From: Lentimicrobium saccharophilum
GTDB taxonomy: Bacteria; Bacteroidota; Bacteroidia; Bacteroidales; Lentimicrobiaceae
Direction: 5' to 3'
DNA length: 64,000 nt
Assembly (NCBI RefSeq): GCF_001192835.1
Contig: NZ_DF968182.1
Location: 2,327,113-2,391,112, forward strand
In this document: one piece after another, positions 1 through 64,000 of the stretch
Position numbering within the stretch: the first letter of the stretch is position 1
Layout: each line of letters begins with the position of its first letter
Notes under the pieces: generated by a model
Told to the model about the DNA's origin: nothing
The model's database searches: none
What the model saw: the letters and a program-made list of their open reading frames with translations, nothing else
Program-made: the position numbers and the translations under genes

Positions 1-163
1 TTTCAGATTTCGTGACCGGAAGATATAAAAGCTCCTAAAACAGCCCCTTTCGGGTAGCTGATTTCTTACCCGGAATGCAACATATCAACATTTAAGGCGT
101 TCTCCAATGGGTTACCGGAAAACAATCATTCCTGAAACCTTATTGCTTGAAAATATCTATCCT

Positions 164-772
164 ATGCCTGCAAAAACAATTATTTTCGACTTCGGCGGCG
201 TACTTGTCGACTGGAACCCCCGCTACCTTTACAAAAAAATCTTCTCCTCCGAAACCGAAATGGAATGGTTCCTTTCAAATGTCTGCACCCCTGAATGGAA
301 TCAGGCCATGGATGCCGGAAAACCCTTTGCCGTAGGTATTGCAGAACTGTGTGAGCAGTTTCCCGGAGGGGAAGCGCAGATCCATGCTTATTATGATCGC
401 TGGCCCGAAATGCTGGGCGGTGAAATAACCTCCAGCGTCGGAATATTGTCTGAACTAAAAGCCAGCGGTTTCCGCATCTATGGCCTTACCAACTGGTCGG
501 CCGAAACGATCCCATTAGCTTACAGCCGCTTCGGTTTTTTTCAGCAACTGGATGGCATCGTGGTCTCGGGCGAAGAAAAAGTGATCAAGCCCGATCCGGA
601 AATATTCAGGATACTGTTAAAGCGCTATCACCTGAAACCGGAGGATTGTATCTTTATTGATGATAATCCTGAAAACATTACTGTTGCCAGTGAATTAAGT
701 ATAGATTCCATACACTTCACTGATCCTGAAATGCTTTTAAATGAATTAAGAAAAAGAGGCGTTTTATCCTGA
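164..772 (+). CDS. HAD-superfamily (subclass IA) hydrolase
   Basis: A cytoplasmic HAD phosphatase of 202 residues; the substrate cannot be told from sequence. All four HAD motifs are visible: motif I with nucleophile Asp in IIFDFGGVLVDW near residue 9, motif II in GLTNWS, motif III Lys in VIKPDPEIF, and motif IV in CIFIDDNPENI. The cap lies between motifs I and II, as in subclass IA (YihX/epoxide-hydrolase-like phosphatases). I start it at the ATG at 164 because family members begin a few residues before motif I; an upstream in-frame ATG at 107, with AAGG before it, would add 19 residues without homology. The DUF1697 gene follows 11 bases after the stop, so the two are probably co-transcribed. 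Confidence 0.88.
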   Translation: MPAKTIIFDFGGVLVDWNPRYLYKKIFSSETEMEWFLSNVCTPEWNQAMDAGKPFAVGIAELCEQFPGGEAQIHAYYDRWPEMLGGEITSSVGILSELKASGFRIYGLTNWSAETIPLAYSRFGFFQQLDGIVVSGEEKVIKPDPEIFRILLKRYHLKPEDCIFIDDNPENITVASELSIDSIHFTDPEMLLNELRKRGVLS

Positions 773-783
773 AAGGATTGTGC

Positions 784-1317
784 ATGAAGAGATACATTGC
801 GCTGCTCCGCGGCATCAACGTCGGCGGAAAAAACCCGATACGCATGGCTGACCTGACAGCAGTGTTTGCCGAAGCCGGTTTCAGGGATGTAAAAACGTAC
901 ATTCAAAGCGGTAACATTGTTTTTGAATCGCAACCTGAAAGTGAACCTGTGTTGTCTGAGATTATCAGCAATCGTATCAGCAGCCGGTTCGGGCTGACTG
1001 TTCCGGTGCTGGTATTTTCCAGGGGGCGGCTTCAGCAGATTTATAATCAGAATCCGTTTCTGACTGCCGACGGGTTTGATCACAAGCACCTCTGCATTAC
1101 CCTGCTTTCCGGCATTCCGGAACTTTCCACAATTGCTCCGCTAAACGGAGAGGATTTTTATCCCGAGCGCTTCCACGTTATCGGGGACGCCGTTTATCTG
1201 TATTGCCCGCACGGATATGGAAAAACCAGGCTCACCAATACTTTCTGGGAAAAGAAAACGGGATTGACGGCCACATCCAGAAATCTGCAAACCATTCAAA
1301 AGCTCTGCACCTTATAA
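784..1317 (+). CDS. DUF1697 family protein
   Basis: A 177-residue cytoplasmic protein of the DUF1697 family, recognised by its N-terminal signature RYIALLRGINVGGKN, the following IQSGNIVF segment and a C-terminal KTRLTNTFWEK...TSRNLQT stretch. The family has structures but no established biochemical function, so none is claimed. The ATG at 784 is chosen because AAAGG lies 8-12 bases upstream and the family starts directly with M-x-R-Y-I-A-L-L-R-G; a TTG two codons upstream is less likely. It is the second gene of a probable pair with the HAD hydrolase and is followed by a hairpin shared with the convergent metallopeptidase gene. Confidence 0.88.
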   Translation: MKRYIALLRGINVGGKNPIRMADLTAVFAEAGFRDVKTYIQSGNIVFESQPESEPVLSEIISNRISSRFGLTVPVLVFSRGRLQQIYNQNPFLTADGFDHKHLCITLLSGIPELSTIAPLNGEDFYPERFHVIGDAVYLYCPHGYGKTRLTNTFWEKKTGLTATSRNLQTIQKLCTL

Positions 1318-1338
1318 ATAAATGGCTGAATAAAGCAA

Positions 1339-1364
1339 AGCCGGCACTGATTTTTATGCCGGCT
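1339..1364. terminator. Hairpin between convergent genes, probable bidirectional terminator
   Basis: An 8-bp perfect stem AGCCGGCA/TGCCGGCT encloses a 10-base T-rich loop. It lies between the DUF1697 stop and the metallopeptidase stop, which face each other. No long T-run follows on either strand, so intrinsic termination is likely but not certain. Confidence 0.5.
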
Positions 1365-1404
1365 ATGCCAATGAATTCCTTTTCAGGGTATTGAACCCGG
1401 GGAA

Positions 1405-2082
1405 TTAATCCCTGCGTCCCATGTAGATCATAATATAGTAGAGCAGGGTAGCCAGTGAGGCCAGTGCGGCTACAACGTAGGTATAGGCAGCAAGGCGCAA
1501 TGCCTCCTGTGCCTTGGGAAGTGTAGCGGGTGAAGCAATCCCGCTGCCGTCGAGCCAGGCAATGGCACGGCGGCTGGCGTCAAGCTCCACCGGAAGGGTG
1601 ATAAAGCTGAAGAGCGTGGTAAGCGCAAACAGCACGATACCGGCCAGAAGCAGCCCGGGAAAAGTATTTACCAGCAGGATGCCGGCCAACAGCACCCACT
1701 GCACCCAGTTGGAGGCAAAACTTACCACCGGCACCAGTTTTGAACGCATCATCAGCCAGGCGTAGGCGGTAGCATGCTGCACGGCATGGCCGCACTCGTG
1801 TGCCGCTACGGCTGCGGCTGAAATGCTGCGGCCATGGTACACATCCGGACTCAGATTGACCGTTTTGGTCATGGGATTGTAATGATCGGAGAGTTCGCCC
1901 TGTACAGAAACTACCTGCACATCGTCCACCCCGCTTTCGCGCAGCATTTTCTCCGCGATCTCCCGGCCGCTCAATCCGTAATTAACAGGGATTTTACTGT
2001 ACTCCCTGAACCTGGATTTCAACCTGGCGCCAACAGCCCAACTGATAAGCATAAAGACGCCGAATATTAACAGGTAACCCAT
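1405..2082 (-). CDS. YugP-type neutral zinc metallopeptidase (Zn_peptidase_2 family)
   Basis: A 225-residue membrane-bound zinc metallopeptidase. The HECGH zinc motif (His-Glu-x-x-His) is at residues 95-99. A helix with PVELDASRRA further on probably supplies the third ligand. The N-terminus (residues 2-18) and two stretches after the motif are hydrophobic, so the active site sits next to the membrane, as in the YugP/PF04298 family. The physiological substrate of this family is unknown. I start at the ATG at 2082, preceded on the minus strand by a purine-rich AAAGAAAGAAAA; a longer reading to 2175 adds a charged, unrelated segment. It converges with the DUF1697 gene. Confidence 0.88.
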   Translation of the reverse strand: MGYLLIFGVFMLISWAVGARLKSRFREYSKIPVNYGLSGREIAEKMLRESGVDDVQVVSVQGELSDHYNPMTKTVNLSPDVYHGRSISAAAVAAHECGHAVQHATAYAWLMMRSKLVPVVSFASNWVQWVLLAGILLVNTFPGLLLAGIVLFALTTLFSFITLPVELDASRRAIAWLDGSGIASPATLPKAQEALRLAAYTYVVAALASLATLLYYIMIYMGRRD

Positions 2083-2335
2083 TTTTCTTTCTTTATTGGT
2101 TTGTTTTATCTGATCAAAAAGTCTGCCACATCCCCTGGTTGTCAGAATGGCAGGTTTTCTAACTCCTGAGTACAAGAACTCATATTATTCCGGGGATATC
2201 TGAACTAAAGCATGGAATTGATAATCCGCAGGCTGGCAGATCTGAAAGCGCCAGCCAGCCTCTCCGCACAGTTTTATGGCAAACCGCCTTTCCCGCACTC
2301 TTCTACCATCCTTTTTCAATGGTTTGGAATCACGC

Positions 2336-2869
2336 CTAACCAATGGGCTCTATTGAAGGATCGTGCCAGCTGGCATACATGGTATAGCTTTTGGATATCC
2401 GGTTCACCTGACCTTCGAGGAGTTTGGTGTCGATGGATTTGATTTTTTTCGCGGGGATACCTGCATATACACTGCCCGATTCCACAACGGTGCCCTGCGA
2501 TACCACCGCACCGGCAGCGATAATGGAATTGCTTTCCACCACCACATCATCCATAACGATGGCGCCCATGCCTATCAACACATTGTCGTTGATGGTACAG
2601 CCATGAACAATGGCATTGTGGGCGATGGAAACATTGTTACCGATATTCACCGGCGACTTCTGGTAGGTGCAATGGATCACCGCGCCATCCTGAATATTGA
2701 CATTATTTCCGATTTTGATGTAATGCACATCCCCGCGCACCACCGCGTTGAACCACACGCTGCAGTTGTCGCCCATTTCCACTTCGCCGACCACGGTAGC
2801 GTTTTCAGCAAAAAAGCAGTTTTTTCCGATTTTGGGGTGAATTCCTTTCACCGCTCTTATTAAAGCCAT
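2336..2869 (-). CDS. Gamma-class carbonic anhydrase-like hexapeptide-repeat protein
   Basis: A 177-residue left-handed beta-helix protein of the gamma-carbonic anhydrase/YrdA/PaaY group. Isoleucine/valine-rich hexapeptide repeats run through residues ~15-140. The three zinc-ligand histidines of Cam-type enzymes have counterparts here, one in GAVIHC and two in SIAHNAIVHG, so metal binding is likely. Whether it hydrates CO2 is not shown, since many relatives have no detectable activity. The ATG at 2869 matches the family start (M-A-L-I). A possible small gene ends one base before it, which would couple translation to nadB. The same-strand order nadB, small ORF, this gene suggests an operon. Confidence 0.88.
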   Translation of the reverse strand: MALIRAVKGIHPKIGKNCFFAENATVVGEVEMGDNCSVWFNAVVRGDVHYIKIGNNVNIQDGAVIHCTYQKSPVNIGNNVSIAHNAIVHGCTINDNVLIGMGAIVMDDVVVESNSIIAAGAVVSQGTVVESGSVYAGIPAKKIKSIDTKLLEGQVNRISKSYTMYASWHDPSIEPIG

Positions 2870-2870
2870 T

Positions 2871-2990
2871 TCAGTAATCTTTATGTTCAATAATTTCCCG
2901 GTTGATGATGTTCCGGCATTTGCCGGTAAACCACAGGTACAGGGCCAACCCTCGCGGATCGTTCAACTCAATTAACCCCCGGCCGGTCAT
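2871..2990 (-). CDS. Possible 39-residue small protein between nadB and gamma-carbonic anhydrase
   Basis: An ATG-started reading frame of 39 codons begins 5 bases after the nadB stop. Its TGA is followed by a single A and then the ATG of the carbonic anhydrase gene. The predicted peptide begins MTGRGLIEL and has a hydrophobic middle (LALYLWF), then a basic stretch (KCRNIINREII) and a polar end. I do not recognise a family. The tight spacing on both sides is the main argument that it is translated. Against it are its shortness and the lack of a clear ribosome binding site beyond A-rich ACAAA. It could be a real micro-protein or a leader coupling the flanking genes. Confidence 0.4.
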   Translation of the reverse strand: MTGRGLIELNDPRGLALYLWFTGKCRNIINREIIEHKDY

Positions 2991-2995
2991 TTTGT

Positions 2996-4567
2996 TTATG
3001 ATCCGTATTGCCTCGGGTAATCGATGGAATGGTGCAACCCCCGGCTTTCCTTGCGGTCAATGGCCATTTGAATGATCAGCCCCGCTACCGTTATCATATT
3101 CCGCAGTTCGCAGATCTTTTCGGTGAGCACGGATTTTTCATAGAGGTCCTCCGTCTCTTCCTGAAGTATCTGTAAACGGTCAAGCGCGCGTTTCAGCCTG
3201 AGGTTGGAACGGACAATGCCCACGTAATTGGTCATGATTCCCTGCAACTCCTTCAGTGATTGGGTAATCAGGATCATCTCCTCGTTAAAGACAGTTCCCT
3301 TGGCATCCCAATCGGGGATCTCATTCAAAAATTTACTTGTTTTTGCAAGCCCGGCGGCATGCTGCGCTGCCCGGTGCGAGAATACCAGAGATTCCAGCAG
3401 TGAGTTGGACGCCAGGCGGTTGGCTCCGTGCAAGCCTGTAGAAGCGCATTCGCCCGATGCATAGAGGTGATGGATGTTGCTTCTTCCAAACTCATCCACC
3501 TTAATGCCTCCGCAGGTATAATGGGCCGCCGGCACCACCGGGATCATATCCCTGGTCATGTCAATACCGATGCTCAGGCACTTGGCATAAATCGCCGGGA
3601 AATGCCCCAGAATCTGCTGCATATCCAGGTGCCGGGCATCCAGGCAGACATAATCATCTCCACTGATTTTCAGTTCATTGTCAATAGCCCTGGCCACGAT
3701 ATCACGGGGAGCCAGCGACAATCTGGCATCGTATTTCTGCATAAACTCCTTCCCCTGCCGGGTTTTCAATACCGCACCGGAGCCCCGCAATGCTTCCGTG
3801 ATCAGAAAAGAAGGCTTTTCGGCAGGATTAAAGAGGGAAGTGGGATGAAACTGAATAAACTCCATTTTATCCACTTCTCCTTTTGCCCTTCGAACCATGG
3901 CGATGCCATCGCCGGTTGCTACCGGCGGGTTGGTGGTGGTTGCATACACATTACCGGCCCCTCCGGTGGCAAGCATGGTTGTTTTTGCCAGAATGGTAAT
4001 GATCTGATGGTTGGCCTTATTCAATGCGTAGGCTCCGTAGCAATCAATTTCCCTGGCATTTTTCTCCACCTCTTCGCCAAGGTGGTGCTGGGTAAGCAGG
4101 TCAATGGCAAAATGATTTTCCAGAATTTCGATGTTCCTGTTTTCCCTTACCCGCTGCAACAAAATATTTTCTATCTCCGCCCCGGTCTGATCCTTGTGGT
4201 GCAGCACCCTGAATTCCGAATGTCCGCCCTCTTTGGCCAGATCGTACTTGCCGGCAGGATTTTTATCAAAAGCGACCCCCCAGTCGATCAGCTCCTTTAC
4301 CCTTTCGGTAGATTCGGTGATGGTAATCCGCACGATTTCAGGATCGCTCAGTTCGTCCCCGGCAATCATGGTATCACGGATGTGCTTTTCGTATGTATCC
4401 GGCGTGTACATTACGGCCGCAATACCGCCCTGGGCATAGCGTGTCGCACTTTCCACGGCTTCTCCTTTTGTCACTATGCAAACCTTGCCGAAAGGAGCTA
4501 CCTTCAGGGCGTAACTGAGACCTGCAATGCCGGTTCCTATCACCAGAAAATCTACTTTTTTTCGCAT
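2996..4567 (-). CDS. nadB: L-aspartate oxidase
   Basis: A flavoenzyme of 523 residues that oxidises L-aspartate to iminoaspartate, the first step of de novo NAD synthesis; NadA and NadC are not in the window. Visible features are the N-terminal FAD dinucleotide motif GTGIAG (residues ~11-16), the RYAQGGIAA loop, the substrate/FAD segment EFIQFHPTSL, and the C-terminal FAD motif ASGECASTGLHGANRLASNS, all typical of NadB rather than of succinate dehydrogenase SdhA. The length matches the family. A -7-like TAATTTTG lies at 4588-4595, about 20 bases upstream on the minus strand, without a clear -33 element. Downstream are the micro-ORF and the carbonic anhydrase. Confidence 0.96.
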   Translation of the reverse strand: MRKKVDFLVIGTGIAGLSYALKVAPFGKVCIVTKGEAVESATRYAQGGIAAVMYTPDTYEKHIRDTMIAGDELSDPEIVRITITESTERVKELIDWGVAFDKNPAGKYDLAKEGGHSEFRVLHHKDQTGAEIENILLQRVRENRNIEILENHFAIDLLTQHHLGEEVEKNAREIDCYGAYALNKANHQIITILAKTTMLATGGAGNVYATTTNPPVATGDGIAMVRRAKGEVDKMEFIQFHPTSLFNPAEKPSFLITEALRGSGAVLKTRQGKEFMQKYDARLSLAPRDIVARAIDNELKISGDDYVCLDARHLDMQQILGHFPAIYAKCLSIGIDMTRDMIPVVPAAHYTCGGIKVDEFGRSNIHHLYASGECASTGLHGANRLASNSLLESLVFSHRAAQHAAGLAKTSKFLNEIPDWDAKGTVFNEEMILITQSLKELQGIMTNYVGIVRSNLRLKRALDRLQILQEETEDLYEKSVLTEKICELRNMITVAGLIIQMAIDRKESRGLHHSIDYPRQYGS

Positions 4568-4721
4568 GACGCCAAATTTTCAGGCATCAAAATTACTATT
4601 TAAACCAGTGAGAATGGGGAATATCTTCTTAAATTCATCACATACGCCGGGGCAATCCGGTACTGCTATCCACCTTGGGGGGGTAGAAGTAATTCAGAGC
4701 GTGACCATAAGCATAAAAAAA

Positions 4722-5999
4722 TCAAATCTGCAACAGAGCCTGTACCGGTTCAGTGCCGTCGAAAAGCATTCTTTCGGGATTTTCAAGCATCTCTTTAATT
4801 TTCACAAGGAAACCAACCGACTCGCGTCCGTCGATTACCCGGTGGTCGTACGAAAGGGCCACATACATCATGGGGGCGATCACAACCTGTCCTTCCACGG
4901 CTATGGGACGCTCAACGATATTATGCATTCCAAGGATGGCACTCTGCGGAGGATTGAGAATGGGGGTTGACATCATGGAGCCGAAAACACCTCCGTTGGT
5001 GATGGTAAAGGTGCCGCCGCTCATCTCTTCCAGGGTGATTTTGTTGTCGCGGGCTTTAACGGCAAGCTCCTTGATCTTCTTCTCGATCTCCGCCAGGCTT
5101 AGACTTTCGGCATTGCGTATCACCGGCACCACCAGGCCTTTGGGCGCGCTCACAGCGATGCCGATATCGGCATAATCATGAAAGATCATCTCATCCCCGT
5201 CAATCATGGCATTTACCTGGGGATAATGCTTCAGTGCAATGGTGACAGCTTTGGTAAACAACGACATAAATCCCAGGGAAACGTCATGTTTCTTTTTAAA
5301 AGTTTCGTTGTATTTCTTCCTGAGATCCATGATACGGCTCATATTCACCTCGTTGAAAGTGGTAAGCATGGCGGTTTCGTTTTTCACGGAAACCAGCCGC
5401 TGGGCAAGCTTTTGCCTGAGGGTGCTCATTTTCTTCCGCTCGGTGCTGCGCGTGCCGCCCCAGGTGGTTTCCGCTGAAGAAGCAACAGCTTGCGGAGGTC
5501 CGGCGGAAGCCACCTCCTCCACATCGGCTTTACCGATCCGGATGCGGCCGATATAATCCAGAATATCTTTTTCCGAAACATTCCTCTCTTTCATAACTTT
5601 ACGTGCCAGCGGAGAAATATGCAGGTGATGCTCTCCGGCGGAAGCGGGGGCATCTTCAGTCTTTACCTCAGGTTTTTCATCAGCCTTGTTGTCTGATCCC
5701 GGTTTGCCAGCGGGTTCCGGTTCTGATTTTGATGAGGGTACCGGAGCTGCAGCAGGTCTTGCAACGGAAGTGTCAATCTGTGCTACAACTGAACCTACTT
5801 TAATGGTTTCACCTGCCTGCACCAGAATTTTAATAATGCCCTCTTCTGATGCATTAATGGTCAGGGTAGCCTTATCCGAGTCAATTTCAGCTATTTCGGC
5901 GTCTCTTTCCACAAAATCGCCATCATTCACCAACCACGATGCCAGTTGAACTTCAGAGATAGATTCACCCGGGCTGGGCACTTTTACTTCAATCATCAT
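4722..5999 (-). CDS. sucB: 2-oxoglutarate dehydrogenase E2, dihydrolipoyllysine succinyltransferase
   Basis: The E2 core of the 2-oxoglutarate dehydrogenase complex, which transfers succinyl groups from E1 to CoA in the TCA cycle. Domains in order are a lipoyl domain (residues ~2-78, lipoyl Lys43 in IDSDKATL), a Pro/Ala/Glu/Lys-rich linker, an E1/E3-binding domain (~124-160, [12 protein letters not shown]), and the acyltransferase domain (~190-425) with the catalytic His386 and Asp390 in DHRVIDGR. The 425-residue length is normal. The start is ATGATG at 5999/5996. It follows sucA by 11 bases, so the two form an operon; the E3 (lpd) gene is not in the window. Succinyl rather than acetyl specificity is inferred mainly from the sucA partner. 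Confidence 0.95.
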
Positions 6000-6010
6000 T
6001 TCAGTATCTT

Positions 6011-8806
6011 TTATTCTGTTTTTGCTGTTTCAGAAACAAATGACCACTCATGCGGGGCGCAAACCATTTTACAGATCAGGTTTGCGTTGGGGCAGGTACA
6101 TTCCCCGAACGATTTCTCAACAATTTTGCGTTGCCTGAGGGCATGCAGTCTGGGCGAACCCGTGGCAGGACTTCCGCTTTCGGGGCGCGCAACAAGCAGT
6201 ATATCCGTTTCCTTGAAATTTCGCAGTATAAACGACCAGGCCCCCATATTGGCAGGCTCTTCCTGCGCCCATACATGCCTCTCGGCCCCGGGATACCGGG
6301 CAAGTACCTCTTTTACCTGTTCATTGGGGAAGGGATATAACTGTTCAATCCTTATAATCGCTTCATGAGTGCCACGTTTCGCGCGCTCATCAATCAGGTC
6401 GTAATACAGTTTTCCGCTGGTAAAAATCACCCTTTTTACCTTCGCGGGGTCTGCCGTTTCATCATCAATCACTTCGCGGAAGCCTCCCCTGCTCAGTTCT
6501 TTAAGGTCCGAAACACAGGCCGGATGCCGCAGCAGGCTTTTCGGGGTAAAAACTATCAGGGGTTTGCGGAATGGCCGCCTGATCTGCCGCCTCAGCAAAT
6601 GGAAAAAGTTTGCCGGAGTAGTACAGTTTACAACCTGCATGTTGTTATCGGCGCAGAGTGAAAGGAACCGCTCTATTCTGCCGCTCGAGTGCTCAGGCCC
6701 CTGCCCTTCGTAACCATGCGGAAGGAAAAGCACCAGATCGCTCATCACCCGCCATTTATCTTCCGCGCTGCTCAGATACTGATCAATAATAATCTGCGCT
6801 CCGTTGAAAAAATCGCCGAACTGGGCTTCCCAGATGGTGAGGGTATAAGGGGAAGAGAGTGAATAACCGTACTCGAATCCCAGTACCCCGTATTCCGACA
6901 GGGGTGAGTTGTAAACTTCAAAAGAGGCCTGTGCCGGATCGATGTGGCTGAGCGGGGTATAGCGCTCTTCGCTGTCTTCGAGGGTCAGCACGGCATGGCG
7001 GTGTGAGAAGGTTCCGCGCTGAGAATCCTGACCGCTTAACCGCACCGGCACCCCTTCATTCAGTAATGAAGCATAACCCAGGAGCTCGCCCATTGCCCAG
7101 TCGAGTTTACCGCCCGGAGCCAGCATGGCTTTGCGGTCGTTCATCAGCTTTACCAGCTTGCGGTTGAAAGCCTTGCCTTCAGGCAGGGAGGTGATTCTCT
7201 CTCCAAGCTTCTGAAGCACTTCCATGTCGATCCCGGTAACCGGCGACCGGTTAAAATCTTCGCTGACTGCCACCCTGATATTGCCCCAGGTAGGCCCGAG
7301 GAAAGGGGTAACTTTAGACTTTTCGGCTTTGTTTGACTCGGCAAGGTGAGCTTCAAAAATATCGTTGACTTCTTTTTCAATGGCCAGGGCATCATCGGCC
7401 GTAATCAGCCCTTCGGCAATCAGTTTTTCGACGTAAAGCTGCCGTACGTCGGGATGTTTCTCGATGGCTTTATACAGCACCGGCTGGGTAAAACGGGGCT
7501 CATCCCCCTCGTTGTGTCCGTAGCGGCGGTACCCGAGCAGATCGATAAACACATCCTTGTCGAATTTTTCACGGAACTCCATGGCCAGTTCAATGGCATA
7601 CACCACGGCTTCGGCATCATCGGCGTTCACATGGAAGATCGGCGACTGCACTATCTTGGCTACGTCAGTACAATAGATACTGCTGCGCCCTTCAAGGTAA
7701 TTAGTGGTAAAGCCCACCTGATTGTTCACTACCAGGTGTACCGTCCCTCCGGTGCGGTATCCGGGAAGCTCCGACATCTGAATCATCTCATACACCACTC
7801 CCTGTCCTGCAATGGATGCGTCTCCATGGATGATAATTGGCACCACCTTATCCGTATCCCCTTTATAGACCTGATCGATCCTTGCCCTGGCAATGCCGGA
7901 AACCACCGGGCCGACGGTTTCGAGGTGCGAAGGGTTGGGAGCCAGTGTCAGATCTACGGTTTTTCCCGCGTGGGTAGGCCGCTGAAGCGTTGCCCCCAGA
8001 TGATATTTGACATCTCCGAGCACGAACTCATCATCAAATTCCTTATTCGAAAATTCGTTGAAAATATCTTTGTAAGGCTTGCCCATGATATTGGCCAGCA
8101 CATTCAGTCTGCCGCGGTGGGGCATGCCGATCAGAAACTCGTTGGCCCCCAGTGCGGCGCCCTTTTCGATGATGGCATCCAGCGCGGGGATCAGCGATTC
8201 GCCTCCTTCGAGGGAAAAACGCTTCTGCCCGGGAAAGCGTTTGTGCAGGAACTTTTCGAAAAATACGGCCTCGCTGAGTTTACGCAGAATGGTCATTTTC
8301 ACCGCCTTGCCAAACCGGGGTTCATTCCGATGCGACTCCATCCGCTGCAACAGCCACCGGTAAACTTCCTCGTTGCGGATATAGGCAAACTCCACACCAA
8401 CCGACTGACAATAGGTCTTTTCGAGGTGTGCGATGATCTTTGAAAGCGGTGCAGGGCCGATTCCTATTTCATTCCCGGCCTGGTATGTTTTGTTCAGATC
8501 CTCTTTTGAAAGTCCGAAATTTTCAGGAGCCAGGGCGGGACTATATTTCCGGCGCGTACGGACAGGATTGGTGAGGGTGAACAGGTGCCCGCGCTGCCGG
8601 TAACCGTTAATAAGATTGATTACTTTAAATTCGCCGGGGACAGTTAACTGATCCGAACCCATTTGGTAATTTTTCCTTGCAAACTCAAATCCTTCGAAAA
8701 ACCGCTGCCAACCCTGATCCACCGAAGCAGGATCACTCAGATATTGATGGTATTGCTGTTCTATAAAATCGCCTTCCGCATTCGACAGGTAGGAAAATTT
8801 ATCCAT
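6011..8806 (-). CDS. sucA: 2-oxoglutarate dehydrogenase E1 component
   Basis: A thiamine-diphosphate-dependent decarboxylase of 931 residues that feeds succinyl groups to the E2 lipoyl arm. The N-terminal E2-interaction segment (residues ~2-45, with [20 protein letters not shown]) is intact. The active-site region holds [14 protein letters not shown] and the TPP motif from [10 protein letters not shown] to NNQVGFTT (~325-365). The transketolase-like C-terminal half carries [15 protein letters not shown] and [15 protein letters not shown], all as in OdhA/SucA. I start at the ATG at 8806, where homology begins; the frame stays open to 8878 but that stretch looks like 5' untranslated DNA and lies just below a strong promoter. 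It is the first gene of sucA-sucB. Confidence 0.96.
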
Positions 8807-8875
8807 GATGACAAATCGTTGGTGCACACAGTGCAAAGTTATTGTTTCAGGCCTTTTTGTAAGCCCGGAGTTAAA

Positions 8876-8906
8876 CAAATATACTTAAATAAAGTTTTCC
8901 GTCAAA
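8876..8906 (-). promoter_or_regulatory. Bacteroidota-type promoter of sucAB
   Basis: On the minus strand, TTTG (8906-8903) is followed by 19 bases and then TATATTTG (8883-8876). This is a full match to the phylum's -33/-7 consensus TTTG-N19/20-TAnnTTTG. It leaves a leader of about 65 bases before the sucA ATG at 8806 and lies just downstream of the ferredoxin terminator, so sucAB looks independently transcribed. Confidence 0.7.
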
Positions 8907-8913
8907 TAGCAAT

Positions 8914-8939
8914 AAAAAAGCCTGCCACGAATGACAGGC
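8914..8939 (-). terminator. Intrinsic terminator of the ferredoxin gene
   Basis: Read on the minus strand, GCCTGTCA-TTCG-TGGCAGGC forms an 8-bp stem (one G-U pair) closed by a UUCG tetraloop, followed by six Ts. It sits 25 bases after the ferredoxin stop and before the sucAB promoter. Confidence 0.85.
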
Positions 8940-8963
8940 CCATACAATTTTGCTGATTACTGC

Positions 8964-9131
8964 TTATGCAGGATGAATAGCTTCCACCGGACATACATCG
9001 GCGCATGATCCACAATCGGTGCAAACATCCGGGTCAATCTTATAGATATCGCCTTCCGAGATAGCATCAACGGGACATTCATCAATGCAGGTGCCGCAAG
9101 CGGTGCAGTCATCTGAAATTACGTAAGCCAT
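8964..9131 (-). CDS. 2[4Fe-4S] bacterial-type ferredoxin
   Basis: A 55-residue ferredoxin. Two classical cluster motifs are visible, CTACGTCIDECP and CTDCGSCADVCP, each C-x2-C-x2-C-x3-C-P, in a pseudo-symmetric fold like clostridial ferredoxin. It starts with MAYVISDDC and ends with EAIHPA. It is transcribed divergently from korAB and would be the natural electron acceptor for that 2-oxoglutarate:ferredoxin oxidoreductase; that partnership is inferred from position, not shown. A -7-like TATATTTG lies at 9183-9176 and an intrinsic terminator follows, so it appears to be a single-gene transcript. Confidence 0.95.
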   Translation of the reverse strand: MAYVISDDCTACGTCIDECPVDAISEGDIYKIDPDVCTDCGSCADVCPVEAIHPA

Positions 9132-9175
9132 GGCTGTATTTTTTAGTTAATGATTTTGGTGTGATCTTCCGGCTG

Positions 9176-9183
9176 CAAATATA
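9176..9183 (-). promoter_or_regulatory. -7 element (TAnnTTTG) of the ferredoxin gene
   Basis: TATATTTG on the minus strand, about 45 bases before the ferredoxin ATG. No TTTG occurs at the 19-21-base distance (only TTAA-like sequence), so only half of the consensus is present. Confidence 0.4.
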
Positions 9184-9345
9184 TACCTAAATCCGTCAAA
9201 ATTAATTAACATCCCCTATTTTTAAAGCTTCTAAATAGGAATGAATTGGATGCGTATATTATAATATTGTATTTCAGCTTTTTACAACTTTTTTGTATTG
9301 AATCAAATCGCATAAGCCTAGATTAATAATTTTTCCTGCATGCTT

Positions 9346-9377
9346 TCTGTGCAAAGACCATAAATAATATAACTTTG
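9346..9377 (+). promoter_or_regulatory. Promoter of korAB
   Basis: TCTG (9346-9349, one mismatch to TTTG), a 20-base spacer, then TAACTTTG (9370-9377). Transcription would begin about 25 bases before the korA ATG. The ferredoxin promoter lies ~165 bases away, facing the other direction. Confidence 0.6.
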
Positions 9378-9408
9378 CCGCCTGAAGCAAATCAACCTCC
9401 TTATAATC

Positions 9409-11259
9409 ATGGTAAAAACTAAAAGTAATGTTATCCAGAGGGATGCTGTGGTCGTGAAGTTTGTTGGCGACTCAGGAGACGGAATGCAGCTTTCCGGGAC
9501 TTTGTTTTCTGACACTGCAGCCCTTGAGGGACTTGACCTGGCCACATTTCCTGACTATCCTGCCGAAATCCGTGCGCCTCATAACACAATTGCCGGTGTA
9601 TCGGGATTCCAGGTGCATGTGGGTACCAAAAAAATTGAAACGACGGGTGACCTGTGCGACGTGCTTGTCGCGATGAATCCCGCATCGCTTAAAGCCAACC
9701 TGAAATGGGCCAAGCCGGGCGCAACCATTATTGTGGATGAAAATGCCTTCGATGAGGCTGCACTTAAGAAATCAGGATATACTGAAAATCCGCTGGAAAA
9801 CGGCAGCCTGTCAGGCTATAATCTTGTAAAAGCACCCATCACCCTGCTTACGCGTGAAGCGGTGAAGCACCTTTCGATAGATAATAAAAGTGCGGAGCGC
9901 AGTAAAAATATGTTTGCGCTGGGCATGATGTACCACCTGTTCGGATGGAGTTCAAAACACACTTATGATTTCTTTGATAAAAAATTTAAAAATAAACCGG
10001 ATGTCATTGCAGCCAACAAGGCGGTGCTTGAAGCAGGTTTCAACTATGCTGAAACCATAGAGGCCCTGGCTTCCGTATTTCAGGTTTCCAAAGCAAAAAT
10101 GGAACCCGGCCGCTACCGCAATATTACCGGCAATGTGGCAACGGCATGGGGTTTTCTGGCTGCTTCGGAACGTTCGGGCCGCCCGTTGTTCCTTGGCTCC
10201 TATCCCATTACCCCTGCAACCGAAATTCTGATTGAACTGGCCAAATACAAATCACTGGGCGCAAAGGTCTTTCAGGCTGAAGACGAAATCGCCGGCATCT
10301 GTTCAGCCATCGGCGCCAGTTACACCGGATCCCTTGCACTTACTACCACCTCCGGACCCGGACTTTCGCTGAAGAGCGAAGCCATCGGCCTTGCCGTTAT
10401 GACGGAACTACCGCTTGTTATTGTAAACGTACAGCGTGGCGGACCCAGTACCGGATTGCCCACCAAATCGGAGCAGAGCGATCTCTACCAGGCACTTTTC
10501 GGACGCAACGGAGAATGCCCCGCCGTGGTCATAGCAGCATCCTCTTCGGCTAATTGCTTCTACTACGCTTACATGGCATCGAAAATCGCCATGGAACACA
10601 TGACCCCTGTCATCCTGCTTACCGATGGTTATCTTGGCAACGGCTCACAACTCTTCCGTATCCCGAAGGTGGCTGAGTTGCCCGAAATCAAACCGCCTAT
10701 TGCCAAACCCAACGACCCGGACTTCAAGCCTTACCGCCGCAATCCGGAAACCCTGGCCCGCCAATGGGCACTGCCCGGAACCGAAGGACTGCGCCACAGG
10801 GTAGGCGGACTTGAAAAAGAAGACATCTATGGCAATGTATCCACCGATCCGCTCAATCACCAGAAAATGGTTGACCTGCGCGAAGCCAAGGTGCAAAAAG
10901 TTGCTGAATTCATCCCTGAGCAGGGAATCACCGGAACAAAAGAGGGTGATGTGCTGGTGGTAAGCTGGGGCGGAACCTACGGACCGGTGTCGGAAGCCGT
11001 GGAAGTTCTGCAGAAGGAAGGCAAAAGCATCAGCCATGCCCACTTTAACTACATCATGCCACTGCCGAAGAATACTGCCAATGTATTGAACGGATTTAAG
11101 AAAGTGATCGTATGTGAACTCAATAGCGGTCAGTTCGTAAACTACCTTAAAATGACCCACCCGGGACACAACTATCTGAAATACAATAAAGTTCAGGGGT
11201 TGCCATTTACAGTTACCGAATTGGTCAATGTTTTTAACGCAACGATGGAGGAGAAATAA
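9409..11259 (+). CDS. korA: 2-oxoglutarate:ferredoxin oxidoreductase, fused gamma/alpha subunit
   Basis: The large subunit (616 residues) of a 2-oxoacid:ferredoxin oxidoreductase, which reversibly decarboxylates 2-oxoglutarate to succinyl-CoA with ferredoxin as electron acceptor. The N-terminal gamma domain (~15-195) contains FVGDSGDGMQLSG and the FPDYPAEIRAP segment. The alpha/pyrimidine-binding domain (~215-590) contains GSYPITPATEIL, the EDEIAGICSAIGASYTG segment and TTTSGPGLSLKSEAIGLA. This gamma-alpha fusion paired with a separate beta subunit is the KorAB type; preference for 2-oxoglutarate over other 2-oxoacids is inferred from family resemblance. The korB ribosome binding site lies inside its last codons, giving translational coupling. 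Confidence 0.93.
   Translation: MVKTKSNVIQRDAVVVKFVGDSGDGMQLSGTLFSDTAALEGLDLATFPDYPAEIRAPHNTIAGVSGFQVHVGTKKIETTGDLCDVLVAMNPASLKANLKWAKPGATIIVDENAFDEAALKKSGYTENPLENGSLSGYNLVKAPITLLTREAVKHLSIDNKSAERSKNMFALGMMYHLFGWSSKHTYDFFDKKFKNKPDVIAANKAVLEAGFNYAETIEALASVFQVSKAKMEPGRYRNITGNVATAWGFLAASERSGRPLFLGSYPITPATEILIELAKYKSLGAKVFQAEDEIAGICSAIGASYTGSLALTTTSGPGLSLKSEAIGLAVMTELPLVIVNVQRGGPSTGLPTKSEQSDLYQALFGRNGECPAVVIAASSSANCFYYAYMASKIAMEHMTPVILLTDGYLGNGSQLFRIPKVAELPEIKPPIAKPNDPDFKPYRRNPETLARQWALPGTEGLRHRVGGLEKEDIYGNVSTDPLNHQKMVDLREAKVQKVAEFIPEQGITGTKEGDVLVVSWGGTYGPVSEAVEVLQKEGKSISHAHFNYIMPLPKNTANVLNGFKKVIVCELNSGQFVNYLKMTHPGHNYLKYNKVQGLPFTVTELVNVFNATMEEK
11247..11253 (+). promoter_or_regulatory. Strong Shine-Dalgarno site of korB
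   Basis: GGAGGAG, 8 bases before the korB ATG and within the last codons of korA. Strong Shine-Dalgarno sites are unusual in this phylum, where start regions are mostly A-rich, so it probably serves tight coupling and balanced korA/korB expression. Confidence 0.6.
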
Positions 11260-11261
11260 TC

Positions 11262-12305
11262 ATGAACAATCAACCTAACTTAACCGTAGAACGTTCTTCC
11301 GTAGAACTGACCAAAGAGGACTTTGTAAGCGACCAGATGGTTAAATGGTGCCCGGGCTGCGGTGCTCATGCCATCCTCTCTTCCGTTGCCAATGTTTTTC
11401 CTAAAATCGGATACCGTAAGGAAAACTTTATGTTCGTTTCAGGCATCGGATGTTCCTCACGGTTTCCCTATTATGTTAACACTTACGGCATCCATGGTAT
11501 TCACGGCCGGGCGGCAGCCATCGCTTCAGGCGTGAAAATCTCAAATCCCCATCTCAGTGTCTGGGTAGCTACCGGCGACGGTGACTCCATGGCCATCGGA
11601 GGAAACCATTTTATTCACATTATCCGCAGAAACATTGATGTGAATATTATGCTTTTCAACAACCAGATTTACGGGCTGACCAAAGGTCAGTATTCGCCCA
11701 CCACGCCTATGGGAAGCATCACCAAAACATCTCCCCAGGGAACCATTGAACATCCGTTTAACCCCGGCGAACTTGTGCTGGGCGCACAGGGAACTTTCTT
11801 TGCCAGGGTAATTGATGCCGTGCCCAGATTGATGACCGAGGTAATGTTTGAGGCCGCCAAACACGACGGAACTTCGGTTGTGGAAATCCTGCAGAATTGC
11901 ATAATTTTTGCCGACAAAACCCATGATTCTGTCACAAATAAGGAACACCGCGACGACCGAACCATTGTCCTCCGCAACGGCGAACCCATGATCTTCGGAA
12001 AAAACAAAGACAAGGGCATCCGCCTGAACGGAACACGACTTGAAGTTGTAAACCTTGGCGAAAACGGCGTAACCGAGGAAGATCTGCTTGTGCATGACGC
12101 CTATCAGCAGGATCCCGGCATTCACCTGATGCTGGCCAAAATGTCATATCCCCACTTCCCCGTTGCACTCGGCGTGATCCGTTCGGCCATGTACCCCACC
12201 TACGATGATATGGTGGAAGAACAGATCGCCTATGCGAAAGCCAACCAGAAAATCAAAACTGTTGACGATCTGCTGAACAGCGGCGAAACCTGGGAAATCA
12301 AATAA
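11262..12305 (+). CDS. korB: 2-oxoglutarate:ferredoxin oxidoreductase, beta subunit
   Basis: The TPP-binding beta subunit, 347 residues. Cys30 and Cys33 in WCPGCGAH, together with GIGCSSRFPYY and a later cysteine, are the [4Fe-4S] ligands found in Kor/Por beta subunits. The TPP/Mg motif is ATGDGDSMAIGGNH, followed by NNQIYGLTKGQYSPTT. The C-terminal extension after ~225 is typical of KorB. The ATG lies two bases after the korA stop. An intrinsic terminator follows directly, so the transcript is korA-korB only. Confidence 0.93.
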   Translation: MNNQPNLTVERSSVELTKEDFVSDQMVKWCPGCGAHAILSSVANVFPKIGYRKENFMFVSGIGCSSRFPYYVNTYGIHGIHGRAAAIASGVKISNPHLSVWVATGDGDSMAIGGNHFIHIIRRNIDVNIMLFNNQIYGLTKGQYSPTTPMGSITKTSPQGTIEHPFNPGELVLGAQGTFFARVIDAVPRLMTEVMFEAAKHDGTSVVEILQNCIIFADKTHDSVTNKEHRDDRTIVLRNGEPMIFGKNKDKGIRLNGTRLEVVNLGENGVTEEDLLVHDAYQQDPGIHLMLAKMSYPHFPVALGVIRSAMYPTYDDMVEEQIAYAKANQKIKTVDDLLNSGETWEIK

Positions 12306-12328
12306 ACCGGCTTAACCCGGTTTTGAGA

Positions 12329-12359
12329 GGCCTGTTTCTTTCCCGAAGCAGGCCTTTTT
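12329..12359 (+). terminator. Intrinsic terminator after korAB
   Basis: The GGCCTG/CAGGCC stem carries a pyrimidine-rich loop that can extend with CTT/AAG pairs, followed by TTTTT. It begins 24 bases after the korB stop. A smaller AACCGG/CCGGTT stem lies immediately upstream. Confidence 0.8.
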
Positions 12360-12405
12360 CTGTTTTCCGTCAGGACATCTGCCCGTCTCAGCCGGGCTGA
12401 CCGCT

Positions 12406-12693
12406 TTATTCATGCAGGATGACCCCGGCGTATTCAGGATGCTTCCTGAACATGGCCACCACAAAAGGGCAAACCGGCCTGATCTTCAGGTTGCGCTGTG
12501 ATGCCATTGTTACAATAGCATCCAGCAATTTTTTACCCGTACCGGTGCCGCGCAACGATTCATCCACCCTCGTATGATCAATGATGATATGATCTTTCCC
12601 GCCCGAAATCCAGGTCATTTCGGCCAGCGACCCGTTATCCCCCTGGATAAAGGCACGCCCGCTGCCTTGTGAATCAAAAAGTTGTATTTCCAT
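12406..12693 (-). CDS. Small GNAT-family N-acetyltransferase (Acetyltransf_CG type)
   Basis: A 95-residue minimal GNAT protein of the PF14542/YjdJ group. The acetyl-CoA pyrophosphate-binding motif is LRGTGTGKKLLDAIV (R/Q-x-x-G-x-G/A pattern), preceded by the strand ITWISGG...IIIDHTRVDESL and followed by KIRPVCPFVVAMFRKHPEY, the conserved C-terminal signature of this group. The acceptor substrate is unknown. It converges with korB and diverges from the next gene. Confidence 0.85.
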   Translation of the reverse strand: MEIQLFDSQGSGRAFIQGDNGSLAEMTWISGGKDHIIIDHTRVDESLRGTGTGKKLLDAIVTMASQRNLKIRPVCPFVVAMFRKHPEYAGVILHE

Positions 12694-12886
12694 AACTTCA
12701 TTTCAATTAGCTATATAACACCTGAAAACCACAAAAGGTTAAACAGAGCCAAAACGACCAAAGTTTATTTCCAAGCAGCGGGATTCTGCAAAACCGGGAA
12801 TACCATTTAAGTAAAGGATTTTATGCCAATGGCTGACAATCCGGCCATATACAGAATCAAATATCCATTATTCAAACAAAATAACC

Positions 12887-12894
12887 TATATTTG
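12887..12894 (+). promoter_or_regulatory. -7 element before the membrane-anchored hypothetical gene
   Basis: TATATTTG, 26 bases upstream of the ATG at 12921, in an AT-rich region. No TTTG occurs at the expected upstream distance. Confidence 0.45.
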
Positions 12895-12920
12895 TTTTTA
12901 ATCTTTAACGATATATAGTT

Positions 12921-13433
12921 ATGTTCGAGAATCTATCAATTGGACTGGACATTGCCACGGCATTGTCAGTAATTGCGGCAGCGGCTGCCTTTATCTGGAA
13001 TTCGGCCCTGGCCAGAAGAAAATCAAAACTTGACCGGCGGAAGGAAATTATCAAATCCCATGTTTACCGCACCGTTGAAAAGATCATCAGGGACTCAAGC
13101 GACATTTTCAGGGAAACAAAGAAAATCGAATACCGGCTCAGGGACGGGGAAACCACCCAGAACCTGAATCAATGGAAGGACCTGATTCTTGAACTTACCG
13201 GTTCATTCAGGTGGCTGATCCCCCTCGATCAGGTGTATGGAGATGGAAGATTTGAGCTGATTTACAAAGAATACAGCGAGGAGCTGGATGAATTTATCCG
13301 CCGCTTTGCAAAGCTTGTGAGCCCTGAGAGCAATGAATCATGGGATTTCTATGATACCATGGATCAGCCCAACCGGATTACCCTGAAATATATCACCCGG
13401 CTTTATCAGGAAACGGAAAATTACCTGCAGTAA
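12921..13433 (+). CDS. Hypothetical protein with one N-terminal membrane helix
   Basis: A 170-residue protein I do not recognise. Residues ~10-30 form a single hydrophobic, alanine-rich segment (ALSVIAAAAAFIW), followed by a strongly basic stretch (ARRKSKLDRRKE), which by the positive-inside rule predicts a cytoplasmic C-terminal domain. The rest is helical and charged and ends in RLYQETENYLQ. There are no cysteines or obvious catalytic motifs. It has its own -7 element and is flanked by genes on the opposite strand, so it is probably monocistronic. A structural or regulatory membrane-tethered role is possible but unsupported. Confidence 0.75.
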   Translation: MFENLSIGLDIATALSVIAAAAAFIWNSALARRKSKLDRRKEIIKSHVYRTVEKIIRDSSDIFRETKKIEYRLRDGETTQNLNQWKDLILELTGSFRWLIPLDQVYGDGRFELIYKEYSEELDEFIRRFAKLVSPESNESWDFYDTMDQPNRITLKYITRLYQETENYLQ

Positions 13434-13525
13434 GGTTCAGCGGCTGATGAAAGCCTGACCGGCAGATGTTCAGGCGCCTGCGGATGCCCGGAAAGGTTGC
13501 CGGTGCTCCGGCCAACCGGTAAATG

Positions 13526-14299
13526 TCAGCGGACGATAAACTTAGTGAATGCAGCACGCCGGCCATCAGCCGTTAATATGGCCACATACATTCCTCCGGC
13601 AAGTTGCAGCGATTGTCCGGATGCGGTCGGGAATCCTTCAAATACCCGGCGTCCGTCCATTCCATATACCGCCAGCCGGTAAACTTTGTCCTTCAAGCCG
13701 GCTGGAACAATCTGAACAACTCGCTCATCCGGATAGAAAACCTGCAGGCGCTCCCTTGTTTCCGGCTGCAGCAATCCGGCATTCACGGTACAACTCATTG
13801 GAGAACCACCTGCCGCCAGCACTTCCGCATTGATGTTGACCGCTTCCGGAGGCCAGATATGATTGTTGAGTATGCTGCGGTCGGGCGCAATCAGGATAAC
13901 GGTAGGGTACGACTGCACCTGATAGATATCTACCACGGCATTGCCGCCGCCCTGCAATCCGCTTACCGAAGGATAATAAGCGCCCCAGACGGAGTCAAAC
14001 TGCCGCACAAGGTCATTGTCGCTGCCCCAGTTGATGCCAAGGTAAATGACATCACTATAGTTGCATCCAAAATACTCATAGGATGCACTGACCTCGGAAG
14101 CATAAGTCTGACAGGGCCCGCAATTGGTGGTGAAAAAGTCTATCACCACCAGCTTACCGTCATCCAGATAATCATACAGGTGGTGCTGATTCCCGTCAAC
14201 ATCCTTGACGGTAAAATCCGGGGCGGTTTCCACTGCCACCTGTGCGCTGAGCGAATGCGCCGCAATCAGGAATACAAAAAGGTGTAACAACAACCGCAT
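13526..14299 (-). CDS. Secreted thioredoxin-like protein with T9SS type A sorting domain
   Basis: A 257-residue exported protein. Residues 1-20 are a signal peptide ending SLSAQ. A TlpA/AhpC-like thioredoxin domain follows (~25-165), with the redox pair Cys60-Gly-Pro-Cys63 in TTNCGPCQ and the cis-proline region QSYPTVILIAPD. The last ~75 residues carry a T9SS type A sorting domain (VYGMDGRRVFEG, then GGMYVAILTADGRR...KFIVR). It should therefore cross the outer membrane and be released or surface-anchored. Substrates are unknown; reducing or forming disulfides in other surface proteins is a reasonable guess. Upstream on the same strand, 96 bases away, is deoC, with a candidate promoter in between. 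Confidence 0.87.
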   Translation of the reverse strand: MRLLLHLFVFLIAAHSLSAQVAVETAPDFTVKDVDGNQHHLYDYLDDGKLVVIDFFTTNCGPCQTYASEVSASYEYFGCNYSDVIYLGINWGSDNDLVRQFDSVWGAYYPSVSGLQGGGNAVVDIYQVQSYPTVILIAPDRSILNNHIWPPEAVNINAEVLAAGGSPMSCTVNAGLLQPETRERLQVFYPDERVVQIVPAGLKDKVYRLAVYGMDGRRVFEGFPTASGQSLQLAGGMYVAILTADGRRAAFTKFIVR

Positions 14300-14329
14300 A
14301 AAACAACCTGGTATAAAACGTTGAGGCCG

Positions 14330-14360
14330 TAAAAGTACTGCCTCATCCGATTATATGCAA
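14330..14360 (-). promoter_or_regulatory. Candidate promoter of the thioredoxin-like T9SS gene
   Basis: On the minus strand, TTG (14360-14358), 20 bases, then TACTTTTA (14337-14330), which differs from TAnnTTTG only at the last base. It lies ~30 bases from the ATG. Confidence 0.35.
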
Positions 14361-14395
14361 GTAATTAAATATATTTAAACTGCACAGCATCAACC

Positions 14396-15235
14396 TTATT
14401 TACCACTCAGTTCATTGGCCAGGTTGTCAGCCAGGCGGCTGGCGCCAATCCGGAACAGTACGGGGTTCAGCCATTCGGGGCCAAGAATGGATTCCACAAG
14501 CCTAACATAAACCAGCGCCTGCTCAGGGGTTGAAATGCCGCCGGCGGGCTTGAATCCCGTGATTTTTCCGGTGCTCTCGTAGTAATCGCGTATGGCCTGC
14601 AGCATAACATAAGCCGCTTCGGGGGTGGCTGCCGGGTTGATCTTTCCCGTGGAAGTTTTAATAAAATCGCCCCCCGCTTTCATGGCAATCACGGATGCAT
14701 CGTAGATCCTGGGAAGATCTGTCAGTTCCCCTGTTTCAAGAATGACCTTAAGATGAACATTCCCACAAACTTCTTTGATGGCGTTGATTTCATCAAATAC
14801 TTCAATATACTCTCCCTCAAGTAGTTTTCCCCTGGAAATGACCATATCTATTTCATCGGCGCCTTCTTCCACCGCGTATTTTACTTCCGCAAGTTTCACA
14901 TGAATGGGCGATTGCCCGGCAGGAAAAGCTCCGGCCACGCAGGCTGTATGAATACCGGTCCCTTCGAGCAGGGTATGCACCTGCCGTGCAAAAACCGGAT
15001 AGACACATACTGCCGCAACATTGGGAAGTCCTTTTTCACTAAAACTCACGGCCTTCCTGCAGAGCGCCTCTACCTTCTGCTTTGTATCGGCTCCTTCAAG
15101 GGTAGTCAGGTCGAGGATACCGAGTGCAAAACGCATGGCATCATGTTTACTACCGAATTCCTTAAAAGGATCAGCAAGGATTCCGGCAATCTGACCGGCA
15201 ACCACCTCCGGGGAAAAGTTATGGTGTTTGTTCAT
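14396..15235 (-). CDS. deoC: Deoxyribose-phosphate aldolase
   Basis: A class I aldolase of 279 residues that splits 2-deoxyribose-5-phosphate into acetaldehyde and glyceraldehyde-3-phosphate in deoxynucleoside catabolism. The Schiff-base lysine lies in GGDFIKTSTGKI, the second active-site lysine in TGFKPAGGIST, and the acid/base aspartate in EVKYAVEEGADEIDMVI. The protein is slightly longer than E. coli DeoC (259). The ATG at 15235 is chosen; an in-frame start seven codons upstream has no support. TAATTTTG at 15261-15254 could be its -7 element. No other nucleoside catabolism gene is adjacent. Confidence 0.95.
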   Translation of the reverse strand: MNKHHNFSPEVVAGQIAGILADPFKEFGSKHDAMRFALGILDLTTLEGADTKQKVEALCRKAVSFSEKGLPNVAAVCVYPVFARQVHTLLEGTGIHTACVAGAFPAGQSPIHVKLAEVKYAVEEGADEIDMVISRGKLLEGEYIEVFDEINAIKEVCGNVHLKVILETGELTDLPRIYDASVIAMKAGGDFIKTSTGKINPAATPEAAYVMLQAIRDYYESTGKITGFKPAGGISTPEQALVYVRLVESILGPEWLNPVLFRIGASRLADNLANELSGK

Positions 15236-15317
15236 ATCATTTAAGGTTAAGCGCAAAATTAAACGCTAATATAAGTTATTATCACTGAAGTGGACTCATG
15301 CCTTGCGAAGATCCGGG

Positions 15318-16154
15318 TTACAATGCCCCGGCAGGGTCCCAGCCGGTTACCAGGTTTTCATCCAGGCTGTTCAGCTCCTCCATATCATTTGCTGATATCT
15401 CAAAATCAAAAACATTGATGTTTTCAATGATCCGGGAAATTACGGATGATTTCGGGATAGCGGCAAAACCCTGCTGCAAAGCCCAACGGATCAGCAGCTG
15501 GGCAGTTGATTTTCCGTATTTTGAGGCAATTTTCTGCAAACGCGGATCTCCCAGCTTGACGCCTTTGGTCAGGGGACTGTATGCAACCGGTATAATGCCC
15601 GCATTGCGGCAGAGGTCAATGGTTTCAGCCCGGGTAGAGAATATATAAGGATGGAGTTCGATCTGATTGACAGCAGGCGGGACTTTGCAATAGCCCAGCA
15701 GTTCTTCAAGATGGTGCGCCATATAATTGCTGACCCCTATGGATTTACATTTTCCATCCTCAAGCAAGGTTTCAAGCGCCCGCCACGTGTCTTTACGCTT
15801 ACCCTGAACCGGCCAGTGAATCAGGTACAGGTCAACATAATCAAGACCAAGCCGGGCGAGGCTGGCATGACAGGCTTTGATGGCATGGTCGTATCCATGA
15901 TCCGAATTCCACAATTTGGTGGTGACAAATACCTGCTCCCTGGGGATCAGACTCGTAACCATGGCCTTGCCCACCACTTCCTCATTATGATAGATGGCTG
16001 CCGTATCAATATGCCGGTAACCGTTCTTCAGGGCATTGTCAACAGCTTTTTGGGTAAGGTGGTTATTGGGCATCTGGTATAACCCCAGCCCGACCACCGG
16101 CATGGCTGCTCCGGAATTTAAACGGAAAACATTGAGGGTTGACGGAAATTTCAT
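15318..16154 (-). CDS. Aldo/keto reductase
   Basis: A 278-residue NADPH-dependent oxidoreductase with the (beta/alpha)8 fold. The catalytic tetrad is visible: Asp and Tyr in GYRHIDTAAIYHNEE, Lys in VFVTTKLWNSDH, His in DLYLIHWPV. Cofactor-binding segments GVSNY and IPKSSVISRIIENINVFDFEIS are present. It resembles the AKR5 group (2,5-diketo-gluconate reductase/prostaglandin F synthase-like), but the carbonyl substrate is not predictable. The ATG at 16154 is used, since upstream in-frame sequence is not homologous. A TATTTTTG about 50 bases upstream could be its -7 element. Confidence 0.9.
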   Translation of the reverse strand: MKFPSTLNVFRLNSGAAMPVVGLGLYQMPNNHLTQKAVDNALKNGYRHIDTAAIYHNEEVVGKAMVTSLIPREQVFVTTKLWNSDHGYDHAIKACHASLARLGLDYVDLYLIHWPVQGKRKDTWRALETLLEDGKCKSIGVSNYMAHHLEELLGYCKVPPAVNQIELHPYIFSTRAETIDLCRNAGIIPVAYSPLTKGVKLGDPRLQKIASKYGKSTAQLLIRWALQQGFAAIPKSSVISRIIENINVFDFEISANDMEELNSLDENLVTGWDPAGAL

Positions 16155-16548
16155 AAGCGTCCTGTTTTGTAACGATGCCGGTTGAAATGGCAGTTTGCAC
16201 TTACAAAAATAACTCATTTAAAGGCTGACTGAATGCAAAAATCAAGGTTTCCCGGCTTTTCCTCCGCAGAATTCCCGCAAATCCCGTTAAGCCGGATGCC
16301 GGATGCATAAGAATTATTCAAATCAAATGCGTTCCAGGTATATGTATCAGATTCGTTTACAAGCTATACGCCTGATTCAATGCCCATTAAAGTGCTCCTC
16401 CGTTTTGAGCAGGCTGAAATTTTTATTTTTTTCAGGTTTTTAAGTATTACTTCCTGACTTATTGATGATAAACAAATGATTTCTTCAGGTCAATCAGCGC
16501 CTGAGGATGAAAAGAGTTCTTTACAAGCCGGAATTAAAATACAAGAAT
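16155..16548. other. Intergenic region upstream of the giant surface-protein gene
   Basis: 394 bases between two divergent genes. I find no bipartite TTTG...TAnnTTTG promoter on the plus strand for the giant gene. The region is AT-rich, with a T-tract (ATTTTTATTTTTTTC near 16420) and a short inverted GCCGGATGCCGGATGC segment around 16293. In-frame ATGs at 16507 and 16549 both precede the signal peptide. Confidence 0.5.
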
Positions 16549-19500
16549 ATGAAGACCTTTTACAGAATTTTCGGGGGGAAACGCGTAAGAAGGGCGCTCG
16601 TGTTATTTGCGCTTGTTTCATCAATACAAGCGATTTCACAGCCATGCTCTGTTCCTACGGAAGCTTTCCTTACAGGTAATGCTACGATTTGTCAGGGTTC
16701 GACCACGGATATATTGATTAATATTTCCGGCGGTGTCGCACCCTGGCGTGTCATATACAGTATTAACGGCGCATTACAGCCCGAAATAACCGGCATTATA
16801 AGCAGTCCCTATATAGTTACAACCGGAACTGCAGGGGATTACAAGATTGAGCAGGTATTGGATGCTGACGACTGTACCGGTGCAATTACCGGCAGTCCGG
16901 TCACCATACAGGTAAATCCCTTCCCCACCTCAGCCGGTGCCATAACCGGAAACGCCGCTGTTTGCCAGTCCACCAACGGGGTATCATATTCAGTTCCGGC
17001 GATCAGCAATGCAACAGGATATATCTGGGCACTGCCTTCAGGAGCAACAATAGCTTCGGGAAACAACACCAATTCCATCTCAGTTAACTTCAGCAGCGCC
17101 GCTTCCTCGGGGAATATCTCGGTTTATGGCACCAACAGCTGCGGAAACGGAGCTTCATCCGGTTTGTTTGTAACTGTTTCTCCCTTACCCGGAGCAGCTG
17201 GTGTTATATCCGGTTCCGCTTCGGTCTGTCAGGGTCAATCAGGGCTTAATTATTCAGTGAGCCCGGTTTCCGGCGCCACCTCTTATGAGTGGGCACTTCC
17301 GGCAGGTGCAACCATTACATCAGGATCAAACTCCAACAGCATCACGGTTTCATATTCCACTTCGGCAAGCTCGGGCCCGGTAGCGGTAAGAGGCATCAAC
17401 AGCTGCGGAAACGGCAGCTGGTCTCCTGATCTTCAGGTTACAGTCAATCAGCTGCCGGGCAATCCCGGTCCTGTAACCGGCTCTTCGGCGGTATGCCAGG
17501 GCCAGACAGGGGTTACCTACAGCGTTCCGGCCATTGCGCTTGCCAATGGTTATGAGTGGACCCTGCCAACAGGCGCCAGCATTATCAGCGGCGCAAACAC
17601 CAATCAGATAACAGTCAACTTCAGCCCAGCGGCGGTTTCCGGCGATATTCTGGTCAGAGGGCTTAACGGTTGCGGAGCCGGCCAGTGGTCGGCTGCTTTT
17701 GCAGTTACGGTGAGCAATCTTCCACTTGCAGCGGGCAATATTACGGGGCCCGCGCTGGTTTGTTCCAATCAGACAAATCTTGTTTACAGTATTGCACCGG
17801 TAGCTTATGCAGCCGGGTATGAGTGGCAATATCCGGCCGGGTTCACAGTGAGCGGACCGTCAAACGGAAGCACCCTCACCCTGAATGCATCCGGCGCTAC
17901 GGCCGGCATCGTCAGGGTACGGGCCGTTAATTCATGCGGCAGCGGCACCTGGTCGCCCGATCTCAGCCTGGCTGTCCATCCTTTGCCAACGGCAAATGCC
18001 GGACCTGACGCACAGATATGCGCCACCGCCAGCCATACCCTGTCAGGAAACGCAACAGATTACAGCAGTGTAAGCTGGAGCAGCAGTGGAAGCGGATCGT
18101 TCGTGAATCAGAATTCCCTGTCTGCAACTTATATTCCCAGTCCTGCAGATGCAGCGGCTGGCTCAGTCGTACTTACACTTACCGTAACATCGGCATCGCC
18201 CTGCATTGGCAGCACAACAGATCAGATGATCCTCACATTACTGTCCCTGCCGGTTGTGAATGCCGGACCTGATTTTTCATCCTGCGGCACTTCTGGTGCA
18301 ACCCTTGGCGGCAGCATGGCCTCCAACTACGGATCTTTGCTTTGGACCACTTCAGGAAGCGGCACCTTCTCAAACCCGGCTGCGCTGCACCCGGTGTACA
18401 ACCCCGACGCCAATGATGTGGCAACGGGATCAGTAACGCTTACATTGACAGCTTATGGAAATGCAGGATGCGCAGGCGAATCAGCCAGCGATCAGATGAC
18501 CCTGTTTCTCAATCCATTACCAGTTGCAAATGCCGGCAATGCCGCATCCACCTGCGAAGGTGAATCATATACCGTCACCGATGCCACGGCTTCAAACTTC
18601 GGGACCCTTACCTGGTCAAGCAACGGCACCGGAACCTTTACCAACAACGGCACGCTGAATCCCACCTATACTCCCAGCCTTGCCGATGCCATCAACGGAT
18701 CGGTAAATCTGACCCTTACCGCCACCCCATTGGCACCATGCCTTGGAAATGCCACTTCGGTAAAGACGCTCAGCATAACCCGCCTGGCTCTGGCCAATGC
18801 CGGACCTGACGGCAACTCCTGTGGCAATACTCCGTTTACCCTCAGCAGTGCTTCAGCCACCAATTATTCTTCACTGTTGTGGACCAGCAGCGGATCGGGT
18901 TCATTTGTAAATCCCGGCATCCTGAACGCCACTTATATTCCCGGAGCAGGAGACCTTGTGAGCGGATCGGTAACCCTTACCCTTACACTTACCGGAAACT
19001 CACCCTGTGCAACTCCGGTTTCAGATGATATGGTACTTTCCATTGGTGGCGAACCCACAGCTTATGCAGGACTTGACGGTCAAACCTGTGAAACCACTCC
19101 TTTTACAGTTACCACAGCAACGGCAACAAATTATTCTGCAATTAACTGGACGACCAGCGGAACCGGTATATTGTCAGATGCCGGATCATTAACACCGACA
19201 TATACACCATCAAACGCCGATGCACTTGCAGGAATTGTAACTTTATCGCTGACCGCTACCGGGCAGGCTCCCTGTACATCGACAATCACCGACATCATGC
19301 AGATTGTCGTCACACCTGCCCCCCTTGCCGACGCAGGGGCCAACTTCTCGGTCTGCAGCAGTAGCAGTTTTACTGTAACCGGGGCAAGTGCACAATATTA
19401 TTCTTCGATCAACTGGACATCATCGGGCACCGGTACGCTGGTAGATGCCAATCAGATAGACCCGACCTATACGCCAAGTGCTGCCGATATCGCCAACGGC

Positions 19501-22500
19501 GCGGTTACCCTGACCCTTTCCGCCATGGGCAATGCGCCCTGTGTTGCACCTGTTGTGGATGCCGTGCTTGTGACAATTAATCAGATCCCTTCTGTTTTTG
19601 CAGGAAATGATCTGGCCATCTGTGAAGGCCCGCATAATGTAACCGGAGCAGTAGCCACCGATTACAGCTCGCTGATGTGGACCAGCAGCGGAGATGGAGT
19701 CTTTATCAATCCCACTTCACTCACCCCGATTTACACACCCGGCCCCGGCGATCTTATCAACGGACTGGTAACACTTACGCTTTCAGCAACATCGCTGCCA
19801 CCATGTGCGGATATCGTTTCTGATGATGTTATCCTGACAATTCGTCCGCTTCCGCTGGTTTTTGCCGGGCCCAACGCCAATGTATGTGAAGGCAGTACCT
19901 ACGAACTGATCAATGCTACCGCAACAAATTACACTTCACTCACCTGGAGTACCAGCGGTTCGGGTAATTTCAACAACATCAACACCCTGAATCCGGTTTA
20001 CACCCCAAGCCTTGCCGATATCGCCAACGGCGCCATTACCTTAACACTCACTGCCACAAATCCTCCTTGTCAGCCTCAGACCAGTGATATGACCCTGAAT
20101 ATCAGGCGCAATCCTGTTGCCAATGCAGGAACTGATGCTCCGATTTGTGAAGGAGAAAGTTACACCGTAAACAACGCAACAGCAACCAATTCGTCATCGG
20201 TTATGTGGACCAGCACCGGCAGCGGAACTTTGCTGAATCCCACCACCCTCACCCCAACGTATATACCTTCAGCCGCCGATATCATGATCGGTTCGATACA
20301 GCTTACCATGACCGCCTATGCGGTTGCTCCTTGTATCATCACCGATACGGATGTGATGGAGATTACCATTACCAACGCTCCTACAGCCTTTGCGGGAAAT
20401 GATGCTACCATTTGCGCAAGCCAGTCGCACACCATTGTTGGCAGCACGGCCGGCAATTATTCTTCGCTCGCATGGTCAACATCGGGCGACGGCGTAATTC
20501 TGGCAGCTAATACGCTGTACCCGACCTATGTCCCCGGTATTATTGACGAATCACTTGGATTTGCCATACTCACACTTACAGCCTACGGTGTAAATCCCTG
20601 CACAGGCAACGCCACCGATCAGATGATGCTCACCGTAGTGAGTGAACCCGGGGTAGATGCCGGACCGGATATTCAGATCTGTATCGGCTCGAATGTTCCG
20701 CTTGCAGGAGCAAGCGCACAAAGCGTATCTTCCGTATACTGGACAACCTCTGGCAGCGGAAGTTTCTCAGATCCTACCCTGGTCAATCCGGTTTACACAC
20801 CCAGTCCGCAGGATATTACCAACGGCAGTGTGATTCTGATGATTACCGGACAAGGCGTTGCGCCTTGCAGTTCCTCCACATTTGATATCATGAACCTGCA
20901 AATCAGCCAGCCTCCGGTGGTGAACGCCGGAAGTGACGGAGAAATCTGCGAAACCGGATCATACTATATTTTTGATGCTTCCGCAACCGATTACTCGGCC
21001 ATCACCTGGACCACCATGGGCGATGGTGTTTTCTCAAATCACAACTCCATCAATCCGACCTATACCCCGGGTCCCGCCGATATTGCAGCCGGATCGGTAC
21101 TGCTCTATCTGAATGCCACCAGTTTATTGCCTTGCAGCGGTTCTGTGAGCGATGCCATGCTGCTTACCATTCATCCCATGCCTACCATTAACGCAGGTGC
21201 AGATGCCGCTACCTGCGAAGGCGATACTTACCTTTTGTCAGGTGCCACGGCACTCGATTACAGCAGCTTGCAATGGACAACTTCGGGTTCAGGCTGGTTC
21301 TCAAACAATGCAGCCTTAAATCCCATTTACACCCCGAGTGCCACCGATATTATCAACGGAAGTGTAACACTGACCCTTACAGCCACCGGATTGCTGCCCT
21401 GCACAGGACAAGTTACTGATCAGATGATACTTACCATCCGCCGTCAGCCGGTTGTCAATGCCGGAGCCGACGAAACCATTTGCGTAGGAACTTTCACCAT
21501 CACTACTGCCTCGGCATCCAATTACAGCACCCTGCAGTGGGTTTCCAGCGGAACATCAGGAACCTTGCTGAATGCAAATACCATAACTCCCACCTACATG
21601 CCGAGTCCGGCTGATATTGCCAACGGATCAGTGGTTCTTACACTTACAGCCAATCCCAATACTCCTTGCGCAGTCCCCGCTGTAGACCAGACGATTATTA
21701 CCATTCGTCCACTGGTTGAAGTAAATGCCGGAGCCGATGTTACCATCTGCGAAACATCAACCTTTACGCCTAACACTGCTTCCGCAACCAATTATAGCGA
21801 CATTCTCTGGACCTCATCCGGAACCGGTTCATTCATCAACGCCAACACACTCACTCCAACGTATACCCCAAGTCCTGCCGATATAGCTTTGGGCTGGGTT
21901 ACCCTCACCATCAGCGGAACCAGTATTGCTCCGTGCAATCAAACCGTAAGCGACAACATGACGCTTACCATCCGCAGGCAGGCCGTAGTTGACGCCGGAA
22001 TAAGCACAACCATCTGCGAAACCGCAACCTATCAGACCTCCCCCGCCTCGGCCATTAACCACACATCATTGTTGTGGTCAACCAGCGGAACCGGAGTTTT
22101 TGCCGACCCAACCATTTTGGTTACTACTTATACCCCAGGTGCAGCAGACATTGCCAACGGAAGTGTTCAGCTTACGCTCACAGCTACCAGCATGGCTCCG
22201 TGCGTCGCACCCATCAGCGACTTTATGGTGCTTACCATTCAGGAAGGGCCTCAGGCAGATGCCGGTATTGATGCCGCTATTTGCGAGAATGAATCCTACA
22301 ATGTAACCACCGCAACTGCCGGCGGATACTCAGGTTTGGTGTGGACTACCAGCGGAAACGGAACTTTTGTTGACGGAACCACACTCAATCCGACTTACAC
22401 TCCGGGCTCTGCAGACATTGCGGCAGGTAGCGCAATACTTACCTTAACCGCCAGTTCAACATCACCATGTACCGGACAGGCAACCGATTCATTTATACTC

Positions 22501-25500
22501 ACTGTAAATGCAGCAGCAACAGCCAATGCCGGTGCCGATGCTTCAGTTTGTGAAGGCACAGGATTAGTGATCCTGGATGCAACAGCTGACAATTATTCCA
22601 CCATCAACTGGTCAACTTCAGGAACAGGTTCCTTTAGTAACGGCAGCACGTTAAGCCCTACCTATTTCCCGAGCTCCGAGGATGTTACCAACGGAACGGT
22701 TGTTCTTACCCTTACCGCTGCAAGTGCAGTTCCTTGTACTTTGCCGGCTGCTGATACTAAAGTGGTAACCGTAGTTCCCATGCCCGAAGTAAATGCCGGA
22801 CCTGATGATGTTTCCTGCGGAATGGCATTGTACAATATTACAGGCGCTACTGCTTCAGATTATGCTTCACTGTTGTGGACAACTTCCGGAAGTGGTGTTT
22901 TCACCAATGCTACTGCATTAAACCCGTCATATCAGCCCAGCGCTGCCGATGTTGCTGCAGGAAGCGTAACTCTTACCCTTGCAGCAATCAGTGCAACCCC
23001 ATGTCCTTCAAACCCTTCCGATTCATTTATTCTTACTCTTGAAGAAGAAGCTGCTGCCAATGCAGGTGCTGACGCCTCGGTTTGCGAAGGTAATATCTAC
23101 ATCGTATTTGATGCAACAGCATCCAACTACTCAGCCATCAACTGGGTTCATAACGGATCGGGAGTGCTGACCGGTGGTAACACACTTACTCCTTCTTACA
23201 CTCCGTCGGCTGCTGATGCTTTGGCCGGATCGGTTACCCTTCAGCTTACTGCCATCGGAAACGCACCCTGCGGTGATGTAACCGATACCAAAATCATTAC
23301 TGTAAGCCCATTGCCATTGGTAAATGCCGGACCCGATGCCACCATTTGTTTTGGAAGCGGCTACACCCTGAGCCTGGCAACGGCACAGCATTACAGTTCA
23401 GTTTTGTGGTCAACTTCAGGAAGCGGAACCTTCAGCAACCCCGCTTTACTTAACCCTGTGTACACTCCCAGTGCAGCAGATCTGCTTGCCGGACAGGTGA
23501 TTCTCACCGTTTCGGTTGATGCCACTGCACCTTGTACCGGTTCTGTAAGTGATTTCATGATTCTTATATTTGAAGAAGGTCCTTTGGCCAACGCCGGTGC
23601 TGACGCAACTATTTGCGAAGGATCTGTATTTACAGTTTCCACTGCATCAGCCAGCAATTATCTGTCTTTGATGTGGACAACTTCAGGAGACGGCTCATTT
23701 GCCCTGGCAAATACCCTTACCCCGACTTATACTCCGGGTACTGCCGATTTACTCACCGGATTTGTTACCCTTACCCTTAGTGCATATGGAAATCCTCCCT
23801 GCACTGAGCACAGCGATGAAATGCTGCTCACATTTGCTGAAGCAGTTACAGCCAACGCCGGTACTGATGTTACCATTTGCGAAGGAGAAACAGTTATAGT
23901 AGCCGATGCCAGCGCACAGCATTACAATAACGTTCTCTGGACAAGCAGTGGCAGTGGTGTTTTGAATAATGAAACTACCCTTACCCCGACTTATTACCCC
24001 AGCGCAGCCGATATTTCGGCAGGATCAGTTGTTCTTACACTTACCGCTTACGGACAGGCTCCCTGCGGTGGCAGCGCTGTCGACGGTAAATTGATTACCA
24101 TTAATGCAGCTCCTCAGGTAAATGCAGGCCCCGATGCTACTTTGTGTCAGGGAAGTTCACATACCATCAGCGGAGCAACTGCTACGGGAACTTCATCACT
24201 CAACTGGACAAGCTCGGGCAGCGGAAGTTTCTCAGGAAATGGAACACTGACTCCCACCTATACTCCAAGCCTTGCCGACTTTACCCTGGGAAGTGTAACC
24301 CTTACCCTCACCGGAAATGCAGTAAGTCCCTGCAGCACACCGGCTACCGATGGGATGATTCTTACCCTTGTACCCGCAGCAACAGCCAATGCCGGTTCCG
24401 ATGCCACCATCTGTGAAACCCAGTCATTCACTGTATCTACTGCCTCAGCCAGTAATTACAGCAGCATTGCATGGACCAGCAGCGGATCGGGAACCCTGAG
24501 CGGAGCAACCACCCTCACCCCGACTTACACCCCGGGCGCAGCTGATATCACTACCGGTTCGGTTGTGCTTACGCTGACCGCCATTTCAGGAGCCCCTTGC
24601 AGCAACCCGGTAAGCGATCAGATGATCATCACCATCGATCAGGAGCCTGAAGCTTATGCAGGAGCCGATGCCACCATTTGTGAAGGCCAGCAGCACACCA
24701 TTACCGGAGCTACCGCCACTACAGGCCTGGTATTCAACTGGATGTCAAGCGGAACCGGAACATTCCTGAATCAAAACACACTTACACCAACCTACATTCC
24801 CAGTGCAGCCGATGTAGCTGCAGGAAGCGTTACCATAGGCCTGTCGGTGCAGGGAACCGGAGCATGCAATATGCTGGTTACCGATGACATGCTTTTAACC
24901 ATTAACCGGATGGCTACTGTTAATGCAGGCCCCGATGCTACCATTTGCGAAGGTTTTACCTATACATTGTCAGGTGCTTCTGCCGCCAATTATGCTTCAG
25001 TAACCTGGACCACCTCAGGTAGCGGCTCTTTTACCAATCCGGCAATTGTAAATGCAACCTACAACCCGAGTGCAGCTGATATCGCCAATGGTTCGGTAGT
25101 TCTTACCATTCAGGCAACAGCCGCCGGAGTATGCGCAGGATCGGTAAGCGATCTTATGACACTTACATTCAATACATTACCGGTTGTAAATGCCGGACCC
25201 GATGTTACTTCATGCGATGCAGCTGTTACACTGAGCGGAGCAACAGCTTCCAATTACAGCAGTCTGTTGTGGACAAGTTCCGGAACCGGTACTTTGTCGA
25301 ATTCAACCACCTTGTCGCCCACCTATGTTCCCAGTGCAGCAGACCTTGCCGCAGGCTTTGCTGATCTTACCTTAACAGCACAGGCCACAGCACCTTGCAC
25401 AGGAAGTACATCAGATGTTGTAAGGATCAACCTGAATCAGGGCCCGGTGGTAAATGCCGGCAACGATGGTTCAATCTGTGCAGGAAACACCTTTGCCATC

Positions 25501-28500
25501 AATGGAGCTTCGGCAGTCCATACCTCGCTGATTACCTGGTCAACATCCGGAAGTGGTACATTCAGTAATCCAAACATTATCAATCCGGTGTATACCCCGG
25601 GTGCCAGCGACATAGCCAGTGGTTCTGTTGTGCTTACCCTTACCGGAATTCCTGTATCACCTTGTTCAGCCCCCGCAACAGATCAGTTGCTGCTCACCAT
25701 CACCCCGGTGGCTACTGCTTTTGCAGGAACCGATGATGTAACCTGTTCATCCTCCTATCTGGTTACGGGTGCTACAGCAAGCAATTACAGTTCGTTTACA
25801 TGGACAAGCAGCGGAACCGGATCATTTATTAACCAGACCACCCTTACACCGACCTATTTACCAAGTGCCGCCGATGTTGCCAACGGCTCTGTTGTTCTTA
25901 CCCTCGAGGTGATGAGCAACGCACCTTGTTCCCAGCTGGTAACCGACAGCAAACTGCTCACACTTATGAATGAGCCTTTAGCCAATGCCGGCGTTGATGC
26001 TTCGGTTTGTGCAGGTTCAACCTACATGGTAACTACAGCCACAGCATCCGGCTACAGTTCACTAAACTGGAGCACTTCAGGATCGGGAAGTTTCTCGGGA
26101 CAAAACACGATTAACCCTGTTTACACCCCAAGTGCTGCCGACATCGCCAATGGCTCAGTAACACTTACCCTCACTGCCACAGCAGCATCTCCCTGCAGCA
26201 ATACCGCATCAGATCAGATGGTGCTTACCATTCAAAGAGCAGCCACAGCCAATGCAGGCAGCGATGCAGCCATCTGCGAAGGCAATACCCATACCCTGAG
26301 CGGTTCGGTTTCAAACAGCACCCTGTTCAGTTGGAGCAGCAGCGGAACCGGTACATTTGCCAATGGTTCCACGCTTACCCCAATTTACACTCCGGGAGCA
26401 GCCGACATCACAGCCGGCAGCGTTACCATAACCCTCACAGCGTTTGCAACAGCACCCTGCAGCACGCCCGCCACCGATATCATGGTACTGACCTTTACCC
26501 CTCAGCCGCAGATATTTGCCGGTGCCGATGCAGTAAGTTGCGGCTCAGATTACACCATAAGCGATGCCACTGCATCCAACTACAATACACTCTCATGGTC
26601 AACTTCAGGAACAGGAACCTTTATCAACCCCGGTTCAATCAATCCTACCTATGTTGCCAGTCTTGCTGATATTTCATCAGGCAGTGTAACCCTTACGCTT
26701 ACTGCAACAGGAAACTCACCTTGTATCAATAATGTTTCCAATGCACTTGTGCTTTCCTTTGCCCCCATACCTACTGTCTCGGCAGGAAGCGACGATGCAG
26801 TCTGCGGCAACAGCAGCTATACGCTTACAGGGGCATCCGCAGCAAATTATTCAACCATTACATGGAGTACCAGCGGAAGCGGAACCTTCTCCAATACTAC
26901 CCTGGTAAATCCTGAGTATTATCCCAGTGCAGCCGATATTGCTGCCGGTTCGGTGGTTCTTACCGTTACGGCTACCAGCCTTGCTCCATGCAACACCACT
27001 GCATCCGACAACATGGCACTGACATTCAACCTGACTCCTCAGGCCAATGCCGGCCCCGACGCCAACAGTTGCGGAACAGCCTCATTCCAGGTAACCGGAG
27101 CCACAGCCTCAAACTATGCTACCATTTACTGGACCCACAATGGTACAGGAACCATCTCAGGAGCCAATACCATTTCTCCGGTTTACACTCCATCGCAGGG
27201 CGATGTTACCACCGGACAGGTAACTCTTACACTGCATGCAACAGCCATTGCTCCTTGCACTGGTGAAGTAACTTCAGCCATGAACCTCAATCTGCAGGCT
27301 GGTCCATTGGCCAATGCAGGTGCTGATGTTTCCGTTTGCGAGGGACAGAGCTATACACTTTCAGGAGCTACCGCAAGCGGATTTGCTACCTTACTTTGGA
27401 GTACAGGCGGATCGGGCACTTTCAGCAATACAGCTGCGCTGAATCCGGTGTATTATCCAAGTGCAGGAGATATTGCCAATGGATCAGTAACCCTGACAAT
27501 GACCCTGCAGGGAGCGCCTCCATGCAACACCGTAGCTGCCGATTTTATGGTTCTTACCATTCAAGGCCTCCCGTTTGCTGATGCCGGCGCTGATGATGTT
27601 GCCTGCGGAAGTTCCTATCAGCTGATCAACGCCTCTGCTGCGAATTATTCTTCAGTAAACTGGACCAGCAGCGGTACAGGTTTCTTCTCAAACAGCGCAT
27701 TGGTTAACCCGGTGTATACCCCGAGTGCAGGCGATATTGCGACCGGTTCGGTTACACTTACCCTTACTGCCACCGGAGTCAGCCCCTGCATCAATCAGAC
27801 AGCCAGCCAGATGGAACTCACCATCGGAGCAACGGTTACCGCCAGCGCCGGAGTTGACGGCAGCACCTGCGGTACCACTCCTTTTACAGTAAGTACTTCT
27901 TCGGCAAGCAATTATTCAGGCATCAACTGGACAACTTCAGGCTCAGGAACTTTTGCCAACCAGAACAGCCTGAATCCGACCTATACCCCAAGTGCAGGCG
28001 ACGTAGCCTTAGGTGCGGTTACCCTTACCATGCACGTACAGGGCAACTCTCCCTGCTTTACCAACCTTCAGGACAATATGCTGCTTACCATTCTGAATAC
28101 CGCCACAGCATATGCGGGCCCTGACGCACAGGTATGCAACGGAAGCAGTTACACTGTGACCGGAGCCACGGCCACCAACTATGCAGCCGTAAGCTGGAGC
28201 ACCACCGGTACCGGAACCATTGTAAGCGGCAACACCCTCAATCCGACTTATATTCCCAGCGCTCAGGATTATCTGAACGGGAATGTGATACTGACATTAA
28301 CCGCTGTTTCAACCGCACCTTGTTCCGGCAATATCAGCGATGAGATGGTATTAACGTTTGCCGATGGCCCGCTGGCCAATGCCGGCCCGGATGCGGAAAT
28401 ATGCTTCGGCTCAAGTTATAATGTTACCGGCGCAACAGCCTCAGGCTACACCACGCTCAACTGGACTTCCTCCGGAACAGGAACACTGGTGAATGCAACA

Positions 28501-31500
28501 TCACTCACACCCACTTATATTCCTTCAAATGCAGACCGGGTAGCAGGTTCAGTAAATCTGACACTGACCCTTCAGGGCGCTGCACCTTGCTTCGGCTCGC
28601 ATACCGATGCCATGACACTGACCATCAGCTCCTTACCCACAGGTTTACCGGTAATCAGCGGACCGCAGGATGTATGTGCCGGCCAGACAGGAGTTGCTTA
28701 TTCAGTAATTCCTGTACAATACGCTACTTCTTACAGCTGGATTCTTCCTTCGGGAGCCACCATTGTTGCCGGAGCCAACACTTCCAACATTGTGGTTGAT
28801 TTCTCGATGTCGGCAGTATCCGGTAACATTTATGTAACCGCTTCAAGTGCATGCGGAAGCGGCCCTGTTTCAGCTGCTTATGCTGTAACTGTCAGTCCTC
28901 TGCCCGGAAATCCAGGTATAATTATGGGACCTGCTACCATTTGCCAGAATACTTCAGGAGTTATTTACTCAATCAATACTGTAAGCGGCGCAACAGCCTA
29001 CCAGTGGACAGTTCCCACAGGAGCAACTATAGTTGCAGGAACCGGTACCAACACCATTACTATTGATTACTCAACAACTGCCATTTCAGGCGATATCACT
29101 GTGACCCCACAGAATTCGTGCGGAAACGGCAATACTTCAACCCTGGCGATAACCGTTAATCCTATGCCTGTTGCTCCGGTAATCACGGCCAACGGACCCA
29201 TTGAATTCTGCGAAGGAGGAAGTGTTGAACTTACTGCAACTGCAGGTTATGCTTCTTATCTCTGGTCGAACGGCATGACCACCCAAAGCATTACTGTAAC
29301 TGCTTATGGCATTTATTCAGTGGTAGCCACTGATGCAGCTGGTTGCGCAAGCCTTCCTTCAAATGAAATAACCGTAAATGTTCACATGCTGTTTGTTCCC
29401 GATGTAACCGCCAGCGGACCCACCGACCTTTGTCAGGGCGAAAGCGTGATCCTCTCTGCACCTGCAGGATATGCATCCTATCTCTGGAATAACGGACAAA
29501 CCTCACAAAGTATCACTGTTACGACGGCCGGAGTATATAATGTTACCGTAACCGATGCCTTTGGCTGTACCAGCCTGCCTTCGGCAGATATTAACGTTAC
29601 AGTGAATCCTTTACCTTCAACCCCGGTAATTACACCCGACGGACCACTCAACTTCTGCGCAGGAGGCAATGTAACCCTTTCGGCACCGGCCGGATATGCA
29701 TCCTACCTTTGGTCAAACGGTGAAACTACCCAGAGCATTCTGGTTACTTCAAGCGGAGTATTCTCGGTAACAGTAAGTGATCTTTCCGGATGCACCAGCT
29801 TGCCATCGGCATCGGTAACCGTTAATGTGAATCCTTACCCTGCAACGCCGGCCATTGTTGCCAATGGCCCGACTACATTCTGCAACGGGGGCAGTGTGGA
29901 GCTTACCGCAACCCCGGGATATGCTTCATATCTCTGGTCAAACGGCGCCACCACCCAAAGCATAACTGTAACAGAAACCGGATCATATACCGTAATTGTA
30001 ACCGACAACATCGGTTGTTCAAGTCAGCCATCGGCACCGGTAAGTGTAACAGTACTGCAGCCACCCACACCAACCATCGTAGCCAACGGACCATTGATGT
30101 TCTGCAGCGGCGGCAGCGTTGTGCTCACAGCTCCGGCCGGATATGCAGCGTATCTGTGGTCTAACGGAGAAACTACCCAAAGTATTACCGTCACTGTTTC
30201 CGGAAGTTATACGGTTCAGGTAACCGATGCCAACGGATGTCTCAGTGATCCTTCAAATATTATTGATGTTACTGTTTATTCGCCTGCAACACCTCCGGTG
30301 ATCGTAGCGCTCGGCCCCACAACCATCTGCGATGGTGAATCGGTAACCCTCTCAGCTCCTGCCGGATATTCGGCCTATTTCTGGAACAACGGACAATCCA
30401 CGCAGAATATCCTGGTAAGCACCGCCGGAAATTATTTTGTCACGGTAACTGACGCGAATGGTTGCACATCGGCACCTTCCAATACAATAACAGTAACGGT
30501 AATTCCTCAACCTGATGCGGATGCCGGATCGAATGCAAGCATTTGTGCAGGATCGGATTACACCATCACCGGAGCCTCAGCCAGTAATTATTCCACCCTC
30601 TTATGGACAAGTTCCGGATCAGGCTACTTTGTGAACAACGGGAACCTCGATGCAACCTATGTGCCTTCGGCCGGCGATATTTCAACCGGTAGCGTAATGC
30701 TTACGCTTTCAGCCGTCGGATTCGGACCCTGCACCATGGCAGCAGAAAGTTCCATGCTACTGAGCATATCCAATGCGCCCACAGCTTACGCCGGGACTGA
30801 CTTCAACATCTGCGAAGGCGGCAACATCAATATTTCTCTTGCCACTGCCAGTTATTATCAGTCTTTAAGTTGGTCAACCACCGGTTCGGGCCTGTTCCTG
30901 AACGGTAATACGCTTACACCAACCTATATCCCCAGCGCACTTGATATCAGCAGCGGACTGGTTTCCCTTACATTAACCGCCTGGCCAATGGCTCCATGTG
31001 CCAATCCGGCAACGGATGCCATTTTGGTAACAATAAACCGTGCACCCCAGGTGTTTGCAGGCAACAACACAAGTCTTTGCCCGCCTGACCAATACACCAC
31101 CCTTGATGCCACGGCAAGCAATCACACCCACCTGCTCTGGACAACCAATGGTACCGGAACGTTTACCGATCCTACTTCATTGGTGACCGTATACAGCCCG
31201 AGTGCTGCCGACATCAGCAACGGATCGGTAACCCTGACACTCACCGGCTACGCAAACAGCCCGTGTTCAAATGTAAGTGACGATATCGTTCTTGTTCTCG
31301 TGCCCTCCCCTGTAGCAGATGCCGGACCTGACCGCCTGATCTGTGAAGGTGAAAACGTTATTGTCAACGGAACTGCAACAGGATACCAGTCTGTCTTCTG
31401 GACAACTTCTGGCAGTGGTACCATTGTCAACGGAAATACATTAACACCAACCTACATTCCGAGTGTTGCCGACATCAACAACGGGTGGGTGACACTTACC

Positions 31501-34500
31501 CTTACAGCAAATCCGTTGGCTCCGTGCGCAGTACAGGCCATTGATGCCATGCAGCTGAACATCACCCGGACTCCTACGGTATTTGCAGGCAGCGACATCA
31601 GTTTATGCCCGGCAGACCCTTATACCACAAGCACTGCAACAGCTTCAAACTATAGCTACATTGAGTGGACAACCACCGGCACGGGCACTTTCTCGGGCCC
31701 CAACAACCTGGTAACCGTTTACACCCCGTCAGCAGCAGATATTACCAATGGTACTGTTACCCTGACTTTGACCGGATATGCAAACAGCCCGTGTTCACCG
31801 GCAAGCAGCAATATTGTGCTTTTACTTTCAAATCCTCCGGCAGCCGATGCCGGCCCTGATCACCTGATCTGCGAAGGCAGCATGGTAAGTATTACCGGAG
31901 CATCTGCTTCCAACTACCAATCACTGAACTGGGCTACTTCCGGAACCGGAACATTTATCAACGGCAATTCACTCACCCCAACCTACCTCCCGAGCATTGC
32001 CGATATCACAAACGGCACAGTAATCCTGAGCCTGACAGCAACCCCGGTTTCTCCATGTGCAACCACCGCCAGTGATGCGACCACCGTCACCATTTCGCGC
32101 AATCCTCAGATCTTTGCCGGTGACGATACCACCCTTTGTCCGGCAGGCCCGTACACCACCGCTTCTGCCACAGCTGCTTTTGCAGCCATGCTTGAGTGGA
32201 GCAGTAACGGAACCGGATCCTTCAGCGATGAATATGCACTGGTAACAATTTACAATCCGTCAGCACAGGATATCGCCAACGGAACCGTAACCCTTACCCT
32301 TACAGGTTATGCCAACGCTCCATGCGGCAATGTCAGCGACGATATAATCCTGAATCTCTCCATGCCTGCAGCAGTCAATGCAGGTGCAGACGTGACCATT
32401 TGCGAAGGAATGCAGCATACCATTTCCGGAGCTTCCGCTTCAAACTATCAGTCAATCAGCTGGATAAGCAGTGGAACCGGAGTGATTATGAACGGCAATA
32501 CACTGAACCCCACTTACATCCCCAGCATGGCAGATATTACCAACGGGGGAGTGATTCTCAGTCTGATTGCCACACCGCTGGCCCCATGCACCGGAAATGT
32601 GACCGATGCCATGCAGTTGACCATTGTACGCACGCCTCAGGTATTTGCCGGAAACGATGCGGCCATCTGTCCTCCCGGATCCTATACCATCAGCGATGCA
32701 ACGGCCTCGAATTATCTGGCGTTGCAGTGGACCAGCAGCGGCACAGGAAGTTTTTCGAACAATGCCACCCTGGTTACCATTTACAATCCATCACCGGAAG
32801 ATATCGCCGCAGGCACGGTGACCCTGACGCTGACAGCTTTTGCCGGCTCCCCCTGTGCCAATGCTTCTGATGACATTGTTCTCTACTTTGTACCTGAAGC
32901 TATGGTCAACGCCGGCGCCGATGCAGTGATCTGCGAGGGTTCCCAGTTTATGGTTACCGGAGCTTCAGCCGCCAACTATTCAAATCTTACCTGGAGCACC
33001 AGCGGAACCGGAGTTTTCGTGAACAACGGAACCGTAACACCTACCTACATCCCGAGCGGAGCTGATATCAGCAACGGTATGGTGATACTCACACTTACCG
33101 CTGATCCCGTTGCCCCCTGTTCCATTCAGGCTGCCGATGCCCTCATTCTTACGATTAACGCTGCTGCCCAGGCCAATGCAGGTCCAAACGGACAGGCATG
33201 CTATGGTGACAACTTCTATCTTGCAGGAGCCTCAGCAGCAAATTATTCCGATATTCTCTGGACCAGCTCGGGTACGGGAAGCTTTACCAATCCTACCGAG
33301 GTAAATGCAACCTACATCCCTTCGGCTGACGACCTTGCCGCAGGAAATGTTACCCTGACGCTGACAGCCTTTGGCAACAGCCCCTGCGGGGATCAGTCTG
33401 ACTTTATGGTACTTTCCATCACCCCCGGCGCTACCGTTGATGCAGGTGATGACCTGAATATCTGCTTTGGCCCCGCACCTGTTTCCGGAGCAACCGCCAC
33501 GAATTATTCAAGTCTGCAATGGACGGTTTCATTCGGATCCGGCATGCTGGTGAACGCCGGCAACATCATGCCAACCTATATTCCAGGTGCCGCTGACCTG
33601 ACAAACGGATATGTGATCCTCACACTTACCGTCAATCCGCTGGCTCCCTGTACCGATCCGATCGCCGATAACAAGACCCTTACCATCAGTGAAACACCGC
33701 TGGTCGATGCAGGACTTGATGAAACCATCTGCGAAGGTTCGACCTATACCATCAACGATGCCTCAGCATCAAACTACGCAATGCTGATGTGGAGTTCATC
33801 GGGAACCGGTACCTGGGTAAACGTCAATACCCTGAATCCTACCTATACGCCGAGCGCAGCCGATATTGCTGCCGGTTCGGTAGTGCTGACACTTTCCGCT
33901 ACCAATGGCGCCTGTCCCCAGATATCGGATTACAAGCAACTGAACATTCAAAGGGAGGTTATGGTTAACGCAGGTATGGATGATGCTATTTGTGAAGGAT
34001 CATCCTATATGCTGACGACTGCCTCGGCTGCAGGATACAGCAATCTGCTGTGGTCAACATCAGGTTCGGGAACCTTTAGCAATGCCAATGCTCTAAATTC
34101 GGAATATATCCCAAGCCCGGCCGATATCGCTGCCGGCAGCGTAGTGCTGACTTTAACCGGTATTTCATCCATGCCATGTTCAGGAAGCGATTCCGATGAT
34201 ATGACATTGTTTATCAGATACGCTCCGGTAGCCGATGCAGGCACCGACGGGCAGATCTGCCAGGGAGAACAGTACATCATTGCCGATGCGATCGCCTACG
34301 ATTATGCTACGGTTATCTGGACCACAAGCGGTACCGGAACTTTCATCAACGGATCATCGCTCACGGCAACCTATATCCCCAGCCCGGCCGATATTTCCGC
34401 TGGCAGTGTCACCCTGACGCTGGTTGCTTCCAATCCACCATGTGCCGATGCTACCGACAGCCAGTCTCTAACCATTGTTCCGTTGGCACAGGTAAACGCC

Positions 34501-37500
34501 GGACCGGATGCAACAATCTGCAAGCTTTGCAGCCACACGGTTTCCGGAGCATCTGTCTCCAATGCCTTAAACTTTAGCTGGTCGTCCACCGGGACCGGGA
34601 CCTTTGTAAATGGCAATACCCTTACCCCGACCTATCAACCAGACGCCGGAGACATTTCCAACGGCTCGGTCACACTGATTCTGACGGCTGAGAGCGCCTC
34701 AGGTTGCGGCAGCTACAGCGATGAAATGGTCATCTATATCAACCAGACTCCGGATCTCGAATTTACCTGGAGCCCGGTTTGTGCCGGCCAGCCAACCGAT
34801 TTCGTGGTTGATCCGACGGTTACTGACATCAATGCTATTGCTGTATGGCACTGGAATTTCGGTGACGGATTTTATTCCAATGAAATGAATCCGACGCACA
34901 CCTTCCCGGCCCCGGGCGTTTATAATGTAACACTCACAGCAACAGATACTTCAGGATATTCATCCTTACTCACTCATATCGTTGAGATCAACAGCACGCC
35001 CATCGCCTTCTTCAGCTTCGATACCCCCAACTGCATGGGAGAATCAACACAATTCCACAACCTGTCATCGACTGAAAATGGCTATATTACACGCTGGGTA
35101 TGGAATTTCGGCGACGGATCTGCAACGGATACCATATACTTCCCCAATGATCCAAATGTTGAGCACACCTATGCCAATCCGGGCATCTTTGAAGTGACGC
35201 TCAATGTGCTGAACTCCTATGGCTGTGAAAACACCTGGTCAACACAGGTAACGGTTACACCCAATCCGGTTGCCAATTTCTACTATACTACCGTTTGCGA
35301 AGACCTTCTGGTGAATTTCCAGGATGCCTCCTTCCCCAACGGGGCAGGCAATGTAGTGAGCTGGGCATGGAATTTTGACGATCCCGCTTCCGGAATCTTC
35401 AACACATCCGACCTTGAAGATCCGCAGCACCTCTTCAGTGCACCCGGCACCTATAATGTGACCCTTACAGTTACCAATTTCAACAACTGTACAGGTACCA
35501 TCACCAAGGAAATCACCGTGGGAGAACTGCCTCCGGTGGAATTCACCTGGGAAACCTCATGTGCTGAATCCCTTACCAGCTTCTTTGCCGACGCTACTGT
35601 AATAAATGTAAATGCAATTGCAGAGTACTTGTGGGAATTCGGTGACGGAGGTCAGTCGAACCTGCAGGATCCGCAGCATATGTATGCCGCTGCCGGAGAA
35701 TACACTGTTGTATTGACTGTAACCGATACAGCAGGATGCAGCAATTCAGTAAGCCATCTGGTTTCTGTCAGCGCGTTACCGGTTGCCTTCTTCAGCTTCA
35801 GCGAGCCCAGCTGCTATGAGACCACAACTATTTTCAATGATCTGTCATACGCTTCAAGCGGATATATAACAGAATGGGAATGGATTTTCGGAGATGGCAA
35901 CAGCGAAACTGTGACATTCCCCGGCAATCCGAACGTTGAACACCAATATGCCAATGCAGGTGTTTACAATGTCACCCTGAACATCACCACATCTGAAGGT
36001 TGCGAAAACACCGTTACCCGCCAGGTAGTGGTTGCTCCCAATCCGGTAGCCAACTTTGATGCTGCCACGGCTTGTCTCGGCGAACCGGTTGTATTTACCG
36101 ACCTTTCGCAGACCAACGGCGGCGGAAACATCATCAACTGGGCCTGGGATTTCGGCGACCCGACTTCAGGGGTAAACAACACTTCAACGCTGCAAAATCC
36201 ATCGCACACGTATGCACAACCCGGCACATATACAGTCAGCCTGATTGTGACAACAACCAACACCTGTGCCGACACAACTACTATGGACATTACCATAGCA
36301 CCGGCTCCGGTTGTTGACTTCGTATTTACCAATGCCTGTTCAAACGATACCATTCAGTTTACCAGTTCGACCTTTGTAAATCCCGCTACCACCCTCACCT
36401 GGTTCTGGGAGTTCGGCGACGGCACCACTTCGGTGGAAGCTGATCCTCAGCATATCTATGCTACTCATGGTATTTTCACCGTCAGCCTGACCATTACCGA
36501 TGACCAGGGTTGTACTGCAACAGTTATTCATCCGGTAAGTGTGGTTCCCGGCCCGCAGGCAATGTTTGGATTCAATGCACCGGCCTGTTCAGGCTCTGAG
36601 GTGCAGTTCAACGACCTGTCCGTAACCAATGGCAGCGTGATCACCTCATGGTTCTGGGACTTCGGCGACGGCAATACACAACTGGTCACCGCGCCGGGCA
36701 ACCCGAATGTAAGTCATGTTTATGCCAATGCCGGTGTATATACCGTAACACTGACCATTACAAACCTGCAGGGTTGCGATGCTTCTGCAAGCATGAATGT
36801 GGTGATTGTACCCGGCCCTGTCGCTGAATTCACTTTCGACGAAGGTTGCCAGGGAACGCAGGTGGCATTTACCGACCTTACAGCTACCAATGGCGGAACA
36901 ACCCTGGTGCAGTGGCTCTGGAACTTCGGCGATCCTGCTTCAGGCATAGCCAACACCTCCAATCTGCAGCATCCGGTACATATCTTCAATGCCGCCGGGA
37001 CCTACACGGTAACCCTTGAGGCAACAAGTGCCAGCGGATGTATCAGCAGTGTACAGCACGATGTGGTCATCACACCTCCGCCGGCTGTGGCCTTTATCAT
37101 CTCCTCCGGAACCTGCGTCAGCGAACCGGTAACATTCGAGCCTGATACCGCGATTATGGACCTTTCCTCCATTGCATCTTTCGAATGGAACTTCGGTGAC
37201 GGAACTCCTGTTTCAAATGTCACTTATCCGGTTCATGTTTACAACGTTGCCGGTAGTTTCCAGGTAACGCTTACCGTATTCAACAACGACGGCTGCTCCA
37301 ACAGCATCACACAAACCGTGAACATCGGCGCCATCCCTGTAGCCGCCTTCAGCTTTGTAAGCGGCTGTACAGGAAACACAACCAGTTTCAGTGACCTGTC
37401 ATATGCTGTAACCGGTGAACAAATCATAAGCTGGTTCTGGAATTTCAACGATCCGAATGCAATGCCCGGTACAGATACTTCTACCATGCAGCATCCTGAT

Positions 37501-39732
37501 TATCGCTACTCAGCTCAGGGATTGTATGATGTGACGCTTACTGTTACTTCGGAAAGCGGTTGTCAGGGCAGCATCACCATGCCGGTTCAGATATTCCCGG
37601 CTCCGGTGGCAGCTTTCAATTACACTACCAATGCCTGTTCGAACGGCTCGGTTTACTTCCAGGATGCTTCTTCAAGTTATATGGGAGCCATCACCAACTG
37701 GGACTGGACCTTTGCGCCCGGATACACTTCAACGCTTCAGCACCCGCATCACAACTTCTATCATACAGACAGCTGCTACAATGTGCAACTGGTTGTAACT
37801 GATATGCGCGGCTGCGTGGATACCCTGGTTCAGGAAGTATGCATTCCTGCCGGCCTCCAGGTTGAGATTGAGCATTCAGTAACCTGTCACGGCGACACCA
37901 CCCTGTTTAATCCGGTTCTGATTGCGCCGGCCGGTGATTCACTCGTGGAATTCCAATGGAACTTCGATGATGCAGCTTCAGGCATTCACAATACCTCAAC
38001 CCTGAGCAACCCGGCCCATTTCTTCCAGAACACCGGTTCTTATCTGGTTTCGCTGATTGCCACCGACATCAACAACTGCCAGACAACCGTCTACAAGCGG
38101 GTGGATGTGCTTGAACTCCCGGTTGCCGCATTCAGTTACTCCGCCGGTTCCTGCGACAGCACCCTTTACTTCAGTGACCTGTCGAACGGCAATGGTGCTG
38201 ACATCGCCGAATGGATCTGGAGCTATGGCGACGGTACATCCGACACCCTTACCTCAGGCCCGGCAGATACCAGCCATTTCTATCACACTTCGGGCATCTT
38301 TACGGTGAGCCTTACCACCATTTCGGAACATGGCTGCATATCGGTATTTACACAGGATGTTGAACGCATGCCATGCATCAGCGCGGTATTTGCATCAGTC
38401 GACACCCTGAGCTGCGAGCGGCACGCCCTTACATTCGAGGATTACTCGGTTTGCGGCAATCCGATCGACAGGTGGGAGTGGATTTTCGGCGACGGTGACA
38501 CCCTGGTTTACAATGAGCCACGTCCTTCAGTAACCCATACCTATCAACTGAGCGGCAGCTATCATGTCAGCCTGATTGTGTCGACCACCGTTTCGGGCAA
38601 ATCGGTCAGCGATACCACAACCATCACTGTTAACGTGCTTACATCTCCTGTTGCAGAATTCTTTGCTCCGGATGTTTGCCTGAACAGCAACACCATCTAT
38701 ACGGATCAGTCGGAATGGACCGATTCAAAGATTGATCAGTGGTTCTGGGATTTCGGCGACCCCAATTCGGTTTACGACACCACATCTGCACGCAATCCGG
38801 CATACAGGTATGACAGGCCGGGCGTTTACAATACCCTGCTGACGGTCACCAATGTACTTGGCTGTACCGATACCATCAGTCATCCGCTGACCGTGCACAA
38901 TCTGCCGGAAGCCAACTTCAGTTACACTCTGGCTTGTCAGAACAACCACACCTTGTTCACCGACCTTACCGAAACCGGTGATACCCTGATCGGACAATGG
39001 TGGTGGAGATTCAGCGATTCGCTCAATATGCTTGGTCTTGCCGGTGTTCAGAACCCGCACTTCGTATTTGAAAATACCGGAACCTATAATGTTGAACTGA
39101 TTGTGGTTGACAACTTTGGTTGTCGCGATACCGCATCCAGCGCCCTGGTTGTCAATCCCAAACCCACCAGTGCCTTCTCATTGACCGAGAATTATGAAAA
39201 TACACAGGGCAGGGTTCTCTTCACCAACGGCTCCATTGGCGCAACAGCTTATGAGTGGGATTTCAGTACCGGTATTCAATCATTCGAAATCGAACCCGTG
39301 GTTGATTTCCCCGGTGACGGAACCTACGAAGTTACCCTGGTATCGATCAACGAGTTTGGTTGCCCTGACACCCTGAAGGTTGATTACAGCCTGATGTTCA
39401 AAGGACTGTGGGTGCCCAACGCCTTCTCACCCAACAACCCGAATGCATCCGTAAGGCTCTTCAAACCGGTAGGTATCAACCTGAGCAGTTATACCATTGA
39501 GGTTTATGACACCTGGGGCAACCTTCTCTGGACTTCGAGTGAACTGGATGCCAATGGCGCTCCGGCCGAAGGATGGAACGGCGTGTTCAACGGAACCCTG
39601 CTGCCTCAGGATACCTACATGTGGAAAGCCACCGCCATCTTTAAGGACGGGACCATCTGGAGAGGCAACGATGTGGGTGAGCGCAACAATATACCCGAAA
39701 AAACCTATGGCACCGTAACGCTGATCAGGTAA
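16549..39732 (+). CDS. Giant multi-repeat surface protein with T9SS type B (CHU_C) sorting domain
   Basis: A single uninterrupted frame of 7,727 residues. Order: signal peptide (1-30, cut near QAIS/QPC); one Ig-like domain (~31-127); 4 PKD-like domains (128-481); 40 two-cysteine repeats of ~89 residues (482-4031); 2 PKD-like (4032-4207); 6 Ig-like domains (4208-4656); 16 more two-cysteine repeats (4657-6069); 18 PKD domains with WxFGDG/FGDP cores (6070-7621); gliding-motility/CHU_C-type sorting domain (7622-7727, starting VPNAFSPNN and ending KTYGTVTLIR). It should be exported by Sec, then T9SS, and held on the cell surface as an extended fibre. An adhesion or gliding role like SprB is inferred from architecture and from the adjacent PorP/SprF gene. 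No enzymatic domain is seen. I prefer the ATG at 16549, which directly precedes the signal peptide; 16507 would add 14 residues. Confidence 0.93.
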   Translation: MKTFYRIFGGKRVRRALVLFALVSSIQAISQPCSVPTEAFLTGNATICQGSTTDILINISGGVAPWRVIYSINGALQPEITGIISSPYIVTTGTAGDYKIEQVLDADDCTGAITGSPVTIQVNPFPTSAGAITGNAAVCQSTNGVSYSVPAISNATGYIWALPSGATIASGNNTNSISVNFSSAASSGNISVYGTNSCGNGASSGLFVTVSPLPGAAGVISGSASVCQGQSGLNYSVSPVSGATSYEWALPAGATITSGSNSNSITVSYSTSASSGPVAVRGINSCGNGSWSPDLQVTVNQLPGNPGPVTGSSAVCQGQTGVTYSVPAIALANGYEWTLPTGASIISGANTNQITVNFSPAAVSGDILVRGLNGCGAGQWSAAFAVTVSNLPLAAGNITGPALVCSNQTNLVYSIAPVAYAAGYEWQYPAGFTVSGPSNGSTLTLNASGATAGIVRVRAVNSCGSGTWSPDLSLAVHPLPTANAGPDAQICATASHTLSGNATDYSSVSWSSSGSGSFVNQNSLSATYIPSPADAAAGSVVLTLTVTSASPCIGSTTDQMILTLLSLPVVNAGPDFSSCGTSGATLGGSMASNYGSLLWTTSGSGTFSNPAALHPVYNPDANDVATGSVTLTLTAYGNAGCAGESASDQMTLFLNPLPVANAGNAASTCEGESYTVTDATASNFGTLTWSSNGTGTFTNNGTLNPTYTPSLADAINGSVNLTLTATPLAPCLGNATSVKTLSITRLALANAGPDGNSCGNTPFTLSSASATNYSSLLWTSSGSGSFVNPGILNATYIPGAGDLVSGSVTLTLTLTGNSPCATPVSDDMVLSIGGEPTAYAGLDGQTCETTPFTVTTATATNYSAINWTTSGTGILSDAGSLTPTYTPSNADALAGIVTLSLTATGQAPCTSTITDIMQIVVTPAPLADAGANFSVCSSSSFTVTGASAQYYSSINWTSSGTGTLVDANQIDPTYTPSAADIANGAVTLTLSAMGNAPCVAPVVDAVLVTINQIPSVFAGNDLAICEGPHNVTGAVATDYSSLMWTSSGDGVFINPTSLTPIYTPGPGDLINGLVTLTLSATSLPPCADIVSDDVILTIRPLPLVFAGPNANVCEGSTYELINATATNYTSLTWSTSGSGNFNNINTLNPVYTPSLADIANGAITLTLTATNPPCQPQTSDMTLNIRRNPVANAGTDAPICEGESYTVNNATATNSSSVMWTSTGSGTLLNPTTLTPTYIPSAADIMIGSIQLTMTAYAVAPCIITDTDVMEITITNAPTAFAGNDATICASQSHTIVGSTAGNYSSLAWSTSGDGVILAANTLYPTYVPGIIDESLGFAILTLTAYGVNPCTGNATDQMMLTVVSEPGVDAGPDIQICIGSNVPLAGASAQSVSSVYWTTSGSGSFSDPTLVNPVYTPSPQDITNGSVILMITGQGVAPCSSSTFDIMNLQISQPPVVNAGSDGEICETGSYYIFDASATDYSAITWTTMGDGVFSNHNSINPTYTPGPADIAAGSVLLYLNATSLLPCSGSVSDAMLLTIHPMPTINAGADAATCEGDTYLLSGATALDYSSLQWTTSGSGWFSNNAALNPIYTPSATDIINGSVTLTLTATGLLPCTGQVTDQMILTIRRQPVVNAGADETICVGTFTITTASASNYSTLQWVSSGTSGTLLNANTITPTYMPSPADIANGSVVLTLTANPNTPCAVPAVDQTIITIRPLVEVNAGADVTICETSTFTPNTASATNYSDILWTSSGTGSFINANTLTPTYTPSPADIALGWVTLTISGTSIAPCNQTVSDNMTLTIRRQAVVDAGISTTICETATYQTSPASAINHTSLLWSTSGTGVFADPTILVTTYTPGAADIANGSVQLTLTATSMAPCVAPISDFMVLTIQEGPQADAGIDAAICENESYNVTTATAGGYSGLVWTTSGNGTFVDGTTLNPTYTPGSADIAAGSAILTLTASSTSPCTGQATDSFILTVNAAATANAGADASVCEGTGLVILDATADNYSTINWSTSGTGSFSNGSTLSPTYFPSSEDVTNGTVVLTLTAASAVPCTLPAADTKVVTVVPMPEVNAGPDDVSCGMALYNITGATASDYASLLWTTSGSGVFTNATALNPSYQPSAADVAAGSVTLTLAAISATPCPSNPSDSFILTLEEEAAANAGADASVCEGNIYIVFDATASNYSAINWVHNGSGVLTGGNTLTPSYTPSAADALAGSVTLQLTAIGNAPCGDVTDTKIITVSPLPLVNAGPDATICFGSGYTLSLATAQHYSSVLWSTSGSGTFSNPALLNPVYTPSAADLLAGQVILTVSVDATAPCTGSVSDFMILIFEEGPLANAGADATICEGSVFTVSTASASNYLSLMWTTSGDGSFALANTLTPTYTPGTADLLTGFVTLTLSAYGNPPCTEHSDEMLLTFAEAVTANAGTDVTICEGETVIVADASAQHYNNVLWTSSGSGVLNNETTLTPTYYPSAADISAGSVVLTLTAYGQAPCGGSAVDGKLITINAAPQVNAGPDATLCQGSSHTISGATATGTSSLNWTSSGSGSFSGNGTLTPTYTPSLADFTLGSVTLTLTGNAVSPCSTPATDGMILTLVPAATANAGSDATICETQSFTVSTASASNYSSIAWTSSGSGTLSGATTLTPTYTPGAADITTGSVVLTLTAISGAPCSNPVSDQMIITIDQEPEAYAGADATICEGQQHTITGATATTGLVFNWMSSGTGTFLNQNTLTPTYIPSAADVAAGSVTIGLSVQGTGACNMLVTDDMLLTINRMATVNAGPDATICEGFTYTLSGASAANYASVTWTTSGSGSFTNPAIVNATYNPSAADIANGSVVLTIQATAAGVCAGSVSDLMTLTFNTLPVVNAGPDVTSCDAAVTLSGATASNYSSLLWTSSGTGTLSNSTTLSPTYVPSAADLAAGFADLTLTAQATAPCTGSTSDVVRINLNQGPVVNAGNDGSICAGNTFAINGASAVHTSLITWSTSGSGTFSNPNIINPVYTPGASDIASGSVVLTLTGIPVSPCSAPATDQLLLTITPVATAFAGTDDVTCSSSYLVTGATASNYSSFTWTSSGTGSFINQTTLTPTYLPSAADVANGSVVLTLEVMSNAPCSQLVTDSKLLTLMNEPLANAGVDASVCAGSTYMVTTATASGYSSLNWSTSGSGSFSGQNTINPVYTPSAADIANGSVTLTLTATAASPCSNTASDQMVLTIQRAATANAGSDAAICEGNTHTLSGSVSNSTLFSWSSSGTGTFANGSTLTPIYTPGAADITAGSVTITLTAFATAPCSTPATDIMVLTFTPQPQIFAGADAVSCGSDYTISDATASNYNTLSWSTSGTGTFINPGSINPTYVASLADISSGSVTLTLTATGNSPCINNVSNALVLSFAPIPTVSAGSDDAVCGNSSYTLTGASAANYSTITWSTSGSGTFSNTTLVNPEYYPSAADIAAGSVVLTVTATSLAPCNTTASDNMALTFNLTPQANAGPDANSCGTASFQVTGATASNYATIYWTHNGTGTISGANTISPVYTPSQGDVTTGQVTLTLHATAIAPCTGEVTSAMNLNLQAGPLANAGADVSVCEGQSYTLSGATASGFATLLWSTGGSGTFSNTAALNPVYYPSAGDIANGSVTLTMTLQGAPPCNTVAADFMVLTIQGLPFADAGADDVACGSSYQLINASAANYSSVNWTSSGTGFFSNSALVNPVYTPSAGDIATGSVTLTLTATGVSPCINQTASQMELTIGATVTASAGVDGSTCGTTPFTVSTSSASNYSGINWTTSGSGTFANQNSLNPTYTPSAGDVALGAVTLTMHVQGNSPCFTNLQDNMLLTILNTATAYAGPDAQVCNGSSYTVTGATATNYAAVSWSTTGTGTIVSGNTLNPTYIPSAQDYLNGNVILTLTAVSTAPCSGNISDEMVLTFADGPLANAGPDAEICFGSSYNVTGATASGYTTLNWTSSGTGTLVNATSLTPTYIPSNADRVAGSVNLTLTLQGAAPCFGSHTDAMTLTISSLPTGLPVISGPQDVCAGQTGVAYSVIPVQYATSYSWILPSGATIVAGANTSNIVVDFSMSAVSGNIYVTASSACGSGPVSAAYAVTVSPLPGNPGIIMGPATICQNTSGVIYSINTVSGATAYQWTVPTGATIVAGTGTNTITIDYSTTAISGDITVTPQNSCGNGNTSTLAITVNPMPVAPVITANGPIEFCEGGSVELTATAGYASYLWSNGMTTQSITVTAYGIYSVVATDAAGCASLPSNEITVNVHMLFVPDVTASGPTDLCQGESVILSAPAGYASYLWNNGQTSQSITVTTAGVYNVTVTDAFGCTSLPSADINVTVNPLPSTPVITPDGPLNFCAGGNVTLSAPAGYASYLWSNGETTQSILVTSSGVFSVTVSDLSGCTSLPSASVTVNVNPYPATPAIVANGPTTFCNGGSVELTATPGYASYLWSNGATTQSITVTETGSYTVIVTDNIGCSSQPSAPVSVTVLQPPTPTIVANGPLMFCSGGSVVLTAPAGYAAYLWSNGETTQSITVTVSGSYTVQVTDANGCLSDPSNIIDVTVYSPATPPVIVALGPTTICDGESVTLSAPAGYSAYFWNNGQSTQNILVSTAGNYFVTVTDANGCTSAPSNTITVTVIPQPDADAGSNASICAGSDYTITGASASNYSTLLWTSSGSGYFVNNGNLDATYVPSAGDISTGSVMLTLSAVGFGPCTMAAESSMLLSISNAPTAYAGTDFNICEGGNINISLATASYYQSLSWSTTGSGLFLNGNTLTPTYIPSALDISSGLVSLTLTAWPMAPCANPATDAILVTINRAPQVFAGNNTSLCPPDQYTTLDATASNHTHLLWTTNGTGTFTDPTSLVTVYSPSAADISNGSVTLTLTGYANSPCSNVSDDIVLVLVPSPVADAGPDRLICEGENVIVNGTATGYQSVFWTTSGSGTIVNGNTLTPTYIPSVADINNGWVTLTLTANPLAPCAVQAIDAMQLNITRTPTVFAGSDISLCPADPYTTSTATASNYSYIEWTTTGTGTFSGPNNLVTVYTPSAADITNGTVTLTLTGYANSPCSPASSNIVLLLSNPPAADAGPDHLICEGSMVSITGASASNYQSLNWATSGTGTFINGNSLTPTYLPSIADITNGTVILSLTATPVSPCATTASDATTVTISRNPQIFAGDDTTLCPAGPYTTASATAAFAAMLEWSSNGTGSFSDEYALVTIYNPSAQDIANGTVTLTLTGYANAPCGNVSDDIILNLSMPAAVNAGADVTICEGMQHTISGASASNYQSISWISSGTGVIMNGNTLNPTYIPSMADITNGGVILSLIATPLAPCTGNVTDAMQLTIVRTPQVFAGNDAAICPPGSYTISDATASNYLALQWTSSGTGSFSNNATLVTIYNPSPEDIAAGTVTLTLTAFAGSPCANASDDIVLYFVPEAMVNAGADAVICEGSQFMVTGASAANYSNLTWSTSGTGVFVNNGTVTPTYIPSGADISNGMVILTLTADPVAPCSIQAADALILTINAAAQANAGPNGQACYGDNFYLAGASAANYSDILWTSSGTGSFTNPTEVNATYIPSADDLAAGNVTLTLTAFGNSPCGDQSDFMVLSITPGATVDAGDDLNICFGPAPVSGATATNYSSLQWTVSFGSGMLVNAGNIMPTYIPGAADLTNGYVILTLTVNPLAPCTDPIADNKTLTISETPLVDAGLDETICEGSTYTINDASASNYAMLMWSSSGTGTWVNVNTLNPTYTPSAADIAAGSVVLTLSATNGACPQISDYKQLNIQREVMVNAGMDDAICEGSSYMLTTASAAGYSNLLWSTSGSGTFSNANALNSEYIPSPADIAAGSVVLTLTGISSMPCSGSDSDDMTLFIRYAPVADAGTDGQICQGEQYIIADAIAYDYATVIWTTSGTGTFINGSSLTATYIPSPADISAGSVTLTLVASNPPCADATDSQSLTIVPLAQVNAGPDATICKLCSHTVSGASVSNALNFSWSSTGTGTFVNGNTLTPTYQPDAGDISNGSVTLILTAESASGCGSYSDEMVIYINQTPDLEFTWSPVCAGQPTDFVVDPTVTDINAIAVWHWNFGDGFYSNEMNPTHTFPAPGVYNVTLTATDTSGYSSLLTHIVEINSTPIAFFSFDTPNCMGESTQFHNLSSTENGYITRWVWNFGDGSATDTIYFPNDPNVEHTYANPGIFEVTLNVLNSYGCENTWSTQVTVTPNPVANFYYTTVCEDLLVNFQDASFPNGAGNVVSWAWNFDDPASGIFNTSDLEDPQHLFSAPGTYNVTLTVTNFNNCTGTITKEITVGELPPVEFTWETSCAESLTSFFADATVINVNAIAEYLWEFGDGGQSNLQDPQHMYAAAGEYTVVLTVTDTAGCSNSVSHLVSVSALPVAFFSFSEPSCYETTTIFNDLSYASSGYITEWEWIFGDGNSETVTFPGNPNVEHQYANAGVYNVTLNITTSEGCENTVTRQVVVAPNPVANFDAATACLGEPVVFTDLSQTNGGGNIINWAWDFGDPTSGVNNTSTLQNPSHTYAQPGTYTVSLIVTTTNTCADTTTMDITIAPAPVVDFVFTNACSNDTIQFTSSTFVNPATTLTWFWEFGDGTTSVEADPQHIYATHGIFTVSLTITDDQGCTATVIHPVSVVPGPQAMFGFNAPACSGSEVQFNDLSVTNGSVITSWFWDFGDGNTQLVTAPGNPNVSHVYANAGVYTVTLTITNLQGCDASASMNVVIVPGPVAEFTFDEGCQGTQVAFTDLTATNGGTTLVQWLWNFGDPASGIANTSNLQHPVHIFNAAGTYTVTLEATSASGCISSVQHDVVITPPPAVAFIISSGTCVSEPVTFEPDTAIMDLSSIASFEWNFGDGTPVSNVTYPVHVYNVAGSFQVTLTVFNNDGCSNSITQTVNIGAIPVAAFSFVSGCTGNTTSFSDLSYAVTGEQIISWFWNFNDPNAMPGTDTSTMQHPDYRYSAQGLYDVTLTVTSESGCQGSITMPVQIFPAPVAAFNYTTNACSNGSVYFQDASSSYMGAITNWDWTFAPGYTSTLQHPHHNFYHTDSCYNVQLVVTDMRGCVDTLVQEVCIPAGLQVEIEHSVTCHGDTTLFNPVLIAPAGDSLVEFQWNFDDAASGIHNTSTLSNPAHFFQNTGSYLVSLIATDINNCQTTVYKRVDVLELPVAAFSYSAGSCDSTLYFSDLSNGNGADIAEWIWSYGDGTSDTLTSGPADTSHFYHTSGIFTVSLTTISEHGCISVFTQDVERMPCISAVFASVDTLSCERHALTFEDYSVCGNPIDRWEWIFGDGDTLVYNEPRPSVTHTYQLSGSYHVSLIVSTTVSGKSVSDTTTITVNVLTSPVAEFFAPDVCLNSNTIYTDQSEWTDSKIDQWFWDFGDPNSVYDTTSARNPAYRYDRPGVYNTLLTVTNVLGCTDTISHPLTVHNLPEANFSYTLACQNNHTLFTDLTETGDTLIGQWWWRFSDSLNMLGLAGVQNPHFVFENTGTYNVELIVVDNFGCRDTASSALVVNPKPTSAFSLTENYENTQGRVLFTNGSIGATAYEWDFSTGIQSFEIEPVVDFPGDGTYEVTLVSINEFGCPDTLKVDYSLMFKGLWVPNAFSPNNPNASVRLFKPVGINLSSYTIEVYDTWGNLLWTSSELDANGAPAEGWNGVFNGTLLPQDTYMWKATAIFKDGTIWRGNDVGERNNIPEKTYGTVTLIR
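16930..17991 (+). repeat. Four PKD-like (PKD_6-type) domains
   Basis: Four in-frame tandem units of ~88 residues. Each starts near AxGxITGxAxVCQ and has YSVPxI..A.GYEWxLPxGAxIxSGxNxN in the middle and NSCGxGxWSPxLxVTVxxLP at the end. There are two or three cysteines per unit. Two more copies occur at 28642-29169, separated from these by the 40-repeat block. Confidence 0.85.
17992..28641 (+). repeat. Block 1: 40 tandem ~89-residue two-cysteine repeats
   Basis: Forty units by my hand count, mean 88.75 residues (~266 bp). Consensus landmarks: (A/V)NAGxDAxICEG at the start, TGATASNYSSL then W(T/S)(S/T)SGSGTF in the middle, LxPTYTPSAADIAxGSV then LTLTA, and a closing xAPC followed by D.M.LTI. Almost every unit has exactly two cysteines, near residues 9-10 and 71-72. 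The units are clearly homologous as protein but not near-identical as DNA. Lysine is almost absent (five in about 3,550 residues). Confidence 0.92.
28642..29169 (+). repeat. Two PKD-like (PKD_6-type) domains
   Basis: Two units of the same type as at 16930-17991 (GPQDVCAGQTGVAYSV, then YSWILPSGATIVAGANTSN). They interrupt the architecture between the long two-cysteine block and the Ig-like block. Confidence 0.82.
29170..30516 (+). repeat. Six tandem Ig-like domains
   Basis: Six units of ~75 residues with the pattern P.I.A.GP..FC.GGSV.L.A, then AGYASYLWSNG.TTQSI, then V...G.Y.V.VTDA.GC.S.PS. Such Ig-like domains are common in Bacteroidota surface proteins. Each has two cysteines, consistent with the usual intradomain bridge. 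Confidence 0.85.
30517..34755 (+). repeat. Block 2: 16 two-cysteine repeats, partly a dimeric higher-order array
   Basis: Sixteen further units of the block 1 family, mean ~88 residues. From 30784 to 33171 two subtypes alternate for nine units. Type A has ICEG, GNTLTPTYIPS and A(I/T/S)DAM-like endings. Type B begins (V/I)FAG(N/D/S), has LCP instead of CEG, YTT, LVT(V/I)Y.PSA and GYA(N)SPC...SDDIVL. The true repeat period there is ~177 residues (~531 bp). Units after 33172 return to the ordinary type. Confidence 0.9.
34756..39411 (+). repeat. Eighteen tandem PKD domains, first nine as a trimeric array
   Basis: Eighteen PKD units of ~86 residues, each with a W.W.FGDG or W.W.FGDP core and a later G.Y.V.L.V....GC strand pair. 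The first nine (34756-37086) repeat in threes. Member 1 has NAIA..W.FGDG. Member 2 has GYIT.W.W.FGDG...NPNVEH.YANAG and GCEN. Member 3 has N.I.WAW.FGDPASG..NTS.LQ.P.H. The trimer period is ~259 residues (777 bp). Later units are more diverged; the last merges into the sorting domain. Confidence 0.9.
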
Positions 39733-39772
39733 ACCGAATGCTGATTAACTGACACAAGAAAAATACACAGTC

Positions 39773-40885
39773 ATGAAAAAGACAAGCCTATATCTGCTGA
39801 TCATTTTATCCCTGATGGTTCTTAAAACCTCCGTGGCACAGGACCCCCTTTTCTCACAGTTCTATAACAACCCGGTTTATTATAATCCGGCTGCCGTAGG
39901 GCTTAATCCGGGATTGCGGGCAAGGTTTAACATACGCGAGCAATGGCCTCAGCTTCCGGGAGACCTGCGCTCCTATACCTTCAGTATGGATATCGCAGAA
40001 CGCAACATTCCCGGCTCCGGCGGACTCGGTCTGGTGGTGATGAGCGACAATGCAGGAACCGGATACCTGAAAACGTCAACCGTAGGGCTTTCTACTTCGG
40101 TGAGGGTTCCTTTGCAGGAAAATATGGTTACTCAGGTAGGAATTATGACCTCCTTTGTGCAGAAAAGGCTGAACTGGGATAACCTGGTATTTACCGACCA
40201 GCTGAATCCCGTCTATGGAAATATCTATGAATCGAGTTTCCAGGCTCCTGAAAACGGAAATATCTTTTATCCCGATTTCTCCGCCGGCGGTATATTCAGA
40301 TTTACTGAAAGCAGCAATGTCTTCAGCGCCATTCAGGGAACCTTCGGACTGGCTGTTCATCATTTGTTCAGGCCCAATGAATCATTCCTCGGGCTTACCT
40401 CTCCCCTGCCACGTAAACTGGCCATAACCGGTGACATTATCCTGGAGATCGACGGGGGAGGCGACAAACTCTATTTCCAGCGTCAGGAGTCAAGCAAAGG
40501 AACATTCAAATTTAATCCCGGGTTCATTTATGAATCGCAGGCCGATTTTAAAACCTATGCCGTTGGGGTGAATATCCTTAAATCATCCATCTACACAGGA
40601 GTATGGTTCCGCAACCGCACAACGGAACTTACAAAATCGAATGACCTGATATTTATGCTGGGCTTGAACGCACCGCTTTCCGGCAATACCCGCATGAAAA
40701 TAAATTACACGTATGACTTCGTACTCACTGAAATCAGAACAGTGACGGGTTGCTCCCACGAAGTATCCATTATCCTTGAGCTGGACGATTTCAACATTTT
40801 TAACCGCGGACGCAGCAGCGGAGGATTTGGATTCTCGAACAGGAATTACCGCTCAAAACAAGAACTTGAATGCTGTCCGTTCTGA
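39773..40885 (+). CDS. PorP/SprF-family type IX secretion membrane protein
   Basis: A 370-residue outer-membrane beta-barrel of the PorP/SprF family. It has a signal peptide (1-22, ending SVAQ) and the family N-terminus DPLFSQFYNNPVYYNPAAVG, followed by alternating beta-strand sequence to the C-terminus, with several NNP and aromatic girdle motifs. PorP/SprF proteins work with T9SS to export or anchor particular type B cargo; SprF is needed for SprB secretion in Flavobacterium johnsoniae (established for that species). It starts 40 bases after the giant gene and ends in its own terminator, so the two form a two-gene operon and this is most likely the dedicated partner of the giant protein. 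Confidence 0.92.
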   Translation: MKKTSLYLLIILSLMVLKTSVAQDPLFSQFYNNPVYYNPAAVGLNPGLRARFNIREQWPQLPGDLRSYTFSMDIAERNIPGSGGLGLVVMSDNAGTGYLKTSTVGLSTSVRVPLQENMVTQVGIMTSFVQKRLNWDNLVFTDQLNPVYGNIYESSFQAPENGNIFYPDFSAGGIFRFTESSNVFSAIQGTFGLAVHHLFRPNESFLGLTSPLPRKLAITGDIILEIDGGGDKLYFQRQESSKGTFKFNPGFIYESQADFKTYAVGVNILKSSIYTGVWFRNRTTELTKSNDLIFMLGLNAPLSGNTRMKINYTYDFVLTEIRTVTGCSHEVSIILELDDFNIFNRGRSSGGFGFSNRNYRSKQELECCPF

Positions 40886-40938
40886 CAAAGATAAAGCGAT
40901 CCCCCCGACCATTCATTCTATAAATGGTTTTCGCACGA

Positions 40939-40965
40939 AGAGGCTCCGAAAGGGGTCTCTTTTTT
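40939..40965 (+). terminator. Intrinsic terminator after the surface-protein/PorP operon
   Basis: The stem AGAGGCTCC/GGGGTCTCT (9 bp including two G-U pairs) has a GAAA tetraloop and is followed by TTTTT. It begins 54 bases after the PorP/SprF stop. Confidence 0.85.
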
Positions 40966-41362
40966 ATTGGAATGGTCATCTGCCAATGATTTAAAGATTA
41001 AGTGTTTGTAATCCGTACCATGCGGGTTTCACTGAAAAAATACCTAATTGGTATTAACCTGTATAACCATAAGTTAAAGCCAACAGGGCTTTCTGTTGCT
41101 TATTTCAGGTATGCAAATACTGCCGGGAAGAACATTGATTTAAGCATAAAGGCTGGATAAGAGAAGGAAGGGGTAGTAATTTCTAATTTCTAATTTTCAA
41201 ATTCCAAATTCCAAATTTACATTTTGCAAGCATCAGTACCCTTGGATTCCGGATTACAGATGAATTGATTTTCAGTCTTTTCAGCAGCAATTAATATTAC
41301 ATAAATATTGGTCCCTGATTTACTGCTTCAGGACAAACAGATTATTCAACGGATAAACGGAT
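40966..41362. other. Gene-free intergenic region with an AATT-rich repeat
   Basis: About 400 bases between two terminators of convergent transcription units. I see no coding sequence, RNA gene or promoter. The only structure is the short AATTTCT/AAATTCC repeat at 41178-41218. Confidence 0.6.
41178..41218. repeat. Short tandem AATTTCT / AAATTCC repeat
   Basis: About three units of AATTTCT are followed directly by about three units of AAATTCC. The two arms are partly complementary, so the 41 bases can fold imperfectly. It lies in a gene-free region between convergent operons. Confidence 0.6.
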
Positions 41363-41388
41363 AAAAAAAAGGCCCCGTCCGGAGCCTT
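41363..41388 (-). terminator. Intrinsic terminator of the antiporter gene
   Basis: Read on the minus strand, AAGGCTCC-GGAC-GGGGCCTT forms an 8-bp stem (one G-U pair) followed by a run of Ts. It lies 25 bases after the antiporter stop. Confidence 0.85.
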
Positions 41389-41412
41389 TATTTTTACTTT
41401 TTTTACAAAAGA

Positions 41413-42717
41413 TTACAGGAAAAGCAGTTGATTAAGAATATACACAGGCAGCAGCACTACCAGTGAGAACTTGATCATATAACCAAAGAATCCGGGCATG
41501 TCTATCTTGTTTTCTTCAGCAATGGCTTTGACCATAAAGTTGGGACCGTTACCGATGTAGGTCATGGAACCAAAGAATACGGCACCCACCGAAATGGCTT
41601 TAAGCAGATAGTCCGGAATTCCGGCTACAAGACCTGATGCAGACGGATCGGTAAGACCGAGTGCAAGGTTGTAAAATGATACAGCCGTGGGAGCGTTATC
41701 GAGGAATGAACTGAGGGCTCCTGTGGCATAATAGAATTGCGCCACGGTTTCAACACCCAGGGATTTTGCGTTGGCTTCGAGCCATAGCAGGGCCGGAACC
41801 ATAGTGATAAATATACCCAGAAAGAGATAAGCCACCTCAATGATGGGACCATAGGTAAACTTATTGGCCTGCCTCAGTTTCGAAGAGGTGAAATAAAGTG
41901 AAAGTCCGGCCATTAAAAGTATTGCAGCTTCGCGGATAAACGCCAGGTAATGGTTGTGCTCTATGGCAGGGATGTATTGCTTGTTGAGGAAGGCTACCGA
42001 AAGCACAACACCGGCAAGAAAGAAAAAGTTAAATCGTCCCCGGAGCTTTATCGGCTGAATATTGGTTTTATCAAAAATAATGTTGGCAGGCGGTTCCTTA
42101 CGGTAGAAATACTTATCGGTAAAGTAATAGATCAAGAGCAGTAATCCGTTGGTAAACAGCCACTCGGGAACGAGCTGGAGAAACCAGGTAAAAGGAGCTC
42201 CCCTCAGGTAGAGCAGAAACAAAGGCGGATCTCCGAGAGGAGTGAGTAACCCACCTGCATTGGCAACAATGGCTATAAAGAACAAAATGGTGTGCACCTT
42301 GTACCACCTTTCGGAATTGGTATTGATCACCGGGCGGATCAGCAGCATTGCAGCACCTGTGGTTCCCATAAAGGAGGCAAGTACCGCACCAATAGCCATA
42401 AACAGCGTGTTGGTGGATGGTTTTGCTTCAATATCCCCGCTCAGGTTAATCCCTCCGGTAATGATAAACAATCCTCCCAGGAGAATAATAAATGGCAGGT
42501 AATCAAAAATCAACTGATGTTCGAGGTTGTGCAGAAATCCAGTGGCAATCAGGTAAATGGCTGTCGGGATTCCCAAAACCAGGGAAACAATCAGCTTGTT
42601 TCTGTTGCTCTCCCACCAGTGGTGAAACATCAGGGGGCCCACCGCAATCATCATCAGCATCACAAAGAACGGAATAGAAGCATACAAGGGTATACTTTCA
42701 TGTAAACCATGTTCCAT
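41413..42717 (-). CDS. NhaD-like sodium:proton antiporter (ion transporter superfamily)
   Basis: A 434-residue inner-membrane protein with about 11-12 hydrophobic segments. Conserved family segments are GGLFIITGGINLSGDI near residue 85, ASFMGTTGAAMLLIRPV near 115, and VANAGGLLTPLGDPP near 155, a pattern of the CitMHS/ArsB/NhaD superfamily; the second half repeats it with FLDNAPTAVSFYNLA and YIGNGPNFMVKA. This pair of motifs is what Bacteroidota genomes annotate as NhaD-type Na+/H+ antiporter; transport of another anion or cation cannot be excluded. It has its own terminator and is probably monocistronic. Confidence 0.85.
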   Translation of the reverse strand: MEHGLHESIPLYASIPFFVMLMMIAVGPLMFHHWWESNRNKLIVSLVLGIPTAIYLIATGFLHNLEHQLIFDYLPFIILLGGLFIITGGINLSGDIEAKPSTNTLFMAIGAVLASFMGTTGAAMLLIRPVINTNSERWYKVHTILFFIAIVANAGGLLTPLGDPPLFLLYLRGAPFTWFLQLVPEWLFTNGLLLLIYYFTDKYFYRKEPPANIIFDKTNIQPIKLRGRFNFFFLAGVVLSVAFLNKQYIPAIEHNHYLAFIREAAILLMAGLSLYFTSSKLRQANKFTYGPIIEVAYLFLGIFITMVPALLWLEANAKSLGVETVAQFYYATGALSSFLDNAPTAVSFYNLALGLTDPSASGLVAGIPDYLLKAISVGAVFFGSMTYIGNGPNFMVKAIAEENKIDMPGFFGYMIKFSLVVLLPVYILNQLLFL

Positions 42718-42893
42718 AAGATTATTTTTGGAGGTTAAAAGTGCGCTAAAGTAAGAAAATCAACTAAAAATAGCCAAAAGTATATTTATTTATTTATATA
42801 TTTATTTACATGTTTATATTATTGTATGTCAATATTTTACACTATCCCAACAAAAAACCGCTCTTTTATTATGAGCAAGCGTTCATAAAATCA

Positions 42894-43772
42894 TTACAAT
42901 TCATACCCGAAACGCTTCAGTTGCTGCGGATCATCGCGCCAGTCTTTACTCACCTTAACCCTGAGCTCCAAATAGACCTTTCCTTCAATAAAAGCTTCTA
43001 TATCTTTCCGGGCGGCCATACCCAGACCTTTTATGGATTTTCCGTGATGCCCCAGAATAATTGCTTTCTGCGATTCCCTGGCCACGTATATGGTAGCAGT
43101 AATGTGGGTAATATTTTCCTTCTCCTTGTATTCATCAACGGCAACTTCCACAGAATAAGGGATCTCCTGTTTGTAATACAGCAATATTTTCTCTCGGATG
43201 ATCTCCGAAACGAAAAAACGCATGGAACGGTCTGTCAGTTCGTCTTTGGGATAATAGGCCGGTGACTCGGGAAGTTTCTCAAGCAGTGTATCGAACACGC
43301 GGTCAAGATTAAAGCGGTGCAGGGCAGATACCGGAATTACGACAGCCCCCGGGAACTGCGCTTCAAGCTTTGTCAGCAGGGCAACCACTTCTTCCTGGGT
43401 GCAAAGGTCAATTTTATTGAGCACAGCGATAACAGGCCTGTTCAGCGAGTTGAGCCGGGCAAGGAATGTATCTTCAAATGCGGCATCATCTTTTTCGGTA
43501 ACCAGCAGGAAAATATCGGCATCCTCTATGGCTGCATCTACAAATTTCATCATCGACTCATGAAGTTTGTAGTGAGGTTTTACCATTCCCGGGGTATCGG
43601 AATACACAATCTGAAAGTCATCGCCGTTCACGATACCCATTATCCTGTGACGGGTAGTCTGGGCTTTTGAGGTAATAATGGAGAGCTTCTCCCCGACAAG
43701 GGCATTCATAAGGGTGGATTTCCCTACATTGGGATGCCCGATAATATTGACAAAACCCGACTTATGGTTCAT
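42894..43772 (-). CDS. era: GTPase Era
   Basis: An essential GTPase of 292 residues that binds 16S rRNA near its 3' end during 30S maturation. G1 is GHPNVGKS (12-19), the G2 threonine lies in KAQTTRHRI, G3 is DTPG, G4 is NKID, and G5 is VSALH. The C-terminal KH domain shows the GHHGKSIKGLG loop. The ATG at 43772 is chosen because family members start just before G1; the upstream 14 in-frame codons lie in the promoter region shared with the divergent tRNA gene. It is close to der, a second ribosome-assembly GTPase. Confidence 0.95.
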   Translation of the reverse strand: MNHKSGFVNIIGHPNVGKSTLMNALVGEKLSIITSKAQTTRHRIMGIVNGDDFQIVYSDTPGMVKPHYKLHESMMKFVDAAIEDADIFLLVTEKDDAAFEDTFLARLNSLNRPVIAVLNKIDLCTQEEVVALLTKLEAQFPGAVVIPVSALHRFNLDRVFDTLLEKLPESPAYYPKDELTDRSMRFFVSEIIREKILLYYKQEIPYSVEVAVDEYKEKENITHITATIYVARESQKAIILGHHGKSIKGLGMAARKDIEAFIEGKVYLELRVKVSKDWRDDPQQLKRFGYEL

Positions 43773-43794
43773 CTGGAAAAAAATTAAGAATAAA

Positions 43795-43826
43795 TTTGCA
43801 CAGCAAAGAAACAAAATATATCTTTG
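43795..43826 (+). promoter_or_regulatory. Promoter of the initiator tRNA gene
   Basis: TTTG (43795-43798), a 20-base spacer, TATCTTTG (43819-43826): an exact match to the phylum consensus. Between it and the tRNA is a 5-bp hairpin CCGGT/ACCGG (43831-43846) that would form in the 5' leader. The era start lies ~25 bases on the other side. Confidence 0.75.
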
Positions 43827-43854
43827 CAGTCCGGTTTAAAGACCGGAATTATAG

Positions 43855-43929
<75 letters not shown>

Positions 43930-43935
43930 AAATCA

Positions 43936-43970
43936 AACAAAAGCCTTGTAATCAAGGCTTTTGTTGTTTT
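43936..43970 (+). terminator. Intrinsic terminator of the initiator tRNA
   Basis: A perfect 13-bp stem AACAAAAGCCTTG/CAAGGCTTTTGTT with a TAAT loop, followed by GTTTT, starting 6 bases after the CCA end. Confidence 0.9.
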
Positions 43971-44030
43971 ACAACATCACCTGAACCGGGTGCACTCTGA
44001 TAAGCCCCGGAATAAAAAATCACCCCTATT

Positions 44031-45335
44031 ATGTCAAACATTATAGCAATTGTTGGCCGGCCCAATGTAGGAAAATCGACCTTCTTCAACCGCCTTACCG
44101 GCGAAAGGGCAGCCATCGTTGACCCTACGAGCGGCGTTACCCGCGACCGGCATTATGGTACTTCAGACTGGAATGGCATAGAGTTTTCCGTTATTGACAC
44201 GGGAGGCGTGGTCATAGGAAGCGAAGATGTATTTGAGGATGCCATCCGCAAACAGGTAGAACTGGCCATGGAAGAAGCCGATGTAATCCTCTTTATGGTG
44301 GATGCCAAAGAAGGCATGTCGCCCCTCGACGAAGATGTGGCTGATATGATCCGGCGCTCCCCCAAAAAGGTTTTCCTGGTTGCCAACAAGGTGGATAACA
44401 GCAACCGATCTGCTGATGCCATAGAATTCTATTCACTGGGATTCGAAAAAATTTATGAAATATCTGCCATCAATGGTTCGGGAACCGGCGAACTGCTCGA
44501 CGATGTTGTAAGGGAGTTTGAAAATACGGTGATGGAAGATATTCCCGACCTTCCGAAAATCGCCTTTGTTGGAAGGCCCAACGTTGGCAAATCATCCATG
44601 ATCAACGCGCTGCTGGGCGATGAACGGAATATAGTTACCCCTGTTGCCGGCACTACCCGCGATTCGATTTATACCCGTTACAACAGTTTTGGTTTTGACT
44701 TTCTGCTGGTTGATACAGCGGGGCTCCGGAAAAAAGGGAAAGTAACGGAAAATATCGAGTTTTACTCCGTGATGCGCTCCATCCGGGCCATTGAGAACAG
44801 CGATGTTTGTGTGCTGATGCTTGACGCCACCCAGGGAATTGAAAGTCAGGATATTAATATTTTCAGCCTGATACAGAAAAACCACAAGGGCGTGGTAATC
44901 GTTGTGAACAAATGGGACCTGGTGGAAAAAGAAACCAATACCCACAAGGATTACGAAGAACTGATCCGAAGCCGGATCGCGCCATTCACCGATGTACCCA
45001 TTATTTTCACCTCAGTCATTAACAAACAGCGCATCCACAAGACCCTGGAAACAGCCAACAAGGTGAACAAATCGCGCAGCCAGAACATACCCACCCGGCA
45101 ACTGATGGATATCATGCTTCCGATTGTCACCGAAACCCCGCCTCCGGCTGTAAAAGGAAAATTTGTAAAAGTCAAATACATCACACAACTTAAGCTGGCA
45201 TACCCGGCATTTGTATTTTTCTGCAACATGCCGCAATATGTAGCGGATCCCTACAAAAGATTTGTTGAAAACCGTATGCGTGAACAGTTTGATTTCCATG
45301 GTGTCCCCATCGAAATCTTTTACCGGCAAAAGTAA
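44031..45335 (+). CDS. der: GTPase Der (EngA), 50S ribosome assembly
   Basis: A double-GTPase protein of 434 residues required for 50S subunit assembly. Two complete G domains are visible. The first has GRPNVGKS at residues 8-15, DTGG and NKVD; the second has GRPNVGKS near 183, DTAG and NKWD. The C-terminal KH-like domain follows from about residue 350. Length and order are standard. hslR-like follows 6 bases after the stop, an operon. The upstream tRNA has a terminator, so der probably has its own promoter in the ~60-base gap, though I see no clear consensus there. Confidence 0.96.
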
Positions 45336-45341
45336 AGCGCG

Positions 45342-45728
45342 ATGGCTGACGATCTGCGAATCGACAAATGGTTGTGGGCCGTACGTATCTACAAGACCCG
45401 CACCATGGCCGGGGAGGCCTGCCGGGCCGGAAAGATTAAAATTGACGGAATTGCCGTCAAGCCCTCACGGATTATCAAACCGGAAGATATCATTACGGTG
45501 AGCCTTGGCCCGCTCACCCGCACCGTCAGGGTTAAAGCACTAATTCACAACCGTGTTTCCGCAAAACTGGTCCCTGACTCACTCGAAGACCTCACCCCTG
45601 CCGAAGAATATGAACGGATTAAGTTTATGCAGGAATTGAATGCCGAACGCCGCGACCGCGGGACAGGCAGGCCCACCAAAAAAGAGCGGCGGCTGATAGA
45701 CAGGCTGAAGGGCCCCGAAAAGCCCTGA
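45342..45728 (+). CDS. S4-domain RNA-binding protein, Hsp15-like
   Basis: A 128-residue protein of the Hsp15 (HslR) family. The S4 RNA-binding domain occupies residues ~5-60 (RIDKWLWAVRIYKTRTMA, then CRAGKIKIDG, then KPSRIIKPEDII), followed by a basic, charged tail (RRDRGTGRPTKKERR). E. coli Hsp15 binds stalled 50S subunits carrying nascent chains; the same role is inferred here. Overlap with the der transcription unit fits a ribosome-related job. No hairpin separates it from the convergent methyltransferase gene. Confidence 0.88.
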   Translation: MADDLRIDKWLWAVRIYKTRTMAGEACRAGKIKIDGIAVKPSRIIKPEDIITVSLGPLTRTVRVKALIHNRVSAKLVPDSLEDLTPAEEYERIKFMQELNAERRDRGTGRPTKKERRLIDRLKGPEKP

Positions 45729-45749
45729 TATCTGCCTTTTGCGCTTCCT

Positions 45750-46937
45750 TTACTCTACCCTGAGCACCAGCCCCTTCAGATATTCCCCCTCGGGATGAAA
45801 AATGCTTACGGGATGATCGGCTGAATGACCCAGGTGATGAATAATCCGGACATCCCGGCCGGCTTCCATGCCAGCAGACATCGCCATGGAAATAAACATT
45901 TCGCGGTTCATCGCCTGTGAACATGAAAATGTAAAGAGGAAGCCGCCCGGTTTTATTTTTTTCATCGCAGCTGCATTGATATAGCGGTAACCCTGAAGTG
46001 CTTTATGACGATCGGCATGCCGCTTGGCAAAAGCAGGAGGATCAAGGATGACAAGGTCAAAATCTTCAGGCATTCTTGTCAGATAGGCTTTGGCATCGTC
46101 CACCACACTTTCATGCCTTTCAGTCTCCAGGCCGTTCAAACGGAGGTTGACCTCCAGCGTATCCATCGCTTTGCGCGAACTGTCGAGTGAAGTAACATGA
46201 GCGGCCCCGGCTGCCAAAGCATAGACTGAAAAACCTCCGGTATAGCAAAAGGCATTGAGCACTTTCCTGCCATTGGCAAAACGGCCCAGCATAGCCCTGT
46301 TATCCCGCTGATCAAGAAAGAAACCGGTTTTCTGGCCGTTTACGAAATCAATCTGAAAGCGGTGGCCATTCTCAAGAATTTCGGCCACACTTTCTTCCCC
46401 GTAAAGAAACCCGTCTCCCTCCGAATGTGCACCGGATTTTCCAAGAGCTTCAGCGCTTTTATCGTAGATGGCCTTCAGTCCGGAGCCATACAACCGTTTC
46501 AGCGCTTCCGCCAGATGCATCCTGCTCAGATACATCCCGGTACTGTGAGCCTGGATTACGGCCACCCCGTTGTAATAATCAATGATCAGCCCGGGCAGGC
46601 CATCCCCTTCGCTGAAAACCAGGCGATAGGCATTGCTCCGCAAATCGCCGGCAAAACCAACATCCTTGCGCAATTGCAAACAGGCGGACAGTTTCCTGTA
46701 CCAGAAATCATCACAGGGGCGGGTTTCGCCAAAGTGAAACAGCTTCACGGCAATGGAACCGCTGCAGGCATGGCCATAGCCAAGCGTATTCCCCTGATAA
46801 TCGCATACTTCGACCATATCCCCGTCTACAGGTTTACCTTCAGCCCTTGAAATGGCGCCCGAAAACACCCATGGATGAAACCTGCGCACGGCTTCATCAC
46901 GGCCTTTGCTGAGTATGATCTTCGCTGCAGCTTCCAT
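45750..46937 (-). CDS. Class I rRNA large-subunit methyltransferase, RlmI-like
   Basis: A 395-residue SAM-dependent methyltransferase of the RlmI/YccW group (m5C of 23S rRNA in E. coli). The N-terminal PUA domain covers residues ~5-75 (RFHPWVFSGAIS). A middle strand domain is followed by the Rossmann methyltransferase domain, with VLNAFCYTGGFSVYALAAGA as SAM motif I, DLVILDPPAFAKRH as motif IV, and FTFSCSQAM as the motif carrying the catalytic cysteine. The exact rRNA position is not predictable. It starts about 100 bases from the divergent PfkB-type gene, with -7-like elements facing both ways in between. Confidence 0.9.
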   Translation of the reverse strand: MEAAAKIILSKGRDEAVRRFHPWVFSGAISRAEGKPVDGDMVEVCDYQGNTLGYGHACSGSIAVKLFHFGETRPCDDFWYRKLSACLQLRKDVGFAGDLRSNAYRLVFSEGDGLPGLIIDYYNGVAVIQAHSTGMYLSRMHLAEALKRLYGSGLKAIYDKSAEALGKSGAHSEGDGFLYGEESVAEILENGHRFQIDFVNGQKTGFFLDQRDNRAMLGRFANGRKVLNAFCYTGGFSVYALAAGAAHVTSLDSSRKAMDTLEVNLRLNGLETERHESVVDDAKAYLTRMPEDFDLVILDPPAFAKRHADRHKALQGYRYINAAAMKKIKPGGFLFTFSCSQAMNREMFISMAMSAGMEAGRDVRIIHHLGHSADHPVSIFHPEGEYLKGLVLRVE

Positions 46938-46953
46938 ATCGTGTGATTTTTGG

Positions 46954-46990
46954 CAAATTTACAGCTTAAAGATCAAATGACGTAAATTTG
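46954..46990. promoter_or_regulatory. Divergent -7-like elements between methyltransferase and PfkB genes
   Basis: TAAATTTG reads out on the minus strand at 46961-46954 (17 bases from the methyltransferase ATG) and on the plus strand at 46983-46990 (46 bases from the PfkB ATG). Neither has a TTTG at 19-21 bases, so support is partial. Confidence 0.35.
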
Positions 46991-47035
46991 TAGAGCAGCC
47001 CTTTACAGGACAACAACTTGCAAACAAGCCAGTCC

Positions 47036-47929
47036 ATGCAGAAAATTTTTATCGCCGGAGGCGTTTCCATCGACAGTATCATTTATCTTCCCGAATTCCC
47101 GGCTCCAAAGCCGCAAACCATTCACCATTGCAGATTTGCCGAGACCGTTGGCTCCACAGGAAGCGGGAAAGCCCTTAACCTCTGCAGACTTGGATTTGAT
47201 GTAACGCTGCATGCCATGATCGGCAATGACCCATATGGTGAAAAGGCCCGGAAAATGCTCACCCATCCTGATCTCACTTTTCTTTACGATAATGATGTTT
47301 CCGGCACAGAACGGCACACAAATATCATGAACGCCGCAGGAGAACGCATCTCGGTTTTTACAAATAACGTGAGTGAAAATCCCGGCATTGACTATGCAAA
47401 GTTCAATCGCCTGATAAAGGAATCAGACCATGTGGTGATTAACCTGGGCAGCTACACGAAAAAACTGCTTCCGGTTGCAAAAACTGAAGGAAAACCGGTC
47501 TGGACAGATCTGCATGACTACGACGGCCTGAATCCCTGGTACGATGATTATGTAAGTTTCAGCGATTATATTGTGCTTAGTTCCGACAATATGCCGGGTT
47601 ACCGTGATTTTATGCAAAAAATGATCGCAACGGGGAAGAAACTGGTGGTAACGACGCATGGCCGTAAAGGCTCTACCGGACTTACAGAGAATAATGAGTG
47701 GATTGAAGTCAGGGCGCTTGACTTATGTAAAATGGCCGACAGCAACGGGGCCGGGGATGCGTACTTCAGCGGATTGCTCTATGGTTTTTCGAAAGGATGT
47801 GACATCAGAAAATGCATGGAACTGGGCAGTATAGCCGGTGCCTTGTGCATTGGTTCAGACCTGTTGTACCACCCCTCGCTCTCGCCCGGATTGATTGAAA
47901 ACCTTCATCAAACCCATTATGAAAAATAA
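47036..47929 (+). CDS. PfkB-family carbohydrate kinase
   Basis: A 297-residue ribokinase-like sugar kinase. The N-terminal substrate-binding signature contains GSTGSGKALNLCRLGFDV. The ATP/catalytic signature is DSNGAGDAYFSGLLYGF, in which the Asp of GAGD is the general base. The closest general types are ribokinase/adenosine-kinase-like; the sugar cannot be assigned. The ATG at 47036 is preferred to a TTG at 47018. It ends with an intrinsic terminator and is probably monocistronic. Confidence 0.88.
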   Translation: MQKIFIAGGVSIDSIIYLPEFPAPKPQTIHHCRFAETVGSTGSGKALNLCRLGFDVTLHAMIGNDPYGEKARKMLTHPDLTFLYDNDVSGTERHTNIMNAAGERISVFTNNVSENPGIDYAKFNRLIKESDHVVINLGSYTKKLLPVAKTEGKPVWTDLHDYDGLNPWYDDYVSFSDYIVLSSDNMPGYRDFMQKMIATGKKLVVTTHGRKGSTGLTENNEWIEVRALDLCKMADSNGAGDAYFSGLLYGFSKGCDIRKCMELGSIAGALCIGSDLLYHPSLSPGLIENLHQTHYEK

Positions 47930-47937
47930 ACGGCAAT

Positions 47938-47986
47938 AAAATCAGGGCCATCATTCTCTTCAAAAGGACTAATTGCCCTGATTTTT
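47938..47986 (+). terminator. Intrinsic terminator after the PfkB gene
   Basis: An 11-bp stem AAAATCAGGGC/GCCCTGATTTT with a 26-base loop and T-rich tail, starting 8 bases after the stop codon. Confidence 0.75.
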
Positions 47987-48026
47987 AATAAATTTACATG
48001 ATTTTTAACCTGAAATATTCAGAAAA

Positions 48027-50453
48027 ATGAAATTATTTTTCCGGATTACCTGTTTTCCTGTTTTCCTGATAATGATGCTGGTTTCCCCTGAGCATATGCA
48101 GGCTCAGGCATCTTCACGACAATTCAAAGAGATCAGGATTGTTGAAGATAAGATAGAAATAAAGGTGAATGACGGGATATATCTGATCGCGCCCCTGAAC
48201 GATTGCATTTTTCACACCACCTTTTATCCTGAAGGGAAGACCCTGAAAAACTTTTCATTTGCTTCCAGCCTGAAACCCAAGAAGGTAGAATTTACCCTTA
48301 CCGAAGCCGGAAACAATCTGAGCATTGTATCAAAAGGCATTCAGGTGAAAATTACGAAAACGCCGTTTTCGATCTCCTATCATTACAATGACCGTCTGCT
48401 CATCTCCGAGAGCAAGGGTTATACATCCACCGATTCAACGTATATGATTAGCCTGGGGATCGAAAAAGAAGAGATTCTTTATGGCGGCGGCGCAAGGGTG
48501 CTGGGGATGAACCGTCGCGGCAACCGGCTTATGCTCTACAACAGGGCACATTATGGTTACGAAACGCGGTCGGAGCTTATGAATTACACCCTTCCCCTGT
48601 TTATTTCCTCAAAACAGTATGCCGTGCTCTTCGATAATGCAGGTGCAGGTTTCCTGGATCTCGACAGCAGGCAGACCAATGAAGTAATTTATGAAACCGT
48701 TTCCGGCATGCCGAATTACTATGTGATCGCCGGAGCAGACTGGTATGACCTTATCAAACAGTATACCCTGCTCACCGGTCGTCAGCCATTGCCGCCACGC
48801 TGGGCTTTCGGAAATTTCAGCAGCCGTTTTGGGTATCATTCACAGGCCGAAACCGAAGCCACCGTCAAGAAGTTTTTCAAAGAAGGGATTCCGCTCGATG
48901 CCGTAATCATTGATATTTACTGGTTCGGGAAAGACATTCAGGGCCATATGGGTAATCTTGACTGGTACCGCGACAGTTTCCCCAACCCTGAACGGATGAT
49001 GAAGCAGTTCAGCAAAAAAGGCGTAAAAACCATTCTGGTTACAGAGCCTTTTATACTGACCACTTCCACGCGATGGCAGGAAGCGGTGGACAATAAGGTG
49101 CTCGGCACTGATTCCGAAGGGAATCCCTATACCTACGATTTCTACTTCGGTAATACCGGACTGATTGATATATTTAAACCGGAGGCCAGGGAATGGTTCT
49201 GGAATATTTACAAAAACCTGACACTGCAAGGTGTCGGTGGCTGGTGGGGCGACCTCGGGGAACCGGAGGTACATCCCGCCGGTTTGCAGCATGTGAACGG
49301 ATCGGCCGATGAAGTCCACAATGCCTATGGTCATGAATGGGCCGGATTGATTTTTGAAGGTTACCGCCGCGATTTCCCTGATACCCGTCCTTTCATCCTG
49401 ATGCGCGCCGGTTATGCCGGCTCTCAGCGCTATGGTATGATTCCATGGACCGGTGACGTCAACCGTACCTGGGGGGGCCTGGTTCCCCAGCCTGAAATAT
49501 CGCTGCAAATGGGTATGCAGGGTCTGGCATATATGCATTCCGACCTCGGCGGATTTGCCGGAGGCGACACCATTGACAATGAGCTCTACACGCGCTGGCT
49601 CCAATATGGGGTATTTCAGCCGGTCTACCGGCCCCATGCCCAGGAACATATCCCGGCTGAACCCGTTTTTCAGCAGGAAACCACCAAAGCCAGGGCAAAA
49701 AAGGCCATTGAACTCAGGTATAAGCTCCTGCCATATATCTATAATATGGCTTTCGATAATAACCAGACCGGGAAACCGCTGATGATTCCCCTCTTCTTTA
49801 ATGAACCCGGGAACAACCAGCTTCTTACATACGATTCCGCCTATATGTGGGGTGACGCATTCCTTGTTTCACCGGTTAAAAGTCCGGGAATCAGCCAACA
49901 GCGGGTCTACCTGCCTGCCGGCTCCTCCTGGACCGATTTCTATTCGGGAGAGGTTTATCAGGGGGGAAAATACATTTATGCCGCGCTGAACCCTGAAAAT
50001 ATCCCGGTTTATATAAAAGGAGGATCATTTATACCCATGATGCCGGAAGCTAAGTCAACTGCAAGCTATTCCCTCAACCGGTTCGAATTGCATTATTTTG
50101 CCGATACCACCATAAAAACAAGCCGGTACTGCCTTTATAACGATGACGGCAAGACACCTTACGCCTATGAGAAAGGCAACTGCGAAATCATGGAGTTTAC
50201 CGCCTCAGAGAGTGACCTCTCCCTGAACATCCGCTTCGGCAAAATCAGATCTGAAGGTGCATTTGAGAAATCAACCCACAACATTTTGCTGATCGTTCAC
50301 AACATTACGGAGAAACCGGCCGGTATCAGGATCAATGATTCATACCTGTCTCCCTCGAAATGGGATTGGGATGGAAACACCGGCAAGCTCAGGATAGAAA
50401 CAGGGAATCCCGGAAAATCAATGCTGATTGAAATTATCCGCCGGCTCTACTGA
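48027..50453 (+). CDS. Secreted glycoside hydrolase family 31 alpha-glycosidase
   Basis: An 808-residue GH31 enzyme with a signal peptide (1-~29, ending MQAQA), so periplasmic or outer-membrane. After the N-terminal beta-sandwich (~35-250) comes the (beta/alpha)8 barrel. Asp409 in GWWGDLGEPE is the predicted nucleophile, Asp477 in WTGDVNRTW the acid/base, and the substrate loop PVYRPHAQEH is near 545. The C-terminus carries the beta-domains and a DUF5110-like stretch (~670-750). GH31 includes alpha-glucosidases, alpha-xylosidases and sulfoquinovosidases; alpha-glucosidase is the default guess. No SusC/SusD pair is adjacent, so it is not in a recognisable polysaccharide utilisation locus. Confidence 0.9.
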   Translation: MKLFFRITCFPVFLIMMLVSPEHMQAQASSRQFKEIRIVEDKIEIKVNDGIYLIAPLNDCIFHTTFYPEGKTLKNFSFASSLKPKKVEFTLTEAGNNLSIVSKGIQVKITKTPFSISYHYNDRLLISESKGYTSTDSTYMISLGIEKEEILYGGGARVLGMNRRGNRLMLYNRAHYGYETRSELMNYTLPLFISSKQYAVLFDNAGAGFLDLDSRQTNEVIYETVSGMPNYYVIAGADWYDLIKQYTLLTGRQPLPPRWAFGNFSSRFGYHSQAETEATVKKFFKEGIPLDAVIIDIYWFGKDIQGHMGNLDWYRDSFPNPERMMKQFSKKGVKTILVTEPFILTTSTRWQEAVDNKVLGTDSEGNPYTYDFYFGNTGLIDIFKPEAREWFWNIYKNLTLQGVGGWWGDLGEPEVHPAGLQHVNGSADEVHNAYGHEWAGLIFEGYRRDFPDTRPFILMRAGYAGSQRYGMIPWTGDVNRTWGGLVPQPEISLQMGMQGLAYMHSDLGGFAGGDTIDNELYTRWLQYGVFQPVYRPHAQEHIPAEPVFQQETTKARAKKAIELRYKLLPYIYNMAFDNNQTGKPLMIPLFFNEPGNNQLLTYDSAYMWGDAFLVSPVKSPGISQQRVYLPAGSSWTDFYSGEVYQGGKYIYAALNPENIPVYIKGGSFIPMMPEAKSTASYSLNRFELHYFADTTIKTSRYCLYNDDGKTPYAYEKGNCEIMEFTASESDLSLNIRFGKIRSEGAFEKSTHNILLIVHNITEKPAGIRINDSYLSPSKWDWDGNTGKLRIETGNPGKSMLIEIIRRLY

Positions 50454-50530
50454 GATCACCGGGGTTGCCAGCCGGATGGCATAACCCTTAAGAACAAATA
50501 TTTAACGACCGCATTCTAATTGAATAAGGT

Positions 50531-50562
50531 TTTACTCACAATGAATATTTAACATACCTTTG
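50531..50562 (+). promoter_or_regulatory. Promoter of the coiled-coil lipoprotein gene
   Basis: TTTA (50531-50534, one mismatch to TTTG), a 20-base spacer, TACCTTTG (50555-50562). Transcription would start ~22 bases before the ATG at 50592. Confidence 0.6.
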
Positions 50563-50591
50563 TATAATCAATTTAAAAACCCTTAGCAAAC

Positions 50592-51449
50592 ATGAAAAAG
50601 CTGATTCTGATTGCATTGCTGATGCCCGTGTTGTTTGGCTGCAACAACAGGAAAAAGGAATATGATGCCCTGAGGGTGCGCTACGACAGCCTGCTCTCCA
50701 TAGGATTCACCAAGGATACTGCCATTCTCAGTTACCTCGAATCCTTCAATGCCATTCAGGCCAATCTCGATTCAATCAAGATGGCAGAGATGATTATCAC
50801 GCAAACCGCTACAGCCGAAGGTGAAGTTCAGCCCGATGCAAAAGAGCAGATCAACCGCGACATCAATTTGATTTATGAGATGTTGCAACAGAATAAGAAA
50901 ACCATCGCCGACCTCCGCTCGAAACTGAAAAAATCAAATGCCAGGGTTACCGCCCTTGAGGAAATGATCGACCGCATGACCCGCCAGATTGAGGAAAAAG
51001 ATGTGGAAATCGCCCAACTCAGGGATAAACTGGAGCAGATGAACATACAAATAGAGATTCTGAGCTCCAATGTTGAAAGCCTCACCGCTGAAGGTCAGGC
51101 CAAAGCCCAGGTTATCAGTGAGCAAACCGAGGAACTGAATACGGCATATTATGTGATCGGCACCAAAAAAGAGCTACGCGATCAGAATATTATTACCCTG
51201 GAAGGCGGTTTTGCAGGAATCGGAAGGAATAAAAAGATGAAAGAAGATTTTAACCAGGATTATTTTACCCGTGTGGACATAACACAACTGAAGTCAATCC
51301 CTGTATTGCGTAAAAAAGCCGATATCATCACGACCCACCCTGCTCAGTCGTACAAAATTTATGGCGAGAAAACTGTCGACAGCATTGTGATCACAAATCC
51401 GAAAGCTTTCTGGTCCGCTTCAAAGTACCTGGTAATCGTAATTGACTAA
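50592..51449 (+). CDS. Coiled-coil lipoprotein (Cbp1-like)
   Basis: A 285-residue predicted lipoprotein: the signal sequence ends in the lipobox L-F-G-C with Cys17 as lipid anchor. Residues ~25-185 are a long charged coiled coil (e.g. ALEEMIDRMTRQIEEKDVE), followed by a globular C-terminal domain with ELNTAYYVIGTKKELRDQNII, GFAGIGRNKKMKEDFNQDYF and a final FWSASKYLVIVID. This C-terminal pattern occurs in a Bacteroidota family sometimes annotated as Cbp1-type collagen-binding adhesin; that function is not established here. A rod-like periplasmic or surface spacer is another possibility. It has its own promoter and a terminator hairpin overlapping the end of the convergent gene. Confidence 0.85.
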   Translation: MKKLILIALLMPVLFGCNNRKKEYDALRVRYDSLLSIGFTKDTAILSYLESFNAIQANLDSIKMAEMIITQTATAEGEVQPDAKEQINRDINLIYEMLQQNKKTIADLRSKLKKSNARVTALEEMIDRMTRQIEEKDVEIAQLRDKLEQMNIQIEILSSNVESLTAEGQAKAQVISEQTEELNTAYYVIGTKKELRDQNIITLEGGFAGIGRNKKMKEDFNQDYFTRVDITQLKSIPVLRKKADIITTHPAQSYKIYGEKTVDSIVITNPKAFWSASKYLVIVID

Positions 51450-51474
51450 AGCCTTTGATTTAAAGCAGCTTATT

Positions 51475-52359
51475 TCAGGGCCGGGCAGATTCCCCGGCCC
51501 TTGCTTTTATACTTTTCAGGCTGATCCATGCTCCCGCTACTGAAAGCACGGCTGTCAAGGGAATAAAGTATATTGCCGGCCGGGTGTCCACCCCGGTCAT
51601 CCCCATGCCGATGATCTTGGCAGTGAGTGCTGTCATCATCATGGTAAGGAAAACCAGGTAAACCGGCGCCCAGAGAAATCCGGCGGGCCGGCGTCTTACA
51701 AACAGCAGCCCGGCCACAAAAGAAGCAGGCAATAAAACGGCCAGATCAAAACCCTGAACGATCATGGTGGTATAATGATCAAGTCCGGCCGGATACAGAC
51801 TGCCATCAAGCAGCGGGGGAACGATGACGCCCAGCCACATCAGACCTACCATAACAGCATTGGCGATCAGAAACCAGCCGGCAAATGCGGGTCTTTTGTC
51901 TCCATACCACGCGGCATAGTCGCTCTTCATCAGCCGCTGCATCTGAAGGTAAAATGCAAAGAAACTGCACGTTACCAGTATCACGTAAAGCATAAAGAAC
52001 TGATTGTACATACCCATGGCCAGATAGAAGAAGTATGTTACCATAAAATATCCTGTCAAACCGGTCTGCAGAATGTGTAACCATAAGTCTTTCTTTTTCG
52101 TGGTTAACCAAAGCAATATCAGCAAAAGAGGGACTCCTGTAAAAAGCGTGACAAAATCCTGCGCAATGCCCTGTATTGCAACATCTGCTGACATATGATG
52201 ATACAAGCCGCTACCGGCGATGGTAACCTGCTCACCGCGAATGCTTGTATAATTGTAAGGGCCATTGCCATTATCGATAAAAATTCCTCCGGCCGATACA
52301 ACGATAGCCAGCAGGGCGGTTGCCAGTAATAGAATATTGATGATTTTTGAGGATTTCAT
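51475..52359 (-). CDS. Polytopic membrane protein of unknown function
   Basis: A 294-residue inner-membrane protein with about seven or eight hydrophobic helices (the first, residues ~7-27, with ILLLATALLAIVVSAGGIF), short loops and a basic end (KSIKARAGESARP). I recognise no transporter or enzyme motif. A luminal segment after helix 1 contains GNGPYNYTSIRGEQV and HHMSADVAIQGIAQD. The ATG at 52359 is used; the frame extends eight codons further through a TTG. The flavodoxin gene lies 54 bases upstream on the same strand, so co-transcription is possible. Confidence 0.75.
   Translation of the reverse strand: MKSSKIINILLLATALLAIVVSAGGIFIDNGNGPYNYTSIRGEQVTIAGSGLYHHMSADVAIQGIAQDFVTLFTGVPLLLILLWLTTKKKDLWLHILQTGLTGYFMVTYFFYLAMGMYNQFFMLYVILVTCSFFAFYLQMQRLMKSDYAAWYGDKRPAFAGWFLIANAVMVGLMWLGVIVPPLLDGSLYPAGLDHYTTMIVQGFDLAVLLPASFVAGLLFVRRRPAGFLWAPVYLVFLTMMMTALTAKIIGMGMTGVDTRPAIYFIPLTAVLSVAGAWISLKSIKARAGESARP
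51477..51501 (+). terminator. Hairpin terminator between convergent genes
   Basis: A 9-bp GC-rich stem AGGGCCGGG/CCCGGCCCT with loop CAGATTC, followed by TGCTTTT. It overlaps the last codons of the convergent membrane-protein gene, so it likely serves the lipoprotein transcript. Confidence 0.6.
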
Positions 52360-52413
52360 GTCGCATGCTCTAATTGAAGCCAAACAATTATTCGCTTTAA
52401 TACACAGGAATTT

Positions 52414-52890
52414 TCATGCCGCCATTTCCCTGAGCAATTCCTGCACCTTTTCCCTGTCGATTTTTGAAACAGTACCTTCAACCCCTGAGACCTTTCTGAC
52501 AATCAGCTTCTCAAAAAAATTCATCCGGTCGAAGTTGAATTCACCACCCGTTATTTTGCAACTCTTCGCATGATTTCGCAGCAATTCGGGATAAGCCCGG
52601 TTAAACTGATCCTGAGCCTGCTGTTCATCCATACAGCTCAGAAACAATCCAAGGGGTTTTTCAAGAAGCAGATCCTGGTATTTATTGCAGAACTCTTTCA
52701 CCTTATTCTGAATGTTACCCGCATGTATGGAACCCCCGATGATCACCCGGTCGAAGGTGTCAAGGTCTATGTTCGTATTTGTTTTCAGATTAAGAAGGAC
52801 ACAATTTTCAATGCCCAGCGCCTGTTGAATCATTCCGGCAACCTTCTCGGTTGTTCCGTGGTGAGAACGATAAATGACTGCTGTTTTCAT
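52414..52890 (-). CDS. Flavodoxin-domain protein (HemG-like)
   Basis: A 158-residue FMN-binding flavodoxin-fold protein. The phosphate-binding loop is visible right after the first strand (AVIYRSHHGTTEKVA, S/T-x-x-G-T pattern), followed by RVIIGGSIHAGNIQ and LFLSCM, which correspond to the FMN-binding loops. It resembles the HemG/protoporphyrinogen oxidase-like flavodoxins, with a large C-terminal insert (NRAYPELLRNHAKSC). Involvement in haem synthesis is possible but unsupported by neighbours. The ATG at 52890 is preferred over a TTG two codons upstream. Confidence 0.82.
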   Translation of the reverse strand: MKTAVIYRSHHGTTEKVAGMIQQALGIENCVLLNLKTNTNIDLDTFDRVIIGGSIHAGNIQNKVKEFCNKYQDLLLEKPLGLFLSCMDEQQAQDQFNRAYPELLRNHAKSCKITGGEFNFDRMNFFEKLIVRKVSGVEGTVSKIDREKVQELLREMAA

Positions 52891-53324
52891 GGTCAAAAAA
52901 TTAATTTGAAGATATTTTAAATTCAGATTAAGCCTTCAATTATTAATCACGGGGTCGGGTTGCTGATTAAACCCAAATGCATAAAAACGAGGTAACTCTG
53001 CGATGCCTCTGAAACAGGTACCTCAACTTCCGGCGAAAAGAATCCAGGGTCAGCGCATGACAGATCAAAACCTTGCTGCAAAGTAAAGATGAATCCGGGG
53101 TTTGTAAAAAGTAAAACCACTGAACAGTAAAGAATAATAAGTGAAAAGGAAAAAACAGGGGTTAAACCGGTCCCATGCACTTTAATGCAGGAGTTCAGCC
53201 TGCCGCATTGATAATTTTACTTCAGGCAGTAGAGCTGGAAAACTTTTCCGGTAAAAACCCGCAATCCTTTCTGATCCTTGTCTTTTGAATTTTTGCCAAA
53301 AACAGCAGGCTTTAAATCCGGAAA
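52891..53324. other. Gene-free region downstream of the 53.3-kb hypothetical gene
   Basis: 434 bases without a supportable gene. A GTG-started frame of 77 codons on the minus strand (53180-52947) has a hydrophobic N-terminus but no ribosome binding site or family resemblance and is not called. No terminator hairpin with a T-run is evident. The region may be decayed coding sequence, but I cannot show that. Confidence 0.5.
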
Positions 53325-54032
53325 TTACTTCATGACAGTCAGATAGCGGTCACGGATGGCTTTCAGCTTATCCAGGGTCAGGTTCTCGCGGTACACCCTG
53401 ACCATCTCCTTGATGCCCTTATCTTCATAGAACCAGGCATAAGCTGCATCAAAATAGAGAATGCCGGTATCATACTTTGCTTCTTTCGTCACTTCGCGGA
53501 ACTCTTCGAACTCCAATACCCTTGGGATGGTGAAATAGGCATGATGCGGCTGAGCCCTGTCAATATAAAGTCCATCACCGGCAGGCTCCAGGTAGAAAAA
53601 TTTTCTCAGCTTAATAATTCCTTTATCATTGCTGATTTTTCTCATTTTCTTCCTGTAATTAAACCCATGTTCAGCATAAAGCACCTGCAGTTCACGAATA
53701 TCATCAAACTGCTTCAGATCGCGTATCCGGATTACCTCACAGGTATGATCAAACAGGGTTACACTGCCTGCAGCCGCATCAAAAGGTTTCTTAATTATCT
53801 GATGGATGGCCAATGTAGCGCGGACAATTTTCTCAAGCGGGTAATATCCGTCCAGTACCAGAAACAGATATATAGGTTTCATAGCGCCCCGCACGTCGTT
53901 GTAATATCCTGAAAACGGGGCAATGGCCTCCAGCATACAGGCATGGGGCATCATGCTTTTATCATCCAGGCAGGTAAGTGATTCTTCCTTTACCAGACCG
54001 CCAAAACGTTCAATGACTGATGGCTTTTCCAT
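53325..54032 (-). CDS. Hypothetical cytoplasmic protein
   Basis: A 235-residue soluble protein I do not recognise. It has no signal peptide or membrane segment and is rich in charged and aromatic residues, with notable segments HACMLEAIAPFSGYYND near 30, KPIYLFLVLDGYYPLEKI near 55, and ILYFDAAYAWFYEDKGI near 195. Three cysteines are scattered. The even charge distribution and aromatic content suggest a folded globular protein. It lies between the flavodoxin gene and the LytTR genes on the same strand as both neighbours, but gaps of >100 bases argue against an operon. Confidence 0.75.
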   Translation of the reverse strand: MEKPSVIERFGGLVKEESLTCLDDKSMMPHACMLEAIAPFSGYYNDVRGAMKPIYLFLVLDGYYPLEKIVRATLAIHQIIKKPFDAAAGSVTLFDHTCEVIRIRDLKQFDDIRELQVLYAEHGFNYRKKMRKISNDKGIIKLRKFFYLEPAGDGLYIDRAQPHHAYFTIPRVLEFEEFREVTKEAKYDTGILYFDAAYAWFYEDKGIKEMVRVYRENLTLDKLKAIRDRYLTVMK

Positions 54033-54145
54033 ATCGGCATATATTTATAATTCCATGCTAAATATACGATCAAACAAGGCGATTTACAAGAAACCATCAA
54101 TGAAATTTAATAAAAACGCAACGGATCATCCGATTTCCGGAGAGT

Positions 54146-54997
54146 TCAACTTTTGTTTCGGGTAAGGGCGCCTATGACCAACGTGGCATAAGTAGGCGAA
54201 ACAGGAAGGGACAGATTGGCAATGCCTTCCATTTCTATGCGGAGGCCCTCCTTTTCACGACGGATCAGGCTCACCTTTTCACTGTTGACCATATAGGAGC
54301 GATGGCAGCGAACCAGGGCGGAATCTTGCAATTCCCCGTCCAGCCTTTTAAGATTACTGCGGAGCAGATGCCGGCTGAGTTTGCCGTTGTCGAGATAGTG
54401 AATATAAACGTAATTATCAGCCGCCTCAAGGTATAAAAGATTTTCCGCCTTCAGCGAAAAGCGAAGCCCGCCTCTTTCATCACAAAAGTGAACCATCCCC
54501 TTTACCGGCCCGTCAGGAGCCCCTTCTTTCCTGATCTTTTCAAGCCTGATCTTTTTATCCTCCCACGAAAAGTACAGCCAGAGCACACTGTATGGAAGCA
54601 GCAACACAAGGGCGGTATTCTGAACCGACAAAGCCAGCAGGTCAGGGAAAAACCTGGGGTCATGCAAAATCAGCTTCTGATAAAGTGTATAAAACAATCC
54701 CATGAAAAATACCTCGGCAAGCACCCATACCAGGTATTGCCAGAGTCTGAGCAGCTTCGTCCTGCGTGTATGGTACATAATGATGCGGCTGATTACCACC
54801 ACCAGTACCCCGGTCAGCGTAATTACACTGGAATACAGTAATAGCTGCCAGCGTGTGGTGTGAAACCATACATCAACTCCAAAAGGCGCGTAAACATTGA
54901 TGAAAATAAGTGCAAAGAAGGCCGTAAAGAGAATCAGTCTGACAATATTGCTTTTCAGCATAAGGTAAGCCGGAATCTCTTTCTGCAAGTCGGGCAT
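54146..54997 (-). CDS. Membrane-anchored LytTR DNA-binding regulator
   Basis: A 283-residue transcription regulator without a receiver domain. The N-terminal half (~20-150) has four hydrophobic helices. The C-terminal ~105 residues are a LytTR DNA-binding domain (LKAENLLYLEAADNYVYIHYLDN, then ALVRCHRSYMVNSEKVSLI). It would bind DNA from the membrane, and its input is presumably sensed by the transmembrane part. The ATG at 54997 is chosen, with TATCTTTG at 55024-55017 as its -7 element ~20 bases upstream. It is divergent from the LytS/LytR-like pair, which suggests shared or mutual control. Confidence 0.85.
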   Translation of the reverse strand: MPDLQKEIPAYLMLKSNIVRLILFTAFFALIFINVYAPFGVDVWFHTTRWQLLLYSSVITLTGVLVVVISRIIMYHTRRTKLLRLWQYLVWVLAEVFFMGLFYTLYQKLILHDPRFFPDLLALSVQNTALVLLLPYSVLWLYFSWEDKKIRLEKIRKEGAPDGPVKGMVHFCDERGGLRFSLKAENLLYLEAADNYVYIHYLDNGKLSRHLLRSNLKRLDGELQDSALVRCHRSYMVNSEKVSLIRREKEGLRIEMEGIANLSLPVSPTYATLVIGALTRNKS

Positions 54998-55016
54998 AAA
55001 TAACGGATCTTTATTG

Positions 55017-55024
55017 CAAAGATA
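55017..55024 (-). promoter_or_regulatory. -7 element of the membrane LytTR gene
   Basis: TATCTTTG on the minus strand, 20 bases before the ATG at 54997. There is no TTTG at the proper distance. Confidence 0.45.
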
Positions 55025-55268
55025 CAATTACATTATTGATATTATACTGCCCGCCCCTGCCGGTATATTGCAACGAGGACAATGCATTAAATATCAATTG
55101 ACTTAATTCACCCCTCTCCCCGAACAGAAAACATATATTTAAGCGTTATTCACCGGATCCGTTTGACCTGACTGACACTTCACAGAATCCGCTATTTATT
55201 TTACCGTCTGTTCTTCCGGTTTCATCGATTTGATCATTTCACAACAACCTGAATTCCCTTATTTTGCG

Positions 55269-55276
55269 TATATTTG
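55269..55276 (+). promoter_or_regulatory. -7 element of the LytS/LytR-type operon
   Basis: TATATTTG, 32 bases before the kinase ATG at 55308, in the context ATTTTGCGTATATTTGAG, which resembles the propeller-kinase promoter at 57307. No clear -33. Confidence 0.5.
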
Positions 55277-55307
55277 AGTATGTAAATCACAGCAACCTAA
55301 AAAAGCG

Positions 55308-56336
55308 ATGAAGAGAAAACATGTGCTGCTGATCCATCTGTTTTACTGGTTCTACATCATCAATCAGGCCTTATTCCCCATGTACATCGGGAAAGTGGAC
55401 AAATCTTTCCTGGAGAATCATCAATACCTGTTTGAGGTTTGTCTGGCTACGCTGATGAATGTGATTACGTTTTATACAATCTACTTTACATTTCCGGGGT
55501 TGATGAACTTTAAAAACCGGATTGCTGCCGTGTTTTCAGGATTAGTGATTATCGCCATTCTGACGTCATTCAGAACGCCACTGGAATTCATTTCCTGGAA
55601 ATGGTTCGGCAGTATGCCTCCGGAAGAGCTGGTTTTCGAATGGGCTTATTTCTGGAATAACCTCCGGTTGGTGATTATTACCGGAATTTATGCCGTGCTG
55701 ATATGGTTTATGATCCGCTCATTTGAAACGCAGAAACTCAGGGATGAACTTGTCAAACAACAACAGGCGGGAGAACTGGCCCTGCTCAGGTCGCAGATTA
55801 ATCCGCATTTTCTCTTCAATACGCTAAACAACATTTATTCACTGGTCTACAAAAAGTCGGATGAAGCGCCGCCTGCCGTTATGAAACTGTCATCAATCAT
55901 GCGGTATATGCTCTATGACGCAACCGGTGACCGTGTTCCGCTTGACAAAGAAATTGAATACCTCAGGAGTTTCATTGAATTGCAGAAACTGAGGATCAGG
56001 AACCCGGAGTCCGTTTCATTTACGATTGAAGGCAATACCGACGGCAGAACCATTGCACCCATGCTGCTGATCTCATTCGTTGAAAATGCCTTTAAACATG
56101 GCAGCAAAACCCATCAGCCCTTTGTCGTGATCAGGTTAGCGGTCAAAAACGACCGCATTACCTATGAGGTGGTCAATCATCTGCGGAAAACATCTCTGGC
56201 ACGGAATGAAAGTGAAAGCGGCATCGGGTTGAGCCTGATCAAAAAAAGGCTGGCACTTCTTTATCCGGATAAGCATCATCTGAAGATTACCGAAGAAGCA
56301 GACACCTTCAGCATCAAACTTGAAATCATGAATTAA
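55308..56336 (+). CDS. LytS-type sensor histidine kinase
   Basis: A 342-residue membrane histidine kinase of the His_kinase (PF06580) family. Four hydrophobic segments lie in residues ~8-140. The phospho-acceptor is His167 in RSQINPHFLFNTLNNI. The ATP-binding end contains a LLISFVENAFKHG N-box and SGIGLSLIKKRLALLY. It has no periplasmic sensor domain, so it probably senses within or at the membrane. The response regulator gene starts 1 base after its stop, a classic two-gene system. Confidence 0.92.
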   Translation: MKRKHVLLIHLFYWFYIINQALFPMYIGKVDKSFLENHQYLFEVCLATLMNVITFYTIYFTFPGLMNFKNRIAAVFSGLVIIAILTSFRTPLEFISWKWFGSMPPEELVFEWAYFWNNLRLVIITGIYAVLIWFMIRSFETQKLRDELVKQQQAGELALLRSQINPHFLFNTLNNIYSLVYKKSDEAPPAVMKLSSIMRYMLYDATGDRVPLDKEIEYLRSFIELQKLRIRNPESVSFTIEGNTDGRTIAPMLLISFVENAFKHGSKTHQPFVVIRLAVKNDRITYEVVNHLRKTSLARNESESGIGLSLIKKRLALLYPDKHHLKITEEADTFSIKLEIMN

Positions 56337-56337
56337 T

Positions 56338-57072
56338 ATGAAAATCAGCTGCATAGCCGTAGATGACGAGCCCCTGGCCCTCGATATTTTAAGGGAATAC
56401 TGTGCCAAGGTACCCTTCCTTAATCTGCAATGTACTTTTGACAATGCGCTGGAAACGCTTGAATACCTCCGCAACAACAGCGTGGACCTTTTACTGCTGG
56501 ATATACAGATGGAAGACCTCACCGGCATTCAACTTCTCAATGCCCTGAAGACAAAGCCCTATGTGATCCTTACCACGGCTTATGACAATTATGCCCTGCA
56601 AGGCTTCGAGCTCGACGTGGCGGACTACCTGCTGAAACCCATCTCATTTGAACGGTTTGTCAGGGGAATCGACAAAGTATATGAACGGATGCTCAAAGAA
56701 AAAACCGCCCCGGCCATAAAACCTGAAAACCACGTTCCGGCCGCGGGCGAGGCACAGGACTATTTTTTTGTTAAAACCGAAACCCGCATTGAAAAGATTA
56801 CCACTTCCGAAGTACTTTACGTGGAAGGTATGGGCGACTACTGGCGCATCGTTACCACAAACAGGAGGATAATGACCCTGATGAACGCCCGCGGTATTGA
56901 AGAAAACCTGCACGAACCCAGGTTCTGCCGGGTGCACAAGTCCTGGTTTGTGGCCATCGACAAAATCGACTTTGTGGAGCGGAAACACATCAAAATCAGA
57001 GACCAGCGCATACCTGTCAGTGACACATACCTGAAAAATTTCTTCGACATCATAGAAAAAAGAAAAAAATAG
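56338..57072 (+). CDS. LytTR-family response regulator
   Basis: A 244-residue response regulator paired with the preceding kinase. The receiver domain (~3-115) has the acidic pocket Asp9/Asp10 in CIAVDDEP, the phospho-acceptor Asp55 in LLLLDIQMED, and Lys in LLKPISFERF. The LytTR DNA-binding domain (~140-244) contains ITTSEVLYVEGMGDYWRI and RFCRVHKSWFVAIDKI. Target genes are unknown. Confidence 0.93.
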   Translation: MKISCIAVDDEPLALDILREYCAKVPFLNLQCTFDNALETLEYLRNNSVDLLLLDIQMEDLTGIQLLNALKTKPYVILTTAYDNYALQGFELDVADYLLKPISFERFVRGIDKVYERMLKEKTAPAIKPENHVPAAGEAQDYFFVKTETRIEKITTSEVLYVEGMGDYWRIVTTNRRIMTLMNARGIEENLHEPRFCRVHKSWFVAIDKIDFVERKHIKIRDQRIPVSDTYLKNFFDIIEKRKK

Positions 57073-57282
57073 CATTTACTTCCGGGTGAGCTATTGCTAA
57101 CACCAGCCCCTGCCCCAGGCCACTCTGACATGGTATTCTTTGCGGATCCGGCTTAAGAACTGCCTTGATAATGATTAATTAAAATATCCTGAATCCGATT
57201 ATAAAAATCAGCTTAATAATCAGTCCTGTCGATGGTTCAGTAAATGCACGGGGTGATTACTCATTATCTTTTATCAGTTCAG
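57073..57282. other. Intergenic region before the propeller kinase
   Basis: Roughly 210 bases of AT-rich sequence with no gene and no clear terminator for the upstream regulator. The promoter at 57283-57314 follows. Together the gap from 57073 to the kinase start is ~340 bases. Confidence 0.5.
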
Positions 57283-57314
57283 CTTGAAACACTTATAAAT
57301 ATTTTGTATATTTG
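57283..57314 (+). promoter_or_regulatory. Promoter of the propeller histidine kinase
   Basis: CTTG (57283-57286), a 20-base spacer, TATATTTG (57307-57314). It leaves a leader of about 90 bases before the ATG at 57412, long enough for leader-level control, though no structure stands out. Confidence 0.6.
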
Positions 57315-57411
57315 AGATCATCTGTAAAGGGCGTTTGCTGATTGTTCTTCTCTGCACTGACCTGAAAGCAACAATAATTTCCGGATAAAACCCCTTAATC
57401 ATCAGCTGGAA

Positions 57412-60400
57412 ATGAGAATCAAGTCTGTGTTAACCCTTATTCTGCTCCAGGCCGCCATTTCAATGACGATGGCACAGCAGTTTTATTTTACAGGATACTC
57501 AATCGGAGATGGCCTTTCGCAGAGTGTCGTTAACTGTATCTTTCAGGATTCTCGGGGATTCCTTTGGATAGGCACCCAAAACGGGTTGAACAGGTTTAAC
57601 GGATACAAATTTGAAGTCTTTACCTATAATCCGGATGATAGCTGTTCGATTCCAAACAACTGGATATATGCCATAACTGAAGATAAAGAAGCTAATCTCT
57701 GGATAGGTACCAAGGGGGGACTGGTCAGGTACAACAGAAAAGAAAACCGCTTTACTTCAGTAAGGTATGAAATCCCTTTTGACAAGCCTGTAACTGATTA
57801 TGTTTACGATGTCAGATGTGAACAACACGGACAACTTATCATCAACACACCTCCTGTACTTACAATCTGTAATCCGGCAACCTTATCGTTCCGTCATTAT
57901 CTGGTTCCGCTGGAGAATGATCCGAGTGTTAAGGACAACAACATTCCTGTACTTCAGGATAACAATGGTACAATATGGGTTGCATCAACGAAAGGGCTGG
58001 CTGCTTTTGATCCTGCAACCAAAACATTCAGCACTTATCATGCTCGGCCCGGCAATCCTGAAAGCCTGTCAGGCAACAATATTACAGCTTTGCATCTGGA
58101 CCGGCAGGGGAATTTATGGATAGGTACAACCACCGGCCTCAGTTGTATGAATAAGGTTGACAACCACATTGTCAGCTATCAGCATCATCCAGGGGATAAG
58201 CATTCGCTCAGCAATAACTTTGTCAGAGCCATACTCTCCGATTCTTCGGGCAATATATGGATAGCTACCGAAGGGGGTGGGCTGAACAGGCTAAAGCCCG
58301 CGAAAGAAAAAAAGCGGACTGCTGAAACCTTTACTGCAGAAGACAACGGGCTGAATCACAACATCAACCTCTCCCTTCTCATTGACAACTCCAATAATCT
58401 TTGGATAGGAACATTGTCGGGGCTGAATAAAACCGACCTGAAAAAAAGAAACTTCAACCTCTATCAGCGCAACGACACTCCCTATTCCGTTGACCTTGCC
58501 GGAAACGTAATTGCTTCGGTATATCTGGACGATCATAACGTTTTGTGGATCGGCAACTGGGGGCAGGGGTTGAATCTTTTTGACCGAAACACCGGCCGTG
58601 TTGAACATTTTTCAACTGCAGGCAGGGGCAAAGCATATATTCCGAATGATTTTGTGCACGTAATATTTGAAGACAGAAGGCAATATATCTGGATTGGAAG
58701 CAGAGACGGGCTTATGGTATTTGACAGGAAGGAGCGAATGTTTAAACGACCCTCCGGATTCCCGGTCCTGACAAGTTTCCCTGATTTCTCGGGGCTCAGG
58801 ATCAACAGCATGCTACAGGACAGACTGGGCAATTACTGGATTGCAACCAATCAGGGCGTATATAATCTTGCTGAAAACGGAAAACTCACCGAACACCTGC
58901 ACACAGTCAGTCCATCAGGGCGCGGTATCAGCGCTAACCTGGTATATGCAATTCTGGAGGACAGCAAAGGCGATATATGGATCGGCACGACAAACGGACT
59001 GGATATGATTACGCCCGGCAATCCGTCAGTGACCCATTTCAAAAAATCTGACAATAAACCCGGCACGCTTTCGGATAACTTTATAACGACGCTTTGTGAG
59101 GATCATGAAGGTAATATCTGGGTAGGCACGAATTCATATGTCAACCTATACTCGCGCAAGAAAGGTTCGTTTACCTATTATTCCAGAGCCCATGGCTTTC
59201 CGGGCAATCTGGTCTACAGTATACTTCCTGATGACAGGAATAACCTTTGGTTTGCAACCGGTAATGGTCTTTGCCGGTACAACCCTGGCGGGAACAGTTT
59301 CAGGACATTTACGGAAGCGGATGGCCTTCAGGGACAGGAGTTTAATCTTGGTGCAGCTTTTAAGGGTGCTCACGGTGAGATGTTCTTCGGAGGGATGAAC
59401 GGCCTGAACTCATTCTTCCCCGACTCGCTCCTCGACAACCCGAATATTCCGGTAATTACCATAACCTCTGCTTATAAAATCAGCAAAGGAAACAAGATGG
59501 ATATAAATCTTGAAGAGACCGGAAGAGTCAGACTGAAGCACTACGAGAACACGTTTACCATTGAGTTTGCCGCGATGGAATTTACCAATCCTTCGAAAAA
59601 TGCCTATGCTTATATGCTGGAAGGGATTGATGATAACTGGATAGAGATCGGTACCCGGAATTTTGTGGCATTCACCAATCTCACACCGGGCGACTATACC
59701 CTCAGGGTCAAAGGATGCAATAACGATGGAATCTGGAATGAAACCGGGGTCAGTCTGCCAATAAGCATCCGTCCTCCCTGGTGGAAAAGCCATATAGCAA
59801 TTGCCGCTTACCTTTTTATATTGGCATTCCTGATTTTCCTCTATATCAGAATTAGAGAACGTCATCTTATCAGGGAACGCAAAATACTGGAAGAGCGGGT
59901 AAGGCTCAGAACCCAGTTGATTGAAAGACAAAAATCAGAAATCCTCGGGAAGAATGCAGAACTCAATGGACTGAATGCAGCCAAAGACAAGTTCTTCTCC
60001 ATCATCGCCCACGACCTGCGCAACCCGTTCAATACCATCATCGGGCTTACAGATATCCTGCTGATTACGCTTAACAATATGGATCCCGTTAAACTGCAGA
60101 AAGCGCTGGAAAATATCAGAACATCCTCGCAGCAGGCACATGAATTGCTTGAAAATTTATTACTGTGGGCACGCACGCAGACCGGATCAATTGCATTCAG
60201 CCCCGAAACTGTCGACCTTAAAGCAATTGCAGAGGAAGGCATCGGACATATCACCGTACAGGCGGCTCGCAAAAACATAGAAATCAGTACCAATTTCAGC
60301 AAATGCAGGGCCATTCAGGCGGATGTCAATATGATCAATACAATCATGAGGAATCTGCTGACCAACGCACTTAAATTCACCAACAGAAACGGGAAGATCG

Positions 60401-60657
60401 ATGTCGGCATACAGGAGAGCCGCGGGTTCTGTATCCTGAGTGTTAAAGATAACGGCATTGGCATCCCGCCGGATAAAGCAAGGAAACTCTTTGATTTAGG
60501 CACTGTGCACAAATCAAAGGGCACAGATCAGGAGCCCGGCTCAGGCCTTGGACTGATCCTTTGCAAAGAACTGACCGAAATACATAAAGGCCGCATCGAC
60601 GTCAGCAGCGAACCTGGCAAAGGAAGCGAATTCAGGGTTTACCTGCCAACAGATTGA
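57412..60657 (+). CDS. Sensor histidine kinase with ligand-binding beta-propeller (Reg_prop) domain
   Basis: A 1,081-residue sensor kinase. Order: signal peptide (1-22, ending MTMAQ); about 13 Reg_prop blades (~30-665) recognisable by GNLWIGTxxGLxR variants, probably two seven-bladed propellers; a Y_Y_Y domain (~690-785, ENTFTIEFAAMEF... LTPGDYTLRVKG); one transmembrane helix (~796-815); a linker helix; HisKA with His867 in IIAHDLRNPF; and HATPase_c with NLLTNALKFTN, VKDNGIGIPPDK and GSGLGLILCKEL. Unlike the classical hybrid two-component systems of Bacteroides polysaccharide loci, it has no receiver and no AraC-type output, so it must signal to a separate regulator. It is presumably a sensor of an extracytoplasmic sugar-like ligand; the ligand is unknown. 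Confidence 0.92.
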   Translation: MRIKSVLTLILLQAAISMTMAQQFYFTGYSIGDGLSQSVVNCIFQDSRGFLWIGTQNGLNRFNGYKFEVFTYNPDDSCSIPNNWIYAITEDKEANLWIGTKGGLVRYNRKENRFTSVRYEIPFDKPVTDYVYDVRCEQHGQLIINTPPVLTICNPATLSFRHYLVPLENDPSVKDNNIPVLQDNNGTIWVASTKGLAAFDPATKTFSTYHARPGNPESLSGNNITALHLDRQGNLWIGTTTGLSCMNKVDNHIVSYQHHPGDKHSLSNNFVRAILSDSSGNIWIATEGGGLNRLKPAKEKKRTAETFTAEDNGLNHNINLSLLIDNSNNLWIGTLSGLNKTDLKKRNFNLYQRNDTPYSVDLAGNVIASVYLDDHNVLWIGNWGQGLNLFDRNTGRVEHFSTAGRGKAYIPNDFVHVIFEDRRQYIWIGSRDGLMVFDRKERMFKRPSGFPVLTSFPDFSGLRINSMLQDRLGNYWIATNQGVYNLAENGKLTEHLHTVSPSGRGISANLVYAILEDSKGDIWIGTTNGLDMITPGNPSVTHFKKSDNKPGTLSDNFITTLCEDHEGNIWVGTNSYVNLYSRKKGSFTYYSRAHGFPGNLVYSILPDDRNNLWFATGNGLCRYNPGGNSFRTFTEADGLQGQEFNLGAAFKGAHGEMFFGGMNGLNSFFPDSLLDNPNIPVITITSAYKISKGNKMDINLEETGRVRLKHYENTFTIEFAAMEFTNPSKNAYAYMLEGIDDNWIEIGTRNFVAFTNLTPGDYTLRVKGCNNDGIWNETGVSLPISIRPPWWKSHIAIAAYLFILAFLIFLYIRIRERHLIRERKILEERVRLRTQLIERQKSEILGKNAELNGLNAAKDKFFSIIAHDLRNPFNTIIGLTDILLITLNNMDPVKLQKALENIRTSSQQAHELLENLLLWARTQTGSIAFSPETVDLKAIAEEGIGHITVQAARKNIEISTNFSKCRAIQADVNMINTIMRNLLTNALKFTNRNGKIDVGIQESRGFCILSVKDNGIGIPPDKARKLFDLGTVHKSKGTDQEPGSGLGLILCKELTEIHKGRIDVSSEPGKGSEFRVYLPTD

Positions 60658-60842
60658 AAATAGCTCCCCTCTTCTGATCAGATTATTCAGTCTCCAAAAG
60701 CAAATCCGCCTGATTTACCAACCCCTGCCAATATATGTACCGGGGGATTTTGTGACTCCCTGAGGAAGATTTTTATCCCGGTAATTTCGGTAAACAAGCC
60801 TCCAGGGTCTGTATAACGGCCTGCGCAGCCGGTGAAACGCTT

Positions 60843-60877
60843 ATCGATTCATTTGCAGAGATAATCGATTATATTTG
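60843..60877 (+). promoter_or_regulatory. Promoter with paired ATCGATT sites
   Basis: The -7 element is TATATTTG (60870-60877). The hepta-base ATCGATT occurs at 60843-60849 and again at 60864-60870, exactly 21 bases (two helical turns) apart, covering the -33 position and touching the -7 element. ATCGAT itself is palindromic. The arrangement looks like a repressor operator, but the regulator is unknown. Confidence 0.45.
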
Positions 60878-60931
60878 GTTATAACACAGCTTGTTACATA
60901 ACTTTACTTCACCATAACCAACCTATTAAAC

Positions 60932-60937
60932 GGAGGA
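60932..60937 (+). promoter_or_regulatory. Strong Shine-Dalgarno site of the first small secreted gene
   Basis: GGAGGA, 7 bases before the ATG at 60945; it fixes the start and predicts high translation. Confidence 0.6.
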
Positions 60938-60944
60938 AAGTACC

Positions 60945-61418
60945 ATGAAAAAACTTATTGCTGTGCTGCTGCTGGTCATGACAGCCCTTGCCTTAAGGGC
61001 AGGCGAAGAAACGATCAATTACCTGACTTCCGGTGGTAAAACCTATTTCTGCCAGAAAGTAAGATCCGGGTTATTCTGTGCAAACATCGTAACAAGCGAT
61101 GGATTTACCCTTAAAATTCCTTACAGTAAAGTGGATTCCTATTTCTGCAAAGGAAAACTTTACGAACGGCTCCCTGTAATCTACGAAGGTGCGGCTAAAG
61201 GCAAAACCGCCCTTATGGAGTATGTAACTTCGCGTAACGGGCTCAGGCTCTATAAGTACTGCGAATACGGCGAATGCGGCGACCTGTTGAAATGCAATTA
61301 TCAGCCGGCTCATCTCCAGGTGGTTTACTATGTTTTTAAAGATGGCGAATTCTACCTGCTGGTGGATTGTAAAAATGCCGCCACGGTCCTTCCGTTTTTC
61401 GGAATTAAGGTAATATAG
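60945..61418 (+). CDS. Small secreted protein, paralogue 1
   Basis: A 157-residue exported protein of unknown function. The signal peptide is residues 1-~19 (LLLVMTALALRAG). The mature part has a GKTYFCQKVRSGLFCANI strand region and a TLKIPYSKVDSYFCKGKLYERLP segment, then a cysteine-rich LYKYCEYGECGDLLKC, and ends in a hydrophobic strand. It is clearly related to the next gene along its whole length (same order: TY.C.K, G..LKIP.S.V..Y..K...YE.LP, RLY.YC...G..DPL). I recognise no named family. The strong ribosome binding site suggests abundant expression. Confidence 0.82.
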   Translation: MKKLIAVLLLVMTALALRAGEETINYLTSGGKTYFCQKVRSGLFCANIVTSDGFTLKIPYSKVDSYFCKGKLYERLPVIYEGAAKGKTALMEYVTSRNGLRLYKYCEYGECGDLLKCNYQPAHLQVVYYVFKDGEFYLLVDCKNAATVLPFFGIKVI

Positions 61419-61489
61419 TCCTTAATACGGAACTTTATTCCTGAACAGGATCCGACCGTAAATTCAGTAACCATTAACAAATCACTGTC

Positions 61490-61981
61490 ATGAAAACAAT
61501 CCTGATATTACTGACACTGGCCTTAATATCGCCGGGCAGCAGGGCAAAATCATCTGCTGAGGGTTTCATCGTCACGGAAGGGATTACTTATCAATGCCTG
61601 AAAATGACAACCGGATTCTCTCACACCCGGATTATGACGACTGAAGGTGAGTTTTTAAAAATCCCCAACAGCAGCGTGAAAGCCTACCGGATAAAAGACC
61701 ATCAATATGAACTGTTGCCGTTGCTGAATGTCCGGGGCGATACCCTTGACCTCGTGTTCATGGAATTCATTTCCCGGCGCGATGGCTGCCGTCTTTACAG
61801 GTATTGCAGTAACTGCGGAAAATATGATCCTTTGAACTGGGAAATTGCTCCTCAAAACCGTATTTACAGGTACTATCTGTTGAGTAACGGACATTTGAAA
61901 CTGCTGAAAAGTGAAGCAGAAACCAATGACACCCTGGCCTGGTTTAATATCAACGTAATCAGCGATCGCAGGCCAAGATAG
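61490..61981 (+). CDS. Small secreted protein, paralogue 2
   Basis: A 163-residue exported protein (signal peptide 1-~19, ending SRAKS) homologous to paralogue 1: shared blocks are ITYQCLKMTTGF, FLKIPNSSVKAYRIKDHQYELLP, MEFISRRDGCRLYRYCSNCGKYDPL and a terminal beta-strand. It lacks a strong ribosome binding site and follows paralogue 1 by 71 bases with no terminator in between, so it is probably co-transcribed. Both keep the RLYxYC cysteine but differ in the other cysteines. Function unknown; a divergent duplicated pair of envelope proteins. Confidence 0.8.
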   Translation: MKTILILLTLALISPGSRAKSSAEGFIVTEGITYQCLKMTTGFSHTRIMTTEGEFLKIPNSSVKAYRIKDHQYELLPLLNVRGDTLDLVFMEFISRRDGCRLYRYCSNCGKYDPLNWEIAPQNRIYRYYLLSNGHLKLLKSEAETNDTLAWFNINVISDRRPR

Positions 61982-62016
61982 TCAAGATGCGATGACCGGC
62001 AATATTGCCGTAAACC

Positions 62017-62052
62017 AGGAAAGGCCGTTTCTATTCCGAAACGGCCTTTCCT
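62017..62052. terminator. Hairpin between convergent genes
   Basis: A perfect 15-bp stem AGGAAAGGCCGTTTC/GAAACGGCCTTTCCT with a 6-base loop, between paralogue 2 and the convergent GEVED protein gene. Both strands read the same stem. There is no T-run, so it may act as a two-way transcription barrier. Confidence 0.7.
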
Positions 62053-62071
62053 GCTATTAACTGACCTCAGC

Positions 62072-64000
62072 TTATTGCCTGATCAAACGCCGTGTAAATG
62101 ATTTGTATCCGGTAATTACCTCAACAATATACAATCCTGCCGGTATATCAGAAATGTTGACTTCTGAACTGAAACCTTTCTGCAGAATGAGTTTGCCAAG
62201 CAGGTTATAAATCCTGATTTCCTTTCCTTCGGCACCCGATAATCCTATATGCAGCATGTTGTCTGATGCAGGATTCGGATAAATCATCAGGGTGGGTTCT
62301 TCAGCAAAATCCACTCCCGATGAAAATCCCTGGTTGGCTGTAAGTACAATGTTAACTGTATAATCTTCAACCTCGCCATAAGAGAAGACTTCACAGGAGG
62401 TCGGGCTGGCATTGTACTTCATGGAAACACGCATGCGGGTCGGTCCGGTAAGTGCAGCAGAGGGCACAGTAAAGTTCCTGCTGATGGAAGTGGAGGTCGT
62501 TCGGGTAACATTAACCACCTGTTCGCCGGAATCAAGAAAATCGCCATCGTGATTATAATCAATCCAAACCCTGTAGGCTTCACGGTATCGTGATCCCGAC
62601 CAGGCCGGGACAATCACAATATTGTTGGATGTACCTCTTACCAGATTGGTTGAAAGCGCGGTATAATCGGCATATCCGCCATTATTGCCTGAATTGTTGT
62701 TGACAGATCCGAGCTGCACCCGCTGAATCCATTCATCGGCGGTACTGTTGCCCCTTGAAGCACAATAGGTAATCGTATTCTCCAGTGTAGTGATATTTAC
62801 AAGATTACTTGAAGGGGAAACATTTCCGGCGGCATCTTTTGCCCTTACTGAGAATGTGTAGGAAGTATTCGGCGTTAACCCGACAACCGCAGCTGAAGTT
62901 GAAGTAACTGTCTGAACAACTGCACTGCCCTGATAGACATCATATCCGGTTACCCCGACATTATCGGTGGAAGCTGTCCATGAAAGATTCACCGCAGTCT
63001 GGGTAATTCCTGATGCAGTCAAATCCGTTGGTGCAGTAGGAGCCTGGGTATCAGGAGGAGCCAGGGTGGTCACATTCAAAACATTCGAGGAAGGTGAAAC
63101 ATTTCCGGCGGCATCTCTGGCTTTTACCGAGAAAGTATAGCTGGTTGAAGCCGAGAGTCCTGTGACCGAAGCCGAAGTTACAGCAACCGACTGAATCAGT
63201 GTACTGCCCTGGTAAACATCGTAGGCAACTACGCCCACATTATCGGTGGATGCTGTCCAGCTGAGGTTGACCGAGTTTTGGGTAATACCCGACGCCGTCA
63301 GTCCGGTCGGGGCGGTCGGGGCTTGTGTATCAGGACCCTGAGCCGCGATAATTACAGTATAGTCCTCAACTTCGCCGTAAGTGAATGTTTCACAGGCAGT
63401 GGGAACTGCATTGTACTTCATCGAAACACGCATCCGGGTTGCGCCCTCTGTGGCAGTAGCAGGAACGGCAACCGAACCGCTTACAGGGGTTGTCTTGGTG
63501 GCAGCATTGGTAAATACCTGTTCACCGGCATCGGTAAAATCGCCGTCTTTGTTGTAATCAATCCACACCGAATAACCTTCGGAATAAACAGTACCGGTCC
63601 AGGTCGGAGTTATTGTGATGGTATAGGCTGTCCCCTTGTCCAGACTGGTTGAGATAGCCGTGAAATCGGAGTAATACTGGGCTCCGGAAGCATTATTGAT
63701 GGTATTGAGCTGCACCCTGCCGATATACTCATCGTTGGTATTTGTACTGGCCGAACTGCAGTAATTCAGCTGCACCTCAGTGGTTGTGAACAATACCGAA
63801 GCTGAATAAGCCGAAGTAATATTGTCAGGGCATTTGCTCCGAACCTGTGCTTCATACTGTGTCAGCGGACTCAGCCCTGAAAGACTGGCAGAAGTGCCTG
63901 TAACGGCAACAGTTGTCCAGGTAGTAGTCCCTGTTACCCGGTATCTTAAATCGTAAGTAGCTGCAGTTACAGCATTCCAGGTAAGGGTTGCCGTGGATGA
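62072..64000 (-). CDS. GEVED/fibronectin-III surface protein with T9SS type A sorting domain (partial)
   Basis: The 3' part of a gene on the minus strand; its start lies beyond the window end, and the frame is open to base 64000. The 642 visible residues hold, in order, the end of a fibronectin type III domain, a GEVED domain (EYIGRVQLNTINN... VWIDYNKDGDFTDAGEQVF... YGEVEDYTV), two FN3 domains whose PTAPTDLTASGITQ.AVNLSWTASTDNVGV segments are nearly identical, a second GEVED domain, and a type A sorting domain (PTLMIYPNPASDNML ... PAGLYIVEVITG). It is a T9SS-exported surface protein; GEVED and FN3 domains often accompany secreted enzymes or adhesins, so a catalytic domain may lie upstream. 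Confidence 0.9.
   Translation of the reverse strand, partial: SSTATLTWNAVTAATYDLRYRVTGTTTWTTVAVTGTSASLSGLSPLTQYEAQVRSKCPDNITSAYSASVLFTTTEVQLNYCSSASTNTNDEYIGRVQLNTINNASGAQYYSDFTAISTSLDKGTAYTITITPTWTGTVYSEGYSVWIDYNKDGDFTDAGEQVFTNAATKTTPVSGSVAVPATATEGATRMRVSMKYNAVPTACETFTYGEVEDYTVIIAAQGPDTQAPTAPTGLTASGITQNSVNLSWTASTDNVGVVAYDVYQGSTLIQSVAVTSASVTGLSASTSYTFSVKARDAAGNVSPSSNVLNVTTLAPPDTQAPTAPTDLTASGITQTAVNLSWTASTDNVGVTGYDVYQGSAVVQTVTSTSAAVVGLTPNTSYTFSVRAKDAAGNVSPSSNLVNITTLENTITYCASRGNSTADEWIQRVQLGSVNNNSGNNGGYADYTALSTNLVRGTSNNIVIVPAWSGSRYREAYRVWIDYNHDGDFLDSGEQVVNVTRTTSTSISRNFTVPSAALTGPTRMRVSMKYNASPTSCEVFSYGEVEDYTVNIVLTANQGFSSGVDFAEEPTLMIYPNPASDNMLHIGLSGAEGKEIRIYNLLGKLILQKGFSSEVNISDIPAGLYIVEVITGYKSFTRRLIRQ

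Follow-up and report, generated by a model that had tools for sequence, protein, structure and literature searches.

The closest described counterparts of the locus analyzed here are the gliding adhesin SprB of Flavobacterium johnsoniae and its partner SprF. SprB is a protein of 6,497 aa (PMC9870892) that is bound by SprF (PMC9143113), and the periplasmic C-terminal tail of SprF carries a CXC motif that forms a disulphide with Cys343 of GldK; this bond is required for gliding, as are both cysteines of the motif, while PorG of Porphyromonas gingivalis functions with a single tail cysteine (PMC12635249). Type B cargo of the type IX secretion system (T9SS) is reported to depend on cognate PorP/SprF shuttles, with some cargo moving and some static; in F. 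johnsoniae a static adhesin is associated with a PorE-like gene, which the operons of the dynamic adhesins lack (PMC12618676). A limited literature search found no published rule linking tail cysteines to static or moving cargo, and in the available text of PMC12618676 the word "cysteine" occurs in references only.

Organization of the fibre gene

The window, a stretch of 64,000 nt from Lentimicrobium saccharophilum, covers C1:2327113-2391112 of a 4.51 Mb genome in two contigs (G000) and contains no N. Its longest open reading frame (ORF) runs from 16507 to 39732 (+) and encodes 7,741 aa; when read from 16549 it gives 7,727 aa plus a stop in a single frame. The latter start is favoured because the motif M[KR]T...IFGGK is common to all 12 complete frames of the genus, G000 included. 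The features of the gene and of the anchor gene that follows it are:

16549..39732 (+): gene of the giant fibre, 7,727 aa followed by a stop; single frame with the start motif found in 12/12 complete frames
16549..16641 (+): N-terminus resembling a signal peptide, with a basic stretch and a hydrophobic core, read by eye
16642..16923 (+): N-terminal Ig-like domain, presumably distal, assigned by eye; no Pfam model match
16924..17988 (+): 4 PKD_6 domains (PF19408, 4 stretches, E 7.6e-78)
17992..28638 (+): 40 two-cysteine units, U1-U40, of 87-90 aa; both cysteines in every unit
28639..29163 (+): 2 PKD_6 domains (PF19408, 2 stretches, E 3.9e-40)
29179..30516 (+): 6 Ig_7-like domains (PF19081, 71 bits), by composition with zero lysine or arginine
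30517..34755 (+): 16 two-cysteine units, U41-U56, partly a two-unit higher-order repeat by lag-2 against lag-1 identity
34756..39366 (+): 18 PKD domains (PF18911, 18 stretches, E 1.3e-232)
39412..39729 (+): T9SS type B-like C-terminal sorting domain with marginal scores (PF13585, TIGR04131)
39773..40885 (+): PorP/SprF-family outer-membrane anchor, 370 aa (PF11751, E 6.4e-40), 40 bases 3' of the fibre gene
40862..40882 (+): anchor C-terminal tail ELECCPF with invariant cysteine 367 (15/15 anchors; 16/16 with that of genome G005 added)

When the protein was parsed with HMMs built from its own units, 86 units were obtained in the order K4 R40 K2 I6 R16 D18 (K, PKD_6; R, two-cysteine; I, Ig_7-like; D, PKD), the 87th domain being the N-terminal Ig-like one, which no model matches and which is 48-99% identical to its counterpart in 11 homologues. 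A preliminary description of this DNA had counted about 87 domains, and that total stands, although its tally by type conceals the interleaving of the blocks. Pfam gathering scores were passed by PKD_4 (753 bits) and PKD_6 (257 and 136 bits), whereas the sorting domain lies close to the cut-offs: PF13585 (CHU_C) gave 31.4 bits in one scan and 26.4 in another against a cut-off of 27, and TIGR04131 gave 28.1 against 35. An AlphaFold2 (AF2) model of the last 229 residues reached a pLDDT of 47; the C-terminus is conserved across 15 aligned rows (own included). Pfam and NCBIfam scans detected no enzymatic domain, which backs the original description of a type B surface fibre devoid of one, and among the Pfam matches at E 0.01 there was none to PF13573, which we take to be the entry for the SprB repeat. 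Within the PKD block, identity at lag 3 (0.37) slightly exceeds that at other lags (0.31-0.36), as for a faint three-unit higher-order repeat that is clearer in G002 and G018.

The protein is larger than SprB, as had been stated, but it was wrong to place it near the top of known bacterial protein sizes: a protein of 39,678 aa has been published (PMC10066038) and G000 itself contains a frame of 9,894 aa, so size was rejected as the headline point. Of the residues in the fibre, 0.9% are lysine or arginine (22 K, 48 R), and over the 12 complete frames the range is 0.9-1.6%. Seven neighbouring proteins reach 8.9-12.4%, and a T9SS-tailed neighbour cut by the window edge has 5.3%. This scarcity would resist trypsin-like proteases; a plain alternative is the cheap amino-acid composition reported for secreted proteins (PMC12863079). 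The window also ends within a protein (62072-64000) that has GEVED and fibronectin type III domains and a Por secretion tail; likely another T9SS cargo, it runs off the edge.

A linked anchor with a tail cysteine

The preliminary description left out the adjoining anchor with its tail cysteine, and also the gliding genes. The anchor gene follows the fibre gene in 15/15 genomes inspected, with gaps of 24-42 bases in the 14 others, so that the fibre has the linked PorP/SprF shuttle expected of T9SS type B cargo. None of 15 fibre anchors has CXC in its tail (0/15); the tail follows the pattern ELxC[CTS]PF, with CC in some genomes.

We compared 78 PorP/SprF proteins from 19 genomes of the genus. 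The fibre anchors form one clade, and all 16 carry the terminal tail cysteine. Members of the sister clade are immediate neighbours of gldJ in 18/18 genomes and have an IKCPRF tail in 16 of them (not in G018 or G015). By contrast, in two further clades, to which the anchors next to two other proteins of G000 with a C-terminal sorting domain belong, terminal cysteines were found in 0/10 and 0/10, and in the clade of the PorP that adjoins gldK in G000 there is none beyond the last strand (0/19), though 10/19 have one inside it. Five anchors were outliers; among these, a cysteine is present near the end of G011_C13 and in the last strand of G012_C58. The gldJ-side anchor of G000, with the tail IKCPRF, lies at C2:1015520-1018100; upstream of it on the opposite strand (C2:1011445-1015245) is a 1,267-aa protein with a Peptidase_C25 domain of gingipain or PorU type.

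After each of the two cysteine-less adhesin anchors of G000 comes a gene encoding TPR, PD40 and OmpA domains, a combination that we take to be the PorE layout. When one PorE-like protein of G000 was used as the query across the 19 genomes, a match was found directly after 9/10 and 10/10 anchors of the two cysteine-less clades (19/20, the miss being G009:C98), but beside 0/16 fibre anchors and 0/18 gldJ-side anchors. In the window the next ORF of at least 100 aa after the anchor is a CitMHS_2 gene on the opposite strand. Less than 2 kb of contig remains past the fibre anchor in four genomes (G002, G003, G007, G008); in the positive cases the match starts about 60-120 bases past the anchor match, so the start of a PorE-like gene would be visible even there. 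The fibre thus resembles the SprB-type gliding adhesins in having no PorE-like gene in its operon, and across the genus the tail cysteine and the PorE-like neighbour nearly exclude each other.

The genome also encodes T9SS and gliding proteins. SprA (2,698 bits), GldK (599), GldJ (482) and GldB (233) all score over cut-off in G000, and GldJ does so in 17/19 genomes of the genus. Cysteine 317 of the G000 GldK lies in GCFLANF, aligned with GCFLGNF of PorK, and judging from its spacing probably occupies the position of Cys343.

We propose, with a probability of roughly 0.65, that the fibre is an SprB-like T9SS type B surface adhesin that is probably coupled to the gliding track through the tail cysteine of its anchor, and is not fixed through PorE. 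This reading is favoured because the fibre has a type B-like sorting domain; because an anchor gene adjoins it in every genome inspected; because the tail cysteine is present in 16/16 fibre and 16/18 gldJ-side anchors compared with 0/20 in the two cysteine-less clades and 0/19 in the PorP clade beyond the last strand; because a PorE-like gene follows 19/20 of the cysteine-less anchors and none of the fibre anchors; because the bond between the SprF CXC and GldK offers a precedent, with an aligned GldK cysteine and SprA, GldK, GldJ and GldB present; and because the gene has a dN/dS of 0.08-0.11 and a repeat unit that is modelled at a pLDDT of 94.6 (see below). It is weakened by the single tail cysteine (CC in some anchors) in place of CXC, for which the precedent is PorG and not SprF; by the unreported SprB repeat; by the marginal sorting domain and its poor model; by the two gldJ-side anchors without a terminal cysteine; and by the one cysteine-less anchor without a PorE-like neighbour. 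The type species of Lentimicrobium is presumably non-motile, which also counts against it.

Some of the same observations suit a static adhesin or matrix fibre, exported by the T9SS and held by its PorP/SprF protein but uncoupled from the moving track, which would bind cells together or to particles and in which the tail cysteine would have another role. Static type B cargo does exist (PMC12618676), a single cysteine differs from the CXC of SprF, and movement of the fibre is something that we infer. Nevertheless, we regard a static fibre as unlikely, given that the tail cysteine occurs in every fibre anchor, the PorE-like gene of static anchoring is absent beside all 16 of them, and GldJ is over cut-off in nearly all genomes of the genus.

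Predicted fold and distribution of the two-cysteine unit

The 56 two-cysteine units of the fibre are on average 46% identical (range 32-67%) and share 10 invariant columns that include both cysteines (56/56 units); all 505 units of the 12 complete frames retain both cysteines. Among U41-U56, identity at lag 2 (0.525) exceeds that at lag 1 (0.416), and within U42-U50 (30784-33171) two subtypes, ICEG and [LI]CP, alternate as a two-unit higher-order repeat.

The preliminary description suggested looking for this repeat in domain libraries and modelling single units. No Pfam or NCBIfam model exceeded its cut-off on the unit, and searches of the PDB with four units and a profile gave no credible sequence match, a profile match to a toxin chain at E 1.3 being taken as chance. 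AF2 prediction of three units, from an alignment of 52 triplets of the same protein, reached a pLDDT of 94.6, each unit containing about six strands and a single short helix. The unit is predicted to be an Ig-like sandwich, and each is probably closed by one disulphide.

GhpA is the grappling hook of Aureispira, and when the model was compared with the PDB using Foldseek the base of GhpA (9fly) ranked second (E 3.8e-11, 18% identity, TMq 0.46), raising the idea that the fibre is a capture fibre of this type. The other 49 of the best 50 of 1,673 rows are cadherin-type ectodomains, so the match appears to reflect a generic β-sandwich. GhpA was also absent among the PDB sequence matches of the four two-cysteine units, the two-cysteine profile and the C-terminal 1,658 aa, and we therefore consider a grappling hook very improbable.

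Profile comparison with hhalign gave no support for kinship of the two-cysteine unit to PKD_6 (E 0.041) or PKD (E 0.045); against the Ig_7-like units of the fibre it gave E 0.0013 at a probability of 18.6%, with the cysteines aligned. The unit was found in 25 of 41 genomes in a set of relatives (own included), comprising 19/19 of the genus and 6/22 others of the order, and in 32/395 genomes sampled across the phylum (own included; many of these matches are weak). Although it occurs this widely, the unit is absent from the domain libraries searched, and it is an undescribed repeat, predicted to be Ig-like.

Conservation of the array

In 16/19 genomes of the genus the last 409 aa of the fibre have a strong homologue (E <= 1e-171); the three without one (G001, G006, G015) are 79-89% complete. 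A search for plasmid-borne relatives gave 23 records, none of which spans 80% of the same region. Complete frames are either long (7,461-7,906 aa; G000, G013, G004, G010, G011, G012, G002) or short (4,045-4,735 aa; G007, G008, G014, G016, G018), and four are incomplete because they contain N (G009, G017) or run off contig ends (G003, G005). The long form has the layout K4 R40-42 K2 I6 R16 D18, with G010 (K1) and G002 (K5 R44 K2 I6 R6 D24) as exceptions, and the short form has K0-1 R17-19 K2 I3 R4-6 D18, with D24 in G018.

When the 86 units of the window were paired with those of other genomes, reciprocal best matches of the same type were found for 86 units in G013, 85 in G004, 83 in G010 (of its 83), 85 in G011 and 85 in G012, and 83-86 of these matches per genome were in order. 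The number falls with distance, to 58 in G002 and 37-38 in the short forms (of their 44-52 units). Paired units in the five close long forms are 74-99% identical, compared with about 45% between different units, and the identities of the units therefore predate the split of these species. By sequence comparison, then, the array is frozen, its layout kept nearly domain for domain in the closer relatives, and a giant repeat protein can evidently be a fixed object that is maintained unit by unit.

The fibre is under purifying selection, with dN/dS of 0.11, 0.09, 0.09 and 0.08 against G013, G004, G010 and G012, respectively, with dS close to saturation in the last two comparisons; against G004, the maximum for any unit with a computable ratio is 0.23. 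Per-unit dS against G004 (17722-34755) ranges from 0.15 to 2.7, with the high values near saturation, and its partly block-like arrangement is a hint that the gene may have recombined with divergent alleles.

The first nine units are less conserved in G004, G010, G011 and G012 (means of 65-76% compared with 74-93% in later blocks), but in G013 they are not less conserved than the rest. Three of the nine are missing from G010, some PKD units are equally divergent (58-63%), and the first three units of G004 are 89-93% identical to those of the window; the variable part is for these reasons better described as a segment near the outer end than as the extreme tip. This pattern is consistent with a stalk whose outer part, where binding might take place, varies more. 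The term "pure spacer" used in the preliminary description thus says too little, since the units keep their own identities across species and the N-terminal ones are less conserved in four of the five long-form relatives.

G000 appears to contain a second repeat gene that carries the two-cysteine unit. At C1:3068424-3114282 a frame of 9,894 aa with four single N contains arrays of HYR (15 stretches) and of Calx-beta (19 stretches), and 74 two-cysteine units begin in this frame and continue in other frames past larger N gaps. At the start of the contig (C1:1-9200) there are 20 more units, a type B sorting domain, a cysteine-less anchor and a PorE-like gene; the frames are interrupted by N gaps and the contig end, and the two parts may belong to one gene. 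Among the 64 clean units located at the contig end, identity averages 72% and reaches 100%, which points to recent expansion, unlike the frozen array of the fibre.

Broken frames and N gaps of this kind could suggest that the fibre gene, too, is an assembly or annotation artefact, with repeats falsely joined or several genes taken as one, but the chance of this is negligible given that the window has no N, the gene in G013 (a genus-mate possibly from the same sequencing project) is likewise 23,181 bp long with 290 substitutions and no indel, there are 12 complete frames in the genus, and dN/dS is low across the gene. TRF detected no tandem DNA repeats within it, and since no two of its two-cysteine units are more than 67% identical, an assembler would meet no near-identical stretches that it could collapse or join wrongly. 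Repeat collapse, false joining and frameshifts, which the preliminary description had named as the ways in which its claim could fail, were thus looked for and not found; the uninterrupted frame of 7,727 residues is upheld by the ORF scan, the common start motif and the identical length in G013, and the gene is genuine.

Discussion

If the fibre is a track-coupled adhesin, it would be exported through the SprA translocon and kept at the surface by a dedicated PorP/SprF-type barrel, encoded by the next gene, and would project as a rod of about 87 β-sandwich domains with its N-terminus outward, some 350 nm long if a domain contributes about 4 nm. The periplasmic tail cysteine of the anchor would probably bond to GldK, and the fibre would then be carried along the gliding track rather than being fixed through PorE.

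A broader proposal, which we put forward tentatively and at slightly under even odds, is that giant type B adhesins of Bacteroidota fall into two classes: those whose anchor has a cysteine tail and no PorE-like neighbour, which would be bonded to GldK and carried on the track, and those with a cysteine-less anchor, which would be static because a PorE-like protein links them to the wall. The genus would have both, and the fibre would be a track-driven member made of an undescribed Ig-like two-cysteine repeat, with unit identities older than the split of the long forms. If this is true, the tail cysteine would be the other half of a possible rule in which PorE-like genes mark the static class (PMC12618676), and it would join the division between static and moving cargo to the disulphide mechanism of PMC12635249. 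Because the two features nearly exclude each other within one genus, the rule could be tested with few constructs.

The locus can be set against four known systems. The two-cysteine unit resembles Ig_7 (PF19081) in its weak profile similarity, with aligned cysteines, to the Ig_7-like units of the fibre, but it lies below every Pfam cut-off and the similarity is too weak for membership. GhpA is, like the fibre, a large bacterial surface protein of β-sandwich domains and is second among the best 50 of 1,673 Foldseek rows, but it has no sequence match with the parts of the fibre that were searched and the fold match is generic. The static adhesin of the Fjoh_3952 type is likewise a type B cargo served by a PorP/SprF shuttle of its own; Fjoh_3952 adjoins a PorE-like gene (PMC12618676), whereas the fibre has none, though two other anchor clades of the genus do. 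SprB and SprF are the nearest match: a giant T9SS type B adhesin (PMC9870892) with a PorP/SprF-family anchor (PMC9143113), a cysteine in the anchor tail, no PorE-like gene in the operon (PMC12618676), and GldJ and GldK in the genome. The fibre differs in its two-cysteine, PKD_6 and PKD repeats, in its Bacteroidales host and in having an anchor tail of ELxC[CTS]PF where SprF has CXC; movement of the fibre is a prediction.
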